From a virus, in the IMG/VR virus record IMGVR_UViG_3300037804_000367, positions 1 through 64,000 of that record: a stretch of 64,000 nt of DNA; one strand, 5' to 3'. The notes below the pieces were generated by a model. The model was not told the DNA's origin. It worked only from the letters and a program-made list of their open reading frames with translations, and searched no databases. Positions within the stretch are counted from its first letter, which is position 1; each line of letters opens with the position of its first letter. Shown here in pieces: positions 1 through 64,000 of this stretch. Made by a program: the position numbers and the translations under genes.

Positions 1-28
1 CGGATAGGGTAATAATGTTCTTTTGCAT
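1..28 (-). CDS. start of a gene running off the left edge
   Basis: An ATG at 28 lies about 7 bases downstream of an AAGGA ribosome-binding site and opens a leftward frame reading MQKNIITLS before the window ends. Nine residues cannot identify it. Because the next gene upstream is nadM, and phages often pair nadM with nicotinamide phosphoribosyltransferase (nadV), whose N-terminus is similar in style, nadV is the first guess; this is inference from context only. Confidence 0.4.
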
Positions 29-136
29 TTGTGTTTTCCTTTTTAACTTTTAACTTAGGATTAACATAAGAGCGATGCCTCGATCTTACTAATTTACTTT
101 CGTATTTTTTAAAGGGATTGTTAGTATTATTACTAA

Positions 137-1081
137 CTAATCCACTACTTTTATAGTTTCTATTAGGTGAGTCATCATGCTTTGGTGAACATCCATGATA
201 TCATTTTCAATATCTATAGTGTTAATATCAATCCACTGAAGCATTTCAATATCATCCATTGGAGTTGGCTTTCCAAACATGTAAGTTGCTTTGAAAAGTA
301 TTGACATAATCTTACTCTTCTCACTTCTATAACGCCAATCATTGACAAAAGAACTACCAATGTATTTGATATCACCTATCTCAACACCAGTCTCTTCAGC
401 AACCTCACGTCTAGCATTGGACTCTAAAGCTCCGAACTGTCCGTAGTTGTCACTAGGATCAACAAAGCCACCAACAAGTCTGAATTTATCTTCGCCAGGT
501 TTCTTAGCTAAAAGAATTCGTTCTTGTTTTTCATCTAGGATTGCAATGTCAACAGCCATGTAAGCAATATCATATTGATTGTTCACAGCCCAAATAACTC
601 CATGTCTAAAATCAGAAGAAGCTTTTGTTTCGTTACTGAGTACTGTTCTTGATTTAGTTCCTGACATGAAAGAACGTTGAACAAGTTCTTTAGTGTTTAG
701 TTTGCCTTCATAATGTTTGAGAAAGGAATCTCTTGAACCATAAAGGGTAATGTCAGATCCAGGTGCACTATGAGTACGAACAAGTTTATCTAATCTTGTT
801 GACCAATCTTTATTGGATTGAGTATCTTGATTGTAAGCAATTTCGATATTGTGATCAGGAAAAGCTTCCATAATCATTTTTCGTCTTGCTTCAAAATCTA
901 GGGGATTGTTTTTTGTAGCTCTCACTGCTGCGAGACCTAAAACTATAATCAACTTATCATGTCGATCATATACTGATTGTATGAGGTCAATATGACCTTC
1001 GTGTAGTTCGTCCACTTGGAAACGGCCAACAATTACGCCTACTCCAGTTTTCTCATACACTTCTTCTTTTGTTTTCAACAT
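137..1081 (-). CDS. nadM: bifunctional NMN adenylyltransferase / Nudix hydrolase
   Basis: 314 residues. The N-terminal nucleotidyltransferase domain (about residues 14-180) has GVIVGRFQ followed by HEGH, the HxGH adenylyl-transfer motif that makes NAD from NMN and ATP. The C-terminal domain (about 185-314) has a Nudix box with GG at about 203 and RREVAEETG, expected to hydrolyse ADP-ribose or related nucleotides. This two-domain architecture and length match the NadM/Nudix proteins of bacteria and of KVP40-like phages. It sits just upstream of the gene leaving the left edge. It probably rebuilds NAD during infection, which would also serve the NAD-dependent ligase in this window. Identification of both domains is firm; the exact Nudix substrate is inferred. 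Confidence 0.93.
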   Translation of the reverse strand: MLKTKEEVYEKTGVGVIVGRFQVDELHEGHIDLIQSVYDRHDKLIIVLGLAAVRATKNNPLDFEARRKMIMEAFPDHNIEIAYNQDTQSNKDWSTRLDKLVRTHSAPGSDITLYGSRDSFLKHYEGKLNTKELVQRSFMSGTKSRTVLSNETKASSDFRHGVIWAVNNQYDIAYMAVDIAILDEKQERILLAKKPGEDKFRLVGGFVDPSDNYGQFGALESNARREVAEETGVEIGDIKYIGSSFVNDWRYRSEKSKIMSILFKATYMFGKPTPMDDIEMLQWIDINTIDIENDIMDVHQSMMTHLIETIKVVD

Positions 1082-1124
1082 TGTAAACTCCTTATCTAGT
1101 TGAATACTTTTAGTAGTGTGCTAT

Positions 1125-1316
1125 TTATTCTCCTTCATCTTTATCAGAAGGTAAGTCTTTTGTTCTATGTTTTTCGTAATCCTCTTGTATTCTTTTTGTT
1201 TCTAATCTCCAAAGTCGTGTCTCTTCACAAACACATGGATCTTGATGACAATGTAAACAACATGTACATTCGTGATACCATTTGTCGCATCCTGGACAAT
1301 CACTTCCATTACTCAT
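1125..1316 (-). CDS. small cysteine-rich protein
   Basis: 63 residues, with nine cysteines and two histidines packed into the first 32 residues (CPGC, CTCC, HC, CVC) and a charged helical tail. Probably binds zinc. The arrangement resembles the 54-residue protein at 46817-46981 (CPSCGVCC, CSSTPCIC, then a tail with KEIQEQFE versus KRIQEDYE), so the two are likely paralogues. Function unknown. Confidence 0.6.
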   Translation of the reverse strand: MSNGSDCPGCDKWYHECTCCLHCHQDPCVCEETRLWRLETKRIQEDYEKHRTKDLPSDKDEGE

Positions 1317-1331
1317 TGTACTGCCTTTAAT

Positions 1332-1937
1332 TTACTTATTAAATTTATATCCAAACTTAGTCAGTTCTGCTTTATTATTTCTAGCAACAAAATTTATCAT
1401 GTTACTATCATACCAATCTGTTACTTTAAATTTCTTACTACCTGACACATTTGCATGAGAGGTAGCTACAGTATCTTTGATATCTAACCACTTCTGATCT
1501 ACACACATATCACGAAACTCAGACGCAAGGTTTTCAAATCTTAAAATATAATCCATCTTATTGATTAAATTATAAGGAACATAATGATCAAAACCTTTGC
1601 CCCAAACACCTTGTGATTGTAAAATTTTAATATCAAATCGTAAAGGAAGTTCTCTCTTCTTCTGATGATATATAGCAGCTGACAAATTTCTTGTCCATGG
1701 ATTTCTTATCACTGTAAAGAATGTATACTTTGAAATGTCTTCGTTCAAACTATTCAAGTGCTTCAATAATATGGGCAATGTCGAGTGTCTTCCGGAAGTC
1801 TGTAAATTAGTTCGTACAAATTCATCAGGTAATTTATTATGGGAGAAATCATCCACTCCTGCAAAACATTTTTCAATTGTAGTTCCAGCAGTCTTTGGGA
1901 TATGAACAAAGACTGCTTTTCGTTTAAAACAAATCAA
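1332..1937 (-). CDS. sulfotransferase family protein
   Basis: 201 residues. VHIPKTAGTTIE (about residues 11-22) is the 5'-phosphosulfate-binding loop of PAPS-dependent sulfotransferases, and FTVIRNPWTRNLSA (about 73-86) matches the 3'-phosphate-binding region. It would move a sulfate from PAPS to a carbohydrate or similar acceptor; the acceptor is unknown. The start appears to be a TTG at 1937 with a GAGG ribosome-binding site, since no ATG gives the conserved loop in full. It follows the 1947-2210 gene closely. A second sulfotransferase domain is fused to a glycosyltransferase at 11771-13198, so glycan sulfation is a theme in this phage. Confidence 0.8.
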   Translation of the reverse strand: MICFKRKAVFVHIPKTAGTTIEKCFAGVDDFSHNKLPDEFVRTNLQTSGRHSTLPILLKHLNSLNEDISKYTFFTVIRNPWTRNLSAAIYHQKKRELPLRFDIKILQSQGVWGKGFDHYVPYNLINKMDYILRFENLASEFRDMCVDQKWLDIKDTVATSHANVSGSKKFKVTDWYDSNMINFVARNNKAELTKFGYKFNK

Positions 1938-1946
1938 AGAGAGCCT

Positions 1947-2210
1947 CTACTTTAACGGTCCATCGTTTTTAATTCTCCAAACTACATCTACTTCAAATAC
2001 TTCAAATAGATCAGCAGTTCCATCATCCCCTAACATACTTTTAATGTTTAATTGTGAGTGCTTGCCCTTAATAATATTCCAAACATCTTTCTCTCTAGTA
2101 AACATACCTCTTGTTTCAGGAGAGTCAGTTCCTTTAAATCCTCTAGGTTGTTTATAAATGAAACCCAATGACGGGTGCCATAGAACAAATTTTTTAAGTT
2201 TACCTTGCAT
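1947..2210 (-). CDS. hypothetical protein
   Basis: 87 residues, no family recognised. Basic N-terminal half, mixed charged C-terminus (FEVFEVDVVW), no signal or membrane segment. It lies 9 bases from both neighbours in a leftward operon with the PTH2 gene upstream and the sulfotransferase downstream. Confidence 0.6.
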   Translation of the reverse strand: MQGKLKKFVLWHPSLGFIYKQPRGFKGTDSPETRGMFTREKDVWNIIKGKHSQLNIKSMLGDDGTADLFEVFEVDVVWRIKNDGPLK

Positions 2211-2219
2211 GAATAATCC

Positions 2220-2624
2220 TTAATATAATTTTAACTTGTCGGTTACACCTGTGAACATTATTTCATGATGAGGACCAATAGCAATACAAGTATTAGTGGG
2301 AACGTTTTTAAATTCTGTGTGTCCACTATCTGTTATTAGTTTACTGGTTAGTCCTAATTTCAAAGCTGTCTCATGAACAGTTAAAAGTTCTTCTTCCGAA
2401 TTTACAACAACGCATACTTTCTTGAATGCATTATTGAACATCCAATCTTGTTGATCTTTATCAAAATAATTCTTTCCAATGAAGAGATATAACAATCTCT
2501 TAAACCATCCCATCTCTTGCAATTCATCTACTATAAATTTCATAGAGGCATGTGAACCTTGAGCAATTTCCTTGCCACGTCTCATCTTGAGATCTTTTCT
2601 AATAACTATCACTTGCTTTGTCAT
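2220..2624 (-). CDS. peptidyl-tRNA hydrolase, PTH2 family
   Basis: 134 residues, close to the usual length of the archaeal/eukaryotic-type Pth2 fold. The N-terminus has KQVIVIRKDLKMRRGKEIAQ followed by GSHASMKF, and the C-terminal half has LGLTSKLITDSGHTEF, then CIAIGPHHE, all hallmarks of PTH2. The enzyme releases tRNA from peptidyl-tRNA drop-off products. Bacteria normally use the unrelated Pth1, so a PTH2 copy is a phage-type addition. It fits with the large tRNA set in this genome. An insertion (about residues 37-60, LQEMGWFKRLLYLFIGKNYF) interrupts the first helix region; this occurs in other phage copies and may be a surface excursion. Confidence 0.85.
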   Translation of the reverse strand: MTKQVIVIRKDLKMRRGKEIAQGSHASMKFIVDELQEMGWFKRLLYLFIGKNYFDKDQQDWMFNNAFKKVCVVVNSEEELLTVHETALKLGLTSKLITDSGHTEFKNVPTNTCIAIGPHHEIMFTGVTDKLKLY

Positions 2625-2632
2625 AATTGTCT

Positions 2633-2848
2633 CTAACTGTTTTTAGGATTCTGTAGAGCGTACATCTGCCCAACACTTCCGTGAGAATTAACACAAGCAT
2701 TTAAAGCAATTAAGTCAATTGTCAGTCCAGGATAGTTAATTCTAGTGTCAGCTATAAATGCATCTTTAACATTATCTGGCCACGTCACACCTTTTATATA
2801 TAACGTATTTTCAAATTCATACGGATCTTTATTCCAAAAGTCACTCAT
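2633..2848 (-). CDS. hypothetical protein
   Basis: 71 residues, no family recognised. Soluble, no cysteine clusters beyond a single NACVNSHG. It is 8 bases upstream of the PTH2 gene in the same leftward operon. Confidence 0.55.
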   Translation of the reverse strand: MSDFWNKDPYEFENTLYIKGVTWPDNVKDAFIADTRINYPGLTIDLIALNACVNSHGSVGQMYALQNPKNS

Positions 2849-2872
2849 TATAATACTCCTGTAAACTTATCA

Positions 2873-3055
2873 TTAAACTTGTTTCCAACCTTGAACTAAA
2901 AAATATGTAGAGTCTGGATTTACTCTCATTAAGATATCTTCAAATTTTATTTTAATGGTCTTGTGTTCAGACAATACAACTATTCGTTTATCAGACAATA
3001 GCTTTTCAGCTGATCGCTGAGACACGCCTGTGCTTTCAATTACACCTTCTATCAT
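2873..3055 (-). CDS. hypothetical protein
   Basis: 60 residues, no family recognised. The TGVSQRSAEKLLSDKRIVVL segment could be a short helix-turn-helix-like or cystathionine-like unit, but this is weak. It overlaps the upstream gene by 4 bases (ATGA-type coupling at 3052-3055), so the two are probably translated together. Confidence 0.5.
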   Translation of the reverse strand: MIEGVIESTGVSQRSAEKLLSDKRIVVLSEHKTIKIKFEDILMRVNPDSTYFLVQGWKQV

Positions 3056-3330
3056 AACTCTTCCTTCTTTGATTTAAATGCCATGTATGATTCTAATTGA
3101 AATGTTGCCCATTCAGATTCAGATGATATCAACACTCCATGTCTACCTAAAAAGGTTTTTAATTCCTCTAGTGCTTGTTTAGAAGTAGGATCCAAACTTG
3201 CAAACATATTTACGAATAGTTCACATTTTTGTTCAAAAGTTAGTGCACTATATGAAATTGGTTTGTCAGAGAACCAAAACTCCATTGGATCATCTGTATC
3301 TTTAAAATGCTTCGTAAGCCAATCAAACAT
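3052..3330 (-). CDS. hypothetical protein
   Basis: 92 residues, acidic N-terminus (KDTDDPMEFWF), otherwise helical and soluble. No family recognised. It is translationally coupled to the 60-residue gene downstream and is the second gene after the promoter at 3796-3823. Confidence 0.55.
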   Translation of the reverse strand: MFDWLTKHFKDTDDPMEFWFSDKPISYSALTFEQKCELFVNMFASLDPTSKQALEELKTFLGRHGVLISSESEWATFQLESYMAFKSKKEEL

Positions 3331-3388
3331 TAATATATCCTTTTATTTATTATGCCTGAAAACTGATAAAATTAAAATAGTATTTAAA

Positions 3389-3766
3389 CTATTCCTGCTC
3401 TGCACAGTAAGGACCTATTCCTGATTGTACACTAATAGGAGTGGTAAGTTTACGATTGCAACGTCTACAACATCCAGCATCGTGATACACAATACCTTTG
3501 TTGCTTTCAAAAAAGCTTCTGTTCTGAATCATTCTAGCAATCATTTCAAATGAAGTGTCTTTGAATTTCTTCCAGAGAATAATTGAACCGTTTGATTTTA
3601 CAAACCCGAAGTTTGTATATCTATCACTACCACTCAACATCCCAATAATTCTTTCACCAGGAGCAAACTTTGAATCAGCGGACTGTGTTTTAATACGAAC
3701 TGTTCTATGGTTTCCGGTTTCAGGATTTTCCATAGTGACTGTTCCGTTGTGAGTAGCTACATTCAT
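3389..3766 (-). CDS. DUF6011 zinc-binding domain protein
   Basis: 125 residues. The C-terminal part has CCRRCNRKLTTPISVQSG followed by GIGPYCAEQE, the small zinc-ribbon of DUF6011, common in phage and bacterial proteins of unknown job. The N-terminal 60 residues look like a beta-rich domain. It is the first gene downstream of the sigma70-type promoter at 3796-3823, so it is expected to be expressed early. Confidence 0.7.
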   Translation of the reverse strand: MNVATHNGTVTMENPETGNHRTVRIKTQSADSKFAPGERIIGMLSGSDRYTNFGFVKSNGSIILWKKFKDTSFEMIARMIQNRSFFESNKGIVYHDAGCCRRCNRKLTTPISVQSGIGPYCAEQE

Positions 3767-3795
3767 ATTATAATCCTTTTTGTTTTACTAATATT

Positions 3796-3823
3796 AATAT
3801 ACACCCTTAACAAGATTAGTCAA
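3796..3823 (-). promoter_or_regulatory. conserved early promoter (leftward)
   Basis: On the minus strand TTGACT (3823-3818) is followed after 16 bases by TATATT (3801-3796). It belongs to a set of 14 near-identical promoters in this window, whose shared core also includes the spacer (TAAGGGTG next to the -10). It sits 30 bases upstream of the DUF6011 gene. Confidence 0.8.
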
Positions 3824-3833
3824 CTTCAAACAT

Positions 3834-3857
3834 AAAAAAAGATCGCTTTTAAACGAT
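3834..3857 (-). terminator. intrinsic terminator (leftward)
   Basis: On the minus strand ATCGTT, loop TAAA, AGCGAT, then C and seven T. It begins exactly where the nrdA 3'-end remnant stops, so it may be the original nrdA terminator. Confidence 0.6.
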
Positions 3858-3910
3858 TTCTTGAAACCAGATGAACTTCCATCAGCTGTGAGACAATAGT
3901 ACAAAGTCTT
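3857..3910 (-). pseudogene. duplicated remnant of the nrdA 3' end
   Basis: Read leftward this stretch encodes KTLYYCLTADGSSSGFKK. The intact nrdA encodes KTLYYALVNDGSSSGFKK at 4959-4906: 15 of 18 residues agree, although many codons differ. There is no start codon, and a stop lies just upstream (TGA, three codons before). The remnant lies immediately beyond the homing endonuclease gene that overlaps nrdA's present 3' end. It looks like the displaced tail of an ancestral nrdA, left when the endonuclease and a foreign nrdA tail were acquired together. Confidence 0.85.
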
Positions 3911-3929
3911 AGTTAATCATAAAAAAAGT

Positions 3930-3937
3930 TATAAGTA
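3930..3937 (+). promoter_or_regulatory. near-consensus T4-type late promoter
   Basis: TATAAGTA, one mismatch from the T4 late octamer TATAAATA, 21 bases upstream of the homing endonuclease ATG at 3958. The other endonuclease genes at 18134, 29699, 32738 and 33894 have perfect octamers in the same place, which supports this one. Confidence 0.55.
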
Positions 3938-3957
3938 ATACAAATAGGAAAATACTA

Positions 3958-4881
3958 ATGACAAAAGGAGAAAGACAATCAGCTTTCATAAAAAAGGTAA
4001 CCGCAAAGCACAATGACAAATATGATTACAGTAAAGTAGTTTATGAACGAACTCACTCAAAGGTAGAGATAGTTTGTTCTACTCACGGAAGCTTCTTCCA
4101 AACACCTGCAAGTCATCAATCAGGAACTGGATGTCCAACTTGTTCGGGTAGAGAGAAGTGCAATGATAAATCATTTATTGAAAAGGCAAAAGCTATTCAC
4201 GGCGACAACTATGATTACTCTAAAGTACAATACGTGAATGCTCACACTAAAGTAACGATCATTTGTCCTACTCACGGTGATTGGGATATCCTTCCGTGTA
4301 ATCACATTACAAAGAAAGCTGGATGTAATAAATGTGGGCAGAAAAAATTGACATTGACTACTGAACAATTCATTGAGAAAGCCATCAGAGTTCATGGCGA
4401 CAAGTATGATTACAGTTTAGTTGATTATAAAAGAAGTAACCTGCCAGTTTCTATTATATGTAAGCGACACGGAGTATTTGATCAGATTGCATCATCTCAT
4501 ATCAATATCAATACTGGTTGTCCTAGATGTAGAAGATCTAAAGGAGAAGAGAAAGTGTCGGCGTTTCTCAAAGAAAGAGGAATCAAATACATAGATGAGT
4601 GGAAAGATCACGAGTGCAGGGGAAAGAAACAATTGCTACCATTTGATTTCTATCTTCCTGATCACAATTTGTGCATCGAATATGATGGCATCTTTCATTT
4701 CAAAGCTGTGTTCAGAGATACCAAAGAACTTGAAAGACAACAACAAGCGGATAAAACAAAAGATGGATATTGTCGATCAAACAATATCCATCTTTTGAGA
4801 ATTCATTACAAGGAGTTCAATAACATAAACTCCTTGATATTGAAAGCATTACAACGTGCACCCTCCCGATCCACAAGCTGA
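3958..4881 (+). CDS. free-standing homing endonuclease, Vsr-like (EDxHD) with DUF723 repeats
   Basis: 307 residues, on the opposite strand to its neighbours. Residues 1-190 hold three copies of a ~58-residue DUF723-type zinc-containing repeat (KYDYSKV, then C..HG.F, then GCP.C), which probably bind DNA. The C-terminal domain (about 195-307) has PFDFYLPDHNLCIEYDGIFH and a late LLRIHYKEF, typical of the Vsr-like EDxHD nucleases. The last 33 bases overlap, tail to tail, the end of nrdA. On the other side lies a remnant of nrdA's 3' end. Expected to cut endonuclease-free nrdA alleles of related phages and spread by repair. Same family as the gene at 18134-18862. Confidence 0.88.
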   Translation: MTKGERQSAFIKKVTAKHNDKYDYSKVVYERTHSKVEIVCSTHGSFFQTPASHQSGTGCPTCSGREKCNDKSFIEKAKAIHGDNYDYSKVQYVNAHTKVTIICPTHGDWDILPCNHITKKAGCNKCGQKKLTLTTEQFIEKAIRVHGDKYDYSLVDYKRSNLPVSIICKRHGVFDQIASSHININTGCPRCRRSKGEEKVSAFLKERGIKYIDEWKDHECRGKKQLLPFDFYLPDHNLCIEYDGIFHFKAVFRDTKELERQQQADKTKDGYCRSNNIHLLRIHYKEFNNINSLILKALQRAPSRSTS

Positions 4882-7122
4882 CTCGGTTTCTTTTTCTGTG
4901 ATCTCTTTCTTAAAACCTGACGACGAACCATCATTCACTAATGCATAATATAAAGTTTTCAATCCGTTACGATAAGCAAAAATCAAATCCTCAAGCATTT
5001 GTTGCATTGGAACTTTCTTATCACGATAATGAATTGGATTATATGAAGTGTTGCTACTGATACTTTGACAAATAAACTTCTGCGCAATAGCCATTATAGA
5101 AAGATAACCAGTATTGTTTTGGATTGACCAAAGAGTTTCATACTGATCTCCAATCTCTTTAATTCTTGGAACAGGAATCTTCACAGCCATTTCTTTTGAA
5201 GTCTTTGTAACAACCAAAGCTTTAACTGGCTCGACACCATTTGTACTTCCACTAACAAGAGCAGAACTTTCAGCTGGCATTAATGCACTCAGTGTTGAGT
5301 TTCTCATTCCATATGTTACAATATCATTTCGTAAACCTTCCCAATCACATTTCAATTCTGAAGTATGAAGTTCATCAACAGCTTTCTTATATGTGTCGAT
5401 AGGAAGGATACCGTCAGACATTACAGTCTTATCATACCATTCGCACTTACCTTTTTCTTTAGCAAGTTCAACGGACGCTGTCATTAAATTGAATTGGAAT
5501 AACTCAAACAACTCATGAACTGAATTATTAGCTGACCCATCAGAATACTTTTGACCACGCTTTGCAATAAACTCAGCTAGAGATATTACACCAACACCTA
5601 GTGTTCTTCTAAGCTTGGTTGCTTCTGCTTGAACCATTGGATAGTTTTGATAGTCGAGAAGATTATCAAGAGCACGTACAATAATTTTAGTATACTTCTT
5701 CATGTCAATTGGACTATCAACAAGTCCTACATTTACACCAGCAAGAGTACATAAAGCTATCTCACCACTTCCGTCACTTTGAACAGGAGCTGTTGGAAGA
5801 GCAATCTCTAAACATAAATTAGACTGTCGAATGGTTTCTTTGAAAGGAGAATGATCATTACAGTGATCAACATTCATTATATAAATTCTTCCAGTCGCAA
5901 GACGTTCTGACATTATAGAAGTGAACATATCAATTGCTTTTATAGACTTCTTAACAACATTGGGATCATTTTCAGCTTTTTCATAAAGTACTTCAAACTC
6001 ATCTGAGTTTCTGAAGTATGCTTCATAAAGAGCTCCATCATATGTTGAAGGACACATTAAAGAAATATCTTTACCGTCAATCAATCTTTGATATATCGTG
6101 TGGTTAAGTTGAATACATTCATCGAGCTGATGTATACGATTAGTGTCAGTGCCCTTATTGTTTTTAAGAATGACTAACGATTCAAATTCAATATCCCAAG
6201 CTGTGTAAAAATTACAAGCACTTGCTCCTCTGACTCCGCCTTGCGAACAAGATTTCAAAGCAGCTGTTAAGAATTTCATGAAAGGAATCTTACCTGTTGA
6301 AATCACATCACCGTTTCTAATTGGAGAGTCTACTGATCTAATACGACCTGAGTTTACACCAATGCCAGCTCTGCGACTAGCGTACTGAACAATACCTCGA
6401 GCACCTTCACATATTGAATCGAGTGAGTCTCCTACTTCAATCTTTACACATGATGAGAACTGCCTAGTAGGAGTTCTAACACCAGCCATGATAGGAGTGG
6501 GCATTGATATCTTAAATGTGGATAAGGCTTCATAGAACTCCTTTACGTGCTCTATACGAGTGTCATCAGGTTCATCTTGATGCAGAGCCATTCCGATACA
6601 CATGAATGCTAATTGAGGAGATTCAAAAATTTGTTTAGTACCTCTGTGTTGACAAAGATATTTTGATTCTAATTGTTTGATACCAGCATAACAGAAATCA
6701 AAATCACGAGTGTGATCGATTACTTGTTCTAGTTCATCCAATTCATTTAGATCCCATTTGGATAACATTTCAGGATCATAAATTTCATCATTAACCATTG
6801 ACTCTATATGGTCAGCTAAGTGAGGAGCACCAAATTGATCAAAAGCTTTCTTTCTAATATTGAATGCAACTAGACGAGCTGCCATAATATTATAATCAGG
6901 AGTTTCATCTGAAGTTAAATCAGCAGCTGTCTTTGCCAACACTTCATGTATGTCTGTTGTTTTAATTCCATCATAGAATTGAATATGGGAAGTAATTTCA
7001 ACCTGTGATACTGAAACGTCCAGTCCTTCAGCTGCCCATGTTAATTGTTGAGTGATTTTCGATATGTCACATGGCACTAACTCACCATGTCGTTTCTCTA
7101 CGTTAATACTAGTGGGGTTCAT
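4849..7122 (-). CDS. nrdA: ribonucleoside-diphosphate reductase, large (alpha) subunit, class Ia
   Basis: 757 residues, close to the 761 of the E. coli enzyme. An ATP-cone is at residues 1-95, and the catalytic barrel includes NLCLEIALPTAP (active-site cysteine). The C-terminus ends ACGSGGCTL, the redox-active cysteine pair that re-reduces the active site. It converts NDPs to dNDPs together with NrdB, encoded just upstream (46-base gap) in the same operon. The last 11 codons overlap a homing endonuclease gene on the other strand, and a second, decayed copy of part of its C-terminus lies at 3857-3910. The present 3' end may therefore be a transplanted one. Confidence 0.97.
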   Translation of the reverse strand: MNPTSINVEKRHGELVPCDISKITQQLTWAAEGLDVSVSQVEITSHIQFYDGIKTTDIHEVLAKTAADLTSDETPDYNIMAARLVAFNIRKKAFDQFGAPHLADHIESMVNDEIYDPEMLSKWDLNELDELEQVIDHTRDFDFCYAGIKQLESKYLCQHRGTKQIFESPQLAFMCIGMALHQDEPDDTRIEHVKEFYEALSTFKISMPTPIMAGVRTPTRQFSSCVKIEVGDSLDSICEGARGIVQYASRRAGIGVNSGRIRSVDSPIRNGDVISTGKIPFMKFLTAALKSCSQGGVRGASACNFYTAWDIEFESLVILKNNKGTDTNRIHQLDECIQLNHTIYQRLIDGKDISLMCPSTYDGALYEAYFRNSDEFEVLYEKAENDPNVVKKSIKAIDMFTSIMSERLATGRIYIMNVDHCNDHSPFKETIRQSNLCLEIALPTAPVQSDGSGEIALCTLAGVNVGLVDSPIDMKKYTKIIVRALDNLLDYQNYPMVQAEATKLRRTLGVGVISLAEFIAKRGQKYSDGSANNSVHELFELFQFNLMTASVELAKEKGKCEWYDKTVMSDGILPIDTYKKAVDELHTSELKCDWEGLRNDIVTYGMRNSTLSALMPAESSALVSGSTNGVEPVKALVVTKTSKEMAVKIPVPRIKEIGDQYETLWSIQNNTGYLSIMAIAQKFICQSISSNTSYNPIHYRDKKVPMQQMLEDLIFAYRNGLKTLYYALVNDGSSSGFKKEITEKETESACGSGGCTL

Positions 7123-7167
7123 TAAAAATATGTCCTTTAGTTAAAATGTATATGAATGCAAATAGCA

Positions 7168-8187
7168 TTATAATTTTAGTCGAGAAAGAGCGTCTGTGTC
7201 AACTGTTGCATTAACTGCACCTGTTAAGTAAGATGTTAATTCATTTTCCTGTGGAGCTGTTTGAGTACTTTCACCTTCAAAATATGCTTCAACCCACGGA
7301 CAAGGGTTTTTACATTCTGGAAAGATCGGACTCTTACCAATAGCTTCTAAACGATCATTGGTAATGTAATGAGTAAACTTAATTAGTATCTCAGTATTCA
7401 AACCAAGAACCACACCTTCCGAGAAAAGATACTTTGCCCATTCTTCTTCAATGGATGCAACATTAGTAAACATGTCATACACTTCGCCAGCATATTTCTT
7501 TTCAAGTTCAGGATACTCTTGATGCATGTACTTAATCATCTCCTGAGTACCTTTTAAGTGCACTGACTCATCTCTAGCAATAGATTGTATAACATTTGCC
7601 AGTCCTCTCATCTTTCCACGTTCAGCGAGTGCAAAGTTACAAAGGAATGAATTATAGAATAGAATACCTTCAAGACAGTTTGCCATATTCAATGCAAGGT
7701 AAACAGAGTCGACAGATGGGTTATCAACCAATTCATTATAATAAATGTCAATTGTTTCTGCGCGTTTTTTGATTTGTGGAATGTCAAGAACTTCATCAAA
7801 TATTTCTGAAGGATCAGGAATGATACTTCTTATGATATGTGTATAGCTCTGAGAGTGAACAGATTCATTCTGTGCCCAAAGTAATAACCAGTTCTCGAGC
7901 TCAGGTAGACTACACACTGGAAGGAATCCCATAACTGGATTCTTTTGTTGAGTACTATCTAATAAGATTTGATATCTTAAATTTGAAACTACGATATGCT
8001 TTTCAGCAGGTGAAAGATTGTCATATTCTATTTTGTCTTTAGACAAGTCGAATTCATTAGGTCGCCAAAAGAAACTCATCTGCTCATCGAGAAGTTCTTC
8101 AAACATTGGATATCTCATTATATCCATTCGACTTATTCCATCAAACTCTCCGAAGAACATTGTCTCAGACGGTACGTATTTTGCCAT
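7168..8187 (-). CDS. nrdB: ribonucleoside-diphosphate reductase, small (beta) subunit, class Ia
   Basis: About 339 residues from the ATG at 8187, which has a good AGGAG ribosome-binding site 5-6 bases upstream. A longer frame from a GTG at 8235 lacks such a site. MFFGEFDG and FFWRPNEFDLSKD at the N-terminus match NrdB. The di-iron ligands include WLLLWAQNESVHSQSY (residues about 100-115) and an ARDESVHLKG helix. The C-terminus VDTDALSRLKL resembles the tail by which NrdB docks onto NrdA. It supplies the tyrosyl radical for NrdA. A late-type promoter lies upstream at 8277-8284. Confidence 0.96.
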   Translation of the reverse strand: MAKYVPSETMFFGEFDGISRMDIMRYPMFEELLDEQMSFFWRPNEFDLSKDKIEYDNLSPAEKHIVVSNLRYQILLDSTQQKNPVMGFLPVCSLPELENWLLLWAQNESVHSQSYTHIIRSIIPDPSEIFDEVLDIPQIKKRAETIDIYYNELVDNPSVDSVYLALNMANCLEGILFYNSFLCNFALAERGKMRGLANVIQSIARDESVHLKGTQEMIKYMHQEYPELEKKYAGEVYDMFTNVASIEEEWAKYLFSEGVVLGLNTEILIKFTHYITNDRLEAIGKSPIFPECKNPCPWVEAYFEGESTQTAPQENELTSYLTGAVNATVDTDALSRLKL

Positions 8188-8276
8188 GTGGGCTCCTAGA
8201 TTAATATTGGATGCAAGTGTATTTACTATTATCACTCAGAGGTATAAAAATTATAACGATAAGCTTCTTGTTTTTA

Positions 8277-8284
8277 TATTTATA
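8277..8284 (-). promoter_or_regulatory. T4-type late promoter (leftward)
   Basis: Exact TATAAATA on the minus strand, about 90 bases upstream of the nrdB ATG and within the end of the preceding gene's gap. Late expression of nrd genes would be additional to middle or early expression. Confidence 0.55.
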
Positions 8285-8296
8285 CTGCCCTGTTAA

Positions 8297-9016
8297 TCAA
8301 TTAGGAACAAGTTCAAAAAATTGTAGTAATGATTTTGGATCATTAACTGAAACGACTTCGCCTGATAGTAATTTAAAATAATAATCATCATCTAACACTC
8401 CAATGTATCTAAAGATAGAAGCATCATTAATACACGAAATGTAATCTTTTCCTGATTCAAATGCCATCGCAGGATTTGTTATCATGTTGTTATATTTGAA
8501 TTGTAACTCTGATATGGTATCGTGTTGATCACTATTTCTGTTTTGTTCTTTTTCTATCAATCTGTTTATTTTTGAACACGCTACACTAATAGGATCATTT
8601 AACTCACTAATGATCTGTCTTCGAGGTTTGCTATTTTCAGAGAGACGGTCAGTATCATCTCTTGTTAAATGTCCTATTATGGAATGCATATCCTGTAATG
8701 ACTTTTTACTAATTTTAAGTTGTTCCATTCCACTTTTTATATCAACTTGTAATTGTAATTGTTTTATTTTACTCGCTATGGCATTTCTCTTGATCAGTTT
8801 AGAGACAATACCTCTTGCTTGTCGCAATGCACTGACTTTATTATAATCTATATCTCTAACAGTGTCAACAAGTCTCATCATTGGATGTTTAGAATCGGTT
8901 GAAGATTCATGTACTAATGTTTCAAGAAACTTTGTATAGAACTTTGTTGACTCTCCTATTGGAATTACGATGCCCTTAAAATTTAATTCTGTTACTTTAT
9001 TCTGCAAAGTATTCAT
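8297..9016 (-). CDS. hypothetical protein
   Basis: 239 residues. The middle (about residues 65-165) is lysine/glutamate-rich and probably a helical bundle or coiled coil; the ends look globular. No family recognised. It lies upstream of nrdB, separated by the late promoter at 8277. Confidence 0.6.
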   Translation of the reverse strand: MNTLQNKVTELNFKGIVIPIGESTKFYTKFLETLVHESSTDSKHPMMRLVDTVRDIDYNKVSALRQARGIVSKLIKRNAIASKIKQLQLQVDIKSGMEQLKISKKSLQDMHSIIGHLTRDDTDRLSENSKPRRQIISELNDPISVACSKINRLIEKEQNRNSDQHDTISELQFKYNNMITNPAMAFESGKDYISCINDASIFRYIGVLDDDYYFKLLSGEVVSVNDPKSLLQFFELVPN

Positions 9017-9086
9017 AATTATCTCCTAGTTTAGATGTATTTTATTTTCTTATAAGATGGTAGATTTGTAAGGTCTTCTAAAATAT

Positions 9087-9094
9087 TATAAATA
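9087..9094 (+). promoter_or_regulatory. T4-type late promoter (rightward)
   Basis: Exact TATAAATA 31 bases upstream of the ATG at 9126, the expected spacing for a T4-like late gene. It is one of the few rightward promoters in the window. Confidence 0.8.
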
Positions 9095-9125
9095 ATAATG
9101 AGGTTATTTAAAAAAGGAAAACAAT

Positions 9126-9434
9126 ATGAGAAAATCTAACCCAGTAAAAAATGATTTGTTTAACTCCCTACCTCGCAAACCACTAATTCTAAAAAGGTTG
9201 TCTAGTCAAGAAGCTACACCGGAATTTGTTTTAGTTGGGGGGCCATTTGATGGTAAGAGATATAATATCGATTTAAATGAAACTTCGATTCATCTCAACA
9301 GCGGAGGTCGTGTTCAAGTGTATCACAAAACTAATATTGAAGACGAGACAGGATTAAAAGTATCTTTCTTTCGTCATCAATCCATTAGCGATCTGTCAGC
9401 TGTCATTAAATGCATTTCAAATTATATGATGTAA
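9126..9434 (+). CDS. hypothetical late protein with GGPFDG motif
   Basis: 102 residues. LVGGPFDGKRYNIDLNE (about 37-53) is a motif seen in many small phage and bacterial proteins of unknown function; the rest is beta-rich. It is a single-gene late unit: late promoter at 9087, ribosome-binding site AAGGA, terminator at 9441. Confidence 0.65.
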   Translation: MRKSNPVKNDLFNSLPRKPLILKRLSSQEATPEFVLVGGPFDGKRYNIDLNETSIHLNSGGRVQVYHKTNIEDETGLKVSFFRHQSISDLSAVIKCISNYMM

Positions 9435-9440
9435 CAAAAA

Positions 9441-9470
9441 AAAAGAACCAGTAAAAAAACTGGTTCTTTT
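9441..9470. terminator. bidirectional terminator
   Basis: A perfect 12-bp stem (AAAAGAACCAGT / ACTGGTTCTTTT) with a six-A loop, A-rich on one side and T-rich on the other. It sits between the converging genes ending at 9434 and 9496 and should stop both. Confidence 0.9.
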
Positions 9471-9495
9471 TAAAATGTTATGTTTGATCTAGTGA

Positions 9496-9924
9496 TCAGT
9501 CCATATAAACTTTCCTACCCGTACGTGGATCAATATAATATTTTCGAGTCTCTCGTTGGACCGGAACTTCTTCATTGACCGTTATCACTTTCCTTCGTTT
9601 GATGATAACAACTTCTCCCTGTTCCTGTCTTGGAACACTTCTAGGTGCTGGAGTGTAAAGTGGATCGTGCTGTTTTCTTCGTTCCAATTCACCCAATCGT
9701 CTATCCTGAGTAGCCTGACCATCTTTGTATTTATGAACACCGTAACCAGTTATACCACCAATAACAGTTCCAATAGCAGCCCCTCTCCAAGTATTGCCAG
9801 TTTTTTTACCAACTACTGCACCAGTACCTCCACCAAGCAATCCGCCAAGGGCAACTGAACGTTCCATTGTACCACAAGAAGTTACCATTAACGCTACTGC
9901 AATCATGATTATGACTTTTTTCAT
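9496..9924 (-). CDS. lipoprotein with glycine-zipper domain
   Basis: 142 residues. A signal peptide ends in the lipobox VTSC at residues 14-17. A glycine-zipper stretch (residues 25-65: GGLLGGGTGAVVGKK, GAAIGTVIGGITGYG) resembles Rickettsia 17-kDa/YcfJ-type outer-membrane lipoproteins. The C-terminal half is charged, ending in RKYYIDPRTGRKVYMD. Probably exported and lipidated, acting at the host envelope. It is driven by the sigma70-type promoter at 9969-9996, so it is made early. Confidence 0.75.
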   Translation of the reverse strand: MKKVIIMIAVALMVTSCGTMERSVALGGLLGGGTGAVVGKKTGNTWRGAAIGTVIGGITGYGVHKYKDGQATQDRRLGELERRKQHDPLYTPAPRSVPRQEQGEVVIIKRRKVITVNEEVPVQRETRKYYIDPRTGRKVYMD

Positions 9925-9968
9925 TTTGTTTCCTTTTTGTTTTTTTTAATTTCTCTCTTACCTACTTT

Positions 9969-9996
9969 AATATACACCCTTAAACAGATAAGACAA
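9969..9996 (-). promoter_or_regulatory. conserved early promoter (leftward)
   Basis: Minus-strand -35 TTGTCT (9996-9991) and -10 TATATT (9974-9969) with a 16-base spacer containing TAAGGGTG. It lies 45 bases upstream of the glycine-zipper lipoprotein gene. Confidence 0.75.
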
Positions 9997-10101
9997 GCTC
10001 AAAACTAATTTATTCCGCAATATAATAGTAATAAATCCATAAAAGTTTAGTGGTACTTTAATTAAATATTGAGTATTTACAGACATGCAGAGGAGAATTA
10101 C

Positions 10102-10109
10102 TATAAATA
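10102..10109 (+). promoter_or_regulatory. T4-type late promoter (rightward)
   Basis: Exact TATAAATA, 26 bases upstream of the ATG at 10136, with AAGGA ribosome-binding site between. Confidence 0.8.
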
Positions 10110-10135
10110 ATCATAACAACTAAAAGGATTTAATT

Positions 10136-10942
10136 ATGAAATGGTATATGTGTTTAGTACTTTGTATTTCTCTAACAGGATGTAATACAATAAAAGGATG
10201 GTTCGGGAGTAATGATCCTCATGTTCCAGTCAAGACAGAGTTCTCTGTTGATGTTACCGATACAAAAGAACTTGTAAAGGACTCAGCAGCTGCTATTGAA
10301 AAGTCAGCAGACGCAATTGAAAACGTAACAAATAGAATTGTTCCTGAAAATATTGAACCTTCAAAGAAGCTCATCAAAGCTGAGACTACCAAATTAAAAA
10401 CCGTCACGGGTGATTTGGCTAAAGTACATAGTGATCTAAAAGTAATTGAGGACGAGGAGAAAGAAGTTATAACATCAGCCACTACCTTGAAAAATCAATT
10501 AGAGGCTTCTACTAAAGAGATTGAAGAGTATAAAAACGGTGCTAAGAAAAAACAACAAACTATTTGGATGTCTATTATGGCCGCATGTGGTATTGGATTT
10601 CTTGTGGGAGTGTTCATGGCAGTGTCTGGCAATACTAAAATAGGTACATCGATTGCAATAACTAGTTTAGTTGTTTCAGCAGTAGCTTATTTCATGGCAG
10701 CTTATGCTTGGATAGTAGCTCTGTGCGGAGGAGTTTTGTTTATCATTGCATTTGGATTCGTAATCCAATACATGTACCGATACAAGAAAGCTGTTATAGA
10801 AACTGCTACCTCATTAGAAGTAGTCAAATCTTCTGATAAAATTCTGTGGGATACCAATAGAGAATTGGTTCAAAAGATCCAATCACCTCATACTTCTAAA
10901 ATCATTAAAGATATAAAGACTACTCATATCAACAATAAATAA
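10136..10942 (+). CDS. late membrane lipoprotein with coiled coil
   Basis: 268 residues. The lipobox LTGC is at residues 13-16. Residues 40-140 form a likely coiled coil (KELVKDSAAAIEKSADAIEN and EIEEYKNGAKKKQQ). Two strongly hydrophobic segments follow (about 148-165 and 173-212), then a charged tail. The combination of envelope anchor, coiled coil and late promoter would suit a lysis or superinfection role such as a spanin-like protein. No family is recognised and the order of parts is not that of a known spanin. It is a single-gene unit ending at the terminator at 10950. Confidence 0.65.
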   Translation: MKWYMCLVLCISLTGCNTIKGWFGSNDPHVPVKTEFSVDVTDTKELVKDSAAAIEKSADAIENVTNRIVPENIEPSKKLIKAETTKLKTVTGDLAKVHSDLKVIEDEEKEVITSATTLKNQLEASTKEIEEYKNGAKKKQQTIWMSIMAACGIGFLVGVFMAVSGNTKIGTSIAITSLVVSAVAYFMAAYAWIVALCGGVLFIIAFGFVIQYMYRYKKAVIETATSLEVVKSSDKILWDTNRELVQKIQSPHTSKIIKDIKTTHINNK

Positions 10943-10949
10943 TTTAAAC

Positions 10950-10984
10950 AAAAAGAGAGATGGAAAAAATCCATCTCTCTTTTT
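10950..10984. terminator. bidirectional terminator
   Basis: Inverted repeat AAAGAGAGATGGA / TCCATCTCTCTTT with an A-rich loop and T-run, between the converging genes ending at 10942 and 10985. Confidence 0.9.
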
Positions 10985-11233
10985 TTAATTACATTTCAAA
11001 CAAGTGAAAGTAGTTTTACCTTTTACGTATGACACATACAAACTTTCTCTTCTTCTTCCAGTATCAAACCCATCTGCCCTTATCCAACCTTGAACGTTGC
11101 ATTTGTTACAGTTTTGATAATTAAAATTCGGGCTTGAAGCTTCCTCCAAGTCCTGAGTGCAATTCGTTTCTTTTTGTGAAGGTATCGACTCTGAATTGTT
11201 CAAAGTCTTCTTTTTCTTCTTCTTTGTTGCCAT
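10985..11233 (-). CDS. small protein with zinc-ribbon-like cysteines
   Basis: 82 residues. A lysine-rich, low-complexity N-terminus is followed by CNKC (residues 42-45) and a terminal CLKC, a possible zinc ribbon. The start at 11233 has an AAGGA site 8 bases upstream. The first 113 bases overlap the end of the P-loop gene (11121-11759) in another frame, an unusually long overlap for this genome. Confidence 0.6.
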   Translation of the reverse strand: MATKKKKKKTLNNSESIPSQKETNCTQDLEEASSPNFNYQNCNKCNVQGWIRADGFDTGRRRESLYVSYVKGKTTFTCLKCN

Positions 11234-11759
11234 TCCAAAGTTCCTTTGTTAAATGTTTTAAAATATTTACAGATACATTTCTGTCTCCATCTATTTCAAT
11301 ATAAGGAATATTGATATCATCTAAAAGATCTTTTAGTTGTTTTGATATGTGATTACTTTGTTGTTCTGTTTGTAATCTACCTTTTGCCTTATAAGGCTTT
11401 GTCCTATTAATAAAAAAGTTCAAGTTGTTATAACTATTAAACAACGACAAAGCTAACTCATTGAAGCAACTCACTGTGTCAGTAGGTTTATATAACATAC
11501 CTAACAACAAAGGACTGTCAGTGATAATAAAATCAACTTTGCCTTTTAGTATTTGAAGTTCATGGTTTTGCTTTGCTGTTATGTACAGTTGATCGTTCAA
11601 TGTTTCTGAACGATTGTTCCATACACATTTCTTTGCATATTCACAAACAACTTCAACATCAACATCTTCCATCTTTAAAAGACTGAACAATCCTGATGCA
11701 GCAGTTGATTTACCTGCACCAGGAGCTCCAAACATATTAATAACTTTTGTATCTTTCAA
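11121..11759 (-). CDS. P-loop ATPase/kinase-like protein
   Basis: 212 residues. The Walker A motif GAPGAGKST is at about 10-18, with a Walker B-like FIITDSPL at about 78-85. The layout resembles small AAA_28/deoxynucleoside-kinase-like NTPases found in phages, with a possible lid region RTKPYKAKGR. The substrate is unknown. It starts 11 bases after the glycosyltransferase-sulfotransferase gene, in the same operon, and its C-terminus overlaps the downstream gene by 113 bases. Confidence 0.75.
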   Translation of the reverse strand: MKDTKVINMFGAPGAGKSTAASGLFSLLKMEDVDVEVVCEYAKKCVWNNRSETLNDQLYITAKQNHELQILKGKVDFIITDSPLLLGMLYKPTDTVSCFNELALSLFNSYNNLNFFINRTKPYKAKGRLQTEQQSNHISKQLKDLLDDINIPYIEIDGDRNVSVNILKHLTKELWNGNKEEEKEDFEQFRVDTFTKRNELHSGLGGSFKPEF

Positions 11760-11770
11760 GTTTACAATCC

Positions 11771-13198
11771 TTATTTTTTATATCCTAGTGCTTCAAAGTC
11801 TCGAACAAAATAATTATAAACTTGTTCTTTCATCTTTGAATTTAATTGTTGTGGTTTAAAATAATGAGTCGAAATGTCAAAGGTTGGAAGCTCAGTAGGA
11901 ACTTTATTACTCACTGATTTATTATCATTACCATTAGTGATAAAGTTCTTCCAATCAGTATCTAATGATTCATATTTTAATAGTACATCAATATCATTTA
12001 GATCTTTTATAAAGTCCATCTGTTTCCAAAATTGACCACTTACTATTCTACCTTGTTCAAGTAGATCGCAAATTTCCTGAAGCGTCTTTCCTTTAAGTAA
12101 GTGATGATCAGGGTGAGGAGATGCTCTGTTATAAAATATACTTTCTTCCATTAATGTAACATTGACTAAAGAAATAAATCTATCATATGGATTTCTAACA
12201 ACAGTCACAACAGTACGAGGTTTAAACATATCATCTTTAAGATCTAAGATTTTTATTCCGAAGTCGAAAGGTAAACTCAATGCGTTTACTAATCGAGATG
12301 TCCCTGTTCGAGGTACTGGAACAACATGTATATCATATTGCGATATCTCTTCAAGTTCTTTCAAAGCTGATTGTTCTAATTTAACTAATGAAGTTGCAGT
12401 GAAGGACTCATGACCCATAAACTCTTTCTTGACTCCTACCGTATCTAAGTTTAGCTCGTTCCAACCAATAAAATAGTTACGTAGTCTTTCTTCAAGTATG
12501 TTTGGATATGGAATACCTTTATCTCTAACGAACCTGTGAACCCAAATCAATTCAGGTAAGCAATAAATCTTTCTATTATTCTGTCTGTACTTTTCGTGAA
12601 TGTAATATTCTTCACCACCAAACCCAATAAAGTTCTGACTAAATCCTAACCATGTACTTCTCTTTGCTCCAAAGAGACCCATACCGTGACCAGGAATTTC
12701 AAATTTCTCTTTAGGGAGGTCTTCAAATTTTACTTGATCTCCCCATCTTCCAAACATAAAACCGCCCCATTCAGGAACCATCTTACAAGTAGCAGACACT
12801 CTATCATCAGTAGCCATCGGACCATGAATCAAAGCATCGCAATTAGGATTGTCTTCAAAGTGCTTAACAAAAGAATCAAATGCTCCTTCTTCAAGAAGTA
12901 CATGACAATCTAAACATAGAACATAATCTCCACTCGCTCTTTCAAATACAACGTTTCTGATCGCAGTACTTCTTCGATACGTATATGGAATGTAAGTGAC
13001 CTTGATAGCTTGTCTGAGGGTCCTGGAATAGTCTTTAACACATTGTCCTGATGCACTGTTTGGATTATTATCAACTAAGATAAGTTCGACATCATCTCTA
13101 CCTTTTAGTTGGTGCATCAGAAGAGATTGTACTGTAAAGAATACTCCTTCCCAGTCATCATAAACAGCCATACCGATTGTGTATTTAATTTTACTCAT
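11771..13198 (-). CDS. fused family-2 glycosyltransferase and sulfotransferase
   Basis: About 475 residues from the ATG at 13198, chosen because GGAGG lies 5 bases upstream; an upstream ATG at 13246 has no such site. Residues 1-260 are a GT-A glycosyltransferase: IGMAVYDDWEGV, LILVDNNPNS, then a metal-binding-type VLCLDCHVLLEE. Residues about 300-475 are a sulfotransferase: VVPVPRTGTSRLVNAL (PAPS 5' loop) and VVTVVRNPYDRFISL (3'-phosphate site). Both domain calls rest on motifs. The fusion suggests that one protein adds a sugar and sulfates it, or sulfates a neighbouring glycan. The target could be the virion, phage DNA or host surface; the sequence does not say. Confidence 0.8.
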   Translation of the reverse strand: MSKIKYTIGMAVYDDWEGVFFTVQSLLMHQLKGRDDVELILVDNNPNSASGQCVKDYSRTLRQAIKVTYIPYTYRRSTAIRNVVFERASGDYVLCLDCHVLLEEGAFDSFVKHFEDNPNCDALIHGPMATDDRVSATCKMVPEWGGFMFGRWGDQVKFEDLPKEKFEIPGHGMGLFGAKRSTWLGFSQNFIGFGGEEYYIHEKYRQNNRKIYCLPELIWVHRFVRDKGIPYPNILEERLRNYFIGWNELNLDTVGVKKEFMGHESFTATSLVKLEQSALKELEEISQYDIHVVPVPRTGTSRLVNALSLPFDFGIKILDLKDDMFKPRTVVTVVRNPYDRFISLVNVTLMEESIFYNRASPHPDHHLLKGKTLQEICDLLEQGRIVSGQFWKQMDFIKDLNDIDVLLKYESLDTDWKNFITNGNDNKSVSNKVPTELPTFDISTHYFKPQQLNSKMKEQVYNYFVRDFEALGYKK

Positions 13199-13487
13199 CA
13201 CATCCTCCAAATACTTTGTTCTCATTAATTGTGTTGATAATAACATCCATTGATAATGTTTTTAAAGATACTGTATTTCCATTTGGGATCTGAAACATGA
13301 ACTTAAACTCATCAGATGACTTCTTGTAACAAGTACAAGCAATGTTTGATTTGTTCGGATCTATAATAATGGACCAGTATCTCGAATCATTATCAGAGAA
13401 TTTATCAATAATTATTCTTGATTTAATTTTACTATCTAGTAAACGTTTACGAAAATAGCTAAGTGTATAAAGTTTATTTGTTGACAT
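13191..13487 (-). CDS. hypothetical protein
   Basis: 98 residues, no family recognised. Basic N-terminus, then beta-rich segments (RYWSIIIDPNKSNIACTC). It lies 5 bases after the clamp gene and overlaps the glycosyltransferase start by 8 bases, so the three are co-transcribed and probably coupled. Confidence 0.55.
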   Translation of the reverse strand: MSTNKLYTLSYFRKRLLDSKIKSRIIIDKFSDNDSRYWSIIIDPNKSNIACTCYKKSSDEFKFMFQIPNGNTVSLKTLSMDVIINTINENKVFGGCDE

Positions 13488-13492
13488 AATGA

Positions 13493-14251
13493 TTATCCTT
13501 TTGAAGTTCTTACTAATAGTTTCATGTCAATGTAAAAACTTTCTCCGAGTTTCTTTGTGGCATCAACAACTACAAATTTATATTCAGGTACTACTGATAT
13601 TTTTAACTTATCAGTTTTGAGAGTAGTAATAGTTAGAGCATTTGCAAATACTAGTGTTTGAGGATTTACAAGTGTCCCACTCTCGATCTTATCTGATATA
13701 GGAAGTGATATACTATCTGAAAATTTATTCATTCTGTCACCCATCTCACCAACGATTTCATTCTTTCGTTGATAGATATAAATCTTAACTTGATCAGGTT
13801 TGTCAGCAACAACTGAACAAGAAGATAAGAACTGACGAAATTGTTTATAGTCACATTCAAAAACACTTTCAGGTTTCAATTCTGTTTTAAGAGCTTTGGA
13901 TACAAACATTTCTATTTGATCTTCCTTAACTGTTTTAAATCTGAACGAACCTTTTCCATTGTAAGATATGAAACCTTTATCATATTTCAATGTTATGATT
14001 TCATCACCACCTACTTTATTAATAAGTTCGATAGCTCTTTGAAATTTATTGATTTCTTTTAGACAAAAAGAGTGTTCGCCTTTCTCTGACACACATGAGT
14101 TTGTGGTGAAGAAGGCTCTTACCATTTGTCCTTCTCGTAACACATACGCAAATGTTTTATCTTCATCAACGACAAATTTTGCATCTGGAACTATCTGAAC
14201 AACTGAAGTAAGAAATTCACAAAACATTTCCACGTTTTCTATTTTAATCAT
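13493..14251 (-). CDS. probable DNA polymerase sliding clamp (gp45-like)
   Basis: 252 residues. Length, predicted alternating beta-strand pattern, and the position between gp32-like and other replication genes suggest a T4 gp45/PCNA-type clamp (gp45 is 228 residues). Features include a first-domain opening IENVEMFCEFLTSVVQIVPD, a mid-protein FECDYKQFRQFLSSCSVVAD and a final beta region ending in KLLVRTSKG. No single diagnostic motif is visible, so this rests on overall pattern and context. A structure prediction showing two or three clamp domains would settle it. Confidence 0.5.
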   Translation of the reverse strand: MIKIENVEMFCEFLTSVVQIVPDAKFVVDEDKTFAYVLREGQMVRAFFTTNSCVSEKGEHSFCLKEINKFQRAIELINKVGGDEIITLKYDKGFISYNGKGSFRFKTVKEDQIEMFVSKALKTELKPESVFECDYKQFRQFLSSCSVVADKPDQVKIYIYQRKNEIVGEMGDRMNKFSDSISLPISDKIESGTLVNPQTLVFANALTITTLKTDKLKISVVPEYKFVVVDATKKLGESFYIDMKLLVRTSKG

Positions 14252-14284
14252 ACAATGACTTATCCTATTAATATTATTGACTAC

Positions 14285-14298
14285 GATATATTATCATA
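14285..14298 (-). promoter_or_regulatory. possible middle-type promoter element
   Basis: The minus-strand sequence TATGATAATATATC lies 34 bases upstream of the clamp gene. The same TGATAATATATC core recurs before the helicase gene (18001-18012) and before queE (22257-22270). It could be an extended -10 of a middle promoter; no clear MotA-type box is visible. Confidence 0.35.
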
Positions 14299-14329
14299 CT
14301 GAGATGTAAATTTTAAAATTGAAACAAAA

Positions 14330-14358
14330 AAAAGCCGTCCAAAAAATGAACGGCTTTT
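14330..14358 (-). terminator. terminator after the gp32-like gene
   Basis: Stem AAAAGCCGT / ACGGCTTTT with an 11-base spacer; on the minus strand it is followed by a run of T. It ends the leftward gp32 transcription unit 18 bases past the stop. Confidence 0.85.
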
Positions 14359-14376
14359 GATAATTACTTAGCTATG

Positions 14377-15393
14377 TTAGGCTATGTCAGCTGACACGCT
14401 GTCTACAAGAGCACTGATTGAATCGATATCAAACTCATCGTCTTCATCAGCAACCGGAGCAGGTTCTTTCTTTGCTGTAGATTTTGCTTTTGTTTTAGTT
14501 GCCTTTACTGGCTTAACTTCTTTAACTTCAGCCTTTGGAGCATCTTCAATAGTTTCAACTTCTTCAACAGAAGATGATGCAGAAGGTTCAGTGTATGATT
14601 CATTAAGCATGTGAAGTCTGTAGAACTCATCAATATCATCATAAGTTGAAAGAGTACAAAGTTCTTTATCGAACTCACAAGCTTTAATCTGCTCAGATAG
14701 TTCAGCCATGTCAACATTAATTGACGACTTACCACGAGAGAATGAAGTTGTATAGTTATTAAAAGTTCCTGCAGAAGAAACGTTTTCAGTAACATTTAGA
14801 ATAAGATCGAACCCTTCTTCCGGATCAAAAGCATCACCAAAGTATGGATCATCAGCTGGAGCAGCTTCACCTTTCTTAATGATACCAAAAATCTCACGAG
14901 AGAGAAAGTCTTGGATCTTCTTACCATATCTCATGATACGAACTTGACCATTATTAGATTCGTTGTATCCATCAGCTACAACATACACTAATGCAAACCC
15001 AGAGAACTGACGCTTGAACGTATCGAACAATGCACGAGTAGTGGCTGACTTATTCTTTTCCCATTTCTTATAGTTTGCAGAATTTGCAGTACATATTGGG
15101 CATTTTTTAAATCCACCTGGCTCACCATCAAAATACTCAGACGTAGGACAAACGACATGATGATTTTGTTCATCAGCATCTTTGAACTTATGAACATAAC
15201 GATTGATAAATGGAGAGTTTATCTTTTCACGAGCAGAGCCTGTTGGATCTGAGTAGATGAGACGGAAGCGATATGAGTTACCAGGTTTAAACTGAATAAA
15301 GTTTTCGTTTGGTTTATATGCTTCTGTGGAGTTTGAGGCTTTGTTATCGAGCTGTTGCTTGTAAGCCTTGAGTTTGTCTAGATTACCTAACAT
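14377..15393 (-). CDS. 32: single-stranded DNA-binding protein (gp32-like)
   Basis: 338 residues (T4 gp32: 301). The core matches gp32: FKPGNSYRFRLIYSDP, then a zinc site HHVVCP...KKCPIC (about residues 78-101), NGQVRIMRYGKKIQDFL, and late beta segments. The tail from about 270 is low-complexity with Lys/Ala/Pro and ends in an acidic DEDDEFDIDSISALVD, the gp32 hallmark that contacts other replication proteins. It coats single-stranded DNA in replication, recombination and repair. A late promoter octamer lies upstream at 15500; T4 gene 32 likewise has more than one promoter class. Confidence 0.93.
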   Translation of the reverse strand: MLGNLDKLKAYKQQLDNKASNSTEAYKPNENFIQFKPGNSYRFRLIYSDPTGSAREKINSPFINRYVHKFKDADEQNHHVVCPTSEYFDGEPGGFKKCPICTANSANYKKWEKNKSATTRALFDTFKRQFSGFALVYVVADGYNESNNGQVRIMRYGKKIQDFLSREIFGIIKKGEAAPADDPYFGDAFDPEEGFDLILNVTENVSSAGTFNNYTTSFSRGKSSINVDMAELSEQIKACEFDKELCTLSTYDDIDEFYRLHMLNESYTEPSASSSVEEVETIEDAPKAEVKEVKPVKATKTKAKSTAKKEPAPVADEDDEFDIDSISALVDSVSADIA

Positions 15394-15499
15394 GTTATTT
15401 CCTTTTTATTTTTACAGTTAATTGTTACTTTTTATTTTCGCATTAACTTTTGGGTTTTTAATTTAATTTGTGAGAAAAATCATCTTTTTAACACATAGT

Positions 15500-15507
15500 T
15501 ATTTATA
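15500..15507 (-). promoter_or_regulatory. T4-type late promoter (leftward)
   Basis: Exact TATAAATA on the minus strand, 107 bases upstream of the gp32-like start, in the gap after the 225-residue gene. Confidence 0.65.
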
Positions 15508-15519
15508 CTTTTTTCACGA

Positions 15520-16197
15520 CTAAAGCTCCTTAGTTGCACTTTTTTTAGTTAAAATTATTTTGTCAACTGTCTGTTGAAAGTTGTCAGCAATGTTTGCAAT
15601 TCTTGGTATCATTATTGAATTATGTCTAAACTTTTTAAGGTCATCTTTAAGTGTCGGACACACATCAGCAACTAAGTCAGGCGGGTAAGAAATAGCTAAC
15701 AAATATTTAAATCCAGGTAACAGAGAAAGAAACTCTCCACAAATTGAACCAGCTTGTAAGTGCCTCAGTGCAATAGGAAATTGTAAGTCTTTTGAAAGAT
15801 ACTCTCCAACGTTTGCTACATTATTTTCTAAACAATACTTAACTACAAACCCCATTGATTTTAATATGGCAGATTCAATATCAGCTTTTGATCTATTATG
15901 TTTTTTACTGTCAGTATACAGCTTATATATTTTAATAGCTTTCTGTGATCCTAATATTTTTGGATCAACATATCCACGATCGTAATGTTCAAACACAGCA
16001 TCCAAAAATATCTCAGGATTTATAGCACCATTGTTTTGTTGAACTATCTTTGCAAACAATTCAAAGTAGGGCCAGCTTGGTTTCTCTTTTGCATTGTCAA
16101 AGTTTTCCATCTTACGCACGTGCTTGATATTCTTTGTATAGAAGAGAAGTTTCTTTCTATACAATTCATAAGCTTGATATTCATCGAAAGTTTTCAT
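15520..16197 (-). CDS. possible helicase loader (gp59-like by position)
   Basis: 225 residues, all-helical and charged. T4 gp59 has 217 residues, is all-helical, and its gene lies directly upstream of gene 32, exactly as here. No motif I can align convincingly supports homology, so the call is by synteny and size only. If correct it would load the gp41-like helicase onto gp32-coated forks. Confidence 0.4.
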   Translation of the reverse strand: MKTFDEYQAYELYRKKLLFYTKNIKHVRKMENFDNAKEKPSWPYFELFAKIVQQNNGAINPEIFLDAVFEHYDRGYVDPKILGSQKAIKIYKLYTDSKKHNRSKADIESAILKSMGFVVKYCLENNVANVGEYLSKDLQFPIALRHLQAGSICGEFLSLLPGFKYLLAISYPPDLVADVCPTLKDDLKKFRHNSIMIPRIANIADNFQQTVDKIILTKKSATKEL

Positions 16198-16214
16198 AAT
16201 ATCTTATTTGAATA

Positions 16215-16490
16215 TTAAACTAAGTGTTTCTTTAATCTATTGAGAAATCTTTTATTGTTGAATAGATCAGGAAATATATTTGCAAGTACAAGGAGACCAT
16301 ATTCTAAATCAAAGTAGAGTGTTTCTTCTATGACTTTTAGAATTTCTTCTTTTGATCTAAACGTTTTCTTTATTTTAAGTTCAATGAGATCAATAGCATC
16401 CTCTTTATAATATTGACGAAGTAATGGGAGAGCTTGCTTAGCATCAATAGGAATGTGCACTTTTCTAGTTTCAAATCGTGAAGTTGACAT
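16215..16490 (-). CDS. hypothetical protein, gp33 position
   Basis: 91 residues, helical, basic C-terminus (NNKRFLNRLKKHL). In T4, gene 33 (late transcription co-activator, 112 residues) occupies this place upstream of gene 59. The many late promoters in this window require such a factor, but sequence similarity is not visible. Call it a candidate only. Confidence 0.4.
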   Translation of the reverse strand: MSTSRFETRKVHIPIDAKQALPLLRQYYKEDAIDLIELKIKKTFRSKEEILKVIEETLYFDLEYGLLVLANIFPDLFNNKRFLNRLKKHLV

Positions 16491-16543
16491 AGGTACCTTT
16501 ATTGTTTAGTTATAAATTATTATCTAGTTAATCAATGTAAATG

Positions 16544-17968
16544 TTATATGTCATTGAGATTATTTAGTACTTCATCAGCAACTGAACCCGTTTCATCATC
16601 AAATGTGAGAGGAGTTACGCTTCTGTTTGCAGGATCATTCCAATCAATCATACGTAAGGAAACATCCTCATAATCTATATGCCACTCAATAATTGATCCT
16701 AGTTGTCCACCAAGTCTGTTTTTGAGCACAACCATATTGATTTTATTTGCTTCTCGATCTCCCTCAGCTTGGAACATTGCTCCAATAAAATCTGCATGGT
16801 GATTGATTGCTTTTGATTCTGACATGTTCGACATTGAAATGTTTGTTGCATCATACCCATCACCGTTGATCTGTTGTGGAGCAACAAAAGGTACTTTAAA
16901 ATGATAACTTAATGCTCTAAGTTCTTTTGCAATGTTACCTACTCGCACGTACATCATTTCATCTTTATTACTTGAATTGGATTTCATAAGACTAATATAA
17001 TCTACCATTACTACGTCTGGCTTCATGTCAAACAATTCGAGACGTTCTATGTATAATTTAAGTTGGTTACAGTTCAAACTATCAGGAGGAAATTCTTTTA
17101 TTATCAGTTTTGATTCAGCTTTTTCATTCTTAAAATCATAAACCTTTTCTTTAACACTAGTGATGTTATGAGATAACATATTTATATTTTCACCAGATAT
17201 GTGCGAATCAATTCTCATTGCATAAATGTCTTCGCTCATTTCCAACGAAACAATCAAAACAGTTTTATTATCTTCTAAAAGATTCACAGAAAGATTGGAT
17301 ACGAAAAGAGATTTTCCTAATCCAGCTTGAGCAATAGGAACAATCAAACACTTACCATCAGCAATCAATCCTCCATAAGTTACGTCATCAAAACCTTTCC
17401 ACCCAGTTGCTATTTTTCCTTCTGGGTTTGTAAGATACTCTTCGTGCTCTTCCCAGTCTTCAAAGTAATCCATACCAACATCTTGGTTCAATGAAAGACC
17501 ATCTACACGTTGAAACGTTTCTAAACATTTACTAACATCATGATCATTTGTTATTGAATCAAAATTATCTGTTATTGAAAACAATAAACATTTATTTTTT
17601 ACATATGTTATTACATTCTCTTCAATAAAATCATCTTTGAACACTGTCATGTCTTGTTCGACAGCAGATGTTAGAGTTCTTTTTAGATCACCAGGAGTAA
17701 CTTTTTCTGCATTGACTTGTTCATATTTTTCAAGTAGTAAATTAAGAACCTTCTCTTTTGGACATTCACCGTACTTGTTATAGTAATTAAATATAAAGTC
17801 GGTGCAAACCTTAATACTTTTATTCTCAAGCCAACGTCCATCGTAAAATGGTTCGAGAATAGTAATGTACTTACTCCTCTCCATCATAAGTCTGTTGAGT
17901 AGAATGTATTCCATTCTGTCATCAGTCAAAATCATGTTGTGGCTTTCATCGGGTTTGGGTTGATTCAT
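16544..17968 (-). CDS. 41: replicative DNA helicase, DnaB/gp41 family
   Basis: 474 residues (T4 gp41: 475). A helical N-terminal domain is followed by a RecA-like core: Walker A IAQAGLGKSLF at about 213-223, SLEMSEDIYAMR (DnaB motif 1a region), Walker B VVMVDYISLM at about 317-326, VPFVAPQQ and a KNRLGGQLG arginine-finger region. The C-terminal tail is acidic. It unwinds DNA 5' to 3' at the fork and recruits primase. A conspicuous 12-bp inverted repeat and a TGATAATATATC element lie just upstream. Confidence 0.92.
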   Translation of the reverse strand: MNQPKPDESHNMILTDDRMEYILLNRLMMERSKYITILEPFYDGRWLENKSIKVCTDFIFNYYNKYGECPKEKVLNLLLEKYEQVNAEKVTPGDLKRTLTSAVEQDMTVFKDDFIEENVITYVKNKCLLFSITDNFDSITNDHDVSKCLETFQRVDGLSLNQDVGMDYFEDWEEHEEYLTNPEGKIATGWKGFDDVTYGGLIADGKCLIVPIAQAGLGKSLFVSNLSVNLLEDNKTVLIVSLEMSEDIYAMRIDSHISGENINMLSHNITSVKEKVYDFKNEKAESKLIIKEFPPDSLNCNQLKLYIERLELFDMKPDVVMVDYISLMKSNSSNKDEMMYVRVGNIAKELRALSYHFKVPFVAPQQINGDGYDATNISMSNMSESKAINHHADFIGAMFQAEGDREANKINMVVLKNRLGGQLGSIIEWHIDYEDVSLRMIDWNDPANRSVTPLTFDDETGSVADEVLNNLNDI

Positions 17969-18000
17969 AAAAATTATTGTCTTTATTTAATTTATTATTT

Positions 18001-18012
18001 GATATATTATCA
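18001..18012 (-). promoter_or_regulatory. possible middle-type promoter element
   Basis: TGATAATATATC on the minus strand, 33 bases upstream of the helicase start; the same core as at 14285 and 22257. It abuts the inverted repeat at 18012-18045. Confidence 0.35.
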
Positions 18013-18045
18013 GAAGACTGTGACGTTTTTTCATCACAGTCTTCT
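18012..18045. other. perfect 12-bp inverted repeat upstream of the helicase gene
   Basis: AGAAGACTGTGA and TCACAGTCTTCT are separated by 10 bases. No T-run follows on either strand, so it is not a standard terminator. It could be an operator, an RNA hairpin in the helicase leader, or a terminator for readthrough from the metallophosphoesterase unit. Confidence 0.6.
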
Positions 18046-18087
18046 AACTAAATAAATATTATTAGGGTAACCAAGTGGGGTAACCTT

Positions 18088-18095
18088 TATAAATA
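18088..18095 (+). promoter_or_regulatory. T4-type late promoter (rightward)
   Basis: Exact TATAAATA 39 bases upstream of the GTG start of the homing endonuclease at 18134. Confidence 0.75.
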
Positions 18096-18133
18096 ACTAT
18101 ATCATATAATCAACAATAAATGGAGAAATTTAA

Positions 18134-18862
18134 GTGGGGAAGAAAATAACAACAATTGATTTTGTAAATGAGGCAATAAAAGTACATGGCGAAACATACT
18201 CGTATGAGCGATCAGTATATATTAAAGCTAAAGAAAAGCTTTGTATTGTATGCAATGTCCATGGTGAGTTTTATCAATCTCCAAACAAACACATTGGGTC
18301 AAAAACTGGTTGTCCAAAATGCTCTGGTAAAGCAACCAAAACTACAACCGGTGTAATTGAAGAGGCAAGACAAGTTCATAACGACAAGTATGATTATAGT
18401 CTACTTGAGTATAAAAACACGTACTCTCCTCTTCATATCATTTGTAACACTCATGGTGATTTTAGAATGCATTATAGGAGTCATGTTGCGTTAAAGAGAG
18501 GGTGTCCTAGATGTAGGACAAAACAATCCAAAGGAGAGAGCGTAGTAGATAAAGTATTGACAAAGTTAGGAATTTCATTTATCAGGGAAAAAAGATTTAC
18601 AGACTGTAAAGCATCTTACCCATTGCCTTTTGATTTTTTTCTCCCTGCATACAATACATGCGTGGAGTATGATGGTATTCAACATTTTGAAGTGATCAAT
18701 TATTTTGGAGGCAAGGTTGGGTTTGAAGATAGACAACAACGAGACATGATAAAGACTGATTATTGTAAATTAAATAAAATACAATTAATTAGAATACCAT
18801 ACACTGAAATTGAAAACGTGCATGGTATTCTAAAACGATCATTACAGATCGATGAAGTTTAA
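18134..18862 (+). CDS. free-standing homing endonuclease, Vsr-like (EDxHD) with DUF723 repeats
   Basis: 242 residues from a GTG start with GGAGA 8 bases upstream. Two DUF723-type repeats (about 1-62 and 63-120, each with KYDYS or TYSYE, C..HG.F, GCP.C) precede a nuclease domain with PFDFFLPAYNTCVEYDGIQH and IQLIRIPYTEI. It is a smaller relative of the gene at 3958-4881, which has three repeats. Like that gene it is on the plus strand and overlaps the 3' end of a leftward gene (metallophosphoesterase, 21 bases). It has its own late promoter at 18088. Confidence 0.87.
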   Translation: MGKKITTIDFVNEAIKVHGETYSYERSVYIKAKEKLCIVCNVHGEFYQSPNKHIGSKTGCPKCSGKATKTTTGVIEEARQVHNDKYDYSLLEYKNTYSPLHIICNTHGDFRMHYRSHVALKRGCPRCRTKQSKGESVVDKVLTKLGISFIREKRFTDCKASYPLPFDFFLPAYNTCVEYDGIQHFEVINYFGGKVGFEDRQQRDMIKTDYCKLNKIQLIRIPYTEIENVHGILKRSLQIDEV

Positions 18863-19651
18863 GGTAGTGTCAATATTCTGTCTTGGATATCCCAATGGCG
18901 TACGTACAAACCTTCTATCTAAAATCATTTCATCGACACGTGAGTGGCTATGACCATGTATCCAAACTTCAAATTCATATTCAAACAAATCCTCTAAGTG
19001 AGATGCGTATGCAGAATTTACAGCAGCATCAGAATAAGTTGGATCTATAAGTTTATAACTTGGCAAGTGATGTGATATAACAATCTTCTTTCCAGGTTTT
19101 TTTAACTCTTGTTCGATAAACGAGCGACTTCTTTTGTGTTGATGATCACTATCTACAGCTGTAAAGTTTCTGATATAAACATAATCATTCATACTAGATT
19201 GAATTTCATAATGCTCAAGAGGACTAATATGTGACCAAAGACACGAACATATAAAAGATACTCCTTGAATTTCAAGAGTAGTGTCATTTACATACCAATG
19301 CTGTCCAGGTTTGATTTCTTCTTTAAAAGATTCAAAGTATGGTCTATGTCTGTTGTTATTCTTATTGAGTGTCCAGTAGTTATGGTTGCCAGGAATTTCA
19401 ATGATGTATTTATATTGAGTGTATAAATATTCAAATACCTTTTGTATTTTTGGTCTAAATGTATGCTCACAAGTATCACCAGCAATTACCAACACGTCTG
19501 CGTTGGTAGTATTGTCAAGCTTACCTTGAAGAACATCTATGAAGTTATCATGGAAATCTAAATGCATATCCGATATCCACGACACCCTAAGTTTTGTATC
19601 TTGATTGGTTACAGTAAAGTCCGAACCGTTTTTTGTAATTGTATTATTCAT
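18842..19651 (-). CDS. calcineurin-like metallophosphoesterase
   Basis: 269 residues. The metal-binding signature is complete and in order: SDMHLDFH (about 31-38), VIAGDTCE, GNHNYW, SHHLPSYK and WIHGHSHSR near the C-terminus. These bind two metals for phosphoester hydrolysis. The substrate (nucleotide, RNA end or protein) cannot be told. The last 21 bases overlap the homing endonuclease on the other strand, so the site may have been its insertion target. A second, different metallophosphoesterase is at 41644. Confidence 0.9.
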   Translation of the reverse strand: MNNTITKNGSDFTVTNQDTKLRVSWISDMHLDFHDNFIDVLQGKLDNTTNADVLVIAGDTCEHTFRPKIQKVFEYLYTQYKYIIEIPGNHNYWTLNKNNNRHRPYFESFKEEIKPGQHWYVNDTTLEIQGVSFICSCLWSHISPLEHYEIQSSMNDYVYIRNFTAVDSDHQHKRSRSFIEQELKKPGKKIVISHHLPSYKLIDPTYSDAAVNSAYASHLEDLFEYEFEVWIHGHSHSRVDEMILDRRFVRTPLGYPRQNIDTTLNFIDL

Positions 19652-19683
19652 TTACTCTCTCGCTCTTAAAATAGTATCGTAAC

Positions 19684-20322
19684 TTATTTATCATCAGGTT
19701 GGGAAGGTACAAATAAAATAGTTGGATTGTTTTTCTGAATATCAAATCCCCAACCATCATCTTCAGCTGCTAAGTCAGCAGTTGCCCTTCCCCATGTATG
19801 TTGATTAAAAGGTTTAGTAATAACATGTTTACCGTTTTTAGTTTTCACTATGCCGATAATTTTATTAACATTTATTGGTTCGCAAATATTTAAAATTCGT
19901 TCGAGGTTTTGCATATTGTTATCAAGCCAATCATGATCATCAATGTCGAGTATCCAAGTCTTATTATTAGTTGGACTATTAACTCTTCCCGAAGCTCTGT
20001 TAAATAACTTATGACTACGATACTGGTCGCTTGCTATGTTGACTGCGAGTTGCTGTAACATGTCAAGAGAAGACCGTTTAAAACTCTTTGTGTTAAGATT
20101 TAAGTACGCTCTAGCATTTGTAGCTTTACAAATTGCAACAATATCATTCTTCATCTTCATTAGCTGTTCATTACTCTTAATGTAATAAGTGCACATGAGA
20201 ATGTTATTAGATTTCATTTCAGGATTCTCTTTCTTCCTTTTTAAAATTTGTAGATGATAATAATCATCATCAGAATTAAAAGTGAGATAAGAATTTATTT
20301 GATCGAAATTATCTATGTCCAT
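19684..20322 (-). CDS. hypothetical protein with acidic DID and KPF motifs
   Basis: 212 residues from the ATG at 20322, chosen for its GGGAG site; a longer reading from 20415 would run through the upstream gene. The segment TWILDIDDHD, followed about 35 residues later by KTKNGKHVITKPF, recurs in uncharacterised phage proteins and loosely recalls primase-polymerase or ligase-type active sites. I do not assign a function. It overlaps the preceding 79-residue gene's stop. Confidence 0.55.
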   Translation of the reverse strand: MDIDNFDQINSYLTFNSDDDYYHLQILKRKKENPEMKSNNILMCTYYIKSNEQLMKMKNDIVAICKATNARAYLNLNTKSFKRSSLDMLQQLAVNIASDQYRSHKLFNRASGRVNSPTNNKTWILDIDDHDWLDNNMQNLERILNICEPINVNKIIGIVKTKNGKHVITKPFNQHTWGRATADLAAEDDGWGFDIQKNNPTILFVPSQPDDK

Positions 20323-20323
20323 T

Positions 20324-20563
20324 TTATTTCTCCCAAAGAGTTTTGAATGTATTGGTTTGTTCCTTGACCCCTTCCATCGAATGAGGCCAACCGGACTCTG
20401 CATTCTTGATAACAAGTTCGAGGTAGTTAATGATCATGGCATGTGCATTAGGATTGATATCAGCATTGAGAAAGGTATCACGATACTGCTTGAGTTCGGT
20501 TACGTTCTTTGTGATGATCTTACGATCAGTTGTCTTGAGTGCTTCTGCTTCTTTGAGTGTCAT
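20324..20563 (-). CDS. hypothetical protein
   Basis: 79 residues, helical, no family recognised. First gene downstream of the conserved early promoter at 20589-20616. Confidence 0.6.
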   Translation of the reverse strand: MTLKEAEALKTTDRKIITKNVTELKQYRDTFLNADINPNAHAMIINYLELVIKNAESGWPHSMEGVKEQTNTFKTLWEK

Positions 20564-20588
20564 AGTAGTGTTCCTTTTTACCTATACT

Positions 20589-20616
20589 ACTATACACTCT
20601 TAAACAGATAAGTCAA
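20589..20616 (-). promoter_or_regulatory. conserved early promoter (leftward)
   Basis: Minus-strand TTGACT (20616-20611), 16 bases, TATAGT (20594-20589). Same family as the promoter at 3796; drives the 79-residue gene and probably the genes after it. It lies just downstream of the phosphoribosyltransferase stop. Confidence 0.8.
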
Positions 20617-20624
20617 CGACAAAG

Positions 20625-21245
20625 TTAAGGTAATCCTTTATGTTCATCCATCCATCTTGTTATAGGATGTGGAAGAATTATTGATTCGCATGATTTGATA
20701 TAATCAAAGTCAGCAATGCCAATGTAGGGAAGGTTTCTGAATGATTCATCTATATCGAGACCGTAACCAAATACAAAGTGGTCATCTACCTTGTCTCCGA
20801 CAAAGTCAATCTTTACAGTTTGCTTCTTAGTGATATTCTTATCTAGTAGAACACATGTGTGAATATACTTGCACCCATATTTCTTGAACCAATTAATAAC
20901 AGCATGTAGAGTGCACCCTGTATCATAAATGTCATCAACTATAATAACATTCTCGTGTTCATGTGGTACAAATAGAAGTGGGCGTTTAATATCTATTTTA
21001 CCTGTCCAAACATTCTTCTCGTATGACTTTGCTGTCATGTAATCGATCTTAATGTTTATAGATGGATCAATGTGACGAATCAAATCATTCGCAAACATAT
21101 TAGCCCCGTTAGCAAGAGACACGATAAAAATACTCTGTCCCTTAAATTGATCAGATATTTCTTTACCTAGTCGTTCAACCATAGCAGAAATTTGTTCAGG
21201 TGTATACAATACCTGTTTTAATAATTTATTTAGTTCGTAATACAT
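20625..21245 (-). CDS. hypoxanthine(-guanine) phosphoribosyltransferase-like protein
   Basis: 206 residues. VIIVDDIYDTGCTL (about residues 105-118) is the PRPP-binding loop of type I phosphoribosyltransferases. IFIVSLANGANMFANDLI and HFVFGYGLDIDESFRNLPYIG match the HPRT subfamily. It would salvage hypoxanthine/guanine, or a related base such as a 7-deazaguanine precursor, into nucleotide. The neighbouring queE makes the second option worth testing. It overlaps the upstream 95-residue gene. Confidence 0.82.
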   Translation of the reverse strand: MYYELNKLLKQVLYTPEQISAMVERLGKEISDQFKGQSIFIVSLANGANMFANDLIRHIDPSINIKIDYMTAKSYEKNVWTGKIDIKRPLLFVPHEHENVIIVDDIYDTGCTLHAVINWFKKYGCKYIHTCVLLDKNITKKQTVKIDFVGDKVDDHFVFGYGLDIDESFRNLPYIGIADFDYIKSCESIILPHPITRWMDEHKGLP

Positions 21246-21517
21246 TTGTTATTATGTGCCAACATTTTTTGATAAGTTTTTAATTCTTCTTTATGATCTT
21301 TGAAAATGTGAACAGCTAACTGCTCACTGTCCATAGCCTTCCTCATCATTTCACAATTGAGCCAAGCTTCCATATTACATTCATTCAAATCATTCTTGAT
21401 ACCTTCTAGTGCAAGTTTTAAGAACACTGGAAATATTTTTGTTTCGTCTAGGTGTTCTTTATCTTCTTCAAAGGTTGATAAGAATGATAAAACTGTATTG
21501 TAGTTTTCTTTAGTCAT
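21230..21517 (-). CDS. hypothetical protein
   Basis: 95 residues, acidic, all-helical, no family recognised. It overlaps the phosphoribosyltransferase start by 16 bases and follows queE by 2, so the three form one translational unit. Confidence 0.55.
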   Translation of the reverse strand: MTKENYNTVLSFLSTFEEDKEHLDETKIFPVFLKLALEGIKNDLNECNMEAWLNCEMMRKAMDSEQLAVHIFKDHKEELKTYQKMLAHNNKCITN

Positions 21518-21519
21518 GA

Positions 21520-22224
21520 TTACTTTCCTAAATCATTTCCCCAATACAAGGTATGTATTTGTGGTTGTACGTGAATGTCAAGCATTTTTAAATCTAATAT
21601 CTTTTCAATTAATGTTCTTGTACTATCCAAAATTGAATCTCTATTTGGTTCACCAGGTGTTAAATTCAAAGTAGAAAGATATTTAAGAGGAACGTTTGGA
21701 TGTCTTTTAAAAATATCAATAGCAAAGTCAAAATCTTCTTGGCTATCACAACCAGCAACTACTTTCAAAGATGTCTTTTCTATATCAATAAATGTAAAAC
21801 ACTTTTCCAGCTTGTCATAATTTGTAGTCATCTTAGAAGAAGGAGGCTTTGGACTAAAAGTGATCCAGTCCATCTTGCTAAACCATGGACGAGATAATGA
21901 ACCTTGTGTCTCCATGTCAAGAGTGTACCCCTTACTATGAGCTAAGTCAATAAACTCAGACCAATCATGCATTGCTGGATTACCACCAGTCAATGTAATT
22001 AGACTAGGAACTCCATCTGTCAACTCAATAACTTTGTCCATTATATCAAACGAGTTAAGTTTGTCCCAAGTATCTTTAAATTCAGGTAACACTGAATGAT
22101 CACTATCGCACCAGTCACATTTATAATCACATAGCCCTGATCTAATAAAAGTGGTTGGATAATTTGAATGTCTTCCTTCACCTTGAATGCTTAAAAATAT
22201 TTCCGAGATTGGAATAGTTTTCAT
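21520..22224 (-). CDS. queE: 7-carboxy-7-deazaguanine synthase (QueE), radical SAM
   Basis: 234 residues. FLSIQGEGRHSNYPTTFIR, then CDYKCDWC (Cx3Cx2C, the iron-sulfur cluster site), then LITLTGGNPAMH are typical of QueE. It converts carboxytetrahydropterin to CDG in the preQ0/queuosine pathway. The next enzyme, QueC, is encoded at 43726-44382. FolE and QueD are not in this window. In phages these genes supply deazaguanine for DNA modification or for tRNA. Upstream lie a late octamer (22282) and a TGATAATATATC element. Confidence 0.93.
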   Translation of the reverse strand: MKTIPISEIFLSIQGEGRHSNYPTTFIRSGLCDYKCDWCDSDHSVLPEFKDTWDKLNSFDIMDKVIELTDGVPSLITLTGGNPAMHDWSEFIDLAHSKGYTLDMETQGSLSRPWFSKMDWITFSPKPPSSKMTTNYDKLEKCFTFIDIEKTSLKVVAGCDSQEDFDFAIDIFKRHPNVPLKYLSTLNLTPGEPNRDSILDSTRTLIEKILDLKMLDIHVQPQIHTLYWGNDLGK

Positions 22225-22256
22225 TTAAAATCCTTTAATTGCTTTATTATCTTATT

Positions 22257-22270
22257 GATATATTATCATA
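22257..22270 (-). promoter_or_regulatory. possible middle-type promoter element
   Basis: TATGATAATATATC on the minus strand, 33 bases upstream of queE; same core as at 14285 and 18001. A second partial copy follows at about 22272-22283. Confidence 0.35.
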
Positions 22271-22281
22271 ATATATTATCA

Positions 22282-22289
22282 TATTTATA
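22282..22289 (-). promoter_or_regulatory. T4-type late promoter (leftward)
   Basis: Exact TATAAATA on the minus strand, 58 bases upstream of the queE ATG. Confidence 0.65.
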
Positions 22290-22303
22290 ACTCATCATAA
22301 ATA

Positions 22304-22337
22304 AAAAAGCTCTAAGAATAAATCCTTAGAGCTTTTT
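22304..22337. terminator. terminator between the internal-protein gene and queE
   Basis: A 13-bp perfect stem AAAAAGCTCTAAG / CTTAGAGCTTTTT, loop of 8. It ends the leftward unit of the 541-residue protein. Confidence 0.92.
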
Positions 22338-22360
22338 AAATATTTTATAGTTAGGCTTTG

Positions 22361-23986
22361 TTATTTAATGAGGCTTTTGGTCCCTCTAACAGTTGTATTA
22401 TAAGCTTCTTTAATAGAAAATACTTTGACAACCGACTCGTCTTTTGAGGTAGAGAGTTTAACTTTGTCTCTTCCTTTCCAATAAAAATCTACTTTTGAGT
22501 TCTTTTCTATAAATGATTTGACCATGTCGCTGTCGCCACCTGCCATTCCTTTTTTATAAAGTTCGACCCAGTCGCCCTTAACATAACCAAATACAACATT
22601 CTGATTATCTATAACTTCCCAAGCAAAAGGTTTTTCATCTATGTCAGATGTCTTTACGTCTCCGAACACTGTACGTCCAGTAGCTTCCATAGGAGTTTGT
22701 GGTTTACGATTCTCTTCCATAGCAGACAGACCTTCTGGACCAAAAGCCCAAATAGCAACATAACCATCTTCATCGCTCTTTGCTTTTACCCAAACAGATG
22801 AATCTTCAGGATCCATATCGAAATCGTCCTTTAATTCTTCGGCCCACTCTTCGGGAATGTCTTCTGCGGTATAAGCGGATATTACAGTCCATGTGTCACC
22901 ATCTCTGCCGTATCCTTGTAGTCGTTGACCTTTAACAGGCATTTCACTAATTGATTCGTTTTGTACTTGTTTAGATAATTGCATAGTAGCATAAGTGTTT
23001 CTGATCTTATCATACTGATCTTCGACAGGTTGTGCAATAACATGTTCAAGTTCTTCTACACTATAATTTGCAACAACTTCTTTAATATGATCTGTGTATC
23101 CAGAATAGTCTTCCATGTTGTCCCAAGCATCTTTCAACTTTTTCCAACCAGCTTTGACTGCATCTACAATACCTTCGTCCATTTTTGATTCATAAACTGT
23201 ATCTTCAAATGCTGCTCTTACATCTTCAATAGAAACTTTAGTATCAATAATATACTGAGCTACTTTTAAACGTGATTCTTGTTCGTCACTTTCACCAGTA
23301 GCACCATTGTAAACATATTCAGCATAGTTATCAAATACATACAGGTCATTCCAAGCACCAGCTTTGTCAATGATAGCAGTAATTTGGTTTATCATGTCTC
23401 CGTCATATGAATCAGAAACCATAACTTTATCAATTACTTTTTGAGCTGATTCAGATTTATCGCCAACATGTTCTAAATCATAGTGGAGAGAGGAGGCATC
23501 TAACATCCGTACTAACTCTTCTTTGATATCATATTGAGATGGATTGAATAGAACGTGAACATCAACTTGTCCTTCTTTGTAGTCAGACATGTCATCTACT
23601 TGAACGTCTTCATGTTTTGAAAGAAACAATTGAACCTTTTCAAGATCATCCATTTGCTTATCATCATCAATCATTGCTTTGATACCTAACCAATGAGACT
23701 CGTCAGCAGTTTCATTCATAGCACTTTCTTGTAAGCCAAATGTTTCAGTTTCGAAATAAATGTTCCCAGCTGTTAATAGATCAGTATAAATATCTTCAGC
23801 ATCTTGTTCACCAAATAAAAAATTAGTATTTAAATTTCTAACGCCTTGTTCTTCAAATGTTTCGGTTTCATAATACGTATCGGATTTATTTAAAAAATCA
23901 CACATCTCATCAAACAGTTTCATTTCCTTAGGGTCGTCTAGCACAAACCCAGCGTTTACGTTTCTTGATTCGTAAATATCATCCAT
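22361..23986 (-). CDS. putative internal head protein
   Basis: 541 residues, strongly acidic, no transmembrane or enzyme motif. Several sites match the T4 prohead protease rule (L or I, x, E, then cut): IYE near residue 5, LQE near 85, ISE near 330. The segment GIVDAVKAGWKKLKDAWDNM looks like an amphipathic capsid-internal helix. A repeated unit at the N-terminus (NVNAGFVLDD...YYETETF and NLNTNFLFGE...YFETETF, then VDVHVLFNPS) suggests triplicated ~55-residue domains. I infer a processed, DNA-associated head component like T4 internal proteins. Confidence 0.5.
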   Translation of the reverse strand: MDDIYESRNVNAGFVLDDPKEMKLFDEMCDFLNKSDTYYETETFEEQGVRNLNTNFLFGEQDAEDIYTDLLTAGNIYFETETFGLQESAMNETADESHWLGIKAMIDDDKQMDDLEKVQLFLSKHEDVQVDDMSDYKEGQVDVHVLFNPSQYDIKEELVRMLDASSLHYDLEHVGDKSESAQKVIDKVMVSDSYDGDMINQITAIIDKAGAWNDLYVFDNYAEYVYNGATGESDEQESRLKVAQYIIDTKVSIEDVRAAFEDTVYESKMDEGIVDAVKAGWKKLKDAWDNMEDYSGYTDHIKEVVANYSVEELEHVIAQPVEDQYDKIRNTYATMQLSKQVQNESISEMPVKGQRLQGYGRDGDTWTVISAYTAEDIPEEWAEELKDDFDMDPEDSSVWVKAKSDEDGYVAIWAFGPEGLSAMEENRKPQTPMEATGRTVFGDVKTSDIDEKPFAWEVIDNQNVVFGYVKGDWVELYKKGMAGGDSDMVKSFIEKNSKVDFYWKGRDKVKLSTSKDESVVKVFSIKEAYNTTVRGTKSLIK

Positions 23987-24065
23987 ATTATATCCTTTTA
24001 TAAAGTCTTAACTTGTAATAGCGTTAAAGCTATTTATGTCATTATTGTTTGTAAGTGAGTTTAGT

Positions 24066-25916
24066 TTAGGATATCATTGAAATAAAATCGTGCTCTGTTA
24101 TAACAGATATGTTTAACTTCTGTGCTTTCTGTATCTTAGATGGACCTACACCTGACGCTCCACAAACCAAATACTTTAGTTTACCCGACACACTTGCGAT
24201 AGTTCCTCCGTTGTCAACAACCATTTGTTGAAGTTGTTTACGAGGTTGATCAGTCTTTCCTGTTATGCAAAACGTCTGACCATTTAAAGTATCACTTGAC
24301 TGAACTGTTTCAATAACAACTTTCTTTTTCTCATTGTATCTTTCATCAAGAGTAATCATTTCCATGATGATACAATTATCTAGCCAAGAGGCACGAATGT
24401 TATCAATAGTAATCTTTCCAATACCACTTACATCATAAAGCACCATACAGTCATCTAGCTCAATAAACTTATTGAACTGTTCATATCCGAAACGATCAAA
24501 TAGTTTGTCCAGAGTCTTTCTACCTGAACCTTTCCAAGTAAGACATTTAAGAATTTGTTCAGTAGGAGCTGTGAATACTTTTGTTAATATATCCTCTTCG
24601 AGTTGAACTTGTTTCTTGTATTTTGGATCAGCTTTAAATTTAAATAAGTCTTCATATGATGTAATATCAAATCTTATCAAACTCTTTGATGTAATTCCTT
24701 CGATACCCATCTTAATAATGAATGACTCAACTTGCTTGACTGATTTACCTTCACAATCTTCATTGACACAAATCAAATGTGTTCTATTTTTATCCCAAGT
24801 GACTTCATGTTCACATCCCGGACAAGCTATTTCATCAACCGCTAATGTGCCAGTACCTTCTACTTTAATAATACAAGGAATGATATCACCGCTCTTCTGA
24901 ATAGTTACAATCGAACCACTTACAATTCCTTCTTTAAAAACATATGAAGCATTGTGAGCAGTTGCTCTACTAACAGTAGTACCTATCAACTGAACAGGAT
25001 CAATGTTTACAATCGGAGTCAGCTTTCCAGTCTTACCAAGGTTCCAGTCCACTTCGGTGACATGTGACTTTGCAAAAGAGTTATTGACTTTGAATGCTCG
25101 AGCGTTATCAGGATAGTACTTGTCATTCTCTCCGATCCATGTATCACCGTGTACTACAAGACCATCAACCATATAATTAGATTGTTCGCAAACCTTTTCA
25201 TACCAACGGGTTAGATCTTCTTTGGTAGTTTCTTTTGGAAGTGCAAAATATAAAGGCGGTTCAAAATTCCAGTTCTCTAATTGACGTAATTGTTCATGTC
25301 TAGTTAAATCACTATTGACTATTTCATAAGCAATAAAACTCACAAGGTTACATAATTCAGGAATAGTTTTCTTGTTTCCGATAATACCTACTGTGCTATT
25401 GCGCAGGTTTTTATGTTCACGAGATTGATCCATTATTTGAAGTTGTTCAAATGAACTATTAGTAAGAGTTAACTCTCCGCGAATGGTTCCAGTAAAGTCA
25501 CTGTCTTCAATGTTTGGTATGATATGTTTACATTTTGCAGTTTGGTTCTCACCGAGTTCGCCATCGCCACGTGTAGCAGCAGAAACAAATTGACCATCAA
25601 CAAACTTTGCAACTAAACTCATGCCATCTACTTTTGCTGATACGATAAGTTTATCATCTGATTGTTTACTCCACCACTTGTCAAATGAATCATCTTCTGC
25701 TTTAGTCTTCTTTAACGATCCACACATCTGATCGTGTTTGACCTTACCAGGAGCACTCATTAACTTTGAACGAACTTCTACTTCATCTAATTGTGAAGTG
25801 GCAATGAACGAATCGAGAATGTCATCAAAAGCATCATCAGATATTTGAGGGTCGCCACAACGATAAGCTGTATTGTATTGTACTATTTTTTCCCAGATGG
25901 ATGATTGGTCAGTCAT
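24066..25916 (-). CDS. ligA: NAD-dependent DNA ligase
   Basis: 616 residues. KVDGMSLVAKF (about residues 99-109) holds the adenylated lysine, followed by TRGDGELGENQT. An OB-fold region, a four-cysteine zinc finger (CPGC...CVNEDC, about 366-386), helix-hairpin-helix segments and a C-terminal BRCT domain (QTFCITGKTD to the end) follow in LigA order. It is shorter than bacterial LigA (about 670). T4 itself uses an ATP ligase, so this is a notable difference. NAD dependence links it to the phage NadM at 137-1081. Confidence 0.95.
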   Translation of the reverse strand: MTDQSSIWEKIVQYNTAYRCGDPQISDDAFDDILDSFIATSQLDEVEVRSKLMSAPGKVKHDQMCGSLKKTKAEDDSFDKWWSKQSDDKLIVSAKVDGMSLVAKFVDGQFVSAATRGDGELGENQTAKCKHIIPNIEDSDFTGTIRGELTLTNSSFEQLQIMDQSREHKNLRNSTVGIIGNKKTIPELCNLVSFIAYEIVNSDLTRHEQLRQLENWNFEPPLYFALPKETTKEDLTRWYEKVCEQSNYMVDGLVVHGDTWIGENDKYYPDNARAFKVNNSFAKSHVTEVDWNLGKTGKLTPIVNIDPVQLIGTTVSRATAHNASYVFKEGIVSGSIVTIQKSGDIIPCIIKVEGTGTLAVDEIACPGCEHEVTWDKNRTHLICVNEDCEGKSVKQVESFIIKMGIEGITSKSLIRFDITSYEDLFKFKADPKYKKQVQLEEDILTKVFTAPTEQILKCLTWKGSGRKTLDKLFDRFGYEQFNKFIELDDCMVLYDVSGIGKITIDNIRASWLDNCIIMEMITLDERYNEKKKVVIETVQSSDTLNGQTFCITGKTDQPRKQLQQMVVDNGGTIASVSGKLKYLVCGASGVGPSKIQKAQKLNISVITEHDFISMIS

Positions 25917-25963
25917 GAATCAGTGTTCCTTTTTAATTTATTATCTAGTAAAGTGCTTAAAAT

Positions 25964-26143
25964 TTAATCGATCAAATCATATCGATCAGCAAGTTCTTCA
26001 TCATAATCAGAAAGCTTTTTCCAATTAAGAATAATAACATCTTTGTTACGTTGCCAATTAAAAGGATGCTCAGCAATGATTTTATTATACTTCTTTAAAG
26101 GAGCTCTTAGAAACTCAGGCTCCTCATAACATATCCAATACAT
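25964..26143 (-). CDS. small hypothetical protein
   Basis: 59 residues (MYWICYEEPEFLRAPLKKYN...). The frame is open from an ATG that overlaps the stop of the upstream gene (TAATG arrangement at 26143), which supports translation. No family recognised. It lies between ligA and the 76-residue gene. Confidence 0.5.
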   Translation of the reverse strand: MYWICYEEPEFLRAPLKKYNKIIAEHPFNWQRNKDVIILNWKKLSDYDEELADRYDLID

Positions 26144-26373
26144 TATTGATCCTGCTTCGGAGCATATTGAATATGTTGAAGAAGTTTGAGTACTCCATCT
26201 TCTTTCATGTGAGCAGTCTGTGCAACTATTGCATCTGGGTCAGCATCTTTGATTGGATTTTCAAAAACAAAAGCGGTAGTAGTAACATCCAATATAACTT
26301 CTTGACGTTGCTCATTCTCATCGACCTGATAACATTTTGTTGGATTTGTTTGTGATTGTACAATTGTATACAT
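26143..26373 (-). CDS. hypothetical protein
   Basis: 76 residues, no family recognised; a beta-rich N-terminus with a helical end. It shares its first base with the stop of the 60-residue gene upstream, a tightly coupled pair. Confidence 0.55.
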   Translation of the reverse strand: MYTIVQSQTNPTKCYQVDENEQRQEVILDVTTTAFVFENPIKDADPDAIVAQTAHMKEDGVLKLLQHIQYAPKQDQ

Positions 26374-26555
26374 TAATTATCCTCATTTTGTTTTTTGATA
26401 AAGTTAACAAAGTCGTCAATAACATCTTCTTTGCCTTCGTACCAAGAGTCTGTACTTTCGCAATACTGAGGAGTGTTAACCTCTTTATTGATTTTCATTT
26501 CTTCTATTCTGATTCTATCTACTAAATCATTATAAAGCTTTTCAAAATCTTTCAT
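26373..26555 (-). CDS. hypothetical protein
   Basis: 60 residues, acidic, helical. First gene after the early promoter at 26586-26613; heads a coupled run of three small genes leading towards ligA. Confidence 0.55.
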   Translation of the reverse strand: MKDFEKLYNDLVDRIRIEEMKINKEVNTPQYCESTDSWYEGKEDVIDDFVNFIKKQNEDN

Positions 26556-26585
26556 TTTTAATTCCTTGTTGATCTTTACTATATT

Positions 26586-26613
26586 AATATACTTCTTTAA
26601 TGTGATAAGTCAA
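26586..26613 (-). promoter_or_regulatory. conserved early promoter (leftward)
   Basis: TTGACT (26613-26608), 16-base spacer, TATATT (26591-26586) on the minus strand. 31 bases before the 60-residue gene. Confidence 0.75.
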
Positions 26614-26632
26614 CAAGAAATTCAAACAAATG

Positions 26633-26758
26633 TTAATCTTTTTTGGGAGGGAGGGTTGTAGTAGTACATTGACCTTTCAGAGATGTCTTCTCTGTGGCCA
26701 ATGAATAATCTGGATTGATATAGTTGTATCCTAATTCGTTACCTTGAGGAGTACTCAT
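26633..26758 (-). CDS. very small hypothetical protein
   Basis: 41 residues, MSTPQGNELGYNYINPDYS then a Thr/Pro/Lys-rich tail. Its ATG overlaps the stop of the 46-residue gene upstream (TAATG), and both lie behind a late promoter, so it is probably a late structural or packaging peptide. No family recognised. Confidence 0.45.
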   Translation of the reverse strand: MSTPQGNELGYNYINPDYSLATEKTSLKGQCTTTTLPPKKD

Positions 26759-26898
26759 TAGTTCTTTAGAATAGATATAGGAGCTGATGGATCAACAACT
26801 AACACTTTCTTTTTCTTCTTCTTATCAAGTATCTTATCAGCACTTGCTTCAGATATAACAGGCAGGTCTTCTTTGATCATTTGCTTTGGTTGTTCCAT
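26758..26898 (-). CDS. very small hypothetical protein
   Basis: 46 residues with a run of six lysines in the middle (DKKKKKKVLVVDPS). An AGGA ribosome-binding site precedes the ATG and an exact late promoter octamer lies 26 bases upstream. Its charge suggests a nucleic-acid or prohead role; this is inference only. Confidence 0.5.
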   Translation of the reverse strand: MEQPKQMIKEDLPVISEASADKILDKKKKKKVLVVDPSAPISILKN

Positions 26899-26923
26899 AA
26901 TAATATCCTTTAGTTGTTTTAGT

Positions 26924-26931
26924 TATTTATA
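26924..26931 (-). promoter_or_regulatory. T4-type late promoter (leftward)
   Basis: Exact TATAAATA on the minus strand in front of the two very small genes at 26898-26633. Confidence 0.75.
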
Positions 26932-26961
26932 TTTTAAATGATATGCAAACATATTCAATAT

Positions 26962-26993
26962 AAAAAAAAATCCCAACCGGCTAAGGTTAGGAT
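26962..26993 (-). terminator. intrinsic terminator of the large RNA
   Basis: On the minus strand ATCCTAACC, loop TTAGCC, GGTTGGGAT, then T8-9. A textbook terminator with no coding gene directly upstream, which is the best evidence that the 680-base region is transcribed leftward. Confidence 0.9.
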
Positions 26994-27640
26994 AAGAAAA
27001 AAAAGCAAAGTTTTAGGACAAACTCTATCCTCTGCTGATGGTGATTACTAACTGTCCACGCCGCTGTAAACGACTTCACCATCTTCGACCCAGTTGTTAC
27101 CTGTTAGGGCATGCAACTGTACACTACGTAAACTGTTGACTTCTAGTGTCAAATATATCCTCAGAGCTACCAAGTCATATAATTCACTGATCTCTTTCTC
27201 ATGCTAGGTACATGGTCCATCAATCCCCTTTCGGGACATCTAAGCTATTGCTAACTCAAACATTAGTCGCTTCGTCAATTCAGTCTGATACGTTTAAGAC
27301 TTTCGTCTCTTACCTAGACATTTATCATTAGATAGCATGTCTTTGGTGTCGTTCTTTCGATAACGTAACCAATCCGTTAGTAACAATATCAGCGTTCCTA
27401 CTTTGGCGAGTAGTCTCATAATATTGTCTTACTAATAGGTTTCGAGAACCGCCAAGCTCATCTATCCTATCCACCGTCTAAAAGGAAGCATGTACTCTAG
27501 GAGAAGACGATCTCCATATCCTTTCTTGGTCCTGACTATTCCCGAAGGTCAACCGCCCGACATTGCAAGTTGATTTATTCTCCCGTCAACAAAGGGAGAT
27601 GGACAACTAGTGTCCGTTACTTTTTACTTATTATATATTC
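26962..27640 (-). ncRNA. large structured non-coding RNA candidate (~680 nt)
   Basis: No open frame of note on either strand. The region is visibly richer in G and C than its surroundings and full of short hairpins with stable loops, for example CCCGAAAGGGG and GAGACGAAAGTC on the minus strand and a 5' hairpin GGACACTAGTTGTCC. It ends in a strong intrinsic terminator. Size, structure and position at the end of a phage tRNA array recall the GOLLD and ROOL ornate RNAs, but I cannot align it to either. The 5' end is uncertain: a TATAAT at 27635-27630 could be its own promoter, or it may be cut from the tRNA transcript. Confidence 0.7.
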
Positions 27641-27657
27641 CTACTAATGTAAGCACT

Positions 27658-28065
27658 TTAAAGCCATTCTTTTACTTTTTCTCCGAATTTTATTTCAATC
27701 GTAGCTGTTTCAGTTAAATAATGATTAATGACGCTGCCATGACACTGAAACGTTTCAATCATACATAGGTCTCTGCCACCAGTGTGTTCACCAACTGATC
27801 TTATTTTATTATATAAAATATGAAGAGCTGTTAGTCTATTGCTCTGATCTTTAACTCTATATGGTTTTGAAGTTAGAAAGATTTGAGGAGTAGTACTGAG
27901 ATTTCGATTATACTCAGGAAGTTCTTGCTTCATTCTCTTTTGACGTTTGCTCAATAATCTAATTTCATTCTTGATGAATCTTATTACTTTCTTCTTTAAC
28001 TTGTCCATAAAATCTTTAACCATTGAATTAAAAAATGTAAAATGTATTCCCCAGTAGATTTTCAC
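27658..28065 (-). CDS. hypothetical protein
   Basis: 135 residues from a GTG at 28065 with GGAG 5 bases upstream. Basic N-terminal half, then PYRVKDQSNRLTALHILYNK, a segment I believe recurs in uncharacterised phage proteins. It sits between the large RNA and the transglutaminase-like gene, with about 240 non-coding bases upstream that contain a few hairpins. Confidence 0.55.
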   Translation of the reverse strand: MKIYWGIHFTFFNSMVKDFMDKLKKKVIRFIKNEIRLLSKRQKRMKQELPEYNRNLSTTPQIFLTSKPYRVKDQSNRLTALHILYNKIRSVGEHTGGRDLCMIETFQCHGSVINHYLTETATIEIKFGEKVKEWL

Positions 28066-28302
28066 TACATCTCCATACTCCGCGCACGGTACGTTTCTAT
28101 TCGATAAAGGATATCGCCTTTATCAGATTCCAGTATAAGCATCGTTCATTTAATTTCAGTTGTTACTTATGATCAGTAAGATAACAAACTACTTTCAAAA
28201 GTGTCGTCCTTGACAGTCTACAACATTCATGACTATGGCGTCTTGCTTCGGATAACTTGATAATATTATACCTATTGGTTACGTTATGGGAAAATTGTTA
28301 TA

Positions 28303-28734
28303 TTAATTTGCAAAATCTTTATTGTTCTGTTTAGCTTGTTTAAGTTCTTTTGATAACTCAGTCTTTGACATCACTCTTACAAATACTCCTGTTTGAGATA
28401 ATGTTTCGAGAAGAATACCTTTTGTCGGATCGTAGTATCTAAAATTGTTTCTGTTTTGCTTTCTTTCTACTCTTACGAGTGCATGATGCATATTACTTCT
28501 ATCAGGTTTGATAACTACTACTTCTGCAGGAACTCCTTGTTTCTCTAACGCTCGTTGATATATTGCACACTTGTTACTACAATCAAAAAAACCTAATCGA
28601 TATGGAGCTCTGTACAAATCCCAGAATTTTTTATCACATGGAATTTGATTATCTTGATTTGAATTAGTCATTGCACCAGTTGAAAGAAACCCAATCAATA
28701 GATAAACAAATGTCATTTTTCTGAAAGTAATCAT
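28303..28734 (-). CDS. exported transglutaminase-like protein
   Basis: 143 residues. An N-terminal signal segment (TFVYLLIGFLSTGAMT) is followed by GFFDCSNKCAIYQRALEKQG (nucleophile Cys about 52), HHALVRVER (His about 85) and RYYDPTKG (Asp about 101), the Cys-His-Asp order of transglutaminase-like cysteine proteases. Predicted to act in the periplasm or cell wall, cutting or modifying a peptide. It lies between the tRNA array and the large RNA. Confidence 0.65.
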   Translation of the reverse strand: MITFRKMTFVYLLIGFLSTGAMTNSNQDNQIPCDKKFWDLYRAPYRLGFFDCSNKCAIYQRALEKQGVPAEVVVIKPDRSNMHHALVRVERKQNRNNFRYYDPTKGILLETLSQTGVFVRVMSKTELSKELKQAKQNNKDFAN

Positions 28735-28785
28735 ATTTAATTTTCCATTTGTTTTATTATCCAGCTATTAGATGAAAATTTAAAG

Positions 28786-28871
28786 CGGAAAGCATAGGGA
28801 TCGAACCTAATACCACAAGTGTACCAACCGTTTAGCAAACGGTGACCAGCGCCAAGCCAGTATTACTTTCC
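28786..28871 (-). tRNA. tRNA-Ser (GCU)
   Basis: Class II tRNA. Acceptor GGAAAGT / GCTTTCC, anticodon loop TTGCTAA, long variable arm, discriminator G. Reads AGC/AGU. Last tRNA of the leftward array. Confidence 0.9.
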
Positions 28872-28884
28872 AAAAAAGAATATA

Positions 28885-28954
28885 GTGATTGAGCAGGATT
28901 CGAACCTACATCTCGGCGCCCAAAAGGTGCGACTTCCCATTAGTCCATCAATCA
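28885..28954 (-). tRNA. tRNA-like gene with an aberrant anticodon arm
   Basis: Acceptor TGATTGA / TCAATCA, D arm (GACT/AGTC) and T arm (GTAGG/CCTGC) are intact. The segment between D and T stems is only 21 bases, and no 7-base loop on a paired 5-bp stem can be drawn (best: GCACC-TTTTG-GGCGC with an A.C mismatch). Isotype unclear; possibly a decayed or specialised tRNA. Confidence 0.6.
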
Positions 28955-29054
28955 GTCCCTTACACTTTTACATACACAACTTTCAATCGTACTCTAGATT
29001 ACAAAAGCGTACGCGTATATTACTAATGTTAGTTTCTTTTACTATAAAATGTGG

Positions 29055-29139
29055 AGACTAGTGTCAGATTCGAACTGACGAGAGGATTTCTCCTAGCGGA
29101 TTTGCAATCCGCCGCCTTCAACCACTCAGCCAACTAGTC
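29055..29139 (-). tRNA. tRNA-Cys (GCA) with a class II long variable arm
   Basis: Acceptor GACTAGT / ACTAGTC, discriminator T (the Cys identity base), anticodon stem-loop GCGGA-TTGCAAA-TCCGC as in bacterial tRNA-Cys. The variable arm is long (AGGA-GAAA-TCCT), normally seen only in Leu, Ser and Tyr tRNAs. The 5' part overlaps the end of the HNH gene at 29118. Confidence 0.85.
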
Positions 29140-29699
29140 AAAAAATTATTTCTATATTCTATTACTTCTTGCTCTACTAAATGTTTTAAATTATTGTTGT
29201 GCCAATACAAATGATGATTAGGACACATTGGTATTAAATTTTCAACTGAATTGTCATTGTGATCTTCATTAAAATGATGAACCGAAACTGCATTCTCTTC
29301 GTCACACACTACACATTTTCGTTCATGATGTTCAAAACAAATTCTCACATACGCTTGTTTTGAATCAATTTTAAAATTAGGATGATTCTTTCCACTTCTA
29401 AAGTGTTTATTTCTACAAGCTAATGAACATGTTGTTCGGTTTCTTCTATCAGTTCCTTTAATAATACGAACTTCAGTTTCAAACTCAGTATCACAAACTG
29501 GACAATTCTTTTTTACTTTCTGGTACACGCCTCTATTATTATGATTTGAATCAAAATGTTCAATTGATATATTATTATCTTTGATGATAGCTTTAATTTT
29601 AGATCTAGCATACGATCTATCATTTCCTATCAGTGAGTTACAAACATCCTTGTATGTGAATGATTCTTTTATTATTTTTTTTACTTTTTCGATGTCCAT
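29118..29699 (-). CDS. HNH homing endonuclease
   Basis: 193 residues. An N-terminal DNA-binding segment, a four-cysteine zinc site (CPVC...CSLAC), and an HNH nuclease core CVVCDEENAVSVHHFNED followed by CPNHHLYWH (about 132-165). It has its own late promoter at 29727. Its final codons (LTSWLSG) are encoded within tRNA-Cys, so it appears to have inserted at or captured the 5' end of that tRNA gene. Related in style to the HNH genes at 32220 and 33277. Confidence 0.85.
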   Translation of the reverse strand: MDIEKVKKIIKESFTYKDVCNSLIGNDRSYARSKIKAIIKDNNISIEHFDSNHNNRGVYQKVKKNCPVCDTEFETEVRIIKGTDRRNRTTCSLACRNKHFRSGKNHPNFKIDSKQAYVRICFEHHERKCVVCDEENAVSVHHFNEDHNDNSVENLIPMCPNHHLYWHNNNLKHLVEQEVIEYRNNFLTSWLSG

Positions 29700-29726
29700 T
29701 ATATATTCCTTTATGATTTATAAAGG

Positions 29727-29734
29727 TATTTATA
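29727..29734 (-). promoter_or_regulatory. T4-type late promoter (leftward)
   Basis: Exact TATAAATA on the minus strand, 28 bases before the HNH ATG, with AAAGGA between. Confidence 0.75.
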
Positions 29735-29808
29735 ATATAATGGGTAATAACATAGACGGTGAACTTATTTATTCACTATCTTGTTGGTCCCCTGACAAAA
29801 AGATAAAG

Positions 29809-29881
29809 GGTGATGGACGAGAGTCGAACTCGCATATAACTCGATTCACAGTCGAGCGCTTTACCATTAAGCTACCAAAAC
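29809..29881 (-). tRNA. tRNA-His (GUG)
   Basis: Anticodon stem-loop CTCGA-CTGTGAA-TCGAG, discriminator C with a G encoded at -1 (29882) as required for His. Two acceptor positions (3-70, 4-69) are mismatched (T.C, T.T), which is unusual but leaves five pairs. Confidence 0.8.
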
Positions 29882-29890
29882 CATATTAAG

Positions 29891-29962
29891 TACACCGTTC
29901 AGGACTCGAACCTGAAACTTTCCTTTCGTAGAGGAAAATGATATCCATTTCACTAACGGCGC
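29891..29962 (-). tRNA. tRNA-Arg (ACG)
   Basis: Acceptor GCGCCGT / ACGGTGT, anticodon stem-loop TTCCT-CTACGAA-AGGAA. A34 would need host TadA to become inosine to read CGU/CGC/CGA. Confidence 0.85.
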
Positions 29963-29972
29963 AGATTTAAAT

Positions 29973-30050
29973 TGGCGTAGAAGAAGGATTCACACCTTCG
30001 TGTTGAAAGAGACAGGTTTACTACTCTGCTGTATCGTCAGTCCGAACTAC
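29973..30050 (-). tRNA. degenerate tRNA-like sequence with encoded CCA
   Basis: A clear T arm (GAAGG/CCTTC with loop TGTGAAT) and 3' end TTCTACG-CCA. The 5' half pairs poorly (only GTAG/CTAC) and the anticodon region around CTTTCAA lacks a proper stem. Probably a decayed tRNA-Glu. Confidence 0.45.
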
Positions 30051-30201
30051 CAGTCCTATTGTCCAACCTTTAAGTTTGATCCTATCCTGACATGATTAGT
30101 AGTTTAGTCTAACCTGTTTCAATCAACTTTCAAACACATAGCATTTACCAGAGAGATCTCTTATCTCACTAACTTAACTTAGTACTACATAAAAATTTTA
30201 A

Positions 30202-30354
30202 TTACTTGTCACTTTCAATGTTTACAGGAATAGTTACATCATGAATACTATCTGAAAACCTAGACAACTTTCCAAAACTAACTAACATGACTAATTGCAT
30301 CAATGGATGTGCTATCATATTATGCACTATCCAATTTTTATATAACCATTTCAT
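30202..30354 (-). CDS. small conserved phage protein
   Basis: 50 residues from the ATG at 30354 with AAGGA 7 bases upstream; a longer reading would start inside tRNA-Trp. WLYKNWIVHNMIAHPLMQ and FSDSIHDVTIP match a small protein found in many phages, with a short hydrophobic middle. Function unknown. Embedded in the tRNA array. Confidence 0.65.
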   Translation of the reverse strand: MKWLYKNWIVHNMIAHPLMQLVMLVSFGKLSRFSDSIHDVTIPVNIESDK

Positions 30355-30421
30355 GATTGTTCCTTGAACTATTATTAAATTTAATTGCTCTTTATTATCC
30401 TTTAGTATTATAATAAAGTTA

Positions 30422-30492
30422 CAGGTCATCAAGGATTTGAACCTTGATCAACGGTTTTGGAGACCGTCATGTTACCATTACACTAATGACCT
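30422..30492 (-). tRNA. tRNA-Trp (CCA)
   Basis: Acceptor AGGTCAT / ATGACCT, discriminator G, anticodon stem-loop ACGGT-CTCCAAA-ACCGT. Confidence 0.9.
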
Positions 30493-30556
30493 AACTGGTA
30501 TGAAGAAGTTCTCGTGTACATCGATACTATTCTTTTTCACTGCATACCTCAGTTAG
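30491..30556 (-). ncRNA. possible small hairpin RNA in the tRNA array
   Basis: The gap between tRNA-Trp and tRNA-Ser folds into a long helix: CTAACTG/CAGTTAG plus GTATG/CATAC separated by a 2-base bulge. No open frame. It may be a processed spacer or a small stable RNA. Confidence 0.4.
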
Positions 30557-30599
30557 AATATCATGGCTTAAAGGCTCTAGTAATACTCTGGTAGAATGG

Positions 30600-30686
30600 C
30601 GGAGAGTAGAGGGATCGAACCCCTAGCCTTTTGAGTTGCCACCACCGGGTTCAAACCGGTTTGCAGACCATTCCGCGGTACTCTCC
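30600..30686 (-). tRNA. tRNA-Ser (UGA)
   Basis: Class II. Acceptor GGAGAGT / ACTCTCC, anticodon stem-loop ACCGG-TTTGAAC-CCGGT, long variable arm, discriminator G. Confidence 0.9.
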
Positions 30687-30692
30687 GTTTTA

Positions 30693-31127
30693 TTATTGAA
30701 CTTGATGATCAGCGACAGAACTTGCACACCAGCTATCAGGTTTTAATTTATAATCATAACCGAATCCTTTTACGAATCCACAAATTTCATTCTTGTACAA
30801 CCCACTTTTGAATTTAGGATTTTGATTTACGTCCAAGTGAATTGTAATGTTTTGGGATATCATTTTAGATATCTTCTGTGCTACTTCTAGTGACATCCAT
30901 GCTTCGTGAATCAAACGATCTCGTAATGACGGGAACAACTCTGTATAGTGCATTCTTTTTATTACATGGTTATCGTTTTTCTTTACTAGTGCGATGACTG
31001 TACTAAAAAGAACTTGTTTATTCTTTCTTTGAGAATCTGTTCCGATGAATACTTCTCTGCCATCACATGCATGTTGTTTTAAGAACTCGTCAATGTCGAG
31101 CTCTGTTCCTGATAGTGTAGTCCACAT
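30693..31127 (-). CDS. RNase H-like YkuK/DUF458 protein
   Basis: 144 residues. VFIGTDSQ near residue 26, HLDVNQNPKFKSGLYKNEI (about 97-115) and KPDSWCASSVADH at the end are the signature of the DUF458/YkuK family, which is predicted to have an RNase H fold. Possible nuclease or tRNA/RNA-processing role; its place among tRNA genes is suggestive. An AGGA site precedes the ATG. Confidence 0.75.
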   Translation of the reverse strand: MWTTLSGTELDIDEFLKQHACDGREVFIGTDSQRKNKQVLFSTVIALVKKNDNHVIKRMHYTELFPSLRDRLIHEAWMSLEVAQKISKMISQNITIHLDVNQNPKFKSGLYKNEICGFVKGFGYDYKLKPDSWCASSVADHQVQ

Positions 31128-31171
31128 TTTCCTATTCCTTGTTTGTTTCTCCTTTGAGAATGTTATGTTAG

Positions 31172-31245
31172 TATCACTGCTAGGACTCGAACCTAGAACC
31201 TATGGTTTAGAAAACCACTACTCTATCCAATTGAGCTACAGCGAC
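31172..31245 (-). tRNA. tRNA-Arg (UCU)
   Basis: Acceptor GTCGCTG / CAGTGAT, anticodon stem-loop GTGGT-TTTCTAA-ACCAT, discriminator A. Reads AGA/AGG, rare in many hosts. Confidence 0.9.
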
Positions 31246-31259
31246 ATGTTGTAAAAAAG

Positions 31260-31331
31260 TCCACCTGGTTGGTTTCGATCCAACTTCCCCGATTTAAAAG
31301 ACCGGTGCTATCCCAATTCAGCTACAGGTGG
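31260..31331 (-). tRNA. tRNA-Lys (UUU)
   Basis: Acceptor CCACCTG / CAGGTGG, anticodon stem-loop CCGGT-CTTTTAA-ATCGG, discriminator A. Confidence 0.9.
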
Positions 31332-31346
31332 GTGTTTGTAAAAAAG

Positions 31347-31418
31347 CCTCGTAGGTAGGTAACGATCCTACATCTCCGGTTCTTCAAACCAGCGCTAATC
31401 CATTTCAGCTACTACGAG
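31347..31418 (-). tRNA. tRNA-Phe (GAA)
   Basis: Acceptor CTCGTAG / CTACGAG, anticodon stem-loop CTGGT-TTGAAGA-ACCGG, discriminator G. Confidence 0.88.
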
Positions 31419-31423
31419 AGTTG

Positions 31424-31518
31424 TTTAATCACAAGTCGCATGGTAGGCAGCTGTGCTTGCGCAGTGAACTGTTCATTGCATTAGACCTCTCTCGAAAGAG
31501 TTACGTCTTGTGATTAAA
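31424..31518 (-). ncRNA. small structured RNA closed by a 12-bp helix
   Basis: 95 bases between tRNA-Phe and tRNA-Leu, bounded by a perfect 12-bp helix (TTTAATCACAAG / CTTGTGATTAAA). Inside are further hairpins, for example CTCT-TTCG-AGAG, and TGC-GCAA-GCA. It is neither a tRNA nor coding. Comparable in setting to T4 RNA C and RNA D, stable RNAs of unknown function in the T4 tRNA cluster. Confidence 0.7.
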
Positions 31519-31531
31519 GTTGTAAAAATTA

Positions 31532-31605
31532 TACCGCAGGAGAGACTCGAACTCTCAAACTCTGGTTTCTAAAACCAGTCCATATGCCAATTCTGGTACT
31601 GCGGC
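31532..31605 (-). tRNA. tRNA with UAG anticodon (Leu) and short variable loop
   Basis: Acceptor GCCGCAG / CTGCGGT, discriminator A, anticodon stem-loop CTGGT-TTTAGAA-ACCAG. The anticodon predicts Leu (CUA), but the variable loop is only five bases (AGTTT) whereas bacterial tRNA-Leu is class II. Confidence 0.8.
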
Positions 31606-31611
31606 TTAAAG

Positions 31612-31685
31612 TACACGGAGAGGGACTCGAACCCACAATCTTCTGTATGTAAAACAGATGCCTTAGCCAATTTGGCTATCCGTGC
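31612..31685 (-). tRNA. tRNA-Val (UAC)
   Basis: Acceptor GCACGGA / TCCGTGT, anticodon stem-loop TCTGT-TTTACAT-ACAGA, discriminator A. Confidence 0.9.
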
Positions 31686-31698
31686 TTATTGTAAAATA

Positions 31699-31772
31699 TC
31701 TGTGAGGTAGGATTTGAACCTACAGCCTCCGACGTCCAAGGTCGGCCATCAACCAGATCGATATCCACACAG
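31699..31772 (-). tRNA. tRNA-Pro (UGG), copy 1
   Basis: Acceptor CTGTGTG / CTCACAG (one mismatch), C1-G72 and A73 as in Pro tRNAs, anticodon stem-loop CCGAC-CTTGGAC-GTCGG. Position 37 is A rather than the usual G. Confidence 0.8.
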
Positions 31773-31786
31773 TTCTGAATTGTAAA

Positions 31787-31856
31787 CTGATGCGATAGGA
31801 TTTGAACCTATACCCTCCTTGCGCTAGGAGTGCTCTTCCCAATAAACTACACATCA
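31787..31856 (-). tRNA. tRNA-like gene with an aberrant anticodon loop
   Basis: Acceptor TGATGTG / CGCATCA and T arm ATAGG/CCTAT are good. The anticodon hairpin is CTCC-TAGCGCAA-GGAG (8-base loop) or CTCCT-AGCGCA-AGGAG (6-base loop); no canonical 7-base loop fits, and only 20 bases separate the D and T stems. Confidence 0.6.
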
Positions 31857-31869
31857 TTAGTAAAATGTA

Positions 31870-31943
31870 TCGGTGTGAGAGGATTTGAACCTCCAGTCTT
31901 TTCGCCCCAAACGAAACGCCTTACCAGATTAGGCTACACACCG
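31870..31943 (-). tRNA. tRNA-Pro (UGG), copy 2
   Basis: Acceptor CGGTGTG / CACACCG, A73, anticodon stem-loop TTTCG-TTTGGGG-CGAAA with G37. Confidence 0.88.
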
Positions 31944-31956
31944 TTATAAAAATTGG

Positions 31957-32028
31957 AGCCTATGGGGAGTACCGAGATCCCGACCTGCTGGTTACAAATC
32001 AGCTGCTCTGCCACTGAGCTACATAGGC
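31957..32028 (-). tRNA. tRNA-Thr (UGU), copy 1
   Basis: Acceptor GCCTATG / CATAGGC, anticodon stem-loop GCTGA-TTTGTAA-CCAGC, discriminator T. Confidence 0.85.
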
Positions 32029-32040
32029 ATTGTAAAGTGG

Positions 32041-32113
32041 AGCCGCCTGACAGAATCGAACTGACATTCCTGCATTACAAAAGCAGTTTCTTAAGCCATT
32101 AGAAGAAGGCGGC
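32041..32113 (-). tRNA. tRNA-Thr (UGU), copy 2
   Basis: Acceptor GCCGCCT / AGGCGGC, anticodon stem-loop CTGCT-TTTGTAA-TGCAG, discriminator T. Confidence 0.85.
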
Positions 32114-32123
32114 ATTTAAAACT

Positions 32124-32199
32124 TGGTGGAGAATACCGGCCTCGAACCGGTGTCGGGTGGGTGCAAGCCACCTGTTTTATCCATCTAAACTAATTCCCC
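32124..32199 (-). tRNA. tRNA-Ala (UGC) with encoded CCA
   Basis: Acceptor GGGGAAT / ATTCTCC, A73 and CCA encoded, anticodon stem-loop GGTGG-CTTGCAC-CCACC. Confidence 0.92.
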
Positions 32200-32219
32200 A
32201 AAAATCTTTACTATAGTGA

Positions 32220-32738
32220 CTACCCTAACGACAGCCCTCTTGCACTTCTACCATTACCTTTATTTCGTCCGCCAAATGTTTCAGTCTGACTATGACAATT
32301 AGGACAAATTAATCTCAAGTTAGTTGGAAAGTTATTTCCTGCGTTCCCGTCGATGTGGTCTACTTGTAGTGTTAAAGGCTTGTTATTATATTCACTTATA
32401 TTACATAGTGCACATTTATATCCTTGATCATGAGTTAAGCAACGTCTCAGGGTATTTCTAGTTTCTATCAATCCGTCTCTAAATCTACAAAGGGTAGTGT
32501 TCTCAAATTTATAGTTTGCTTGGCAAATATTATTACAGTATATTTTTTTACTATGTTTTATATCTGCTTTACAATACTTACAATTTGATAATCTACCTTT
32601 ATATGATCGTAATGTATTTGTAACCGTTGCTCTACATGATTTACTACAGAACTTGTTTGTTCTTTGTTTAAATGTTAACATGCTGTTACAGCACTGACAA
32701 TATTTTGGATGTTCACTATATATTTGTTTTGTTATCAT
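32220..32738 (-). CDS. HNH homing endonuclease
   Basis: 172 residues. Two N-terminal zinc knuckles (YCQCC...FCSKSC; CKYC...YCNNIC), then an HNH core: KCALCNISE, TLQVDHIDGNAGNN and NLRLICPNCHSQT. It sits between tRNA-Ala and tRNA-Gly with its own late promoter (32757) and an AAAGGAG site. Confidence 0.88.
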   Translation of the reverse strand: MITKQIYSEHPKYCQCCNSMLTFKQRTNKFCSKSCRATVTNTLRSYKGRLSNCKYCKADIKHSKKIYCNNICQANYKFENTTLCRFRDGLIETRNTLRRCLTHDQGYKCALCNISEYNNKPLTLQVDHIDGNAGNNFPTNLRLICPNCHSQTETFGGRNKGNGRSARGLSLG

Positions 32739-32756
32739 TTCACATCTCCTTTCTAT

Positions 32757-32764
32757 TATTTATA
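32757..32764 (-). promoter_or_regulatory. T4-type late promoter (leftward)
   Basis: Exact TATAAATA on the minus strand, 19 bases before the HNH start. Confidence 0.75.
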
Positions 32765-32803
32765 ATATACAGGAGTCGAACTCACTAGCACAAGTTAAAA
32801 AAG

Positions 32804-32877
32804 TGCAACGTACCGGTCTCGAACCGATCTTATTTCTCGTTGGCAACGAGATGCCATACCAACTAGGCGAACGATGC
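32804..32877 (-). tRNA. tRNA-Gly (GCC)
   Basis: Acceptor GCATCGT / ACGTTGC (one T.T mismatch), anticodon stem-loop TCTCG-TTGCCAA-CGAGA. Confidence 0.87.
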
Positions 32878-32938
32878 ATGTAAAATTTACTTCTATCTTC
32901 TATCACATGTTATAAAACAGATCAATGTTAAAATATGG

Positions 32939-33009
32939 CTACCCCGACTGGTTACGATCCAATCCTAACTCTTTCAAAGAGAGCTGTGCTACCAATACAC
33001 TACAGGGCA
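32939..33009 (-). tRNA. tRNA-Gln (UUG)
   Basis: Acceptor TGCCCTG / CGGGGTA, U1-A72 and G73 as in Gln, anticodon stem-loop GCTCT-CTTTGAA-AGAGT. Confidence 0.88.
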
Positions 33010-33023
33010 GTCTAAAAAGTTGG

Positions 33024-33096
33024 CGGTATAGACGAGAGACGATCTCGCAACCTTCCGATAGACAATCGGATGCTCTGCCAATTGAGCTACTATACC
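33024..33096 (-). tRNA. tRNA-Asp (GUC), copy 1
   Basis: Acceptor GGTATAG / CTATACC, G73, anticodon stem-loop TCCGA-TTGTCTA-TCGGA. Confidence 0.9.
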
Positions 33097-33103
33097 AATT
33101 AAG

Positions 33104-33185
33104 TGCCGCCTCTGGGTAACGATCCCAGCGAGCATAATGCGCAGGTTTTACAGACCTGATCCCCTCCTTAGAGATATACAACGGC
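33104..33185 (-). tRNA. tRNA-Tyr (GUA)
   Basis: Class II with long variable arm. Acceptor GCCGTTG / AGGCGGC, A73, anticodon stem-loop CAGGT-CTGTAAA-ACCTG. Confidence 0.9.
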
Positions 33186-33194
33186 TTAAAATAA

Positions 33195-33267
33195 CGGTTC
33201 ATACGAGATTTGAACTCGTGTTCCGCCCGTGACAGGGGCGTGTCCTAACCAACTAGACGAATGAACC
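33195..33267 (-). tRNA. tRNA-Asp (GUC), copy 2, on a Glu-like backbone
   Basis: Acceptor GGTTCAT / ATGAACC, G73, anticodon stem-loop CGCCC-CTGTCAC-GGGCG. The D arm (TTCGTCTAGTTGGTTAGGAC) is that of tRNA-Glu, so this may be a Glu tRNA whose anticodon changed from UUC to GUC. Confidence 0.8.
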
Positions 33268-33276
33268 TTAAAAGTT

Positions 33277-33894
33277 TTATTTTTTTCTTGTTTTATAAGT
33301 GCTGGTTTGAGAATGACAATTAGGACATAACATTCTCAAATTAGAAATTTCATTATTCCTATGATCACCGTTAATATGATCAACATCCAAAGTAATATCA
33401 TTTCCTAACCAGTTTGTCAAATGACAGCTAGAGCAAATATTCATATCTAATATTTTGAATTTCTTTACTGCTCTGCTAATACTACTCCTATCATACTCAC
33501 TATTTTTACAAAAAATCAATTCTCTTGTCCATTCCTTTTTCCCTCTCCTATATGATTTTTTTAAATCAAAATGTTCTAAACTTAGATTATGTTCTTTGAT
33601 CTTCAATTTCACATTTTTTATATTATTATTATGATAAGTTAAATTTAATTGTTTTAATACATCAGCCATACAAATTGAATTAGCAATAGCTGATTTTAAG
33701 TCATTAATGCTATATCTCATACTTCTACGACAAAGCAAAATTCCATTTTGCGTTAGCCTTTCTGAAAGGATTTCTCGCACTCCAGTGTCTTGACTTTCTA
33801 TAACCTTTAAAATATTTGAGATTGATTTGTGTTTATAATACAAATCACAAAGTTCAACATCTGTCATTTTTCGTACAATTTCTCTTTTCGTCAT
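33277..33894 (-). CDS. HNH homing endonuclease
   Basis: About 205 residues from the ATG at 33894 (GAGGT site). A start at 33924 would overlap the late promoter. The N-terminal helices may bind DNA; the C-terminal HNH core has CSSCHLTNWLG, LDVDHINGDHRNNE and LRMLCPNCHSQT. Third HNH gene in the tRNA array; similar C-terminus to the one at 32220. Confidence 0.87.
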   Translation of the reverse strand: MTKREIVRKMTDVELCDLYYKHKSISNILKVIESQDTGVREILSERLTQNGILLCRRSMRYSINDLKSAIANSICMADVLKQLNLTYHNNNIKNVKLKIKEHNLSLEHFDLKKSYRRGKKEWTRELIFCKNSEYDRSSISRAVKKFKILDMNICSSCHLTNWLGNDITLDVDHINGDHRNNEISNLRMLCPNCHSQTSTYKTRKK

Positions 33895-33924
33895 AATGGC
33901 ACCTCTTATTGTTACACCTGTCAT

Positions 33925-33932
33925 TATTTATA
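33925..33932 (-). promoter_or_regulatory. T4-type late promoter (leftward)
   Basis: Exact TATAAATA on the minus strand, 31 bases before the HNH ATG at 33894. Confidence 0.75.
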
Positions 33933-34010
33933 ACAACTATAGCACTAACTGTGCCCTAACAACTACATAAAATAAAGAGGAAATCAACAGACTTTCTTAC
34001 TGAATTTTAA

Positions 34011-34175
34011 TGGGAAGTGTAGGAATCGAACCTACGAATGTTTACAAAAGCTCATCAGCCTCATTCAACTTGATCGGCGCTAACCCTAATCAAGCGGTAA
34101 ACTCTAAGTCACTTAGCCTCCATGACCTATTTGTGTGCCCGATGACGCTAATCATCATCATCTCATCTACTTCCC
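34011..34175 (-). ncRNA. expanded tRNA-like RNA (165 nt)
   Basis: Perfect acceptor stem GGGAAGT / ACTTCCC with A73, and a perfect T arm GTAGG-TTCGATT-CCTAC, but about 130 bases lie between them instead of about 50. That stretch folds into several hairpins: GATGA/TCATC, CTAAG-TGA-CTTAG, CTTGAT/ATCAAG, all partly enclosed by GTTTAC/GTAAAC. No standard D arm or anticodon arm can be drawn. Could be a tRNA with insertions, a tmRNA-like molecule or a new tRNA-like RNA. Confidence 0.65.
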
Positions 34176-34193
34176 AGTAAATTGTTTGTAAAG

Positions 34194-34267
34194 TACTACA
34201 GGAGAGATTTGAACTCTCAGTCACCTGTTTATCAGACAGGCGGCTTAACCAATTTGCCTACCGTAGT
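34194..34267 (-). tRNA. tRNA-Ile (GAU)
   Basis: Acceptor ACTACGG / CTGTAGT, A73, anticodon stem-loop CCTGT-CTGATAA-ACAGG. Confidence 0.9.
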
Positions 34268-34276
34268 AAAAGTGAG

Positions 34277-34408
34277 TGGGGTCGGTAGGAATCGAACCTA
34301 CTTACAACTTTATCCAAGCATTAAGTAATAGCTTATTACTTTCACTATTTAGCCTAGTGATTAATTTTAAGGATATCTAAACAAGTTGCTCTTCCACTAA
34401 GCAACCCC
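34277..34408 (-). ncRNA. expanded tRNA-like RNA with insertion in the anticodon loop (132 nt)
   Basis: Acceptor GGGGTTG / CGACCCC, A73 and T arm GTAGG-TTCGATT-CCTAC are intact. An anticodon-type stem CAACTT / AAGTTG encloses GTTTAGA plus an insert bounded by TATCC/GGATA. The insert holds two hairpins (CACTA/TAGTG and a perfect AAGTAATA/TATTACTT). If the insert were removed a 7-base loop GTTTAGA would remain. Positions 8-9 seem to be missing. Confidence 0.65.
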
Positions 34409-34427
34409 ATGTAAATTTTTAATAAAT

Positions 34428-34504
34428 TGGTGCGACATGAGAGACTCGAACTCTCAACATCCACATTGGAAGTGTGGCACTCTAGCCAATTGAGTTAATG
34501 TCGC
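34428..34504 (-). tRNA. tRNA-Gly (UCC) with encoded CCA
   Basis: Acceptor GCGACAT / ATGTCGC, A73 and CCA encoded, anticodon stem-loop CCACA-CTTCCAA-TGTGG. Confidence 0.92.
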
Positions 34505-34588
34505 ATTTAAAAGTACCGCCGTGATATTGATCTATGGTGTCGACCCCTTCGATCTTCAAACCCTTAGAGTGAGCTTATATTACTCAAG

Positions 34589-34661
34589 TGGAGGACACGG
34601 GACTCGAACCCACAATGCCGGCAGTTTGCCGGTGAAGTTAACCAATTACTTCCAATCCCCC
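34589..34661 (-). tRNA. tRNA-like gene with a 5-base anticodon loop
   Basis: Acceptor GGGGGAT / GTCCTCC, D stem GAAG/CTTC and T arm GTGGG/CCCGT are present. The anticodon hairpin is a perfect CCGGC-AAACT-GCCGG with only five loop bases and no U33. Isotype cannot be assigned. Confidence 0.6.
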
Positions 34662-34749
34662 GAGCAACATTATTCACACCGTTCGGGTTTGTTTTTATAT
34701 CACGACTTGGCATCCCCATCCTCCCTTTCGGGACTCCGCTTCTGCCTGA

Positions 34750-34821
34750 CTGATCTAGCTGGACTCGAACCAACATTTTACAAATTAACAGTTTGCTGCA
34801 TTACCATTATGCTATAGACCA
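34750..34821 (-). tRNA. tRNA-Asn (GUU)
   Basis: Acceptor TGGTCTA / TAGATCA, G73, anticodon stem-loop GCAAA-CTGTTAA-TTTGT. Confidence 0.9.
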
Positions 34822-34830
34822 AGGTAAAAA

Positions 34831-34973
34831 ACATTTACTTAACATTTAAATCTTTATCATTCGGCGTAGTTAGTTTAAAAACTACCTTTAGGATGTTCCC
34901 CGTCTGAAAATGTTTGGTGGATTCGCAGAGTTGATGATAAATATCCTTGTCGGTTCCGTTGTTAAGTAAATGT
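34831..34973 (-). ncRNA. small structured RNA closed by a 13-bp helix
   Basis: 143 bases bounded by a perfect 13-bp helix (ACATTTACTTAAC / GTTAAGTAAATGT), with an internal GTAGTT/AACTAC hairpin. No open frame and no tRNA features. Same style as the RNA at 31424-31518; likely a stable RNA cut from the tRNA transcript. Confidence 0.65.
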
Positions 34974-34992
34974 AAAGATGTATTTAATTTAG

Positions 34993-35028
34993 GGTACTGC
35001 TGTAACCATTACGCTACATTACGGTTCT
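34993..35028 (-). pseudogene. 5' half of a decayed tRNA
   Basis: Read leftward, an acceptor-like CCGTAATG and a normal D arm (TAGCGTAATGGTTACAGCA) are present, but no T arm or 3' acceptor follows; the sequence runs into the helix-closed RNA instead. Confidence 0.55.
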
Positions 35029-35041
35029 AACTTAGATACAA

Positions 35042-35112
35042 TGGCGGGTGCCGGACTCGAACCGACGTGCGAGGCTTATGAGACCCCTGAGTGACCACTA
35101 CTCTAACCCGCT
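35042..35112 (-). tRNA. tRNA-Met (CAU), possibly initiator
   Basis: Acceptor AGCGGGT / ACCCGCC with an A1.C72 mismatch, the kind of unpaired 1-72 end found in initiator tRNAs. Anticodon loop CTCATAA, A73. The anticodon stem (GGGGT/GCCTC) lacks the full three G-C pairs of a bacterial initiator, so elongator is possible. Confidence 0.82.
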
Positions 35113-35335
35113 ACAAAAAGTAAGCCTCTATATTTTTGTTATCTCGGAGGTTGACACTTACCCGTCCTCCGACTACTCATAATTTTTAAAATGGTGGATC
35201 GCTTATTTTTCATGATCGTCCACACCGTAACACTTTATAAACAAACTAGTATTTATTATAAAGCTTATACCTGCTTCACGAACCGCCTGACCATTATCCG
35301 AATTGTTTTAGTTTCGGCAACTACAGTTGTTAAAA

Positions 35336-35459
35336 AGCCCACCACTGGAATCGAACCAGTTCCTAGAGTCGGGTTTGTTCCTTTGCGAAGCGCTTCACTC
35401 GGGACCTCCATCTAATATAACCTCAGCAAGTGAGTGCTCTACCAATGAGCTAAATGAGC
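35336..35459 (-). ncRNA. expanded tRNA-like RNA (124 nt)
   Basis: Acceptor GCTCATT / GGTGGGC (with wobbles), a standard D arm (GCTC-ATTGGTA-GAGC) and T arm ACTGG-TTCGATT-CCAGT. An anticodon-type stem CACTC/GAGTG encloses about 31 bases rather than 7, and the variable region has about 34 bases including GCG-CTT-CGC. Third member of the expanded set. Confidence 0.65.
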
Positions 35460-35474
35460 ATGTTGTTTGTAAAA

Positions 35475-35535
35475 TGGCGCTGGAACTAGGAGTGCATGCC
35501 TAGATTTACCATCCCTATCCTAAGGGACGTCCAAC
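35475..35535 (-). ncRNA. minimal tRNA-like RNA lacking an anticodon arm (61 nt)
   Basis: Acceptor GTTGGAC / TTCCAGC (six of seven pairs), one hairpin CCCT-TAGGAT-AGGG in the D position, a T-arm-like CTAGG/CCTAG with an 8-base loop, then G and encoded CCA. Nothing corresponds to an anticodon arm. Either a decayed tRNA or a tRNA mimic. Confidence 0.5.
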
Positions 35536-35541
35536 ATTTAG

Positions 35542-35615
35542 TATTCCAGACGGGGCTCGAACCCGCAATCTTCTGCGTGAAAGGCAGACGAGATGACCAA
35601 TTACTCCACTGGAAC
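35542..35615 (-). tRNA. tRNA-Glu (UUC)
   Basis: Acceptor GTTCCAG / CTGGAAT, A73, anticodon stem-loop TCTGC-CTTTCAC-GCAGA. First tRNA of the leftward array. Confidence 0.9.
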
Positions 35616-35620
35616 AAATA

Positions 35621-35709
35621 TTAAGATCAACAAAGTTTACCAAGCTTATACTACGCCAAGTCTTTAATCGATCTTAAAGATTTGCTTTAAGGACTGGTTA
35701 TCCTTAAAG
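35621..35709 (-). other. structured leader of the tRNA transcript
   Basis: Two helices upstream of the first tRNA: TTAAGATC/GATCTTAA, and a 9-bp CTTTAAGGA/TCCTTAAAG with a 7-base loop. They lie between the promoters at 35793/35912 and tRNA-Glu and could guide processing. Confidence 0.5.
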
Positions 35710-35792
35710 ACTTTTATCTTTACATTTTTTAATTCAATTTTCAAAGATCTTTCGGATTGGGCCCTAACGCCTGATCCTTTCTTACCTACTTT

Positions 35793-35820
35793 ACTATACT
35801 CTCTATTGTGAGATAGTCAA
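35793..35820 (-). promoter_or_regulatory. conserved early promoter for the tRNA array (proximal)
   Basis: Minus-strand TTGACT (35820-35815), 16-base spacer, TATAGT (35798-35793). It is the nearer of two tandem promoters reading into the tRNA array. Confidence 0.8.
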
Positions 35821-35911
35821 GCTGTTTTTAAAACTTTCTTAGAGTTTTTTTAGAACTCTCTGACTTTCATTTGATGTTCCTCAGTTAGTATTATTTGTTT
35901 CTTACTTCTTT

Positions 35912-35939
35912 ACTATACTCCGGAACAAAAAAAAGTCAA
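35912..35939 (-). promoter_or_regulatory. conserved early promoter for the tRNA array (distal)
   Basis: Minus-strand TTGACT (35939-35934), 16-base spacer, TATAGT (35917-35912). Tandem with the promoter at 35793. Confidence 0.8.
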
Positions 35940-36009
35940 GCTCTCTTTGAAGAAAACTTGACTTTAAAATTTGATTTTGGATTTTGGATTTAATCTACAA
36001 TTTTATATC

Positions 36010-36140
36010 AAGTCTCCTAGAGGTTTTTGCACGGGTTCATTAAAACTCGCATTCATGCCTCGATCAATCGTGCACACAGGTGCTGCAATTGTCCCCTGAA
36101 GGGCAATCGATCTATAGCTTGTATGTAGATTAGTAAACAT
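36010..36140 (-). other. non-coding, possibly structured stretch
   Basis: The 620-base gap between tRNA-Glu and the 461-residue gene holds the tRNA leader, two promoters and this G/C-richer piece. It contains a CCCTTCAGGGG hairpin and repeated TGCA-containing words (GTGCACGATTGATCGA, CCCGTGCA). No gene seen; possibly a small RNA or the 3' region of the gene unit upstream. Confidence 0.35.
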
Positions 36141-36237
36141 GTGAAATTGTAAATCCTTTTAAATTGTTTGTGTCTTTCTTTTATTTATGTTATATACTCT
36201 GATAACTTAAAGCACTTTATACTAACTTTCTTATTTA

Positions 36238-37623
36238 TTACGAAGATTTCTTTTTGAAGTACGAAGATGTTTTTGTATCCCGTTCTAATCCAACAAACTG
36301 CAATACTATATTTAATGCATCTTGAATTGATTGATTCTTATTCTTCGTGATAGCCTTTCCAATATCTTTAACAGATCCTTTTTGATCACAAAAGCCGATA
36401 ACGAGTTTATCTTTATCTTTAATTTGTGCAATTGCTTCTTTGCATCCTCTTAGTCTTGCTATTGATCTATCTGTATCTGGATTATCATTTAACCATTCAA
36501 CAGTAGGTTCTAGTTTTAAAAACTGTTCCTTCTCTCTATTCTTTTGTCTTTTAATATCGCTCTTTGTGTCCATACCGAACATGCCCATCAATTCGTCAAC
36601 GTCATCATCATCATCATCTTCTAATGGGTTTGGAAAATCTTCATCTTCTTTGAACATGTCTTGAATATCTTGCTTCAGTATCTTATCAGCTACTTCATCT
36701 CTTAATGGGTGATCAAGTTCGTTGCGATCTTCTAAGTAGTCAATCTTCAATGCAAGCATTTCAACTACTTTAATAAAATAGTATTCAACTTTAAATAATA
36801 CTGAACGGGCGTCAATGTTATTAACAAGTGCCTCGTCCCAGCCAAGATGTACATGATATCTTTTATGTTTACGATAATATGATTTCTTTAACTTCACAAA
36901 TGCGTTGATTGTATTTGTATGAATCTGTTCACTATAATGCTTCACTATGTCATACGCAATGTCCATCATGTCATCAGCAACTACTGAAAGACTTTGTTTG
37001 ACATCATCTTGGTGTATTCTTGTTTCGGCTTCATCAAGATCTCTCTCAACTGAAAGCATCCGAGCAAGTCTTTTAATGAACATGTTTCTTCTTGATTCAG
37101 ATTCTAACCCATCACGCAATCTATTCTTTAAAAAGGGACTTAATTGTATTAACTCTTTCATCCAATCAGATGATATTATCTGTTGCTGAAGGTATTCGTA
37201 ACTAGCTAGTTTTAATTCTTCAATCATCTCTTCTGGAAAAATATCAATACTCTCATTTGAACTATGTTGGTCAACAGTAGTAGCATCAATCCACCTTGTA
37301 CTGTTATTGTCTACTGAAGAGTAAACGTCAAAGGGAAACCAGGCAACATACTTTGCTTTTAAATGCATGAGCACATCACCATCAGTCTCGGTGTTAATGT
37401 CTCCCTGTGACAATTTCTCAGCTGCAACGGTGATCTTCTCGTTTGATTGATTGGCAAGGAACACAGCGCCTTCGTTGTCTGTTGTATGTCTAAACCAATC
37501 ATGCTTGCCATAATTAGGATACAACAACTTAGCGATCTTAGAATCTAATCGCAACTGTCCACGAAGGGCAAGTGCCCAATCAAACGTACTTCTTTTATTC
37601 TGTTCCGCTAGTTGTTGTTTCAT
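36238..37623 (-). CDS. hypothetical late protein
   Basis: 461 residues from the ATG at 37623, which directly follows the stop of the upstream gene (TAATATG); a longer reading would run through that gene. Mostly helical and charged; a poly-Asp stretch DDDDDDVDELMGMFGMD lies at about 335-350. No family recognised. Co-transcribed with the 659-residue protein behind the late promoter at 39641, so probably a structural or assembly protein. Confidence 0.6.
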   Translation of the reverse strand: MKQQLAEQNKRSTFDWALALRGQLRLDSKIAKLLYPNYGKHDWFRHTTDNEGAVFLANQSNEKITVAAEKLSQGDINTETDGDVLMHLKAKYVAWFPFDVYSSVDNNSTRWIDATTVDQHSSNESIDIFPEEMIEELKLASYEYLQQQIISSDWMKELIQLSPFLKNRLRDGLESESRRNMFIKRLARMLSVERDLDEAETRIHQDDVKQSLSVVADDMMDIAYDIVKHYSEQIHTNTINAFVKLKKSYYRKHKRYHVHLGWDEALVNNIDARSVLFKVEYYFIKVVEMLALKIDYLEDRNELDHPLRDEVADKILKQDIQDMFKEDEDFPNPLEDDDDDDVDELMGMFGMDTKSDIKRQKNREKEQFLKLEPTVEWLNDNPDTDRSIARLRGCKEAIAQIKDKDKLVIGFCDQKGSVKDIGKAITKNKNQSIQDALNIVLQFVGLERDTKTSSYFKKKSS

Positions 37624-37624
37624 A

Positions 37625-39604
37625 TTAGGAAAGGTCACCAATGTATTGAAGATCTTCAAGTTTTCCACTTTCGATTGCATCAGATACCTTTTCGATATCC
37701 TTAAACCATTTAAGAACTTTTGAAATGATAACCTTCTTCTGCTTACCATCAACCTTTTCAAAGTCTGTGTAGCTTTTAGTGATACCAAGTCTTGATGATA
37801 TATCAAATATCTTTTTCAAAGCTGCTTGTTTTTTATCATCAGCATTACCGGACGTAGCTTTTGCAAGCTTGGCAAAGCTTTCAATGAAACCTAACAATTC
37901 AGAATCGTATTTGAAATCAAAGAATTTCTTTTCGAAAGGGTTTGCTATTAATTCTTTATGATACATGCTCATGAAATATTCAGCTAGTGTATTGAACACT
38001 GGACTAAAAGCTGAAGCATAAGTATCGAGATCAGAAGCTTTCATGTCTTGAGGACCACTATTAGCTCTTGCATCATATCTAGCACTAGCTTTTGAATTCG
38101 GAACTTTTGCTCTGTCTGCACCAAAGTATTTTTGGGTACGTGTTAAGTAAGCTATGGCTCTTGCTCTAGTAAGAGCTTCATCAACTAATTTTACTTCACC
38201 AGTTTCTGGGTCATATCTTTTTACTTTATAATAATCTCCACCATTGCTCCAAATCATTACATGGTCTTGTGTTTTATTGTCAACACCAATAACCAAGCGA
38301 CCACCTTCAGCGGACAAGAAAGATTTTACTTCTGCTTTGTTCTTTAAGTCGGTCCACTCGAGATCGTCCTTAATAACTGAACCACTCTTAGTATCAAATG
38401 ATTTATGAATAGCTGAAACGGTTTTAGAATCTAAACCTAGTGAACTTAATCCTGATGCTTCCGTAACAATTGATTCATCTAAAAGAACTTCTAAGTCTTC
38501 AAATGATACTTCGACTGGTTCTGACCAACCCTTGCCTTCAGGTTTCTTATCAGCTTCTTTGTATTGGCCAGTAAGAGTATTGTAGCAAACATTTGTCATT
38601 CCATTGATACGTCTTGCTGAATCAGATTCAACGACACCACCTGTATCAATTGATTCATCTTTCTCAAGTCTATCTAGTAATGATGTTAGTTGTCTCGGAC
38701 GAAGATCAAACTTATCACATAATTGTTCAAATGATAACTCATGTTTGAGATACTCATCATAAATAGATTGATCTGTTGCTTCGTCTTCTTGTAAGGAAGT
38801 AGATTCAAGTACACTTGCCTTTCCATCAGTGTAGTCCCCTTCAGGTACTTCAATGAGTGTCCATCTACTAGTAGTGTATTTGTTTAATACATCTACAGCA
38901 TTTTTTATATCTTTACCAGCTAATGTTTGGATATGGAATTTGACTTTGATGCCACCGTTTTCAAGTTCGGTGCCTTTGAATTCTGGGAGAGTATTTAATA
39001 TACGGTAATTCAATACACCGTCAAAAGAATGCCCAACACCAGACGTGCGACCATTTTTTACAGTGAACCCTCTACCAGTATTGTACATTGATTTTGTTTC
39101 AGGATTGTAAAAGTATGGTTGACGTCCATCACTTTTCAACATTTGTACTTTCTTACCAGGAGTGCCACCATCTTCTGATTCAAGATCGGATAGTTCAAAC
39201 CATCTGCGATTAGGACCAAAAGTAACTAAGTATCTTCCATCGTCACCCATTCTATTAACACGACCCTTACGACCCTTGCTCTTAATGAAAACCTTATCAC
39301 CTTTATTGAATTGTTCTGTTATTACATCTTCAGCAATTGGTTCATCGACATCGTCCATGTGCTTCTTACCTTCAAGAGCATCAAGGACTCCATCTACAAC
39401 AGTGTCAGCAGTAAAGTTATAAGTTTGTAAAGGTGTTTCACCTGCTACATCTTCTATTTGTAATTTGTACGAACCATCTTCTTTCTCTACTAGGTAAATC
39501 ATTTCGCCGTAGAAGAATGCCATCCACACTGCTTTCTCTCCTCCATAAGCTGTAGAGTTTTCAAACTTTAATTCTGTTAAAACTGTCTGTAGTTCATCAG
39601 TCAT
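37625..39604 (-). CDS. putative internal head or structural protein
   Basis: 659 residues, acidic. A KOW-like segment (KGDKVFIKSKGRKGRVNRMG, about 100-120) and several short units resembling small SH3 or winged-helix folds are strung together. ITE, LQE and VTE motifs (about 95, 275 and 385) fit or nearly fit the T4 prohead-protease rule. The exact late promoter 37 bases upstream supports a virion role. I infer a protein packaged in the head with DNA, as for the 541-residue protein at 22361. Confidence 0.5.
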   Translation of the reverse strand: MTDELQTVLTELKFENSTAYGGEKAVWMAFFYGEMIYLVEKEDGSYKLQIEDVAGETPLQTYNFTADTVVDGVLDALEGKKHMDDVDEPIAEDVITEQFNKGDKVFIKSKGRKGRVNRMGDDGRYLVTFGPNRRWFELSDLESEDGGTPGKKVQMLKSDGRQPYFYNPETKSMYNTGRGFTVKNGRTSGVGHSFDGVLNYRILNTLPEFKGTELENGGIKVKFHIQTLAGKDIKNAVDVLNKYTTSRWTLIEVPEGDYTDGKASVLESTSLQEDEATDQSIYDEYLKHELSFEQLCDKFDLRPRQLTSLLDRLEKDESIDTGGVVESDSARRINGMTNVCYNTLTGQYKEADKKPEGKGWSEPVEVSFEDLEVLLDESIVTEASGLSSLGLDSKTVSAIHKSFDTKSGSVIKDDLEWTDLKNKAEVKSFLSAEGGRLVIGVDNKTQDHVMIWSNGGDYYKVKRYDPETGEVKLVDEALTRARAIAYLTRTQKYFGADRAKVPNSKASARYDARANSGPQDMKASDLDTYASAFSPVFNTLAEYFMSMYHKELIANPFEKKFFDFKYDSELLGFIESFAKLAKATSGNADDKKQAALKKIFDISSRLGITKSYTDFEKVDGKQKKVIISKVLKWFKDIEKVSDAIESGKLEDLQYIGDLS

Positions 39605-39640
39605 TATAATATCCCGTTGTGTTAAATTTAGCTATGTAGT

Positions 39641-39648
39641 TATTTATA
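39641..39648 (-). promoter_or_regulatory. T4-type late promoter (leftward)
   Basis: Exact TATAAATA on the minus strand, 37 bases upstream of the 659-residue gene. Confidence 0.8.
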
Positions 39649-39653
39649 GAATG

Positions 39654-40067
39654 TTACAATGAATCTACGTACAGTTCTAATAGAGATATTTGATTTTTAT
39701 GAACTACCTTTGCTGCCTCTTCAATGTCAAAATATCTTCCGTCTTGATTCTCAGGTAGACCTTTTCTATATCCATCAGCAATGATATTTGAACTTATATA
39801 TTTCTCAGTGCCATCGCCTTCGTAAATGAAAGCATTAATCTTCTTACCTTGCTTTACGTCTCCACTACCTTGAAGATAAACTAATCGATCAGGATGGTCA
39901 ATAGTAAGTCCAGTTTCTTCTTCAAATTCTCTGATAGCAGCTTGCTTTATATCTTCACCTTGTTCCACTCCGCCCTTTGGGATTCCCCAACCGTCACTAC
40001 CAGTGGGATTGATATAAAATATTTTATTCTCATGTCTAAGAATGATTCCTGCTGTTTGCCTTTGCAT
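39654..40067 (-). CDS. Nudix hydrolase
   Basis: 137 residues. GGVEQGEDIKQAAIREFEEE followed by TGL (about 32-54) is a complete Nudix box (GX5EX7REXXEEXG). GWGIPKGG precedes it, as in diadenosine/ADP-ribose-type hydrolases. T4 has a comparable NudE. The substrate is unknown; hydrolysis of dinucleoside polyphosphates or NAD breakdown products would fit the NAD genes nearby. Confidence 0.9.
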   Translation of the reverse strand: MQRQTAGIILRHENKIFYINPTGSDGWGIPKGGVEQGEDIKQAAIREFEEETGLTIDHPDRLVYLQGSGDVKQGKKINAFIYEGDGTEKYISSNIIADGYRKGLPENQDGRYFDIEEAAKVVHKNQISLLELYVDSL

Positions 40068-40179
40068 AATACTTTTCCTTTTCTAAAAACTAATGGGTAG
40101 GGACTCTCAAAACTACCTCGTGTTGTTTCATATACATTGGAACATCGACTGTCCCTTGATAGATCCTTTTTATTTATCA

Positions 40180-40479
40180 TTAGCTTACATTGTTATCCGA
40201 TACAAAGATGAAGCTACAAAGTTCACCATGAACATTATTACCAGTTGCAATTATAAAGTCATCAAAGTGATCAATGTTTTTATGAAGCTGCAATTTAAAC
40301 TGGCCATCTTCACTTTTGATTTGTTTAGTTGTTGGTTTATTTAACCAACACAATAACATATTATCTTTTCCTTCCATCCAAAATATATTTCTCTCATCTC
40401 TGAGAATAGTTTGAACACCTAACGATAATTTCAAATCACTTAATTGTTTTAACACTTTATCTACAACACTAAAATTCAT
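40180..40479 (-). CDS. hypothetical protein
   Basis: 99 residues from the ATG at 40479, which has GGAGA 8 bases upstream. Beta-rich (ILRDERNIFWMEGKDNMLLCWL). It shares a base with the stop of the upstream zinc-ribbon gene. No family recognised. Confidence 0.55.
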   Translation of the reverse strand: MNFSVVDKVLKQLSDLKLSLGVQTILRDERNIFWMEGKDNMLLCWLNKPTTKQIKSEDGQFKLQLHKNIDHFDDFIIATGNNVHGELCSFIFVSDNNVS

Positions 40480-40655
40480 TACGGCATCTCCATCCAGTCG
40501 CCCATATTGCCACAACGCTTCATGTAATCTTGTCCACCATCAACAGCTACACTCTTACATGGACACCATTTAAAATCATGACGAGTCTTACTCTCAATTA
40601 TAGTAAGACACTTCAAACATTTTATTCTGTTTCTTTCTGGTTTTGATTCTTGCAT
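40479..40655 (-). CDS. small zinc-ribbon protein (DUF7695-like)
   Basis: 58 residues (MQESKPERNRIKCLKCLT...). CLKC, IESKTRHDFKWCPC and VDGGQDYMKR match a small zinc-ribbon family widespread in phages. An AGGAAG site lies 7 bases before the ATG. It overlaps the end of the 84-residue gene by 34 bases. Confidence 0.75.
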   Translation of the reverse strand: MQESKPERNRIKCLKCLTIIESKTRHDFKWCPCKSVAVDGGQDYMKRCGNMGDWMEMP

Positions 40656-40876
40656 GATATATCTTCCTGTTGTTTTATTTGTTTTAAACTTTCTAAAAAC
40701 TGTAGAAGGTTTGAGTTATGATTAATCACAGTATTGAATAATAAATCAAATTGTGGAGAGTTTAATTGTACATCATATTTTTCAGCTAATTGCTTCATTA
40801 GTTTAAATATGTCGCCATCATCTTGTTCGGTAAACGTCCAAAGCCAATCACCGTTGTCTAATTGTTCCTCAATCAT
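40622..40876 (-). CDS. hypothetical protein
   Basis: 84 residues, acidic N-terminus (WTFTEQDDGDIFKLM), Gln/Lys-rich end, helical. No family recognised. Overlaps the genes on both sides by 8 and 34 bases. Confidence 0.55.
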   Translation of the reverse strand: MIEEQLDNGDWLWTFTEQDDGDIFKLMKQLAEKYDVQLNSPQFDLLFNTVINHNSNLLQFLESLKQIKQQEDISCKNQNQKETE

Positions 40877-41207
40877 GTTGTGTCCTTTGCATTAATTTTA
40901 TTAAACCTATTGCAGCTGCCCATCCTTTTTCAGTTGGCTCTAACCTAGCGAATGGAGCTATATCATTTTGACTGAAATGTGGATCTAATTTATTATGGGA
41001 TAGTATCTTTGCTAGATGATAATTATATACACAAATCTTATTACCTTCATAGTTATTACAGTCAGGATAAACAATTTTGATTACACACCAATCATAAAAA
41101 CTTTGACTCTTAACTATTTTATAATTAGTTGCTACAGGGTTTCCTGATCTGTAAACATATTCAACATCATTGCTACTACAACTTCTACTAAAAGGAGATA
41201 GACCCAT
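40869..41207 (-). CDS. hypothetical protein
   Basis: 112 residues, no family recognised; one possible SCSS cluster at the N-terminus and a mixed alpha/beta body. Overlaps both neighbours slightly. Confidence 0.55.
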   Translation of the reverse strand: MGLSPFSRSCSSNDVEYVYRSGNPVATNYKIVKSQSFYDWCVIKIVYPDCNNYEGNKICVYNYHLAKILSHNKLDPHFSQNDIAPFARLEPTEKGWAAAIGLIKLMQRTQHD

Positions 41208-41416
41208 TATAGTTTCCTATTACTTTTTATTACATCAGGCATCGGCTCGCCATACATTTCATGCAAATATAATTTTTGCTTATATGTTGTTAAGTCCAAC
41301 CCATACTTCTTACAATCAATTGCTTGTTGTAGTCCTTTCTCGCTACACGTATGACCATGATAGTGAGTATCATGATCATCCCAGTTTACAAAATCTCCAC
41401 ACTTGTCACATTTCAT
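41207..41416 (-). CDS. small zinc-finger-like protein
   Basis: 69 residues. CDKCGDF at the start with a following HDTHYHGHTC provides likely zinc ligands. Function unknown; stop and next start overlap by one base. Confidence 0.55.
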   Translation of the reverse strand: MKCDKCGDFVNWDDHDTHYHGHTCSEKGLQQAIDCKKYGLDLTTYKQKLYLHEMYGEPMPDVIKSNRKL

Positions 41417-41418
41417 GA

Positions 41419-41628
41419 TTAAGTAATCTTGTTTGCGTTGATGGTATCTTGGATATCTTTATGATTAAGATTAACCGTAATGCCATCACGCATCTTTGTC
41501 ATCATGTCAGTTGTATAAGCAGTAAGAAGATCACTAGCTCGTTGTGCAGCTAATCTCCCAGCACTAGGACTTGGCATTGTCTTGAGATCTATTCTATGCT
41601 GTAGAACTATTTCGTTGATGCTTTCCAT
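41419..41628 (-). CDS. hypothetical protein
   Basis: 69 residues, helical, no family recognised. Lies between the metallophosphoesterase and a zinc-finger-like gene in one leftward operon. Confidence 0.5.
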   Translation of the reverse strand: MESINEIVLQHRIDLKTMPSPSAGRLAAQRASDLLTAYTTDMMTKMRDGITVNLNHKDIQDTINANKIT

Positions 41629-41643
41629 TATAATGTTCCTTTG

Positions 41644-42207
41644 TTAATGATGATCGTCAGTTACAATTTCTTGTTTATGATTTCTCATATTGTTTTTCTT
41701 AATGCTGTCAATCTCAGAAAGGATCTGTTCAACACTAACTGGTTTCCAATCCCAACAATCGACTCCTACATCAAGACGAAGCTTTGTGCCATCATGTTTA
41801 AGATTACCATGACAATGACCATGTAGCATGATCGTTCCTCTGTATTGTCCGTTCCATGATACCATAGGGTAGTGACTTAGAACAAACTTCTGAGTTCCAA
41901 CTTTGATCTCTTTATAGTCACCGCTCCAAGCACACCCTTCACTATTTCTAAATGATTTATCATGGTTTCCAAAGATCCAATGAATGTGACCATTAAGTCT
42001 CCTGAATAGATTCTCCACCTGGGACTTTTTATTTACAAACGCGAAGTCCCCTAGCATGTAGATGTCGTCTTGAGGATCAACAAGTTCATTCCAATTACTA
42101 ATCATTGCTTCATTCATTTCGTCTACATTTGCAAACGGACGATTACTAAATCTAATAATGTTCTTATGATTGAAATGTAGATCAGATGTAAACCATGTAC
42201 GTTTCAT
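41644..42207 (-). CDS. metallophosphoesterase
   Basis: 187 residues. TSDLHFNHKN (start), MLGDFAF, IFGNHDK, LSHYPMVSW and MLHGHCHGN give the full calcineurin-like metal-binding set. This compact form with RPF after the first motif is common in phages and bacteria (YfcE/phosphoesterase-like). Substrate unknown. It is unrelated in detail to the enzyme at 18842. Confidence 0.9.
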   Translation of the reverse strand: MKRTWFTSDLHFNHKNIIRFSNRPFANVDEMNEAMISNWNELVDPQDDIYMLGDFAFVNKKSQVENLFRRLNGHIHWIFGNHDKSFRNSEGCAWSGDYKEIKVGTQKFVLSHYPMVSWNGQYRGTIMLHGHCHGNLKHDGTKLRLDVGVDCWDWKPVSVEQILSEIDSIKKNNMRNHKQEIVTDDHH

Positions 42208-42395
42208 TTTATACTTTCCTTTATTAGTTCAAGTGATATACAAACATTGCAATCACATCTAGTAACGTCAAGTGCCATTACTTTATTATAGAATGAAGAT
42301 AGTTTACCAAACTCACTATTAACATCTTTGCACTTTGTACAAAGGCCGTTCTTGAATGACAAACCATTCTTTCCACATCCGTTACATTGTTCCAT
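42204..42395 (-). CDS. small zinc-ribbon protein
   Basis: 63 residues with CNGCGKNGLS, CTKC, then CDCNVC. Probably two zinc knuckles. Overlaps the metallophosphoesterase start by 4 bases. Confidence 0.6.
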   Translation of the reverse strand: MEQCNGCGKNGLSFKNGLCTKCKDVNSEFGKLSSFYNKVMALDVTRCDCNVCISLELIKESIK

Positions 42396-42400
42396 ATTTG

Positions 42401-42904
42401 TCAGTCAATTGCTCTTGTTAGTGTTGGCGGAGTACTAAGCTTGAATGGTTTATCTGCTAACATGTAGTTACCAGCCCACTCTACGTATGTACCGTCTGTA
42501 GTAAAGAAGAAGATGCCATCACCATTAGTTCCGTATGAACCATCCTCTGCAGGACTAGGCAGTGTTACTGATCCACCATGCGTCCTTTTTAATTGTTCAG
42601 GGTTCGTGATCTGTGAATTTACAGAACTAACCTTTCCTTTGATAGAATAGAACGCCATGATCCTTCCATAGCTAACAAGATAGATATAACTTACTTTGTT
42701 TTCATTATTCCATAAATTGGTTCGCTTATTAATATTCTCACGTTCCAAACTCCATTGCAATGATACAGGAGGTTGTGCAGTCAGGAGTCGAGCTTGATTT
42801 TCTTCAGTTTGTTTCTGTTCCTTTTCCGATGTACCTTTTGGCTCACAAGCAGTGAATAGAGATAGCATGAGGATGGACATTAGTACTAGCATTAGTTTTT
42901 TCAT
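42401..42904 (-). CDS. phage lipoprotein
   Basis: 167 residues. The signal peptide ends in the lipobox LFTAC (residues 16-20). The mature part has SLERENINKRTNLWNNENKV, then SYIYLVSYGRIMAFYSIKGK, a pattern I recognise from lipoproteins of unknown function in many large phages. Expected to be anchored in the host envelope early in infection. Confidence 0.75.
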   Translation of the reverse strand: MKKLMLVLMSILMLSLFTACEPKGTSEKEQKQTEENQARLLTAQPPVSLQWSLERENINKRTNLWNNENKVSYIYLVSYGRIMAFYSIKGKVSSVNSQITNPEQLKRTHGGSVTLPSPAEDGSYGTNGDGIFFFTTDGTYVEWAGNYMLADKPFKLSTPPTLTRAID

Positions 42905-42938
42905 ATTGGGTATTCCTTTTGTTTGTTTTTGTTTGGGG

Positions 42939-43361
42939 TTAGTTAAGTTGGTGTGGTAAGTTGTTGTCTTTAAAGATGTTTCGATTCAACATCTTAGATC
43001 TGGCATTGTACTTGGATCGCATATCCTCCATTTGATATACAAGTCCGTCTGCGATTGACCTTAGCCTAGAGAACTCTTGTTTGTCTTCAAAGGTCCATTT
43101 GTCTCTATCACCTGCGTCTGTCTTAAATGTTTCAACACTTTTATTTGATATGTCGATCTTTTGTTTGATTGCACCATAGTCTTCATGTTGTTGCTTGAAC
43201 CATTCGTATTGAAAGATTACATTGTCACCATCAAGAGTACGATCCATTATCTGAGTACCAGTTGTGCAAGCCCTGCCAACCACTAACAAAATTATCATCA
43301 TACATACTACACCAAAACCTACGAACACATTCTTCATTTGTATTACCTTTATTATATTCAT
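42939..43361 (-). CDS. conserved phage membrane protein
   Basis: 140 residues. One N-terminal transmembrane segment (about 12-30) is followed by an extracytoplasmic helical domain with NVIFQYEWFKQQHEDYGAIK and YNARSKMLNRNIFKDNNLP, typical of a membrane protein found in many phages. Function unknown. First gene after the early promoter at 43399. Confidence 0.75.
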   Translation of the reverse strand: MNIIKVIQMKNVFVGFGVVCMMIILLVVGRACTTGTQIMDRTLDGDNVIFQYEWFKQQHEDYGAIKQKIDISNKSVETFKTDAGDRDKWTFEDKQEFSRLRSIADGLVYQMEDMRSKYNARSKMLNRNIFKDNNLPHQLN

Positions 43362-43398
43362 TTTTGTTTCCTTACTACATCTTTCGTTTACCTATACT

Positions 43399-43426
43399 AA
43401 TATACACTGTTAACTAGATAAGTCAA
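43399..43426 (-). promoter_or_regulatory. conserved early promoter (leftward)
   Basis: Minus-strand TTGACT (43426-43421), 16-base spacer, TATATT (43404-43399). Confidence 0.8.
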
Positions 43427-43455
43427 CCTCAAAGTCAAACTATTTGCAATAAAAA

Positions 43456-43722
43456 TTATCCTATACATTTCCACATTGTTGCTATTATATTATCAACCTG
43501 TTTATGAACATCTTTCATAGTAGGCTCTTCTAGGGGCACACCACAAAAGTTTCCACTGTAAAAACTCCAGCCTTGATGATCCTCAGTGTAATACACAGAC
43601 CCAAACCCTATAACCTTGTTAACCGTAAAGTAATATGAAGGCTCACAATCACATTCATCTTCACAATCACAATAATCTGTTAGGCATCTAACATTACTAT
43701 CTTTGTATCTATGAGTGCTCAT
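43456..43722 (-). CDS. small acidic cysteine-containing protein
   Basis: 88 residues. An unusual run DYCDCEDECDCEPSYY (about 16-31) alternates Cys with acidic residues; the rest is beta-rich. No family recognised. Follows queC by 3 bases. Confidence 0.55.
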   Translation of the reverse strand: MSTHRYKDSNVRCLTDYCDCEDECDCEPSYYFTVNKVIGFGSVYYTEDHQGWSFYSGNFCGVPLEEPTMKDVHKQVDNIIATMWKCIG

Positions 43723-43725
43723 TAT

Positions 43726-44382
43726 CTAGTTATCCTTATTGTGTTTACGAAGCAGCTTCGCCTTGTATGTGCTAGCTTTGTTATTGATACAACAATTGCA
43801 CTTTCCACACGGCCGCCCTTTTTTACCCTCAGTACCTTCACAGTACCAACATAAGTGAGATAGAGTTGACTCGCGCATGTCATTAATAACATCAGCCTTA
43901 GTATTAAATATGAGAGGTAGCTTTAGTCCGTCTACCTTCTTACCATTTATAATAGCAAGATGCTTCCATATTTGTTTGGCACTATGTATCAGTTCACTAT
44001 CATAATCATCCTTGAGCCAACTTATGTATACATCCTCATCCATCTTACTCATCATACTAGCTAGAGAGATCCATAAGCTAGGCTGACAGCCCTGACCATG
44101 TAGTTGATTGTGTAGGTCTATAGTTAGCTCTTGATGATCCCAATCACAAATGTCATAAATCTTTAACATACGTTTCTTTAATTTCTTCCTAGCCTTCTTC
44201 TCCATCTTTTGTTGACGATTGGAGATCTGATCAATATCAAACGCAATTGTTCTTACACTACCCGGAGTACTGTTTTGAAGAATGTTGATTAGAGTTAGAG
44301 TAGAATCGAGACCGCCCGTCCATAGTACTAACTTGTTTGTACTAGCTTCATTAGTTTTTATCATCTTTATATTAACCTTTGA
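43726..44382 (-). CDS. queC: 7-cyano-7-deazaguanine (preQ0) synthase, QueC-like
   Basis: About 218 residues from the ATG at 44382; the start is uncertain because no strong ribosome-binding site is visible and an upstream start at 44415 is possible. LVLWTGGLDSTLTL is the PP-loop that binds ATP. The C-terminal CWYC and CGKCNCC supply the zinc site, as in QueC. It turns CDG into preQ0. With QueE (21520) it gives two steps of the deazaguanine pathway. The mid-part is more divergent than in cellular QueC. Confidence 0.85.
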   Translation of the reverse strand, partial: SKVNIKMIKTNEASTNKLVLWTGGLDSTLTLINILQNSTPGSVRTIAFDIDQISNRQQKMEKKARKKLKKRMLKIYDICDWDHQELTIDLHNQLHGQGCQPSLWISLASMMSKMDEDVYISWLKDDYDSELIHSAKQIWKHLAIINGKKVDGLKLPLIFNTKADVINDMRESTLSHLCWYCEGTEGKKGRPCGKCNCCINNKASTYKAKLLRKHNKDN

Positions 44383-44415
44383 CATTACGTTTAATCTTAA
44401 AAAAATTTTACACAC

Positions 44416-45441
44416 TGTTGTTGTTTAACCGTTATACAATGCACTATTGTCCTTGGGGAGATAGCATGGGTTATAGTGACTTGAATTTTAACCATTATTG
44501 ATTTGTTGGTTATTTTAGTAGACTAGTCTTTGGTATAACCTTTATGTGTTGTTTGTTGTGTAATGCATGTATTATATTATCTTAGCAAGTTGCGTTATAG
44601 TTACATCATATCCACGAATTAGTACAGTTATTATACGATCGTTGTATACAACTATGTACATGGGTGTATTGATTTACCCTATCGTTGATCGAGAAGTTAT
44701 TAGACCGTAGGACAAAAGCTGCTTAGCACATTGCCGTTGAATGAGCCGTTTTACGCAAAAATCGTAAAAACGCTATATACACGTATTTTAGCTATTGAGA
44801 TAACGTCTCACGCAGATTGCGGTATACTAGCCGTTAGTACACGATTTAAGTAATCATAGATACAACAACTCGTTATACGTAGGAATGCGTAAGATATAGT
44901 TTTTGGTATAAACGTCGTTATGAATAGTTGTATTATTCAATAATAGCATTTGACCATATACTAATACAATTGGTAATACATTCTACTACGAATAAAGGTA
45001 TCATAACGTATTCCATGCATTCATAAGTGATCATAACGTGTTATATCAATTACTAAGTGATCATATCGTGTTATATAAGGTAAACCGTCCCTTTACCTAG
45101 GGAAAAAAGTGTTATTTAGAAATTCATAGCGGTTTCTACGCGTTTCTAAGCGATCCTATCAGTTTCTATACCGGATATTGGGGTAAATTGCGTATATTAT
45201 CAGTAAAACCATTGCTCTTCCCGGGGAATACTCCACCTGACACGTGTTTATTCGGTGATTAGGGTAATAAACTAGTTGATATTAGTCAATACTGGGTTAA
45301 ATATTGCAAAATAGTCTGGATAATAGTATGTTAAGCGGGAATATTAGTAAAAACCGTCTCTCTTCCTGCAGAGACCTCGAACATACGCGTGTTTATTCGG
45401 CGATTGGGTCAATAAACGACATATAAATCAAGGAACATTGT
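44416..45441. other. 1-kb non-coding region with repeats and hairpins
   Basis: No convincing gene on either strand. The left part (44420-45000) is full of short TAAC/GTTA-rich words. A 23-bp direct repeat lies at 45024 and 45054. Towards the rightward gene there are three blocks with a G/C hairpin of the type CTCTTCCCGGGGAA or CTCTTCCTGCAGAG. Two of these are followed by GTGTTTATTCGG(T/C)GATT and then AATAAAC. It could be a replication origin or a complex regulatory leader for the gene at 45442. Confidence 0.5.
45024..45076. repeat. 23-bp direct repeat, two copies
   Basis: TAAGTGATCATAACGTGTTA plus TAT at 45024-45046 and the same with one change at 45054-45076, a 30-base period (about three helical turns), as in iterons. 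Confidence 0.8.
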
Positions 45442-45939
45442 ATGATAGCTCTTATAACTGCTGCTTGGGACAAGATTTCGAGCGTAGTTGGTGATGAAAC
45501 CACTATTACTCCGGATACTTACGAGTATCTTGGGGTAAAATTCACTAATGGAGAGACAAAACTGTTAGATATCGGTGATGACTTCGAGAAAAGGCACTTA
45601 GAAAGTATATTTCCCATCATTTCCGAGTATGGATACAGTTCTTTAACTGCAATTGGCCCTAATAATGGATTTTATATCATTCCAAAGGATAGTTCTTACA
45701 ATTTAACCATTGCTTGGCGCTATGAAGGCACTACTTTGGGTCAAATAGGTTCATTTAATGAGCAAAGTGAAGTAATTGAGCGCAAGCACCCGATGTTTTT
45801 TGCTGATCACATCTGTAATAGTTGTTTGAAGCCTATTACTATATGTAAATGTGAACAATTAAGTCATCCGATCGATCATTTTGGTGGTCCAGGTACTGCT
45901 TGGGGTGGTCCAGGACCAATTGAAGTAATGAAAGGGTAA
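45442..45939 (+). CDS. hypothetical protein
   Basis: 165 residues on the plus strand, alone between two repeat-rich regions, with AAGGA 8 bases before the ATG. A beta-rich body, then CNSCLKPITICKC (zinc-ligand-like), then a Gly/Pro-rich tail with two WGGPGP-type units (HFGGPGTAWGGPGP). No family recognised. Its isolation between repeats suggests a role in, or control by, this region. Confidence 0.6.
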   Translation: MIALITAAWDKISSVVGDETTITPDTYEYLGVKFTNGETKLLDIGDDFEKRHLESIFPIISEYGYSSLTAIGPNNGFYIIPKDSSYNLTIAWRYEGTTLGQIGSFNEQSEVIERKHPMFFADHICNSCLKPITICKCEQLSHPIDHFGGPGTAWGGPGPIEVMKG

Positions 45940-46017
45940 ACTTTTATCAAAAACTGACTAAAAACAGTCAACTTTTGTGGTAGGGCACCCACCTCCCTTG
46001 GTATAACAATATCAGCT

Positions 46018-46346
46018 AGACCTTTTTCGATCGTTTTATGTCTCAACGCGCGACCAAAAAAAATAAATATTGTATATCGCGTAGTGCACAAGTGTAGTAC
46101 ACAATAATTTGGCAGTATTTTATAAGTGACCTTTGTAATACATCTTTAAAAGTATAACGAAATCGTTTTTGCTTAATAATTGGCAAACATTTAAAAGTAT
46201 AACAAAATCGGCAAGACCTTTTTCGATCGATTTAGGTCTAACACGTGACCAAAAAAAATAAATATTGTATATCGTGGACTAGTATAGCGTAGTGCACAAT
46301 ATTTTGGCAGTATTTTCCGTAGACCTTTTTCGATCGATTTAGGTCT
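46018..46346. repeat. long imperfect direct repeats with AGACCT...AGGTCT palindromes
   Basis: Three copies of AGACCTTTTTCGATCG(AT) ending in AGGTCT or a variant start at 46018, 46214 and 46321. The first two continue for about 100 bases with shared CGACCAAAAAAAATAAATAT, TGTATATCG, AGTGCACAA and TTTGGCAGTATTTT. Between them TTTAAAAGTATAAC(G/A)AAATCG is itself duplicated (about 46145 and 46190). AT-rich iterated sequence of this kind often marks an origin. Confidence 0.75.
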
Positions 46347-46412
46347 GTAGCATTATTTCAGCATTTTACCTAATAGTCGATTTCGTTAACGAGTTTTTTT
46401 GTTATAAAACAA

Positions 46413-46446
46413 AAAAAGACTTACCAAATGAATGATAAGTCTTTTT
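46413..46446 (-). terminator. terminator after the DUF1523 gene
   Basis: 11-bp stem AAAAAGACTTA / TAAGTCTTTTT with a 12-base loop; the T-run lies downstream for leftward transcripts. Confidence 0.88.
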
Positions 46447-46466
46447 AAAATTTGATTATGTTTGTT

Positions 46467-46820
46467 TTATTTGTCTGGTGGAGTGACCTCTTCCCTTACA
46501 ACTGAAATGTTTCGGTACTTAGATAGGAAAGGTATACGCCAGCCATAAACTTTGACCTTAAATGTCTTACCTTTGTCTAATTGTGATTGCATATCAGATG
46601 AATCAAACTTCCAACGTAGTAAAGTATCATTGTTTGCAAACACTTCGCCTTGTTCAGTAAAGATTAAGTACTTACTGTCCCCATTTGACATCACCACTTC
46701 TTGTTTCTTAACTGTAATAGTTAGTTCTTGTGTTGAGAAGTGAGGGCCAACAATCATAAATGCAATAATTGCTAAAACTAAAATCACTAACACGCCTTTT
46801 GTTCCATCTTTCATACTCAT
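46467..46820 (-). CDS. DUF1523-like membrane protein
   Basis: 117 residues. A transmembrane helix (about 9-28) is followed by a beta domain with KYLIFTEQGEVFANNDTLL and KVKVYGWRIPFLSKYRNIS, the signature of DUF1523. Likely anchored in the inner membrane with the domain in the periplasm. Its ATG overlaps the stop of the 54-residue gene. Confidence 0.75.
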   Translation of the reverse strand: MSMKDGTKGVLVILVLAIIAFMIVGPHFSTQELTITVKKQEVVMSNGDSKYLIFTEQGEVFANNDTLLRWKFDSSDMQSQLDKGKTFKVKVYGWRIPFLSKYRNISVVREEVTPPDK

Positions 46821-46981
46821 TTTCCTTTTTGTTTATTAGATCTTTGTTGCTCGAACTGTTCCTGAATCTCTTTTGTTCTCAAATTATACTCAACCATATC
46901 AACACAGATGCAAGGAGTCGAAGAACAATACATACAACACACTCCACAACTCGGACAGTCGTCATTATATGTGCTTGCCAT
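46817..46981 (-). CDS. small cysteine-rich protein
   Basis: 54 residues (MASTYNDDCPSCGVCC...), eight cysteines in the first 30 residues and a helical tail. Paralogue of the protein at 1125-1316. Coupled by 4-base overlap to the DUF1523 gene. Confidence 0.6.
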   Translation of the reverse strand: MASTYNDDCPSCGVCCMYCSSTPCICVDMVEYNLRTKEIQEQFEQQRSNKQKGK

Positions 46982-47214
46982 TATAGATAGATACCTTGGT
47001 GAGCATAAATGCCAACCTTCTGAAGTCTTTGTCCGTCACAAATCTCTTTAAGCAATTGAACAATGTTTGTAAACTGTTTAAGACGATTAAACTTGTCAAT
47101 CGTAATCGCTTTCGTGATAGTATCGATAGCTTCCTTAGAGGTCTGTTTACGAAGGTCTGACTTCATGAATACAATTTTAAAGATCTCTAGGCTGTCTGAT
47201 GACTGAACTAACAT
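46981..47214 (-). CDS. hypothetical protein
   Basis: 77 residues, basic, all-helical; GGAG site before the ATG. First gene after the promoter at 47255. No family recognised. Confidence 0.55.
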   Translation of the reverse strand: MLVQSSDSLEIFKIVFMKSDLRKQTSKEAIDTITKAITIDKFNRLKQFTNIVQLLKEICDGQRLQKVGIYAHQGIYL

Positions 47215-47254
47215 ATTACTTCTCCGGTTGATTAAATCTTATCTTACTAATATT

Positions 47255-47282
47255 AATATACACCCTCAAGTAGATAAGTCAA
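47255..47282 (-). promoter_or_regulatory. conserved early promoter (leftward)
   Basis: Minus-strand TTGACT (47282-47277), 16-base spacer, TATATT (47260-47255). Confidence 0.8.
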
Positions 47283-47312
47283 CTTCATTTGACCAATATG
47301 TGTCGTAATAGT

Positions 47313-47561
47313 TCATGATAGATGTTTCTTCATTTCAAATGCTAGATAATGATTATCAAAATCTTCTTGTGTGGAAAGAACAAGCATCTGTTTAATTATT
47401 AGTTCTTGTAACCCGCTTCTGAATCTAAACAACTCGCATTTGTTGGTCGTATTCTCCCATCCGACACATATCAATTTAAATAATTCATTGTCCCAATTGC
47501 TAGTTGTAACATAAATGGCCATTGTTCCATTTGACCAATATGTTTTGTTAAAGTTCATCAT
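47313..47561 (-). CDS. MxxHL-tail protein
   Basis: 82 residues. Beta-rich body (MAIYVTTSNWDNELFKLICV) and a C-terminal helix ending FEMKKHLS. It is one of about 23 proteins in 47-64 kb sharing this ending (see findings). Start uncertain (two adjacent ATGs, no strong ribosome-binding site). Confidence 0.55.
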   Translation of the reverse strand: MMNFNKTYWSNGTMAIYVTTSNWDNELFKLICVGWENTTNKCELFRFRSGLQELIIKQMLVLSTQEDFDNHYLAFEMKKHLS

Positions 47562-47577
47562 TGATGTTTGCTCGGTT

Positions 47578-47751
47578 CTATTTTAAAAACCAAAATATAA
47601 TCATCGCGTACCACGTTACATCAAGAAGCTTTCCAAATGTAGACTGAGCTACTGCGCGTCCGAACCAACCACACACTCTCATGTAAGAGTTTCTAACACC
47701 TAGTACGATACCATAACCAATTATTAATGATAGTAGAATTAGATTAATCAT
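47578..47751 (-). CDS. small membrane protein
   Basis: 57 residues (MINLILLSLIIGYGIVLGVR...), hydrophobic at both ends with a basic middle, so two short membrane segments are possible. Its ATG overlaps the stop of the 91-residue gene upstream. Confidence 0.5.
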   Translation of the reverse strand: MINLILLSLIIGYGIVLGVRNSYMRVCGWFGRAVAQSTFGKLLDVTWYAMIIFWFLK

Positions 47752-48019
47752 TTTTTATCTCCATTAATTGTTGCGTTGTTATTGTTCGGGAAACAAATTC
47801 ACATTTAACACCAACTGCTCTCATTTGTTCGACAGTCATCTTATCATGTTTATAACGTTTGATTTCTTTATTGTTAGTCAGGTCGTAAATGTAGTATGAT
47901 TTAAATGATAGCTTATTTGGAATTTTTAGACATTTAACTATTTTACCATCAATAAAGTATTCAATTTTTGATGTTGGAAATGGGGTAGCAAATCCATTAG
48001 GGGTTGAGTTGTTATCCAT
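47744..48019 (-). CDS. hypothetical protein
   Basis: 91 residues. SKIEYFIDGKIVKCLKIP and a helical end TTQQLMEIKND. It resembles the MxxHL-tail proteins in layout (strands then TTQQ helix) but lacks the final motif. No family recognised. Confidence 0.55.
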   Translation of the reverse strand: MDNNSTPNGFATPFPTSKIEYFIDGKIVKCLKIPNKLSFKSYYIYDLTNNKEIKRYKHDKMTVEQMRAVGVKCEFVSRTITTQQLMEIKND

Positions 48020-48021
48020 TT

Positions 48022-48249
48022 TTATTCACCCCAAGCACTTTTAATGTTTAGCATTCTAACAGCCATCTTTGCAAACTGACTATTGGCTCCGTCGTGCTTG
48101 TAACCAATACCTATAAGCAGAGCTACATCTTCTGTTTCTGCAATCATACTCAGTTCCTTTCCATCAACCACTGGCTTGAAGTAATTTATAACATCTAAAG
48201 ATGGAATATTATTTGCACCTGTGTTCTGATATTGTTTAACTGTAATCAT
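48022..48249 (-). CDS. hypothetical protein
   Basis: 75 residues, alpha/beta, no family recognised. Overlaps the start-side neighbour by 4 bases. Confidence 0.5.
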   Translation of the reverse strand: MITVKQYQNTGANNIPSLDVINYFKPVVDGKELSMIAETEDVALLIGIGYKHDGANSQFAKMAVRMLNIKSAWGE

Positions 48250-48503
48250 TTTTTGTACTCCTGGTTGTGTAAATGTTTACTCATCTGTTTTGTTAGTATG
48301 AATTGTTGAGCTGTTAGTTTATCAATTGTTCGCCAATGGCCTGGAATGTCATAGCTGACATGTTGCCATCCTAATATTGACAACCACTTATAATTAGTAT
48401 CCCCTTTGCTTGCAAACAATACAAAGTTTTTGTCATCGGAATAGTTTGTCAAGAAGAACTTGTTCATTGTGTCAACACATAATTTCTCTTTGACATCATT
48501 CAT
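48246..48503 (-). CDS. MxxHL-tail protein
   Basis: 85 residues from the ATG at 48503; longer readings run through the HNH gene. DDKNFVLFASKGDTNYKWLS then LTAQQFILTKQMSKHLHNQ: the shared C-terminal module, followed here by six extra residues. Confidence 0.5.
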   Translation of the reverse strand: MNDVKEKLCVDTMNKFFLTNYSDDKNFVLFASKGDTNYKWLSILGWQHVSYDIPGHWRTIDKLTAQQFILTKQMSKHLHNQEYKK

Positions 48504-48504
48504 T

Positions 48505-48909
48505 TTAACTACAACCCTTTTCGCCATTACACACTGTACACATGGTCTGCATGTTGCTAATGTTATTTGAACCACCATTACTCTTAGCCAGTATGTGATC
48601 TTTAGTCATGAGAACTTCATTACCATTTGAGTCCATACCGTACAGATTGATATGGTAACCTTTTTCAGTATAGTTTTTTTCAAGTGCTAAGAACTTACCT
48701 TTAGCTGAACACGCTACGCAATCAACTCCTTTTTCTTTAAAAGTTAATAACCGTAATGAAGACATGTTAATAGTTTCTCCATTAAGTTCAATATTTACTC
48801 TGTTTTTACTAGAAGTTTTGTTAGTAGCAAACTTTAAAATAGATAAATCTTCAAGTATGGAGTGACGGAAATACGTTGGTCTAGTTTTCTTTGTTGATTT
48901 CTTTTTCAT
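48505..48909 (-). CDS. HNH endonuclease
   Basis: 134 residues. CVACSAKGKFL, then a classical HNH core NEVLMTKDHILAKSNGGSNN and TMCTVCNGEKG with paired cysteines. Unlike the three HNH genes of the tRNA array it has no late promoter and lies in an early operon; it could be a restriction- or recombination-type nuclease or a homing endonuclease. Confidence 0.82.
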   Translation of the reverse strand: MKKKSTKKTRPTYFRHSILEDLSILKFATNKTSSKNRVNIELNGETINMSSLRLLTFKEKGVDCVACSAKGKFLALEKNYTEKGYHINLYGMDSNGNEVLMTKDHILAKSNGGSNNISNMQTMCTVCNGEKGCS

Positions 48910-48910
48910 T

Positions 48911-49291
48911 TTACATTGCTCTCAGTACAGAGGACACAGGGAGCTTGAATGATTTACCAGTGGCAACTTCAATAGCCATTACTGGATAACGTTTTGCTCT
49001 TGTGTTCCAACCACTGACCTTGAACTTCTTTGATTGTAAAGTTATGGTTGAATTAAGAAGAGACTTTTTGAGTCCGTGTCTTTCAGCATAGAAGTTCCAA
49101 GCCTCAACTTCTTTTGAATCAGCTACTGTACCATTTGCTTTGACGTCGAGGAACTCAACCTTCATTGAGAATTGTTCTTTATTATAAGAGGCGCGACCAG
49201 TTTTGAATTTAACACTATGTTTCTTTTCAATTTTCTTCATAGCAGCTTCCATGTCTTTGCGAATTGCATCAATCTTTGAAGTAGTAATCAT
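48911..49291 (-). CDS. conserved phage protein of unknown function
   Basis: 126 residues. KGxx-style ending GWNTRAKRYPVMAIEVATGK then FKLPVSSVLRAM is a pattern seen in uncharacterised phage proteins. First gene after the promoter at 49331, so early. Confidence 0.6.
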   Translation of the reverse strand: MITTSKIDAIRKDMEAAMKKIEKKHSVKFKTGRASYNKEQFSMKVEFLDVKANGTVADSKEVEAWNFYAERHGLKKSLLNSTITLQSKKFKVSGWNTRAKRYPVMAIEVATGKSFKLPVSSVLRAM

Positions 49292-49330
49292 ATTTGTGTC
49301 TCTCTTTTAATTTATTTTCTTACCTATTCT

Positions 49331-49358
49331 AATATAAGCCCTTAACAGGATAAGTCAA
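49331..49358 (-). promoter_or_regulatory. conserved early promoter (leftward)
   Basis: Minus-strand TTGACT (49358-49353), 16-base spacer, TATATT (49336-49331). Confidence 0.8.
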
Positions 49359-49366
49359 CAACAAAG

Positions 49367-49804
49367 TTAAACTAAATGCTTACTCATTTCAATATAAAGT
49401 AACACTTCGCTTGATGGGTCGTCAATATATTGAATAGCTTGACCATTTTGTTGCACGGACGCTAATTGAACTTCTCGAGAAGGGTCTTTTATATATTCAA
49501 TAGCGTGTCCATTTTGTTGTACAGCAGCAATTTGGACTTCTCGAGAAGGGTCTGTAATACATATAATAGCGTATCCATTTTCCTGCATAGCCACGAGTTG
49601 AACTTTTTGAGAAGGCTCTTTAATATATTGAATAGTGTGTCCATCTTGTTGCACAGCAGCTAGTTGGATTTCGAAAGATGGATTGTCAATATATTGAATT
49701 GTGTATTCGTCTTGTTGTACAGCTGCTAGTTGAATATCTTCACTAGGATTTTTAATAAATCTAATATCATATCCATCTAGTTGCACTTTCTGTAAGTCGG
49801 TCAT
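49367..49804 (-). CDS. DUF4116-like 22-residue repeat protein, MxxHL tail
   Basis: 145 residues: MTDLQKVQ cap, then six repeats of about 22 residues (YAIxYIxDPSxEVQLAAVQQ, then D/N-G), ending LLYIEMSKHLV. The repeat matches the DUF4116 pattern (VxLAAVxQNGxALxYA), a helical solenoid of unknown function. Overlaps the next repeat gene by 4 bases. Last of five tandem copies. Confidence 0.75.
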   Translation of the reverse strand: MTDLQKVQLDGYDIRFIKNPSEDIQLAAVQQDEYTIQYIDNPSFEIQLAAVQQDGHTIQYIKEPSQKVQLVAMQENGYAIICITDPSREVQIAAVQQNGHAIEYIKDPSREVQLASVQQNGQAIQYIDDPSSEVLLYIEMSKHLV

Positions 49805-50172
49805 GATAAATGTTCACTCATTTTAATAAAAAGTAACACTTCTTTACATGGATTGTCAATATATTGAATAGTGTATACATTTTGTTGTACAGCAGCAAGT
49901 TGAATTTCAATTGATGGATTGTTTATGTAGGTTATAGCATTTCCATATTGTTGTACAGCAGCAAGTTGAATTTCAATTGATGGATTGTCAATGAATCGAA
50001 TAACATACCCCTCTTGTTGTACAGCAGCAAGTTGAACTTCTCGAGAAGGGTCTTTAATATATTGAATAACATACCCCTCTTGTTGTACAGCAGCAAGTTG
50101 AACTTCTCGAGAAGGGTCTTTAATATATTGAATAGCATATCCACTTTGTTGTACTTTCTGTAAGTCGGTCAT
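49801..50172 (-). CDS. DUF4116-like repeat protein, MxxHL tail
   Basis: 123 residues, five repeats between the MTDLQKVQ cap and LLFIKMSEHLS. Two consecutive 66-base DNA repeats (about 49988-50119) are essentially identical, a sign of recent slippage or unequal recombination. Confidence 0.75.
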   Translation of the reverse strand: MTDLQKVQQSGYAIQYIKDPSREVQLAAVQQEGYVIQYIKDPSREVQLAAVQQEGYVIRFIDNPSIEIQLAAVQQYGNAITYINNPSIEIQLAAVQQNVYTIQYIDNPCKEVLLFIKMSEHLS

Positions 50173-50408
50173 GATAAATGTTCACTCATTTTAATAAAAA
50201 GTAACACTTCTTGAGAAGGGTCTTTTATACATTCAATAGCATATTCACTGTGTTGTACAGCGGCTAGTTGAATTTCAATTGAGGGATTGTTAATAAATTC
50301 AATATTATATCCATCTTGTTGCACAGCAGCTAGTTGGACTTCTCGAGATGGATTGTCAATGTATTGAATAGCATATCCATCTTGTTGTACTTTTTGTAAA
50401 TCAGTCAT
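50169..50408 (-). CDS. DUF4116-like repeat protein, MxxHL tail
   Basis: 79 residues, three repeats, cap MTDLQKVQ and tail LLFIKMSEHLS. Coupled by 4-base overlaps to both neighbours. Confidence 0.72.
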   Translation of the reverse strand: MTDLQKVQQDGYAIQYIDNPSREVQLAAVQQDGYNIEFINNPSIEIQLAAVQHSEYAIECIKDPSQEVLLFIKMSEHLS

Positions 50409-50644
50409 GATAAATGTTTACTCATTTTAATATAAAGTAAAACTTCGCTTGATGGATTGTTTATGTAGTTAATAGCATTTCCATATTGTTGTACAGCAGT
50501 TAGTTGGACTTCACGAGACGGATTGTTAATATATTCAATATTATATCCATCTTGTTGCACAGCAGATAGTTGAATTTCGATAGATGGATCTTTAATATAT
50601 AAAATAGCATATCCATTTTGCTGTACTTTTTGTAAGTCAGTCAT
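50405..50644 (-). CDS. DUF4116-like repeat protein, MxxHL tail
   Basis: 79 residues, three repeats, tail LLYIKMSKHLS. Same length as its downstream neighbour, so probably a recent duplicate. Confidence 0.72.
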   Translation of the reverse strand: MTDLQKVQQNGYAILYIKDPSIEIQLSAVQQDGYNIEYINNPSREVQLTAVQQYGNAINYINNPSSEVLLYIKMSKHLS

Positions 50645-51276
50645 AATATATGCTCACTCATTTTACAATGTAGCTTTACAACTTCAGATGGATTGTCAAT
50701 ATAATTAATAGTGTATACATTTTGTTGTACAGCGGCAAGTTGAATTTCACCTGATGGATTGTCTATGTAGTTAATAGCATATCCTCCTTGTTGAACAGCA
50801 GCTATTTGAATCGCTTCGCTTGGATCTTTAATATATTGAATGGCATAACTATTTTGCTGAACTGCGGCTAGTTGAATCTCTTTACTAGGATTGTTAATAT
50901 ATTTAATAGCATATCCACTTTGTTGTGCAGCAGCTAATTGAATCTCTTCAGACGGATTGTTAATATATTCAATTGAGTTTCCATCTTGGTGTACAGCTGC
51001 TAGTTGAATTACTTCACTAGGATTTTTAATAAATTGAATTGCATATCCATGTTGTTGAACAGCTACCAGTTGAATTAATTCAGATGGATTATCAATGTCT
51101 TGAATTGCATAACCATCTTGTTGTACAGCAGCTAATTGAACTTCTTCACTTGGATCTTTAATATATTGAATTGTAATTCCCTTTTGTCGTACAGCAGCTA
51201 GTGGGACTTCGATAGACGGATCTTTAATATCTCGAATAGCATATCCATTTTGCTGTACTTTTTGTAAGTCGGTCAT
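50641..51276 (-). CDS. DUF4116-like repeat protein, longest copy, MxxHL-type tail
   Basis: 211 residues, about nine repeats, ending KLHCKMSEHIL. First and longest of the five tandem copies; the shorter ones could derive from it by loss of internal repeats. Confidence 0.75.
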   Translation of the reverse strand: MTDLQKVQQNGYAIRDIKDPSIEVPLAAVRQKGITIQYIKDPSEEVQLAAVQQDGYAIQDIDNPSELIQLVAVQQHGYAIQFIKNPSEVIQLAAVHQDGNSIEYINNPSEEIQLAAAQQSGYAIKYINNPSKEIQLAAVQQNSYAIQYIKDPSEAIQIAAVQQGGYAINYIDNPSGEIQLAAVQQNVYTINYIDNPSEVVKLHCKMSEHIL

Positions 51277-51287
51277 TGTGTCCTCTT

Positions 51288-51575
51288 TTATAATTCGACA
51301 CTACTGTTTGCTACATGTTGCTTTATTCTTTTAGCTAGGCCTTTGCCACCAGCGTCTACTTCTTGTAAGATGTTTTGAACAAGTGATTCCATAAACATAG
51401 TTTGTTCTCTTTCTAACTCTAACTCTCTATACTTGCGCGTAGCTAATTCTTGTTGTGCCATTCTTTCATTGGCCATAAACGATATACACTCTTGTGTACT
51501 GATATAATCAATGTCTGTTTTGAATTCAAACTGTAACTCTTGTTGTAATAAAACTTTAGTTGCAAACTCGGTCAT
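51288..51575 (-). CDS. hypothetical coiled-coil protein
   Basis: 95 residues, almost entirely helical (ERMAQQELATRKYRELELER), possible coiled coil. Upstream of the repeat-protein cluster; no family recognised. Confidence 0.55.
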   Translation of the reverse strand: MTEFATKVLLQQELQFEFKTDIDYISTQECISFMANERMAQQELATRKYRELELEREQTMFMESLVQNILQEVDAGGKGLAKRIKQHVANSSVEL

Positions 51576-51603
51576 GTTAATATCTCCAGTGTTTAATTTA
51601 ACT

Positions 51604-52131
51604 TTACTTCTTTCTAAATTTAGTAATTATTCTTACATGCAAGCATTGGATATTATATCCGCCTGCATAGATTGCTTCGACACTCATGACAAATTTGTCA
51701 TTGACTAGAAACTCAAAGCAGAATTGAGACTCAACTGTCTTTACAAATGTATCAATTGCTTCGCCGTCTAGTTTCTTTAGAGCTTTTGCTTCAAGTCCCT
51801 TTGCACAATTGTACCACTTCTTGTTGAATACTTTTTCGACATGCTCAATCTGGTAATCTTCTCTACAAAAGATATAATCTTGGTCGGCACGAGCAACGTT
51901 TGCATATTTCCACTCAAGTGAACACTGACTAACCATTTGATCTCTTTTAGAACGAGGCACAGGACGACAACCAGTTATACCAAACTTATCAAGCTTCTCT
52001 GCATTCCAAAGCTCATCGAGTTGATTCATCTTAGCTCTTGCGTTTGCATAAAACTCAAGCTTCTTTTTCTTTTGAATTTCAAAGTGTGGCTTGATTGCTA
52101 GTTTGATTTGGTCAAGTGCTGTCATAATCAT
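51604..52131 (-). CDS. hypothetical protein
   Basis: 175 residues. N-terminal helices (KKKLEFYANARAKMNQLDEL), then an alpha/beta part; no family recognised. First gene after the promoter at 52164. Confidence 0.6.
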   Translation of the reverse strand: MIMTALDQIKLAIKPHFEIQKKKKLEFYANARAKMNQLDELWNAEKLDKFGITGCRPVPRSKRDQMVSQCSLEWKYANVARADQDYIFCREDYQIEHVEKVFNKKWYNCAKGLEAKALKKLDGEAIDTFVKTVESQFCFEFLVNDKFVMSVEAIYAGGYNIQCLHVRIITKFRKK

Positions 52132-52163
52132 CTTCCTTTTACATTTTCTTTCTTACCTATATT

Positions 52164-52192
52164 AATATACACTCACAACTGCAATTAGTCAA
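52164..52192 (-). promoter_or_regulatory. conserved early promoter (leftward), 17-base spacer
   Basis: Minus-strand TTGACT (52192-52187) and TATATT (52169-52164). The only one of the set with a 17-base spacer and a diverged spacer sequence. Confidence 0.72.
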
Positions 52193-52212
52193 GCTGTTTT
52201 ATACAGTTTATA

Positions 52213-52247
52213 CAAAAAAAGATCCAATTAAATTAATAATTGGATCT
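52213..52247 (-). terminator. intrinsic terminator (leftward)
   Basis: 11-bp stem AGATCCAATTA / TAATTGGATCT with a 6-base loop; on the minus strand a T7 run follows. Ends the small-gene operon whose last gene stops at 52279. Confidence 0.9.
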
Positions 52248-52278
52248 AGTATCTCCAGGTAAGAAGAAAATATGTTAT

Positions 52279-52584
52279 CTAAATGTTAATCTGTCTACAT
52301 GCCTTATCAAAATCTGCTTGCAATTGTTCTAGAGTAGGCCAATTTTCTCTGGCTAGATGTTTCCTCATATGTTGTTCAAGTATTTGTATTTCAAAAATCT
52401 TTTTTGATAGTTGTATATCTGTTATGTCTTGTTCATTTGATTGTAAAAAAGTTGATAAGTGAAAATATTCCCAATAGGAATGTTTTTCATTGTATCGTTC
52501 TACTTCCAAACTTTTTAAATCGCGTGTACGAATGTAAAGGATATCGTGTAAGTAGTTAGAGCTAATCCTCATAAAGTAAAACAT
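52279..52584 (-). CDS. MxxHL-motif protein with C-terminal extension
   Basis: 101 residues. EIQILEQHMRKHLAREN carries the shared motif internally (about 73-77), followed by 24 residues (TLEQLQADFDKACRQINI). Last gene of its operon. Confidence 0.55.
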   Translation of the reverse strand: MFYFMRISSNYLHDILYIRTRDLKSLEVERYNEKHSYWEYFHLSTFLQSNEQDITDIQLSKKIFEIQILEQHMRKHLARENWPTLEQLQADFDKACRQINI

Positions 52585-52586
52585 AA

Positions 52587-52904
52587 TTAGTCCAAGTGTT
52601 TTGACATCGCTTTGTTTAACTCATAATGTTCCATGTCTTCTTTTTGCTTATCAGTTAGAGAGTTGTTTACTTTTACACAATACAATTCAACTGAGTTTGG
52701 TCTCATGTTATCATTTAAGTGTCCCACCCCATCTCTATTTTTCATTAAGCAATAAGGAATTTCAAACAGAGCCATCTTTGGTTTGCCTTGTTGTGTATAT
52801 TCATAACCAGTAAAGATTCCAATTCTCATTCCGTATCCTTTATCGCTACTCGGGATAGCAACAATGTCACCTTTTTCAATTGTATTTCCTAACATGTCTG
52901 TCAT
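52587..52904 (-). CDS. MxxHL-tail protein
   Basis: 105 residues. The body looks like a small beta-barrel (GNTIEKGDIVAIPSSDKGYG, RIGIFTGYEY), perhaps SH3-like; it ends YELNKAMSKHLD. Confidence 0.58.
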   Translation of the reverse strand: MTDMLGNTIEKGDIVAIPSSDKGYGMRIGIFTGYEYTQQGKPKMALFEIPYCLMKNRDGVGHLNDNMRPNSVELYCVKVNNSLTDKQKEDMEHYELNKAMSKHLD

Positions 52905-52920
52905 AAGTTTGCCTTTTAAT

Positions 52921-53175
52921 TTAAATGTTCGTGTTTAGATATTGTCGCATTTTATTTAATGTTTGATAGTGTTCGCGCTTAACAAAATCATATTTTACAT
53001 CGCCAAGACCATTGCCCTTTAAGAACAAATCAAATACTTCAGTGGACATTTTAGTTTGGTGATTGTGAGTGTCGTAGTCGAACAACTTTATTTCATTGTT
53101 CTTCTCATAGAACATATAGAATGATACAACACCGTTACATGTCTTCATTATTAAATCATTAGCTGGATATTTCAT
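52921..53175 (-). CDS. 80-residue family protein (copy 1)
   Basis: 84 residues. Strand-rich N-terminus (LIMKTCNGVVSFYMFYEKNN), VKYDFVKREHYQTLNKMRQY at the end, a diverged form of the shared tail. One of five tandem paralogues in 52921-54385 (KYDxV/KFEYV then TxxQ and M-x-x-H-L). Confidence 0.58.
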   Translation of the reverse strand: MKYPANDLIMKTCNGVVSFYMFYEKNNEIKLFDYDTHNHQTKMSTEVFDLFLKGNGLGDVKYDFVKREHYQTLNKMRQYLNTNI

Positions 53176-53420
53176 TATACTAAATGCTCGCTCATTGCTT
53201 TGTAAGTTATCATCTGTTCTTTAGTAACAAAATCATATTTGGTTCCTTGAAACCCTTCTAGGAATGATTTGAATAGATTCCTTGATGGTTGTGTACTTAT
53301 TTCAGCGGTTCCATAATAGTATAACATTATCCAATCACATTTTGGACCTAGATCTTTAATATTATAAAAACTTATTTTAGATCCTTTGGTTTTCATTATA
53401 ATATTTGTTCGGTCAATCAT
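53175..53420 (-). CDS. 80-residue family protein (copy 2), MxxHL tail
   Basis: 81 residues: TNIIMKTKGSKISFYNI, SRNLFKSFLEG, TKYDFVTKEQMITYKAMSEH then LV. Shares PSRNxF with copy 5 at 54140. Confidence 0.6.
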   Translation of the reverse strand: MIDRTNIIMKTKGSKISFYNIKDLGPKCDWIMLYYYGTAEISTQPSRNLFKSFLEGFQGTKYDFVTKEQMITYKAMSEHLV

Positions 53421-53421
53421 T

Positions 53422-53682
53422 TTAAACCATCTTTGTTAAATGCTTTCTCATTTTGGAATATGTATTTATTTGGTCTTCAGTAATGTAATCATACTTCTCT
53501 ACTTTAGTACCTTTTAAGTTTGTTTGAAATTGATCAGCTGTTAGTTTGATTCTGCTCATTGGACCATTAGCAGCACGTATTTCAAACAGTTCGATGTCGG
53601 TAGTTTCTTTGGTCCACACTTGAAAGAATGAAACAATGTTTGTTTTGTAATGTGTTACCATTATGAAAGTTCTTTTGCCCAT
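53422..53682 (-). CDS. 80-residue family protein (copy 3), MxxHL tail
   Basis: 86 residues: TNIVSFFQVW, LKGTKVEKYDYITEDQ, NTYSKMRKHLTKMV. Same layout as its neighbours. Confidence 0.6.
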   Translation of the reverse strand: MGKRTFIMVTHYKTNIVSFFQVWTKETTDIELFEIRAANGPMSRIKLTADQFQTNLKGTKVEKYDYITEDQINTYSKMRKHLTKMV

Positions 53683-53683
53683 G

Positions 53684-53935
53684 TTAAACTTCCTTATCTA
53701 AATGTTCGTTCATTTTCTTTAATGTTTTCATTTGTGTTTCAGAAACGTATTCAAACTTTACTCCATTCAATCCTCTAAGCAATGCTTGGAACACATGTGG
53801 CGTTAGTTTAGTATGTTCGTCAGGTGGTCTTCCAAACTCATATAACAATACAGACTGATTTGGTTTACCAGCTAGTACAGAATAGAATCTTATTTTGTTA
53901 CCTTCCGTTTCCATAATGATTTCAAGATCGTTCAT
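53684..53935 (-). CDS. 80-residue family protein (copy 4), MxxHL tail
   Basis: 83 residues: IIMETEGNKIRFYSV, VFQALLRGLNGVKFEYVSET, KTLKKMNEHLDKEV. Confidence 0.6.
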   Translation of the reverse strand: MNDLEIIMETEGNKIRFYSVLAGKPNQSVLLYEFGRPPDEHTKLTPHVFQALLRGLNGVKFEYVSETQMKTLKKMNEHLDKEV

Positions 53936-54132
53936 TTGTGATCGTCTCTGAATACTAACTGATAGTTTACGAATTCGAATAACAATTTAGACTTTGCATA
54001 TAGAATAGCACAAGGCATATCTTTCTTATCATGTGACTCAGCTGCTATCACAAGTCTTTCAAGAGCGGTTGTTAGTTCTTTGATTCGTTCGTCCTTTGTT
54101 TCCTTTGGACACGGTAGGTTTTCTTGAGCCAT
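53932..54132 (-). CDS. hypothetical protein
   Basis: 66 residues, helical, two isolated cysteines. Sits between copies 4 and 5 of the 80-residue family; no motif recognised. Confidence 0.5.
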   Translation of the reverse strand: MAQENLPCPKETKDERIKELTTALERLVIAAESHDKKDMPCAILYAKSKLLFEFVNYQLVFRDDHK

Positions 54133-54139
54133 TATGTTG

Positions 54140-54385
54140 TTACCTTGTTAAATGCTCTTGCATCTTTTGATAAGTTGCTACCCACTCTTCAGTAACCCAG
54201 TCATACTTTATTCCTGGTTTACCTTTTAGGAAATTATCAAACATGTTTCTTGAGGGATGTAAATGTAATTGCGGAGATCCAAACATAAACATTTTTACTC
54301 TTCCCATTTTTGAATCGTAGTCTTCTATTGTAAAGAAGTCTATCTTTTCGTTTTGAGTTCTCTGTATAATGTTTGTTTGTTTCAT
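54140..54385 (-). CDS. 80-residue family protein (copy 5), MxxHL tail
   Basis: 81 residues: TNIIQRTQNEKIDFFTIEDY, PSRNMFDNFLKGKPGIKYDW, VTEEWVATYQKMQEHLTR. Confidence 0.6.
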   Translation of the reverse strand: MKQTNIIQRTQNEKIDFFTIEDYDSKMGRVKMFMFGSPQLHLHPSRNMFDNFLKGKPGIKYDWVTEEWVATYQKMQEHLTR

Positions 54386-54387
54386 TT

Positions 54388-54576
54388 CTAAAACTTTCCT
54401 TTTATTTGTTCGCCTTTGTAAGTAACATTATGGGGCGCCCAACAACATGAACGATTATTGATATAAGTTTTTACTCTAACCCATTCAAATGGAAAATCAT
54501 TTTTTACTTCCTCAACTCTTCCTAAACCATCCGAACAAATAACTTCCATTCCTAATACAAGATCTTCGAGTTTCAT
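54388..54576 (-). CDS. hypothetical protein
   Basis: 62 residues; LVLGMEVICSDGLGRVEEVK looks like a small beta-barrel opening. Overlaps the upstream gene by 4 bases. No family recognised. Confidence 0.5.
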   Translation of the reverse strand: MKLEDLVLGMEVICSDGLGRVEEVKNDFPFEWVRVKTYINNRSCCWAPHNVTYKGEQIKGKF

Positions 54577-54767
54577 ATTTTACCTTTTTTGATCTTTTTG
54601 TAAACTACGTCTTTACCATCTTTTCGATTATCACTAGTACAATGAAAATCAGGATCTGTTAAACATGAACTTTCGTAATCACATCTTTCACAAATAGCAC
54701 CTCCTAGTTCAGGGTAGCCATCACTGATTGCTTCAAAGCCATTAGGTGCTTCGTCTTTATCAATCAT
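54573..54767 (-). CDS. small cysteine-containing protein
   Basis: 64 residues. APNGFEA, then CERCDYESSC and C at about 44, then RKDGKDVVYKK: a pattern I associate with small phage proteins that may bind metal. Function unknown. Confidence 0.55.
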   Translation of the reverse strand: MIDKDEAPNGFEAISDGYPELGGAICERCDYESSCLTDPDFHCTSDNRKDGKDVVYKKIKKGKI

Positions 54768-54843
54768 TGTTAGTTCCTCTTTTTACATTTTTTTGCCACT
54801 AACCAAATTTCATTATTTTAAAAACATTTCAACAATTGTACTT

Positions 54844-55203
54844 TTATAATAAATGTTTTTTCATTTTTTGTTCTAAAAAGTAAGAGTTTAATGCTGGGTT
54901 CCAAATGTGTTTGTGATTTGGACAATATTTTGGTAAGTATTTTCTACATGATAATACAAATGTTTTTGTATCAAACCACTTTTCGAAATGCTCACTACAG
55001 AACATTATCAGTAATTTACATTCGATTGATGACATTGTCATGTTTTGTGGGTCAAACCATTTATCAAAATGCTCATGACAGTTTTGTATTAGTAAAGGAT
55101 AATGAGACCAATTAAATTTGTCCTTGTCAAACCATTGATCAAAATGCCAATTGTGTTTCTTTAACCACTCTCTAGTATATTGTATTTTCATTTTAATCCA
55201 CAA
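54844..55203 (-). CDS. HFDKWF-repeat protein, MxxHL tail
   Basis: 119 residues built of about three repeats of ~31 residues, each with HFDxWFDxxxF and a following CxEHF (for example NCHEHFDKWFDPQNMTMSS). It ends FLEQKMKKHLL. The first lines resemble the protein at 63620-63991 (YTREWLKKHNWHFDQW versus YTNEWFSANARHFDEW), so these two are paralogues. No known repeat family recognised. Confidence 0.6.
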   Translation of the reverse strand: MWIKMKIQYTREWLKKHNWHFDQWFDKDKFNWSHYPLLIQNCHEHFDKWFDPQNMTMSSIECKLLIMFCSEHFEKWFDTKTFVLSCRKYLPKYCPNHKHIWNPALNSYFLEQKMKKHLL

Positions 55204-55459
55204 AATATTTTTTCATTTTTTGTTCAAGAGTTTGTATTTGTACTTGTTTGTTCATTTCGCTTTGTGTAATCTCGATATCTTTTTTATGCATTCCGACAGC
55301 AACTAAAGGACTCCAAGATTTTTTTACCCATTCTTTTTGTTCCAAATTCCACTTGTAAATTGTATTTGGAGATTGTAACACAAACAAACTTATTTGTTTA
55401 TTTGTATGAGTTCGTTTCCAATATTTAAATTCAATTGCTGTCATATTACTATCTACCAT
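55193..55459 (-). CDS. MxxHL-type tail protein
   Basis: 88 residues. Strand-rich body (TIYKWNLEQKEWVKKSW) and tail IQTLEQKMKKYFVD, where H-L has become Y-F. Overlaps the next gene by 11 bases. Confidence 0.55.
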   Translation of the reverse strand: MVDSNMTAIEFKYWKRTHTNKQISLFVLQSPNTIYKWNLEQKEWVKKSWSPLVAVGMHKKDIEITQSEMNKQVQIQTLEQKMKKYFVD

Positions 55460-55746
55460 TCCATTTCATGCCATTCGGCCCCAGTAATTTTCCTAAGCTC
55501 ATCATGAGTGGTTGAGTACTCCCACGCATTGTCGCCTCTTGTCTGACCATCTTCTGCTTTATTGTATCCGTCTTGAAAAGACTCAAGTACTAGGTTCATC
55601 AACGATATAGATTTCTTTCTTAGAAATGACTTTTCATTACTTTCATAATTTAGTTTGGCATTGAGATCTTCAATCGTTTTTGTTAGATCCTTTATGCAGT
55701 TTTGGTACTGTGCTTCCGTTTCGGAAAACTTCTGTAATTTACTCAT
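55453..55746 (-). CDS. hypothetical coiled-coil protein
   Basis: 97 residues from the ATG at 55746, which overlaps the stop of the membrane-protein gene (ATGA). A coiled coil (QYQNCIKDLTKTIEDLNAKL) is followed by an aromatic-rich end. No family recognised. Confidence 0.5.
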   Translation of the reverse strand: MSKLQKFSETEAQYQNCIKDLTKTIEDLNAKLNYESNEKSFLRKKSISLMNLVLESFQDGYNKAEDGQTRGDNAWEYSTTHDELRKITGAEWHEMEW

Positions 55747-55946
55747 TGTTTGTTTCTCTTTAACATTCCTGGCCACATGATCATATACAATACAGCAATT
55801 ATTGTCCAAGCTATTATTCTTATATAAAGTTGTTCACCAGAGTTATGTTTTGGACGATAGGCAAACAATCTATCAAACAGTAAAACAATTAATCCTATTA
55901 ACATGTACACTAGTACAATAATTGCTACAATAATTAAAATGCTCAT
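55743..55946 (-). CDS. small membrane protein
   Basis: 67 residues with two transmembrane segments (about 3-24 and 42-59) and a basic loop between. Function unknown. Confidence 0.55.
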   Translation of the reverse strand: MSILIIVAIIVLVYMLIGLIVLLFDRLFAYRPKHNSGEQLYIRIIAWTIIAVLYMIMWPGMLKRNKQ

Positions 55947-55971
55947 TCACTTTCCTTGTTTAGATGCTTTG

Positions 55972-56316
55972 TCATTTTTGTTGGACGTCCATGTCATCGT
56001 ATAGTCCAGGAACATTAAATGGAATGTCTTTTGTAAACGGAAGAGTTTCTCTTATTTTACTTTCTAACAATTTGAGTTCTTTTAGTGATACAAACTTATC
56101 AGCGGTTATGATTTCAAAAATGTCCATTAACTGCTCTCTACCTTTAAACGAGTCGCCACTTATAAAACTATCATACAATTTAAAAGCAGATGATTTATAG
56201 TTTGGTTCATTATTAAATTTAGATTCTTTATCCCCTAAATTGATAAGAGTAATTAGTAATACTACACTAACTATTGATATACAAACTTTTGCAATTGTCG
56301 AGTCTGAAAATTTCAT
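55972..56316 (-). CDS. membrane-anchored hypothetical protein
   Basis: 114 residues; one N-terminal transmembrane segment (about 8-26) and a soluble helical domain. Its ATG overlaps the stop of the 47-residue gene upstream. Confidence 0.55.
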   Translation of the reverse strand: MKFSDSTIAKVCISIVSVVLLITLINLGDKESKFNNEPNYKSSAFKLYDSFISGDSFKGREQLMDIFEIITADKFVSLKELKLLESKIRETLPFTKDIPFNVPGLYDDMDVQQK

Positions 56317-56459
56317 TATTTAGTTTCCTTTAATTTTACGATCTCATGAGCAGCTTCCCAAATCTTTAAATAATTATCAATATCAGAGTATTCAGAAATG
56401 ATTCCATGCTTCTGTAAAACAATAATTACTTGTTGTGCATCTTTTGTGTCTTGAGTCAT
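56316..56459 (-). CDS. very small hypothetical protein
   Basis: 47 residues (MTQDTKDAQQVIIVLQKHGI...), helical. Both ends overlap neighbouring genes (TAATG arrangement at 56316, 4 bases at 56456), which supports it being translated. Confidence 0.5.
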   Translation of the reverse strand: MTQDTKDAQQVIIVLQKHGIISEYSDIDNYLKIWEAAHEIVKLKETK

Positions 56460-56716
56460 TTTGTTAACCACTTTGCTTGTTTATAATTATTACATCTCTT
56501 TGCAACCTTTACCCAAGCCGTTAAGCAATCTTGCCAATCGAATGGTTCTACTTGACTGGTTGCATGACAGCTACAACATTCTAACATATATTTGTCTGGA
56601 AAGGTTCCCCAAGCTATTCGTTGTTTAACATACAGTTGATTGTGTCCTTTACAAAATGGACACGGATAGGGATTTTCATGATCCTCAGTTGTCCCTATCA
56701 TTTCAAAATCTTTCAT
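56456..56716 (-). CDS. Lar-like zinc-ribbon protein
   Basis: 86 residues. YPCPFCKGHN (about 17-26), then CCSCHA and an ending DCLTAWVKVA follow the layout of Lar-type restriction-alleviation proteins (CPFCG...C..CGA...A..AWN). In Rac prophage, Lar modulates type I restriction; here that role is only suggested by resemblance. Overlaps the downstream 47-residue gene and the upstream gene. Confidence 0.55.
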   Translation of the reverse strand: MKDFEMIGTTEDHENPYPCPFCKGHNQLYVKQRIAWGTFPDKYMLECCSCHATSQVEPFDWQDCLTAWVKVAKRCNNYKQAKWLTK

Positions 56717-57119
56717 TTAAGTGGCTTATATAATATTTTGTTTGTTCGACATCTGCACTTATTAAGAACCTGAGTTGAATTATAAAATCCTCTATTCTTC
56801 CTTGAAGCAAAGGTTGTAGATCTTCAAACTTCTTTCCATCAAACTCTCCGTCTATTAGATGAAATTTGTTATCTATAAAAGCAGCGAAGACCATAACTAA
56901 ATGAGCATTAAAAATACAATCTATAGTTTCTTTGTTATATTTTAAATGTACAGCTGGTAATTCTAAACCATAAATAGCTGCTTCTATTATTAAATTTGGA
57001 TTACATTGTTTACGATTATCTTTTTTATAGTCGATATCTAGTTGATAAGTTCCACACTTTATCTTTTTTATTAAAGAATTAACCGAAGTAAAATCTTTAG
57101 ATATTCTTATTCGTTCCAT
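56703..57119 (-). CDS. hypothetical protein
   Basis: 138 residues. YQLDIDYKKDNRKQCNPNLI and AHLVMVFAAFIDNKFHLIDG resemble the start of DUF262/ParB-like nuclease-type domains (pattern QLDIDYKKR, then HLVDGQQR), but truncated. Weak; treat as unknown. Confidence 0.5.
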   Translation of the reverse strand: MERIRISKDFTSVNSLIKKIKCGTYQLDIDYKKDNRKQCNPNLIIEAAIYGLELPAVHLKYNKETIDCIFNAHLVMVFAAFIDNKFHLIDGEFDGKKFEDLQPLLQGRIEDFIIQLRFLISADVEQTKYYISHLNERF

Positions 57120-57472
57120 TTTGTTTCCTTGTTTTGTTTTGAAACGCGATCATTGAATAAATCAGCATCTTGATAAATCATTTCATTGATCAATACGATA
57201 GCCGCATTCAAATCTTCTATAGCAACCTTTGCTTGATAAAGAGCATTCTGCTTTCTATCTTTTAGCGCTCTGAGTACTTCAAGTTCGCTTTTATAGATAA
57301 TTGTGTAATGACTATTTTTGTTTATCGTGTTTTTGATAGGTGGAAAATTTTTTTGATCTTTATCTGTTGAATTAACCATTTGAATAACAATTAAGTCTTT
57401 GATATGTTCAACGACTTTGAATTTGTCAATGATATCAGATGATCCTCTGAACATGTAGATAAACTCATCCAT
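57107..57472 (-). CDS. hypothetical protein
   Basis: 121 residues; the N-terminal half is beta-rich and the C-terminal half is a long helix (SELEVLRALKDRKQNALYQA). No family recognised. Confidence 0.5.
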   Translation of the reverse strand: MDEFIYMFRGSSDIIDKFKVVEHIKDLIVIQMVNSTDKDQKNFPPIKNTINKNSHYTIIYKSELEVLRALKDRKQNALYQAKVAIEDLNAAIVLINEMIYQDADLFNDRVSKQNKETKWNE

Positions 57473-57699
57473 TACTTTTTTAGTCCTTCCATCAAAAAGA
57501 TAATACGGTCTTTCTTTTCAATGATTTCATTTTGGATGGTGTACACTTCAAGTTCATCTCTGAGCTTAGCAGCAGATTTGTTTCTGTCAGCCTGCCACTC
57601 GAGTTGTTCCTTTTCGCCCATTAGATAAGCAGCACCAGGCCAAAGATTTTCATCTTGAAGCTGAGCGATTGTTTCTTCTACTAAAAATTTGATAGTCAT
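57472..57699 (-). CDS. hypothetical protein
   Basis: 75 residues, helical, possible coiled coil. It shares one base with the next gene's start. Confidence 0.5.
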   Translation of the reverse strand: MTIKFLVEETIAQLQDENLWPGAAYLMGEKEQLEWQADRNKSAAKLRDELEVYTIQNEIIEKKDRIIFLMEGLKK

Positions 57700-57700
57700 G

Positions 57701-57961
57701 TTATACTTCCAATACTTTAAAAGTGTTTAATTCAATACCACGGCCGTTGACTTTTTCAACAACATCACTCATCCATTCATGATCGGCAAATTTTTTAAAT
57801 TGATCTACCCAAACAAAGTAAGCTTCTTCGCTAGCTTTTTCTGCATTTCGAGCTCTGACAAACACTTCGACTTTCATAGTCTTTGCATCTCTTTTTCTCT
57901 TTGCAATTCTGTCGGTATCAGGAGCGATTTCATAAACTGCTTGTACTTTGAATGTGGCCAT
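57701..57961 (-). CDS. hypothetical protein
   Basis: 86 residues, beta-alpha-beta (FKVQAVYEIAPDTDR, KVEVFVRARNAEKASEEAYF), perhaps a small ferredoxin-like fold. First gene after the promoter at 58000. Confidence 0.55.
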   Translation of the reverse strand: MATFKVQAVYEIAPDTDRIAKRKRDAKTMKVEVFVRARNAEKASEEAYFVWVDQFKKFADHEWMSDVVEKVNGRGIELNTFKVLEV

Positions 57962-57999
57962 GATTTTTTCCTTATTAATTTATCTTTCTTACCTATTAT

Positions 58000-58027
58000 A
58001 GTATAAGCCCTTAAACAAATAAGTCAA
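58000..58027 (-). promoter_or_regulatory. conserved early promoter (leftward)
   Basis: Minus-strand TTGACT (58027-58022), 16-base spacer, TATACT (58005-58000). Confidence 0.8.
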
Positions 58028-58040
58028 CTTCAAAGTAACT

Positions 58041-58187
58041 TTATTTTGGTAGTTTTGATTCACATTGTAGACAACGGAAGCATCTTCCCTTTTGGCTCTC
58101 TATACAGAAACCTGGATTTGGTCTGAATTGTTCAAGAGGCTTTATCGTGTGACAAATGTAACAGTTCTTTTCGTCTGGTTTGTTCAT
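58041..58187 (-). CDS. small zinc-finger protein
   Basis: 48 residues: CYICHTIKPLEQFRPNPG, then GRCFRCLQCES, a CxxC...CxxC finger of the kind often found in front of HNH domains but standing alone here. Overlaps the upstream gene's stop by 4 bases. Confidence 0.6.
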   Translation of the reverse strand: MNKPDEKNCYICHTIKPLEQFRPNPGFCIESQKGRCFRCLQCESKLPK

Positions 58188-58396
58188 GTTAAGTGTTTTC
58201 TCATCTTTCGTTCAAGCAACCGTTCGTTTAATAATCGTATACCGTTTTGCTCACTGCCAACTTCTGGATAGCTTAATTGAGTTCTACTATATTGTCCCCT
58301 ACTCCATTTTCCATTTTTATAGAATTCTGTTTTGGGATTTGGAAATTGAGTATTAACTTTAAAAAGTGTTACTCCTGATAAGTGATAAGTGGTCAT
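58184..58396 (-). CDS. MxxHL-tail protein
   Basis: 70 residues: strand-rich start (HLSGVTLFKVNTQFPNPKTE) and tail RLLERKMRKHLT. Confidence 0.58.
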   Translation of the reverse strand: MTTYHLSGVTLFKVNTQFPNPKTEFYKNGKWSRGQYSRTQLSYPEVGSEQNGIRLLNERLLERKMRKHLT

Positions 58397-58397
58397 C

Positions 58398-58598
58398 TTA
58401 ATGTCCTATCCAATAGTAGTCGCCACATGAAACTCTTTGTTGGTTTGTATCAGCAGCAACTTTATCTAACAACTCTTGAGAGGAATTTGAACTATGAAAC
58501 AGCTCTCCGTTCTTCAACATAATGTGACGGTGTTTACTGAATATGCTACCAGTTTTTAATTCGTATTCATTTCCGCCTTTTGTGTACTTCCATAACAT
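58398..58598 (-). CDS. hypothetical protein
   Basis: 66 residues from the ATG at 58598 (GAGGT site 7 bases upstream); an upstream start would overlap the neighbouring gene. Beta-rich, ends GDYYWIGH. No family recognised. Confidence 0.5.
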   Translation of the reverse strand: MLWKYTKGGNEYELKTGSIFSKHRHIMLKNGELFHSSNSSQELLDKVAADTNQQRVSCGDYYWIGH

Positions 58599-58603
58599 AA
58601 TGA

Positions 58604-58846
58604 TTACCTCGATTGTTGTTCGTTTATTAAACCTTCCCAATATGAAATCTGTTTATCTATTCCTCTCAGCTGACATCCAACATAATGATCTCCGTCAATA
58701 CTAGCTTGAACGTTTGTGATGTTGCAATGTATGCAATGAGGGTAGTACACTGTGTCGTCCCAACAATTATCGTGTTTGATAATTAACTTGTTAAGCATGT
58801 TGTTTAATCTAGTTAATGTTGGGACGCAATTATCTTTCATTTTCAA
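58604..58846 (-). CDS. hypothetical protein
   Basis: 80 residues; YYPHCIHCN and a helix on each side. AAGGA site 8 bases upstream. No family recognised. Confidence 0.5.
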   Translation of the reverse strand: MKMKDNCVPTLTRLNNMLNKLIIKHDNCWDDTVYYPHCIHCNITNVQASIDGDHYVGCQLRGIDKQISYWEGLINEQQSR

Positions 58847-58851
58847 TTCCT

Positions 58852-58935
58852 TTAATCTAATACAAAGTATGCTACAACCATTGCAAGTATGTTACACCAT
58901 GCTAACAATATACCAATGTAAATTAAATATTGCAT
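58852..58935 (-). CDS. possible membrane micropeptide
   Basis: 27 residues (MQYLIYIGILLAWCNILAMV...), one hydrophobic segment, filling the gap between two genes. Ribosome-binding site weak, so only tentative. Confidence 0.3.
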   Translation of the reverse strand: MQYLIYIGILLAWCNILAMVVAYFVLD

Positions 58936-58936
58936 T

Positions 58937-59311
58937 TTATCTTTTCACAGGGTCTTGGAATTTGTACACTAATGTGAAGTCAACATTTCCATAGAAGTCT
59001 CTCTTGAACTTCTTTTCAACTGTAAAATGATTATTGACTTTCTTTGCATCTGTTGACGAGTACACTGTGTCGTCACCTTTAACCTTCCATGATACATAGT
59101 CATTAGATCTCAAAACTTGTTCAATGGCTATTGGTTCATTTGGTTCTTTACTTTCATAAGTTATTTCACATGGAATAAACCAGAAGGCTACTACTTGTAA
59201 CATTATTCCAATTACTATTAAAAAAGGATCAAAATCATTCTTTATCCCAAAAATAATTATCGTAATTCCTATTACACTAAATACTATCATTATCAATGCT
59301 ATTACTACCAT
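58937..59311 (-). CDS. membrane protein
   Basis: 124 residues: two N-terminal transmembrane helices (about 2-23 and 28-47) then a soluble beta domain (SWKVKGDDTVYSSTDAKK). GAGGT site upstream. Function unknown. Confidence 0.58.
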   Translation of the reverse strand: MVVIALIMIVFSVIGITIIIFGIKNDFDPFLIVIGIMLQVVAFWFIPCEITYESKEPNEPIAIEQVLRSNDYVSWKVKGDDTVYSSTDAKKVNNHFTVEKKFKRDFYGNVDFTLVYKFQDPVKR

Positions 59312-59334
59312 GTTTACTACCTCTTTGTTTTTAT

Positions 59335-59500
59335 TAATTTAAAAAGAAAAGGCTTTCCACCTTTATGTCGGGTTTGCCCTCTGCGGTTCCGAGGTCGAAC
59401 TATTAAGCTGATTACAGCACCATTACTGGTAAGGTAGCCACCGAACTATTAAACTGCAGTCTTGACCACAAGGGAATACGGGCCACAGTTCTCATACGTC
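59335..59500 (-). ncRNA. structured small RNA candidate with terminator
   Basis: About 165 bases of G/C-richer non-coding sequence. On the minus strand two copies of TTAATAGTTCG lie about 50 bases apart (near 59450 and 59402), and the 3' end is AAAGG-TGGAAAG-CCTTT-TCTTTTT, an intrinsic terminator. No open frame. Probably an independent or 3'-derived small RNA, or a translational control element for the membrane gene downstream. Confidence 0.5.
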
Positions 59501-59502
59501 AT

Positions 59503-59760
59503 TTAATATCGTTTTAAGATTGAATCAAATACAAATTTTGGTAAAGGGATTCGATTTCGATTGTCATTGTAATATTGACCTTCACCTTTCTCTCCAGTAC
59601 TTTCATACCAATCAACTCTATAAGATCCTTCATCAGTTTTTTCAATTACTTTAAAAATTGTTTCTGGAATAGTTTCATCAGTGCCAATCAAAGTCTCGTG
59701 AGGGTTTAACCAATAGGTACCTGGTTCCATTTGTGTCTTACCGTGAGGGAAGTCTTTCAA
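59503..59760 (-). CDS. hypothetical protein
   Basis: 85 residues from a TTG start at 59760 with AGGAG about 7 bases upstream; no ATG fits. Beta-rich (TYWLNPHETLIGTDETIPET). No family recognised. Confidence 0.52.
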   Translation of the reverse strand: MKDFPHGKTQMEPGTYWLNPHETLIGTDETIPETIFKVIEKTDEGSYRVDWYESTGEKGEGQYYNDNRNRIPLPKFVFDSILKRY

Positions 59761-59762
59761 AA

Positions 59763-60113
59763 TTAAGCTCCTTTTTTAAAGTAAACAGCATTGATTCTGG
59801 TTTCGGTTTCATGCCAAATGATTCCGTCAATAAAGTTCCATTGTTCAATCCAAACCTTCTCAGTTGGGTCATTAGCTAATTTGATAAGAGAATTGATCTT
59901 ACGAGAAACAGCTTTGTCGCTGACTTCATCTTCTGTGATTTTATATCCACGATCTATGCTTTGCTGTTCAACTTCACTAGACTTGTATTTGTAATTTCCA
60001 TTACATCCGCACATGCAACCTAGATTCCCACTATAAGAACTATGGATAGTAGATTTTAATTCGTTGATCATTTCCTGGCTTGCTTCAATTTTGACAGCTT
60101 CTTTCATTTTCAA
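59763..60113 (-). CDS. conserved phage protein
   Basis: 116 residues. NLGCMCGCNGNYKYKSSE (about 31-48), followed by an all-helical/beta end, is a pattern I have seen in several unrelated phages' uncharacterised proteins. First gene after the promoter at 60139. Confidence 0.6.
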   Translation of the reverse strand: MKMKEAVKIEASQEMINELKSTIHSSYSGNLGCMCGCNGNYKYKSSEVEQQSIDRGYKITEDEVSDKAVSRKINSLIKLANDPTEKVWIEQWNFIDGIIWHETETRINAVYFKKGA

Positions 60114-60138
60114 TTCCTTTTATTTTCTTACCTATTAT

Positions 60139-60166
60139 ACTATACGCCCTTAAATAGATAAGTCAA
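60139..60166 (-). promoter_or_regulatory. conserved early promoter (leftward)
   Basis: Minus-strand TTGACT (60166-60161), 16-base spacer, TATAGT (60144-60139). Confidence 0.8.
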
Positions 60167-60179
60167 CATGAAACGTAAA

Positions 60180-60419
60180 TTAATCTTTGTAAAGTTTAGT
60201 AACAGAAGTGTCCGCATATACTATTTTTTGAGGACTCGTTACTCTGAGATCTTCGCCTAAAAGTTTGTACACTAATTGGTGGTTATGGCCACCACCCCAA
60301 TTTTGCTCAGATTCTGTATCTACTGTAATACCATGTTTTAGTTGAAGATCTTTTAGTTCTTTCTTAAATGCATCTAGGCGGGTTTTATATTCGCCTCTTA
60401 CTTGAGATAATATTTTCAT
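60180..60419 (-). CDS. hypothetical protein
   Basis: 79 residues; a basic helix, then ESEQNWGGGHNHQLVYKLLG. No family recognised. It lies 1 base after the 87-residue gene. Confidence 0.52.
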   Translation of the reverse strand: MKILSQVRGEYKTRLDAFKKELKDLQLKHGITVDTESEQNWGGGHNHQLVYKLLGEDLRVTSPQKIVYADTSVTKLYKD

Positions 60420-60420
60420 T

Positions 60421-60684
60421 TTACAGACATCCAGTTATAACTGCTGTTTCATATGAACGATCAGACTTTTTGTGTTCTTGTGTTGGATTGTTCTTTCTTT
60501 CTTGTGCACACATTTCATAGATTGCATTTTCTTCGCGAATCTCTTGCTCGAGTTCTTCCTGTGTCAGCTCTATATCGAATTTCCACAACATCCACTGTTT
60601 ATAAACTTTACTGCTAGCAGAAGGCATTGGCGATGCATAGAATTTTAAATTTAAGTATTGTCTTTTTAAGAATTTTATCATCAT
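60421..60684 (-). CDS. hypothetical protein
   Basis: 87 residues; basic start, then a strongly acidic helix (LTQEELEQEIREENAIYEMC). AAGGA site. First gene after the promoter at 60722. Confidence 0.52.
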   Translation of the reverse strand: MMIKFLKRQYLNLKFYASPMPSASSKVYKQWMLWKFDIELTQEELEQEIREENAIYEMCAQERKNNPTQEHKKSDRSYETAVITGCL

Positions 60685-60721
60685 CTGTTTCCTTTTAATG
60701 TTTATCTTTTTTACCTGTTCT

Positions 60722-60749
60722 AATATACACCCTGAACTAGATAAGTCAA
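60722..60749 (-). promoter_or_regulatory. conserved early promoter (leftward)
   Basis: Minus-strand TTGACT (60749-60744), 16-base spacer, TATATT (60727-60722). Confidence 0.8.
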
Positions 60750-60762
60750 CATCAAAAGGTAA

Positions 60763-61035
60763 TTATTTATCCAAATGTTTTCTCATTTGTTTAAAAAGTT
60801 TCTGTTCCTCGTGCCAATCATCATACTTCTGTTTTGTCGAAAGACAAATATCTTTCTTTTTCATTGACTTCTTCACCCAGTCCTTTCCATAGTGTATAAA
60901 TGTTCTCAGTTCTGTTTTAAAATAGAACTGATCTTTTTCAAACTTTTCACATTTACAAATCATGTAATTTTTACCACCCCACTTTACCCTGAAGTATTTA
61001 CCTATCCATTTTTTATTCCCACCATACTTTTTCAT
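60763..61035 (-). CDS. MxxHL-tail protein
   Basis: 90 residues, lysine- and aromatic-rich (KWIGKYFRVKWGGKNYMICK), tail EQKLFKQMRKHLDK. Confidence 0.58.
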   Translation of the reverse strand: MKKYGGNKKWIGKYFRVKWGGKNYMICKCEKFEKDQFYFKTELRTFIHYGKDWVKKSMKKKDICLSTKQKYDDWHEEQKLFKQMRKHLDK

Positions 61036-61346
61036 CGATAATTGCTGAATAAATTTTGCATAAACTTTTGTTGATCTTCAGACCCTTCCCAACAAGCTTC
61101 ACATCTCATATGCTTATTTTGAATCAATGCATCATTACATTTGATACAAATTTCCTTAGTGGGTTTTGCGGATTTAACTTTCATGGTGACATCACGATCG
61201 TCATCAAAGGTGCTACATGATGACCACGCGACAGTATTGATACTGCCTTTTTTAGCTAAGTCTTTTTTATCTCTACACACCACTCTTACTTTCTGAGTGA
61301 ATGTAAACTCGACATCATATACTTTGTATTCATCTTTTTTACTCAT
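61032..61346 (-). CDS. hypothetical protein with zinc-ribbon
   Basis: 104 residues; a beta-rich N-terminus (YDVEFTFTQKVRVVCRD) and CIKC...CEAC at about 70-85, a likely zinc ribbon. No family recognised. Confidence 0.55.
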   Translation of the reverse strand: MSKKDEYKVYDVEFTFTQKVRVVCRDKKDLAKKGSINTVAWSSCSTFDDDRDVTMKVKSAKPTKEICIKCNDALIQNKHMRCEACWEGSEDQQKFMQNLFSNYR

Positions 61347-61391
61347 TTTTAATTTCCTTTAATCTATTTTTCATGAAGTAGAGTATTTAAT

Positions 61392-61709
61392 TTAAACTGC
61401 ATCTAGTGCCTTCTTCATTTTCGGATCATCCCAACCTGGATTATCGTCTATGTATTTTACCATCACAAAATTAAGCTTCTTCTCATCGTGCTCTTCTTGT
61501 GTACATGACACATATTGCATTACAAAATCTTTCAATGAAAGTGTAATCATATTGTTGTTCATTCCTTGAAATGTAATACAAGTAGTGTTTTCATTTCCGT
61601 CGAAGTAGAAAGTTTTTACAACGTTTACGATTGAAATATATTGATACATCTTAGTTGAAAACCTTGTTTGATCTTCAATCGACTTCCAGTATTTTTGTGA
61701 AATATCCAT
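61392..61709 (-). CDS. hypothetical protein
   Basis: 105 residues; central strands (VVKTFYFDGNENTTCITFQG). The end (WDDPKMKKALDAV) may be a diverged MxxHL tail (M-K-K-A-L). No family recognised. Confidence 0.52.
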   Translation of the reverse strand: MDISQKYWKSIEDQTRFSTKMYQYISIVNVVKTFYFDGNENTTCITFQGMNNNMITLSLKDFVMQYVSCTQEEHDEKKLNFVMVKYIDDNPGWDDPKMKKALDAV

Positions 61710-61716
61710 GTTGTTC

Positions 61717-62001
61717 CTAGTTTAAATAATGAGCCATCTTTTTATCAAGTACAAACCTGTCAAATTGTTCCTTTGTTATTTCATAAAATGATTTATGTTT
61801 TACGAGTGACATGAACCACTTAACTCCCATTGACAGTGATAGCATATCAGGAGTCTGTATGAATACAGAAGTGCTAGTTATTTTATGAATAAAAATACAA
61901 TCATGAAACGTGGTTGAATTAAAATACTTGTTTTTGTATTTTTTATTAAGGTGTTTTATTCGTAACGCTTTTGATTTTCTTTTTTGTGTTTTAGATTTCA
62001 T
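61717..62001 (-). CDS. MxxHL-type tail protein
   Basis: 94 residues; very basic N-terminus, strands (FHDCIFIHKITSTSVFIQTP), then ITKEQFDRFVLDKKMAHYLN, the shared module with M-A-H-Y-L. Confidence 0.57.
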   Translation of the reverse strand: MKSKTQKRKSKALRIKHLNKKYKNKYFNSTTFHDCIFIHKITSTSVFIQTPDMLSLSMGVKWFMSLVKHKSFYEITKEQFDRFVLDKKMAHYLN

Positions 62002-62216
62002 TACAAGTGCTTTTTCATTTCTCGTTCTAATTTAAATTCTTGTATTTCTGTTTTACTTATTTTACAATCATGTGGGTGTTCTCCAAATCGATCAGACAAA
62101 TTAGCATGCCCAGACCAGACCTGTCCTTTTGTAAACAACTCAATGCGTCCGTCTTCGAATTGTCGCATTAGAAACTTACTTTGTGGATTGTGAAATGTTC
62201 TGAAAAAGTAAATCAT
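62001..62216 (-). CDS. MxxHL-tail protein
   Basis: 71 residues; strands (FLMRQFEDGRIELFTKGQ) and ISKTEIQEFKLEREMKKHL, the module ending exactly at the stop codon. Confidence 0.58.
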   Translation of the reverse strand: MIYFFRTFHNPQSKFLMRQFEDGRIELFTKGQVWSGHANLSDRFGEHPHDCKISKTEIQEFKLEREMKKHL

Positions 62217-62425
62217 TTTGTTTTAAATTTTACTTTACATTTCTTTGCTTCGGGAATATATAGATCATCATCGGACAGTATACTCATGGTATCTAACTCT
62301 CCATCACACCATTCAATAGCTAAAAAGATATCATCTATCTTTTTATAAGTGTGAAAATATAGAGACGGTTTAGGATCATCTCGTTCGCCCATTGGCCATT
62401 CATATGTTTTGTTTACTTTAAGCAC
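62213..62425 (-). CDS. hypothetical protein
   Basis: 70 residues, beta-rich, acidic centre (WCDGELDTMSILSDDDLY). No family recognised; overlaps both neighbours. Confidence 0.5.
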   Translation of the reverse strand: MLKVNKTYEWPMGERDDPKPSLYFHTYKKIDDIFLAIEWCDGELDTMSILSDDDLYIPEAKKCKVKFKTK

Positions 62426-62807
62426 TTTTAAAATCCTCGTGTAGACCTGCTAATCCAATTTTAACAGAATGTAAATGGTTTTTGATTAGAGAGCAAACAT
62501 AGCCAGTTTGATCAATAGGTTTTTTGGGAATCATTTCAGGTTGGTTTATACGTTTGGCCATCCATGTCATAACTTCATGAGTGCATTCGTTCATTACCTT
62601 AAACGCAATTTTGTCACTGACTTCCTGTTCGATCAATGCTAGTGCAACTTGCTTTCCGATTATATAAATAGGTGAACAGTCATTTGTATTAAAACCAGGT
62701 TTAAAATGATCAGCTAATGCCTTCTCGATTTTATTCTCTAACCGTTTGATTTTTTTCTTTTCCAACATTCTCTGATGATTTCTGATGTTCTCTTTTTTGG
62801 AACTCAT
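62418..62807 (-). CDS. hypothetical protein
   Basis: 129 residues, helical, basic start (KKENIRNHQRMLEKKKIKRL). No family recognised. First gene after the promoter at 62839. Confidence 0.55.
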   Translation of the reverse strand: MSSKKENIRNHQRMLEKKKIKRLENKIEKALADHFKPGFNTNDCSPIYIIGKQVALALIEQEVSDKIAFKVMNECTHEVMTWMAKRINQPEMIPKKPIDQTGYVCSLIKNHLHSVKIGLAGLHEDFKSA

Positions 62808-62838
62808 ATTAATCGTCCTGTTATTTTTTACCTATTCT

Positions 62839-62866
62839 AATATACACCCTTAACTAGATAAGTCAA
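62839..62866 (-). promoter_or_regulatory. conserved early promoter (leftward)
   Basis: Minus-strand TTGACT (62866-62861), 16-base spacer, TATATT (62844-62839). Best match to the family consensus. Confidence 0.82.
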
Positions 62867-63114
62867 CTACAAATCAAATGTTTTTTCATCGTTTGTTCTA
62901 AAATGTGAGTGGTCACTTCTGCCTTTTTTACAATAGTGCATTGTTTAAGTATTGATTTGTCAGCTGACCATTTAATAACCCACTGCAAGGTTTGTTCGTT
63001 TAAGCTAAAGATATTTTTATGTTCTGTTCTTAAATATCGTATTTCATTCTCAACTACAAGGCTACCACTTGCGGTAGTACCATACAATCTTCTTTTGCGC
63101 TTATAATATTTCAT
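62863..63114 (-). CDS. MxxHL-tail protein
   Basis: 83 residues; basic start (YYKRKRRLYG), strands, then VTTHILEQTMKKHLICS. Its stop overlaps the -35 of the promoter at 62839. Confidence 0.57.
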   Translation of the reverse strand: MKYYKRKRRLYGTTASGSLVVENEIRYLRTEHKNIFSLNEQTLQWVIKWSADKSILKQCTIVKKAEVTTHILEQTMKKHLICS

Positions 63115-63623
63115 GACAAGTGTTCCTTCATTTTACGATCTAATATATACTGATCATACTTGAGTTTTGAAATTTCCTTTATTTGATTATATTCCAAATT
63201 AGTATGAATAAATTCTGCTGAATCGCCATAGCTATTAGGTATAGTGAAAGGACTTTCAAAATAAAACGTGTTATTATTATAACCAGTACATTGATAACAT
63301 GGGTCACCGTGATAATAAAACATCTGAAAGAATTTACCAATAAGTAGTTTACTTTTATTGTCAATTGTATCTTGATGAGATTTCATTTTGATAAAGGTCT
63401 TTGCTTGGTTGTAAAATTGTTTAGTTGTAGGCTTGTACAATTTTTCGAAATCTCGAACAGATTCTACAAACACAAATCCATTACAACATTTTAAAGTAAC
63501 CCACTCGTGTAAAGCATTTTCATCATGGTCCCAATTAGTATCATATTGCTCTAATGTTACTGCGACACAAACATCGTGGTCATGAGAGGTCCAATATGAT
63601 TTTAACAAATTATTATAGTTCAT
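63111..63623 (-). CDS. MxxHL-tail protein
   Basis: 170 residues, the longest non-repeat member. The beta-rich body appears to contain two similar halves (VTLKCCNGFVFVESVRDFEK; FYYHGDPCYQCTGYNNNTFY), tail ISKLKYDQYILDRKMKEHLS. Confidence 0.58.
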   Translation of the reverse strand: MNYNNLLKSYWTSHDHDVCVAVTLEQYDTNWDHDENALHEWVTLKCCNGFVFVESVRDFEKLYKPTTKQFYNQAKTFIKMKSHQDTIDNKSKLLIGKFFQMFYYHGDPCYQCTGYNNNTFYFESPFTIPNSYGDSAEFIHTNLEYNQIKEISKLKYDQYILDRKMKEHLS

Positions 63624-63991
63624 ATTAAATGCTCACTCATCTTTTCTTCTAATTGCTGTTCAATAATTTGTTGCTTGGAATGATCGAATCTATTTTCATC
63701 ATACCATTTGTCTATGTGCTGTAGACAGTGCCTCTGAAGGTAACCACCAAATTGCAACACTTTTGCACCTGGTCTTATATTCCATTTGTATGACAAGTAT
63801 TCAGATGCTAGTTCACCGAACCTCAAACCATTCCAATCGAAAGTGTCACTATTAAACCATTTATCAAAATGATCACTGCAATGAATACACAACATACTCA
63901 CTGAAGTTAATGGGAATGTTTGTTCAGAGTACCACTCGTCAAAGTGACGAGCATTAGCTGAGAACCATTCATTTGTGTATTCAATTTTCAT
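63620..63991 (-). CDS. HFDKWF-repeat protein, MxxHL tail
   Basis: 123 residues. Repeats of HFDEWYSEQTF, CSDHFDKWFNSDTFDW and CLQHIDKWYDENRFD, tail QQLEEKMSEHLI. Paralogue of 54844-55203. Close to the right edge; the ATG at 63991 appears complete. Confidence 0.6.
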   Translation of the reverse strand: MKIEYTNEWFSANARHFDEWYSEQTFPLTSVSMLCIHCSDHFDKWFNSDTFDWNGLRFGELASEYLSYKWNIRPGAKVLQFGGYLQRHCLQHIDKWYDENRFDHSKQQIIEQQLEEKMSEHLI

Positions 63992-64000
63992 TAGTTTAGA

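Follow-up and report, generated by a model that had tools for sequence, protein, structure and literature searches.

The minus-strand tRNA array of the viral contig G000 was found to include three enlarged tRNA-like RNAs, here designated ODD1, ODD2 and ODD3, which are probably stable, non-decoding RNAs of the kind represented by T4 rnaC and by T5 RNA1 and RNA2, processed as tRNAs and retaining their cores. This assignment draws on the anatomy of the three RNAs, their position in the array, the recurrence of this anatomy in other viruses and covariation in the T4 and T5 RNAs.

G000 is 128,786 bases long, and the window (the whole 64-kb stretch of DNA that was analysed) is part of it. The window includes genes for ribonucleotide reductase subunits and an NAD-dependent DNA ligase, while genes for a virion structural protein and a CCA-adding tRNA nucleotidyltransferase are found on G000 outside the window. 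The tRNA array (28785–35615, minus strand) was delineated with ARAGORN, the Rfam tRNA model and reading of the sequence. ARAGORN called 27 tRNAs, the Rfam tRNA covariance model (CM) added one at 31957–32028, and a tRNA-Tyr at about 33104–33185, missed by both, was recognised by reading; with this tRNA-Tyr the array tRNAs cover all 20 amino acids. The array is interrupted by HNH endonuclease genes (matches at 29118–29699, 32220–32738 and 33277–33924), and a gene for an RNase H-like protein (Pfam PF04308) also lies within it (30693–31127, minus strand). Many inter-tRNA spacers between 31246 and 34276 (minus strand) have in common a T-rich linker resembling TTTTACAA(CA), which adjoins ODD1 too and is possibly a signal for processing. 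Elsewhere on G000, a tRNA with anticodon CUA, of the amber suppressor type and labelled Pyl by ARAGORN, was seen at 83699–83771 (minus strand; L122:19699–19771), and the stop codons among the long ORFs of the contig are 13 TAG, 49 TAA and 14 TGA.

ODD1, ODD2 and ODD3 are all on the minus strand inside the array, with total lengths of 165, 132 and 124 nt. In each, an enlarged core is enclosed by an acceptor stem whose 7 bp can all form and by a T arm with a faultless 5-bp stem and the standard TTCGATT loop; the coordinates, lengths, intact tRNA-like ends and remodelled cores proposed in the first-pass annotation were borne out. When the whole space up to the previous tRNA is considered, an acceptor partner of equal quality would arise by chance with a probability of 0.02 for ODD1, 0.003 for ODD2 and 0.28 for ODD3. 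The strength of the evidence is therefore unequal, as it also is for folding: ODD1 and ODD2 are more stable than shuffled sequences and ODD3 is not, yet the tRNA model scores the latter as an insert-bearing tRNA.

ODD1 (34011–34175, minus strand), defined from sequence and fold, has the acceptor stem GGGAAGT/ACTTCCC, with seven Watson-Crick pairs out of seven, and the T arm GTAGG-TTCGATT-CCTAC. Its core is made up of three to four hairpins, with no recognisable D or anticodon arm, and is predicted to fold with a z score of −3.31, none of 200 shuffles being as stable. The tRNA CM (RF00005) gave no match to this RNA. ODD1 retains only the acceptor/T half of a tRNA; a core that is canonical apart from its insert is an apt description for ODD2 and partly for ODD3, not for ODD1. 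A hammerhead was considered for ODD1 on account of a hammerhead-like CTGATGA, and was rejected as no other element of the hammerhead core is present.

ODD2 (34277–34408, minus strand), defined with the tRNA CM and by folding, is composed of an acceptor stem (GGGGTTG/CGACCCC, seven of seven pairs including one G-U), a D-like arm, an extended anticodon arm carrying an insert, and a T arm identical to that of ODD1. By reading, there are no bases for positions 8–9 between the acceptor stem and the D arm. The anticodon arm consists of the stem CAACTT/AAGTTG and the loop GTTTAGA, followed by an insert closed by TATCC/GGATA; both the insert and the 7-base loop had been recognised at first pass, and the insert was found to hold two hairpins. 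The tRNA CM scored 27.2 bits over the whole length of ODD2 with its insert, just under the cut-off of 29, and the fold z score is −2.99. In the unspliced RNA the anticodon loop is opened by the insert, which leaves no usable anticodon arm.

The location of this helix-closed insert exactly in the anticodon arm, where its removal would leave the 7-base loop, speaks for the three RNAs being functional tRNAs from which an unknown short intron is spliced out. We regard this explanation as very improbable. Rfam searches of ODD1–3 gave no match to a group I intron up to E = 10 and none to any other ribozyme, and the inserts are far below group I size, in agreement with the first-pass opinion that they are too short for such introns. 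Moreover, no cloverleaf is left in ODD1, and the comparable anticodon-arm insert of T5 RNA1 is annotated within a 144-nt stable RNA, with insert helices that covary. Judging from T5 RNA1, the mature RNA probably keeps its insert.

ODD3 (35336–35459, minus strand) was detected by the tRNA CM above the gathering threshold, with 31.1 bits across its whole length including a long insert (cut-off 29). Its acceptor stem is GCTCATT/GGTGGGC (seven of seven pairs, three of them G-U), its T arm is ACTGG-TTCGATT-CCAGT and its D arm is GCTC/GAGC, and about 70 nt take the place of the anticodon/variable region. The acceptor pairing by itself is weak evidence because of the high chance of an equal partner; the D and T arms and the CM score carry ODD3. 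The tRNA model skips its anticodon region, so that the unspliced RNA has no usable anticodon arm, and decoding by ODD1 and ODD3 is predicted to be unlikely since the model recognises an anticodon arm in neither. ARAGORN with introns allowed reported ODD3 as a tRNA-Ala(CGC) with a 7-nt intron; this call was not believed, and three further ones, in which ordinary tRNAs were fused or overlapped, were spurious.

The main rival explanation is that the three loci are decaying tRNA genes, in which recombination together with insertions and deletions by homing endonucleases has left only the ends tRNA-like. This is possible, most of all for ODD3, whose core folds no better than shuffled sequences (z score +0.6), and for ODD2, from which positions 8–9 are missing, and it is in line with the HNH genes scattered through the array and with a lone 5' tRNA half nearby. 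The latter (CGTAATGTAGCGTAATGGTTACAGC) opens the spacer 34823–35040 (minus strand), which also has a long inverted repeat, ACATTTACTTAAC/GTTAAGTAAATGT; a corresponding 3' half was not found. For the three RNAs together, however, decay is judged rather unlikely: erosion would be expected to affect the stems, whereas the 7/7 acceptor and 5/5 T-stem pairings are intact in all three, ODD1 and ODD2 are unusually stable, and, as described below, many viruses have this anatomy more often than chance would give, with covariation maintaining it in T4- and T5-like phages.

The same build is known from well-studied phages, and the novelty implied by the first-pass annotation did not survive this comparison. 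In the T4 tRNA cluster, rnaC and rnaD are annotated as small stable RNAs, species 1 and 2. T4 rnaC (139 nt; "small, stable RNA; species 1 RNA") has a T arm, CCGGGTTCGAATCCCGG, an acceptor-like terminal stem formed by pairing of its ends, and a large replaced core; it has been classed among the late RNAs without a known function, with a northern blot as a check (PMC9697503; see also PMC3014915). The tRNA array of T5 (AY543070) holds HNH genes, RNA1 (144 nt), RNA2 (125 nt) and other stable RNAs, RNA1 and RNA2 being annotated as "tRNA-like stable RNA with unknown functions". In RNA2, CATTCTA pairs with TAGGATG, and a T arm, GCAGGTTCGAATCCTGT, accompanies an enlarged core. With the tRNA CM, RNA1 reached 24 bits across 131 nt, to be compared with the values given above for ODD2, and its anticodon arm is likewise opened by an insert closed by its own helix. 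These RNAs are conserved, with matches in 718 phage records for rnaC, 433 for RNA2 and 484 for RNA1.

Small alignments of RNA1 (nine homologues) and rnaC (five homologues) disclosed compensatory changes in 11 of 38 and 12 of 46 pairs, respectively, these being counts over sequences and not over independent events. In RNA1, four of the compensated pairs belong to the acceptor stem and others to the insert, and one acceptor position varies as G-C, A-U and C-G among the homologues. Covariation thus supports the acceptor stem and the insert of T5 RNA1, and rnaC.

ODD1–3 resemble RNA1 and RNA2 in their location in a tRNA array with HNH genes, in size (125–144 nt for the T5 RNAs) and in having an acceptor stem and canonical T arm around an enlarged core; they resemble rnaC in lying in a tRNA cluster and in their acceptor-like end stem, T arm and large replaced core. 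They differ from the T5 RNAs in the absence of sequence similarity and from rnaC in core architecture. The CM built from the nine RNA1 homologues (R1) found no match at ODD1–3 up to E = 10, only ordinary tRNAs being hit (best 14.8 bits), the CM built from the five rnaC homologues (R2) found none either, and blastn detected no RNA2-like match to the window region in phages. As all three lie inside a phage tRNA array, with an acceptor-like stem and T arm around an enlarged core (about 120–170 nt in total), ODD1–3 are very probably not a new category but members of the same kind as rnaC, RNA1 and RNA2.

A comparable principle is seen in the tRNA-like domain of tmRNA (RF00023), where tRNA ends enclose a non-tRNA body. 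No credible tmRNA match was obtained for ODD1–3, the score at 34274–34412 (ODD2) being 17.4 bits vs a cut-off of 47. A separate Rfam tmRNA match was seen on G000 at about 103754–104117 (minus strand; L123 19754–20000 and L124 1–117), with 51.0 and 23.5 bits for two parts that are separate only because two analysed stretches meet there. ARAGORN reported no tmRNA there; this locus is probably a phage-encoded tmRNA.

No homologues of ODD1–3 were detected by blastn with the array and with each RNA, either in fetched viral contigs or in phage records, the latter giving nothing beyond short stretches of tRNA-like sequence or weak matches attributable to chance. Searches for related loci that used the DNA ligase and a 659-aa protein found none; a search with NrdA returned relatives, none above about 50% identity. 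Among array-bearing contigs, the closest found was G002 (202 kb), which has a virion protein in common with G000 at 49–56% identity and a tRNA array of its own. It has four expanded tRNA-like RNAs of 190, 129, 109 and 102 nt with 7-bp acceptor stems, against 0.4 expected, and blastn revealed no similarity between G002 and ODD1–3. Thus, in the nearest array-bearing virus found the kind persists and its individual members turn over.

A generic T-arm pattern scan, likewise run to find relatives, brought up unrelated tRNA loci, and these served for a survey of other viruses. The fetched loci hold 1323 strict T arms; 1084 of these fall within genes called by ARAGORN, and a further 192 are near tRNAs. 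Among these orphans, 59 have a 7-bp acceptor partner 95–300 nt upstream, compared with 14.9 expected when the acceptor strand is permuted; the 59 cannot be read as a count of independent RNAs, since some are repeated among contigs that overlap or are related, and chance would account for about a quarter. One family, of 158 nt, was recovered from five IMG/VR contigs (L034, L072, L080, L088 and L090; alignment A3) and has 13 of 49 pairs compensated, with no match in phage records. Like ODD1–3 it combines a 7-bp acceptor stem, a T arm and a long structured core on tRNA-bearing viral contigs; unlike them, it has a 5-bp stem with a 7-base loop at the place of the anticodon arm, and a giant variable arm. 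The CM of this family found no match at ODD1–3. As far as compared by covariance models, ODD1–3 are therefore not homologues of RNA1, rnaC or the 158-nt family: they are of the same kind and not of the same families.

Inspection of G000 disclosed further structured or tRNA-like elements. A candidate stable RNA of 95 nt (31424–31518, minus strand) has a 12-bp closing stem, TTTAATCACAAG/CTTGTGATTAAA, and no T arm, its layout being similar to those of T5 RNAIII and RNA2H; the fold z score for 31419–31531 is −3.47. A candidate small RNA at 35475–35535 (minus strand), between tRNA-Glu and ODD3, consists of two hairpins with GTTGGA/TTCCAGC closing and a GCGCCA end (z score −2.15 for 35460–35540), and a short hairpin with a CCA end, GTGGACGATC...GATCCACCA, lies between ODD3 and tRNA-Met (35192–35223, minus strand). 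At 29973–30191 (minus strand), the last part of a 219-nt segment resembles the 3' half of a tRNA, CGAAGGTGTGAATCCTTCTTCTACGCCA, and an incomplete acceptor partner lies upstream. A candidate fourth expanded tRNA-like RNA, of 209 nt, was seen outside the window at G000 88934–89142 (minus strand; L123:4934–5142), directly after tRNA-Leu(UAA); it reads GTCGGGT...TCCCGAC followed by ACCA, with four of five T-stem pairs and a z score of −1.5. The motif GGAAAGTCC suggested that the latter could be RNase P RNA, which was dismissed as Rfam gave no match.

The acceptor/T half of a tRNA is the part recognised by RNase P, by the 3' processing enzymes and by the CCA-adding enzyme, and any RNA placed between its arms therefore gains defined and protected ends. 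In ODD1–3 this half would act as a processing and protection cassette. The array would be transcribed as a long precursor, RNase P would cut the 5' end of each RNA and the 3' end would be trimmed, and CCA would be added, probably by the phage's own nucleotidyltransferase. CCA-tailing had been suggested at first pass, and it is plausible because a CCA-adding enzyme is encoded by the phage itself. The enlarged core would stay in the mature RNA and carry whatever activity exists.

The likeliest activity would be that of a tRNA mimic engaging tRNA-binding or tRNA-cleaving host factors, with a trans-acting regulatory RNA as the next choice. A decoy or mimic function is a plausible conjecture; its more specific form, in which ODD1–3 titrate anticodon nucleases of the host or other defences that target tRNA, falls within the stable-RNA reading as a special case, overlaps with it in confidence, and is in itself doubtful. 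Remodelled anticodon regions would suit a binder that cannot be cleaved, and phage tRNAs have been reported to evade tRNA-targeting defences through changes in the anticodon loop (PMC10264068), which counts in its favour. Against it, it is a conjecture with no defence gene or target identified, and the cores differ among the RNAs and share no motif: counts of 5- to 7-mers are almost the same as in shuffles, and no 6-mer occurs in more than 7 of 31 cores. AGTGAAG had looked promising as a common core motif and was abandoned.

The breadth of the phenomenon across viruses is more interesting than ODD1–3 themselves. No function is known yet for species 1 RNA of T4 or for the tRNA-like RNAs of T5, and counts of tRNAs made with standard tools miss or misread expanded tRNA-like RNAs. 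We tentatively suggest that expanded tRNA-like RNAs may constitute a widespread and hardly annotated viral class in which many tRNA-rich phages enclose unrelated structured RNAs in tRNA ends, so that the tRNA maturation of host and phage would serve generally to package effector RNAs, for example mimics acting against tRNA-cutting defences. Their recurrence in unrelated forms in many tRNA-rich viruses, together with covariation in three families, indicates that a function is worth seeking and defines a list of targets for doing so.

Follow-up and report, generated by a model that had tools for sequence, protein, structure and literature searches.

The window, that is the 64,000-nucleotide stretch of DNA analysed here, is part of a 128.8-kb phage record and contains 23 minus-strand genes whose products carry a common short tail. 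The core of the tail was defined as L-x-x-[KE]-M-x-x-[HY]-[LIM], with 0-8 residues between core and stop. The genes are the following:

47313..47561, minus strand: singleton body, tail LAFEMKKHLS
48246..48578, minus strand: singleton body, tail LTKQMSKHL followed by 7 aa; start uncertain because of an overlap with the upstream HNH gene 48505-48909
49367..49804, minus strand: DUF4116 repeats, tail LYIEMSKHLV
49801..50172, minus strand: DUF4116 repeats, tail LFIKMSEHLS
50169..50408, minus strand: DUF4116 repeats, tail LFIKMSEHLS
50405..50644, minus strand: DUF4116 repeats, tail LYIKMSKHLS
50641..51276, minus strand: DUF4116 repeats, tail LHCKMSEHIL
52279..52584, minus strand: internal copy LEQHMRKHL, then 24 aa; scores 15.5 bits with a tail profile in whose training it was not included
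52587..52904, minus strand: body matching PHROG 8247 and 2251 (no assigned function), tail LNKAMSKHLD
52921..53175, minus strand: 80-residue family, diverged tail TLNKMRQYL followed by 4 aa
53175..53420, minus strand: 80-residue family, tail TYKAMSEHLV
53422..53682, minus strand: 80-residue family by alignment (no phmmer hit with the body alone), tail TYSKMRKHLTKMV
53684..53935, minus strand: 80-residue family, tail TLKKMNEHLDKEV
54140..54385, minus strand: 80-residue family, tail TYQKMQEHLTR
54844..55203, minus strand: HFDKWF repeat family, tail LEQKMKKHLL
55193..55459, minus strand: singleton body, diverged tail LEQKMKKYFVD
58184..58396, minus strand: singleton body, tail LERKMRKHLT
60763..61035, minus strand: singleton body, tail LFKQMRKHLDK
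61717..62001, minus strand: singleton body, diverged tail LDKKMAHYLN
62001..62216, minus strand: singleton body, tail LEREMKKHL ending exactly at the stop
62863..63114, minus strand: singleton body, tail LEQTMKKHLICS
63111..63623, minus strand: singleton body of 170 aa, tail LDRKMKEHLS
63620..63991, minus strand: HFDKWF repeat family, tail LEEKMSEHLI

The number of 23 tail proteins given by the sequence-only reading was confirmed and all listed members were found again. The 19 genes that it had named by their end coordinate all encode M-x-x-H-L or M-x-x-H-I at most 7 residues from the stop. The diverged forms are also present as described (MRQYL in 52921, MKKYF in 55193 and MAHYL in 61717), and so is the internal copy in 52279. 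The M-x-x-H-L unit can be refined in that the conserved stretch is longer and includes a Leu four positions upstream of the Met (31 of 37 tail genes in the record) and a Lys directly preceding it (24 of 37).

Early-type promoters were located in the window as follows:

47255..47282, minus strand: early-type promoter TTGACTTATC...TATATT
49331, 58000, 60139, 60722 and 62839: further copies of the early-type promoter

Over about 39.65 to 99.46 kb, the strand that carries the tail genes has many early-type promoters, and no T4-type late motif was detected on it. The early-type promoters upstream of the tail genes and the failure to find the late motif on their strand suggest that these genes are probably early, as had been proposed. 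The tailed proteins, about 38 in this phage, are small and, it appears, mostly early; the source phage is uncultured.

The tail genes continue past the window, in the same record and on the same strand:

63991-64767, 65090, 65383, 66175, 66706 and 67316, minus strand: tailed
72146, 72513, 72938, 73347, 73756, 76652, 90902 and 96078, minus strand: tailed
96410, minus strand: diverged tail
77594, minus strand: end reads MSKHREK

In the whole record, 37 genes match the tail, in addition to one internal and one degenerate copy. A single 31-kb stretch holds 34 of the 37, so that the tail is found in 34 of 86 genes on the minus strand between 47 and 78 kb versus 3 of about 180 genes elsewhere. The pattern M..H[LIM] at most 7 aa from the stop was obtained in 31 genes, whereas the internal rate predicts 0.31; when the 25 C-terminal residues were shuffled 1,000 times, it appeared near the stop 0.46 times on average and 3 times at most. 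L...M..[HY][LIM] near the stop was detected in 29 of 269 genes of this phage and in none of 1,998 genes of control phages. No control phage protein carries the tail, so that a similar frequency in random small phage proteins, which the sequence-only reading had named as refuting its proposal, is not what was observed. With related bodies collapsed, L...M..H occurs on 14 separate body clusters against 0.18 expected. A chance origin of the tail is ruled out by the shuffles, the control phage genes and the body-cluster count.

Three or more unrelated types can be told apart among the bodies preceding the tail, namely DUF4116 repeats, the HFDKWF solenoid, which is all-alpha, and a small beta fold; many further bodies are unmatched. 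Matches to the DUF4116 profile (PF13475) over the curated cut-off were restricted to the genes of 49367-51276 and 90902; they concern the bodies of those six genes and not the tail. In the AlphaFold2 model of 54140..54385, the order of elements is b-b-b-b-a-b-a, and the tail sits on the last helix (66-79). The HFDKWF protein was modelled as an alpha solenoid that ends in a long helix bearing the tail. Comparison of the bodies thus bore out the claim that the tail is common to proteins unrelated in sequence, and the structure models indicate that the two modelled families differ in predicted fold too. A single paralogous origin of all carriers is ruled out for the DUF4116, HFDKWF and 80-residue bodies, while paralogy may exist among the singleton bodies. 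Fold searches with the HFDKWF and 80-residue models gave no significant match, none of the defence-system models matched the HFDKWF proteins, and no HFDKWF protein was confirmed in bacterial genomes.

Evidence from the codons indicates at which level the tail is conserved. Synonymous codons vary at the His, Ser, Lys and both Leu positions, and the RNA at the tail region was unstructured upon folding; therefore, selection acts on the peptide. Codon choice, spacing and RNA folding all point to protein-level selection. It was considered that the 3' sequence could be a ribosome-binding, coupling or recombination site encoding M-x-x-H-L incidentally. Many tail genes do abut or overlap the next start codon, and TTA/TTG is preferred at Leu +4 (25/30, p = 0.009). 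Nevertheless, the gap from the tail gene to the next start codon ranges from -17 to +98 and the motif occurs only in frame, at gene ends, which together with the codon variation and the absent RNA structure makes such a nucleic-acid element extremely improbable; as a ribosome-binding or recombination site it is ruled out by the varying codons, the varying gaps and the unstructured RNA. Codon sharing between tail families is 18% over expectation (the pairs are not independent), and one body family has two tail subtypes, in which L, M, H/Y and L are kept while the residues just before are wholly different. These two features of the sequences hint that the tail families may have arisen via a common 3' cassette.

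Homologues of two of the body types were identified in other phages, where they lack the tail. The DUF4116 proteins of SCTP-2, Atu_ph07 and 59 listed from IMG/VR loci belong to the same family as the five window bodies and 90902, but end differently. An HFDKWF protein of IMGVR_UViG_3300025161_000006 (L018) matches the HFDKWF family profile with E = 4.7e-30; the repeat is the same, but it bears a different N-terminal domain and ends in ...KYALKILNKKLN, where the motif is absent. IMG/VR was searched with a DNA pattern for L..KM..HL-x-stop that fits 7 of the window's tails; the 21 places found are attributed to chance because none lies in a stop-to-stop frame longer than 31 codons. No close relative of the phage was obtained in a helicase search, and a search with NrdA returned distant relatives only (best 51% identity), the larger of whose records contain no HFDKWF protein. 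No relative of this phage was found whose orthologous proteins would show how well the tail is kept in comparison with the body.

A shared tail was defined more generally as one C-terminal helix motif present in one phage, above the level of shuffles, on body clusters that lack detectable similarity. In three of 20 other phage records sampled, small proteins whose bodies display no detectable similarity share a C-terminal helix that is private to the phage and differs from the one described here. While the ending of the present phage is KMxxHL, those of the three records are LIxKLxS (G015), MLxMLEQ (G018) and LFKLRWG (G016). The scores were 47.5 for this phage, 28.1 for G015, 34.6 for G016 and 29.8 for G018, versus shuffle maxima of 11.5-13.3. 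No shared tail above shuffles was found in the partial genomes of T4, RaK2, SCTP-2 and Atu_ph07; phage G (partial genome) showed one marginal, chance-like tail, and the other DUF4116 phages (G017, G019-G024) none or marginal ones. With different tails in other phages, the accent falls less on a single module than on a kind of module that is specific to each phage.

Some known systems are built on similar logic. Poxvirus ankyrin-repeat/F-box (PRANC) proteins combine a variable repeat body with a common C-terminal docking element in many paralogues of a single virus (PMC9414399), and by analogy the proteins studied here could work in the same way. However, bacteria have no ubiquitin ligase, and the tail described here covers about 10-20 residues and is also present on non-repeat bodies; no F-box or PRANC Pfam match was detected among the tailed proteins scanned. 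That a phage takeover protein can serve as adaptor of a host machine is illustrated by SPO1 Gp53, an adaptor-like protein of ClpCP; it is a single protein, and the portion of the source consulted mentions no shared tail (PMC6873191).

At about even odds, the sharing of the tail is explained by a phage-specific C-terminal docking helix which plugs diverse early effectors into a partner that they share. The plug, L-x-x-[KE]-M-x-x-[HY]-L, would lie on the last amphipathic helix of many early proteins; each body would recognise its own target or perform its own job, and all tailed proteins would be brought to one hub, a phage or host protein, via the same surface. We infer accordingly that the helix binds a partner and that this partner is the same for all members, with the bodies as the variable target-recognising part. 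This proposal is based on the sharing of the tail, its conservation as a peptide, the unrelated bodies and the early-type promoters, as well as on the tail-less homologous bodies elsewhere and the different tails in three phages. It is supported by the preservation of L, M, H/Y and L while the preceding residues change between subtypes, and by the DUF4116 tails of this phage and of G015, which are closer to the other tails of their own phage than to those of other phages. It is weakened by the G016 DUF4116 tails, which are unlike the other G016 tails, by the ambiguous result for G018, and since neither a partner nor a known motif, a solved structure carrying the tail or a relative suited to comparing orthologues was found. 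In the small beta proteins, the tail could instead serve as the body's packing helix, which is a point against docking. As the endings differ among this phage, G015, G018 and G016, we tentatively consider it possible that, in some phages, dozens of unrelated early proteins use a private C-terminal plug for one hub, which would amount to an interaction code specific to the phage, and that plug and hub co-change between lineages.

A rather unlikely alternative is that most carriers derive from one small strand-plus-helix protein, the tail being its best-kept helix serving folding, spread to other genes through 3'-end recombination while the bodies diverged past recognition. Many singletons indeed have the order strand, S/T capping residue, helix that the modelled 80-residue family displays, and tails in other phages also come after a strand. 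The codon sharing between families and the resemblance of some singleton tails to one or the other HFDKWF subtype fit as well. On the other hand, DUF4116 proteins and the HFDKWF solenoid are not strand-plus-helix proteins, the final helix in the solenoid model is considerably longer than the other repeat helices, and a specific His across unrelated bodies is unexpected for a packing helix. Joining of the tailed proteins to each other by homotypic or heterotypic contacts of the tail helix is improbable: the hydrophobic spacing (0, 4, 7/8) fits a helix-helix interface and all members are encoded together, but about 1.5 conserved heptads are short for a stable coiled coil.

Little credence is given to a degron through which a host protease, for example Lon or ClpXP, would rapidly turn over early proteins. 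The C-terminal position and the early-type expression of proteins perhaps needed briefly would agree with it, whereas 0-8 trailing residues and one internal copy seem unlike free-terminus degrons, and the endings differ between phages although Lon/ClpXP-type proteases are conserved. The T4 capsid targeting tag is N-terminal and cleaved, and serves head packaging. T-even internal proteins are diverse anti-restriction proteins that have a common capsid targeting sequence (PMC3012670); there, too, one short terminal sequence is found on diverse small host-directed phage proteins. Packaging of the tailed proteins in the head for injection would follow the same logic of one tag on many bodies, but it is quite improbable, since the shared element here is C-terminal, on genes with many early-type promoters and no T4-type late motif found on their strand.

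For most early phage proteins no function is known, and work on them proceeds protein by protein. If the docking reading is true, tens of early proteins act through one partner, and identification of this partner would explain the whole early region and provide a sequence handle for takeover proteins. If the tail is instead a relic of a common fold, it still marks gene families that are missed by body-based searches. The tail could be tried as bait in standard pull-downs. What is new here is that private, differing shared C-terminal helices exist in three of 20 sampled phage records, and these private endings make the docking idea testable by comparison.

The tail, a shared C-terminal helix motif with the core L-x-x-[KE]-M-x-x-[HY]-[LIM] located 0–8 residues before the stop, was present as described in all 23 genes for which the sequence-only reading had claimed it. 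It runs on past the end of the window on the same strand, and 37 matching genes were found in the whole virus record (128,786 bp, of which the window covers the first 64 kb), 34 of them falling among the 86 minus-strand genes at 47–78 kb. With the register fixed on the Met, position +3 is His or Tyr in 36 of the 37 tails, Leu occupies +4 in 30 and -4 in 31, and Lys occupies -1 in 24. The tail profile, which had not been trained on them, also detected copies in two further minus-strand genes, here named after their end coordinates: that in 52279 is internal, and that in 77594 is degenerate. The tail is absent from 74407, a gene with HFDKWF repeats.

The pattern M..H[LIM] was found at most seven residues from the stop in 31 genes, against 0.31 expected from its internal rate and a maximum of 3 in 1,000 C-terminus shuffles. 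The terminal pattern L...M..[HY][LIM] occurs in 29 of 269 own genes versus 0 of 1,998 genes from other phages (controls of about 2,000 genes, taken from phage records and partial genomes, a few dozen in all). When gapped triplets were scanned without supervision, with one count per body cluster, L...M..H and M..HL came out on top, with 14 body clusters each versus 0.18 and 0.25 expected.

The bodies were compared after removal of the tail, and three families were recognized by sequence:
DUF4116 repeats, six tailed genes
HFDKWF repeats, eleven tailed genes
80-residue family

About 17 other tailed bodies had no match elsewhere in the phage genome; one of them, 53422, joins the 80-residue family on full-length alignment. 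In the AlphaFold2 model of the HFDKWF protein 73347 (pLDDT 94), an alpha-alpha solenoid, the tail sits on a terminal helix (115–139) whose length far exceeds that of the second helix in the other repeats. The 80-residue protein 54140 was modelled as beta-beta-beta-beta-alpha-beta-alpha (pLDDT 83), with the tail on the last helix. Neither model gave a significant structural match, and no credible Pfam family was obtained for those HFDKWF, 80-residue and singleton proteins that were scanned; 52587 has matches to PHROGs 8247 and 2251 (unknown function). Sequence families and models together demonstrate that at least three unrelated body types have the tail in common, as the claim of differing bodies had anticipated.

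Related bodies end differently in other phages. The DUF4116 proteins have other endings in SCTP-2, Atu_ph07 and numerous uncultured phages, and so has the HFDKWF protein of the phage IMGVR_UViG_3300025161_000006. Uncultured phages commonly carry DUF4116 repeat genes (window 49367–51276; loci L108–L168 from other viruses), which are often arranged in tandem, with a lineage-specific cap at the terminus (NPTINVKLVAKLLS, NPTISVQMLAKLLS, VKILAELCKEYA). The HFDKWF tails of the present phage form two subtypes, unrelated over the 14 residues preceding the Met (mean score -1.0 between subtypes, 27.7 and 20.6 within), yet both retain M-x-x-[HY]-L or something near it; certain singleton tails resemble one subtype or the other. 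A constant core in changed surroundings fits 3'-end replacement as well as strong selection for the core, and both may apply.

Codon usage in the tail is variable: His is encoded by CAT (22) and CAC (9), Leu +4 by TTA (17), TTG (8), CTA (4) and CTT (1), and the codons of Ser +1 and Lys -1 vary likewise. The gap from stop to next start ranges from -17 to +98, the RNA at five tested 3' ends of tail genes folded no better than shuffles, and the tail profile revealed no convincing copies away from gene ends. This pattern points to selection at the protein level. The bias of Leu +4 toward TTA/TTG (p = 0.009) and an 18% excess of identical tail codons between families no more than hint at a common origin of the tail DNA, since the pairs compared are not independent of one another.

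No other IMG/VR virus was found to carry the exact tail. Among records reached through DUF4116 arrays, three, which by gene content are phages, each have their own common ending on many small proteins whose bodies show no detectable similarity:
G015, 127 kb, ending LIxKLxS or LIxKLER (loci L171, L174, L175)
G018, 65 kb, ending MLxMLEQ (loci L180–L183)
G016, 70 kb, ending LFKLRWG (loci L176–L179)

With bodies collapsed, the best ending scores were 28.1 (G015), 29.8 (G018) and 34.6 (G016) versus shuffle maxima of 11.5–13.3; mid-protein windows of the same genes scored at most 13.0. Seventeen other records or partial genomes, including T4, RaK2, phage G, SCTP-2, Atu_ph07 and VP-1, gave no comparable shared ending, and marginal signals were seen in G017, G019, G021, G023 and phage G. 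The DUF4116 tails of the present phage and of G015 are closer to the other tails of their own phage than to those of other phages; those of G016 are not, and the G018 comparison is ambiguous. A run of neighbouring DUF4116 genes in G016 (L176:13666–16619) mostly ends in ...VKxLAE[LM]CK, unlike that phage's other shared tail. In the three other phages the small bodies may have a distant common ancestor; the clear differences between its body types make the present phage the strong case.

Judging by its replicative helicase, which is related to those of T4-like phages, its ribonucleotide reductase and its tRNA genes, the record appears to be a tailed phage. Searches of GenBank phages and IMG/VR, which may omit records very near the phage, gave no close relative. 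Genes were called mechanically. The tRNA genes, 27 in number, are clustered at window 28785–35615 with HNH-like small ORFs between them; one of the 27 lacks a readable anticodon. A protein flanked by tail genes (record 74841–75572, L009:11841–12572) has an N-terminal methylation motif like that of type IV pilins (PF07963, E 1.9e-9) and may be of host origin. Further features are:
window 43726–44415, QueC-like gene
L010:7892–8893 (beyond the window), NAD-dependent sugar epimerase/dehydratase-like gene
L009:15384–16157 (beyond the window), transglutaminase-like gene
43399, 47255, 49331, 60722, 62839 and 68378, minus strand, examples of early-type promoter copies

The highly conserved early-type promoter, like TTGACTTATCTAnTTAAGGGTGTATATTAnAATAGGTAAGAAA, has about 21 minus-strand copies in the record, several inside the tail region. 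Of 22 occurrences of TATAAATA, a T4-type late motif that is enriched upstream of other genes, 11 precede a start (0/17, 2/13 and 4/19 for permuted controls, of which the second and third partly overlap TATAAATA), and the minus strand has none between about 39.65 and 99.46 kb. Judged from promoters, the tail genes are thus probably early.

Several functions can be considered for the tail. The most likely is a phage-specific docking helix, which fits the evidence and to which we give an even chance; differing bodies would then present a common plug on their last helix. Less probably, the tail may be the relic of a fold, which is the likeliest of the alternatives, a self-association element or a degron, or, less likely still, a packaging signal. 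Searches of the open-licence literature turned up no published account of a module of this kind. The closest working analogies, neither of them a family match, are the poxvirus ankyrin/F-box adaptors, which combine variable repeat bodies with a common C-terminal dock (PMC9414399), and the T-even internal proteins, a varied set in which the targeting tag is the only common part (PMC3012670). The example of SPO1 Gp53 shows that takeover proteins of phages can serve as adaptors of a host machine (PMC6873191).
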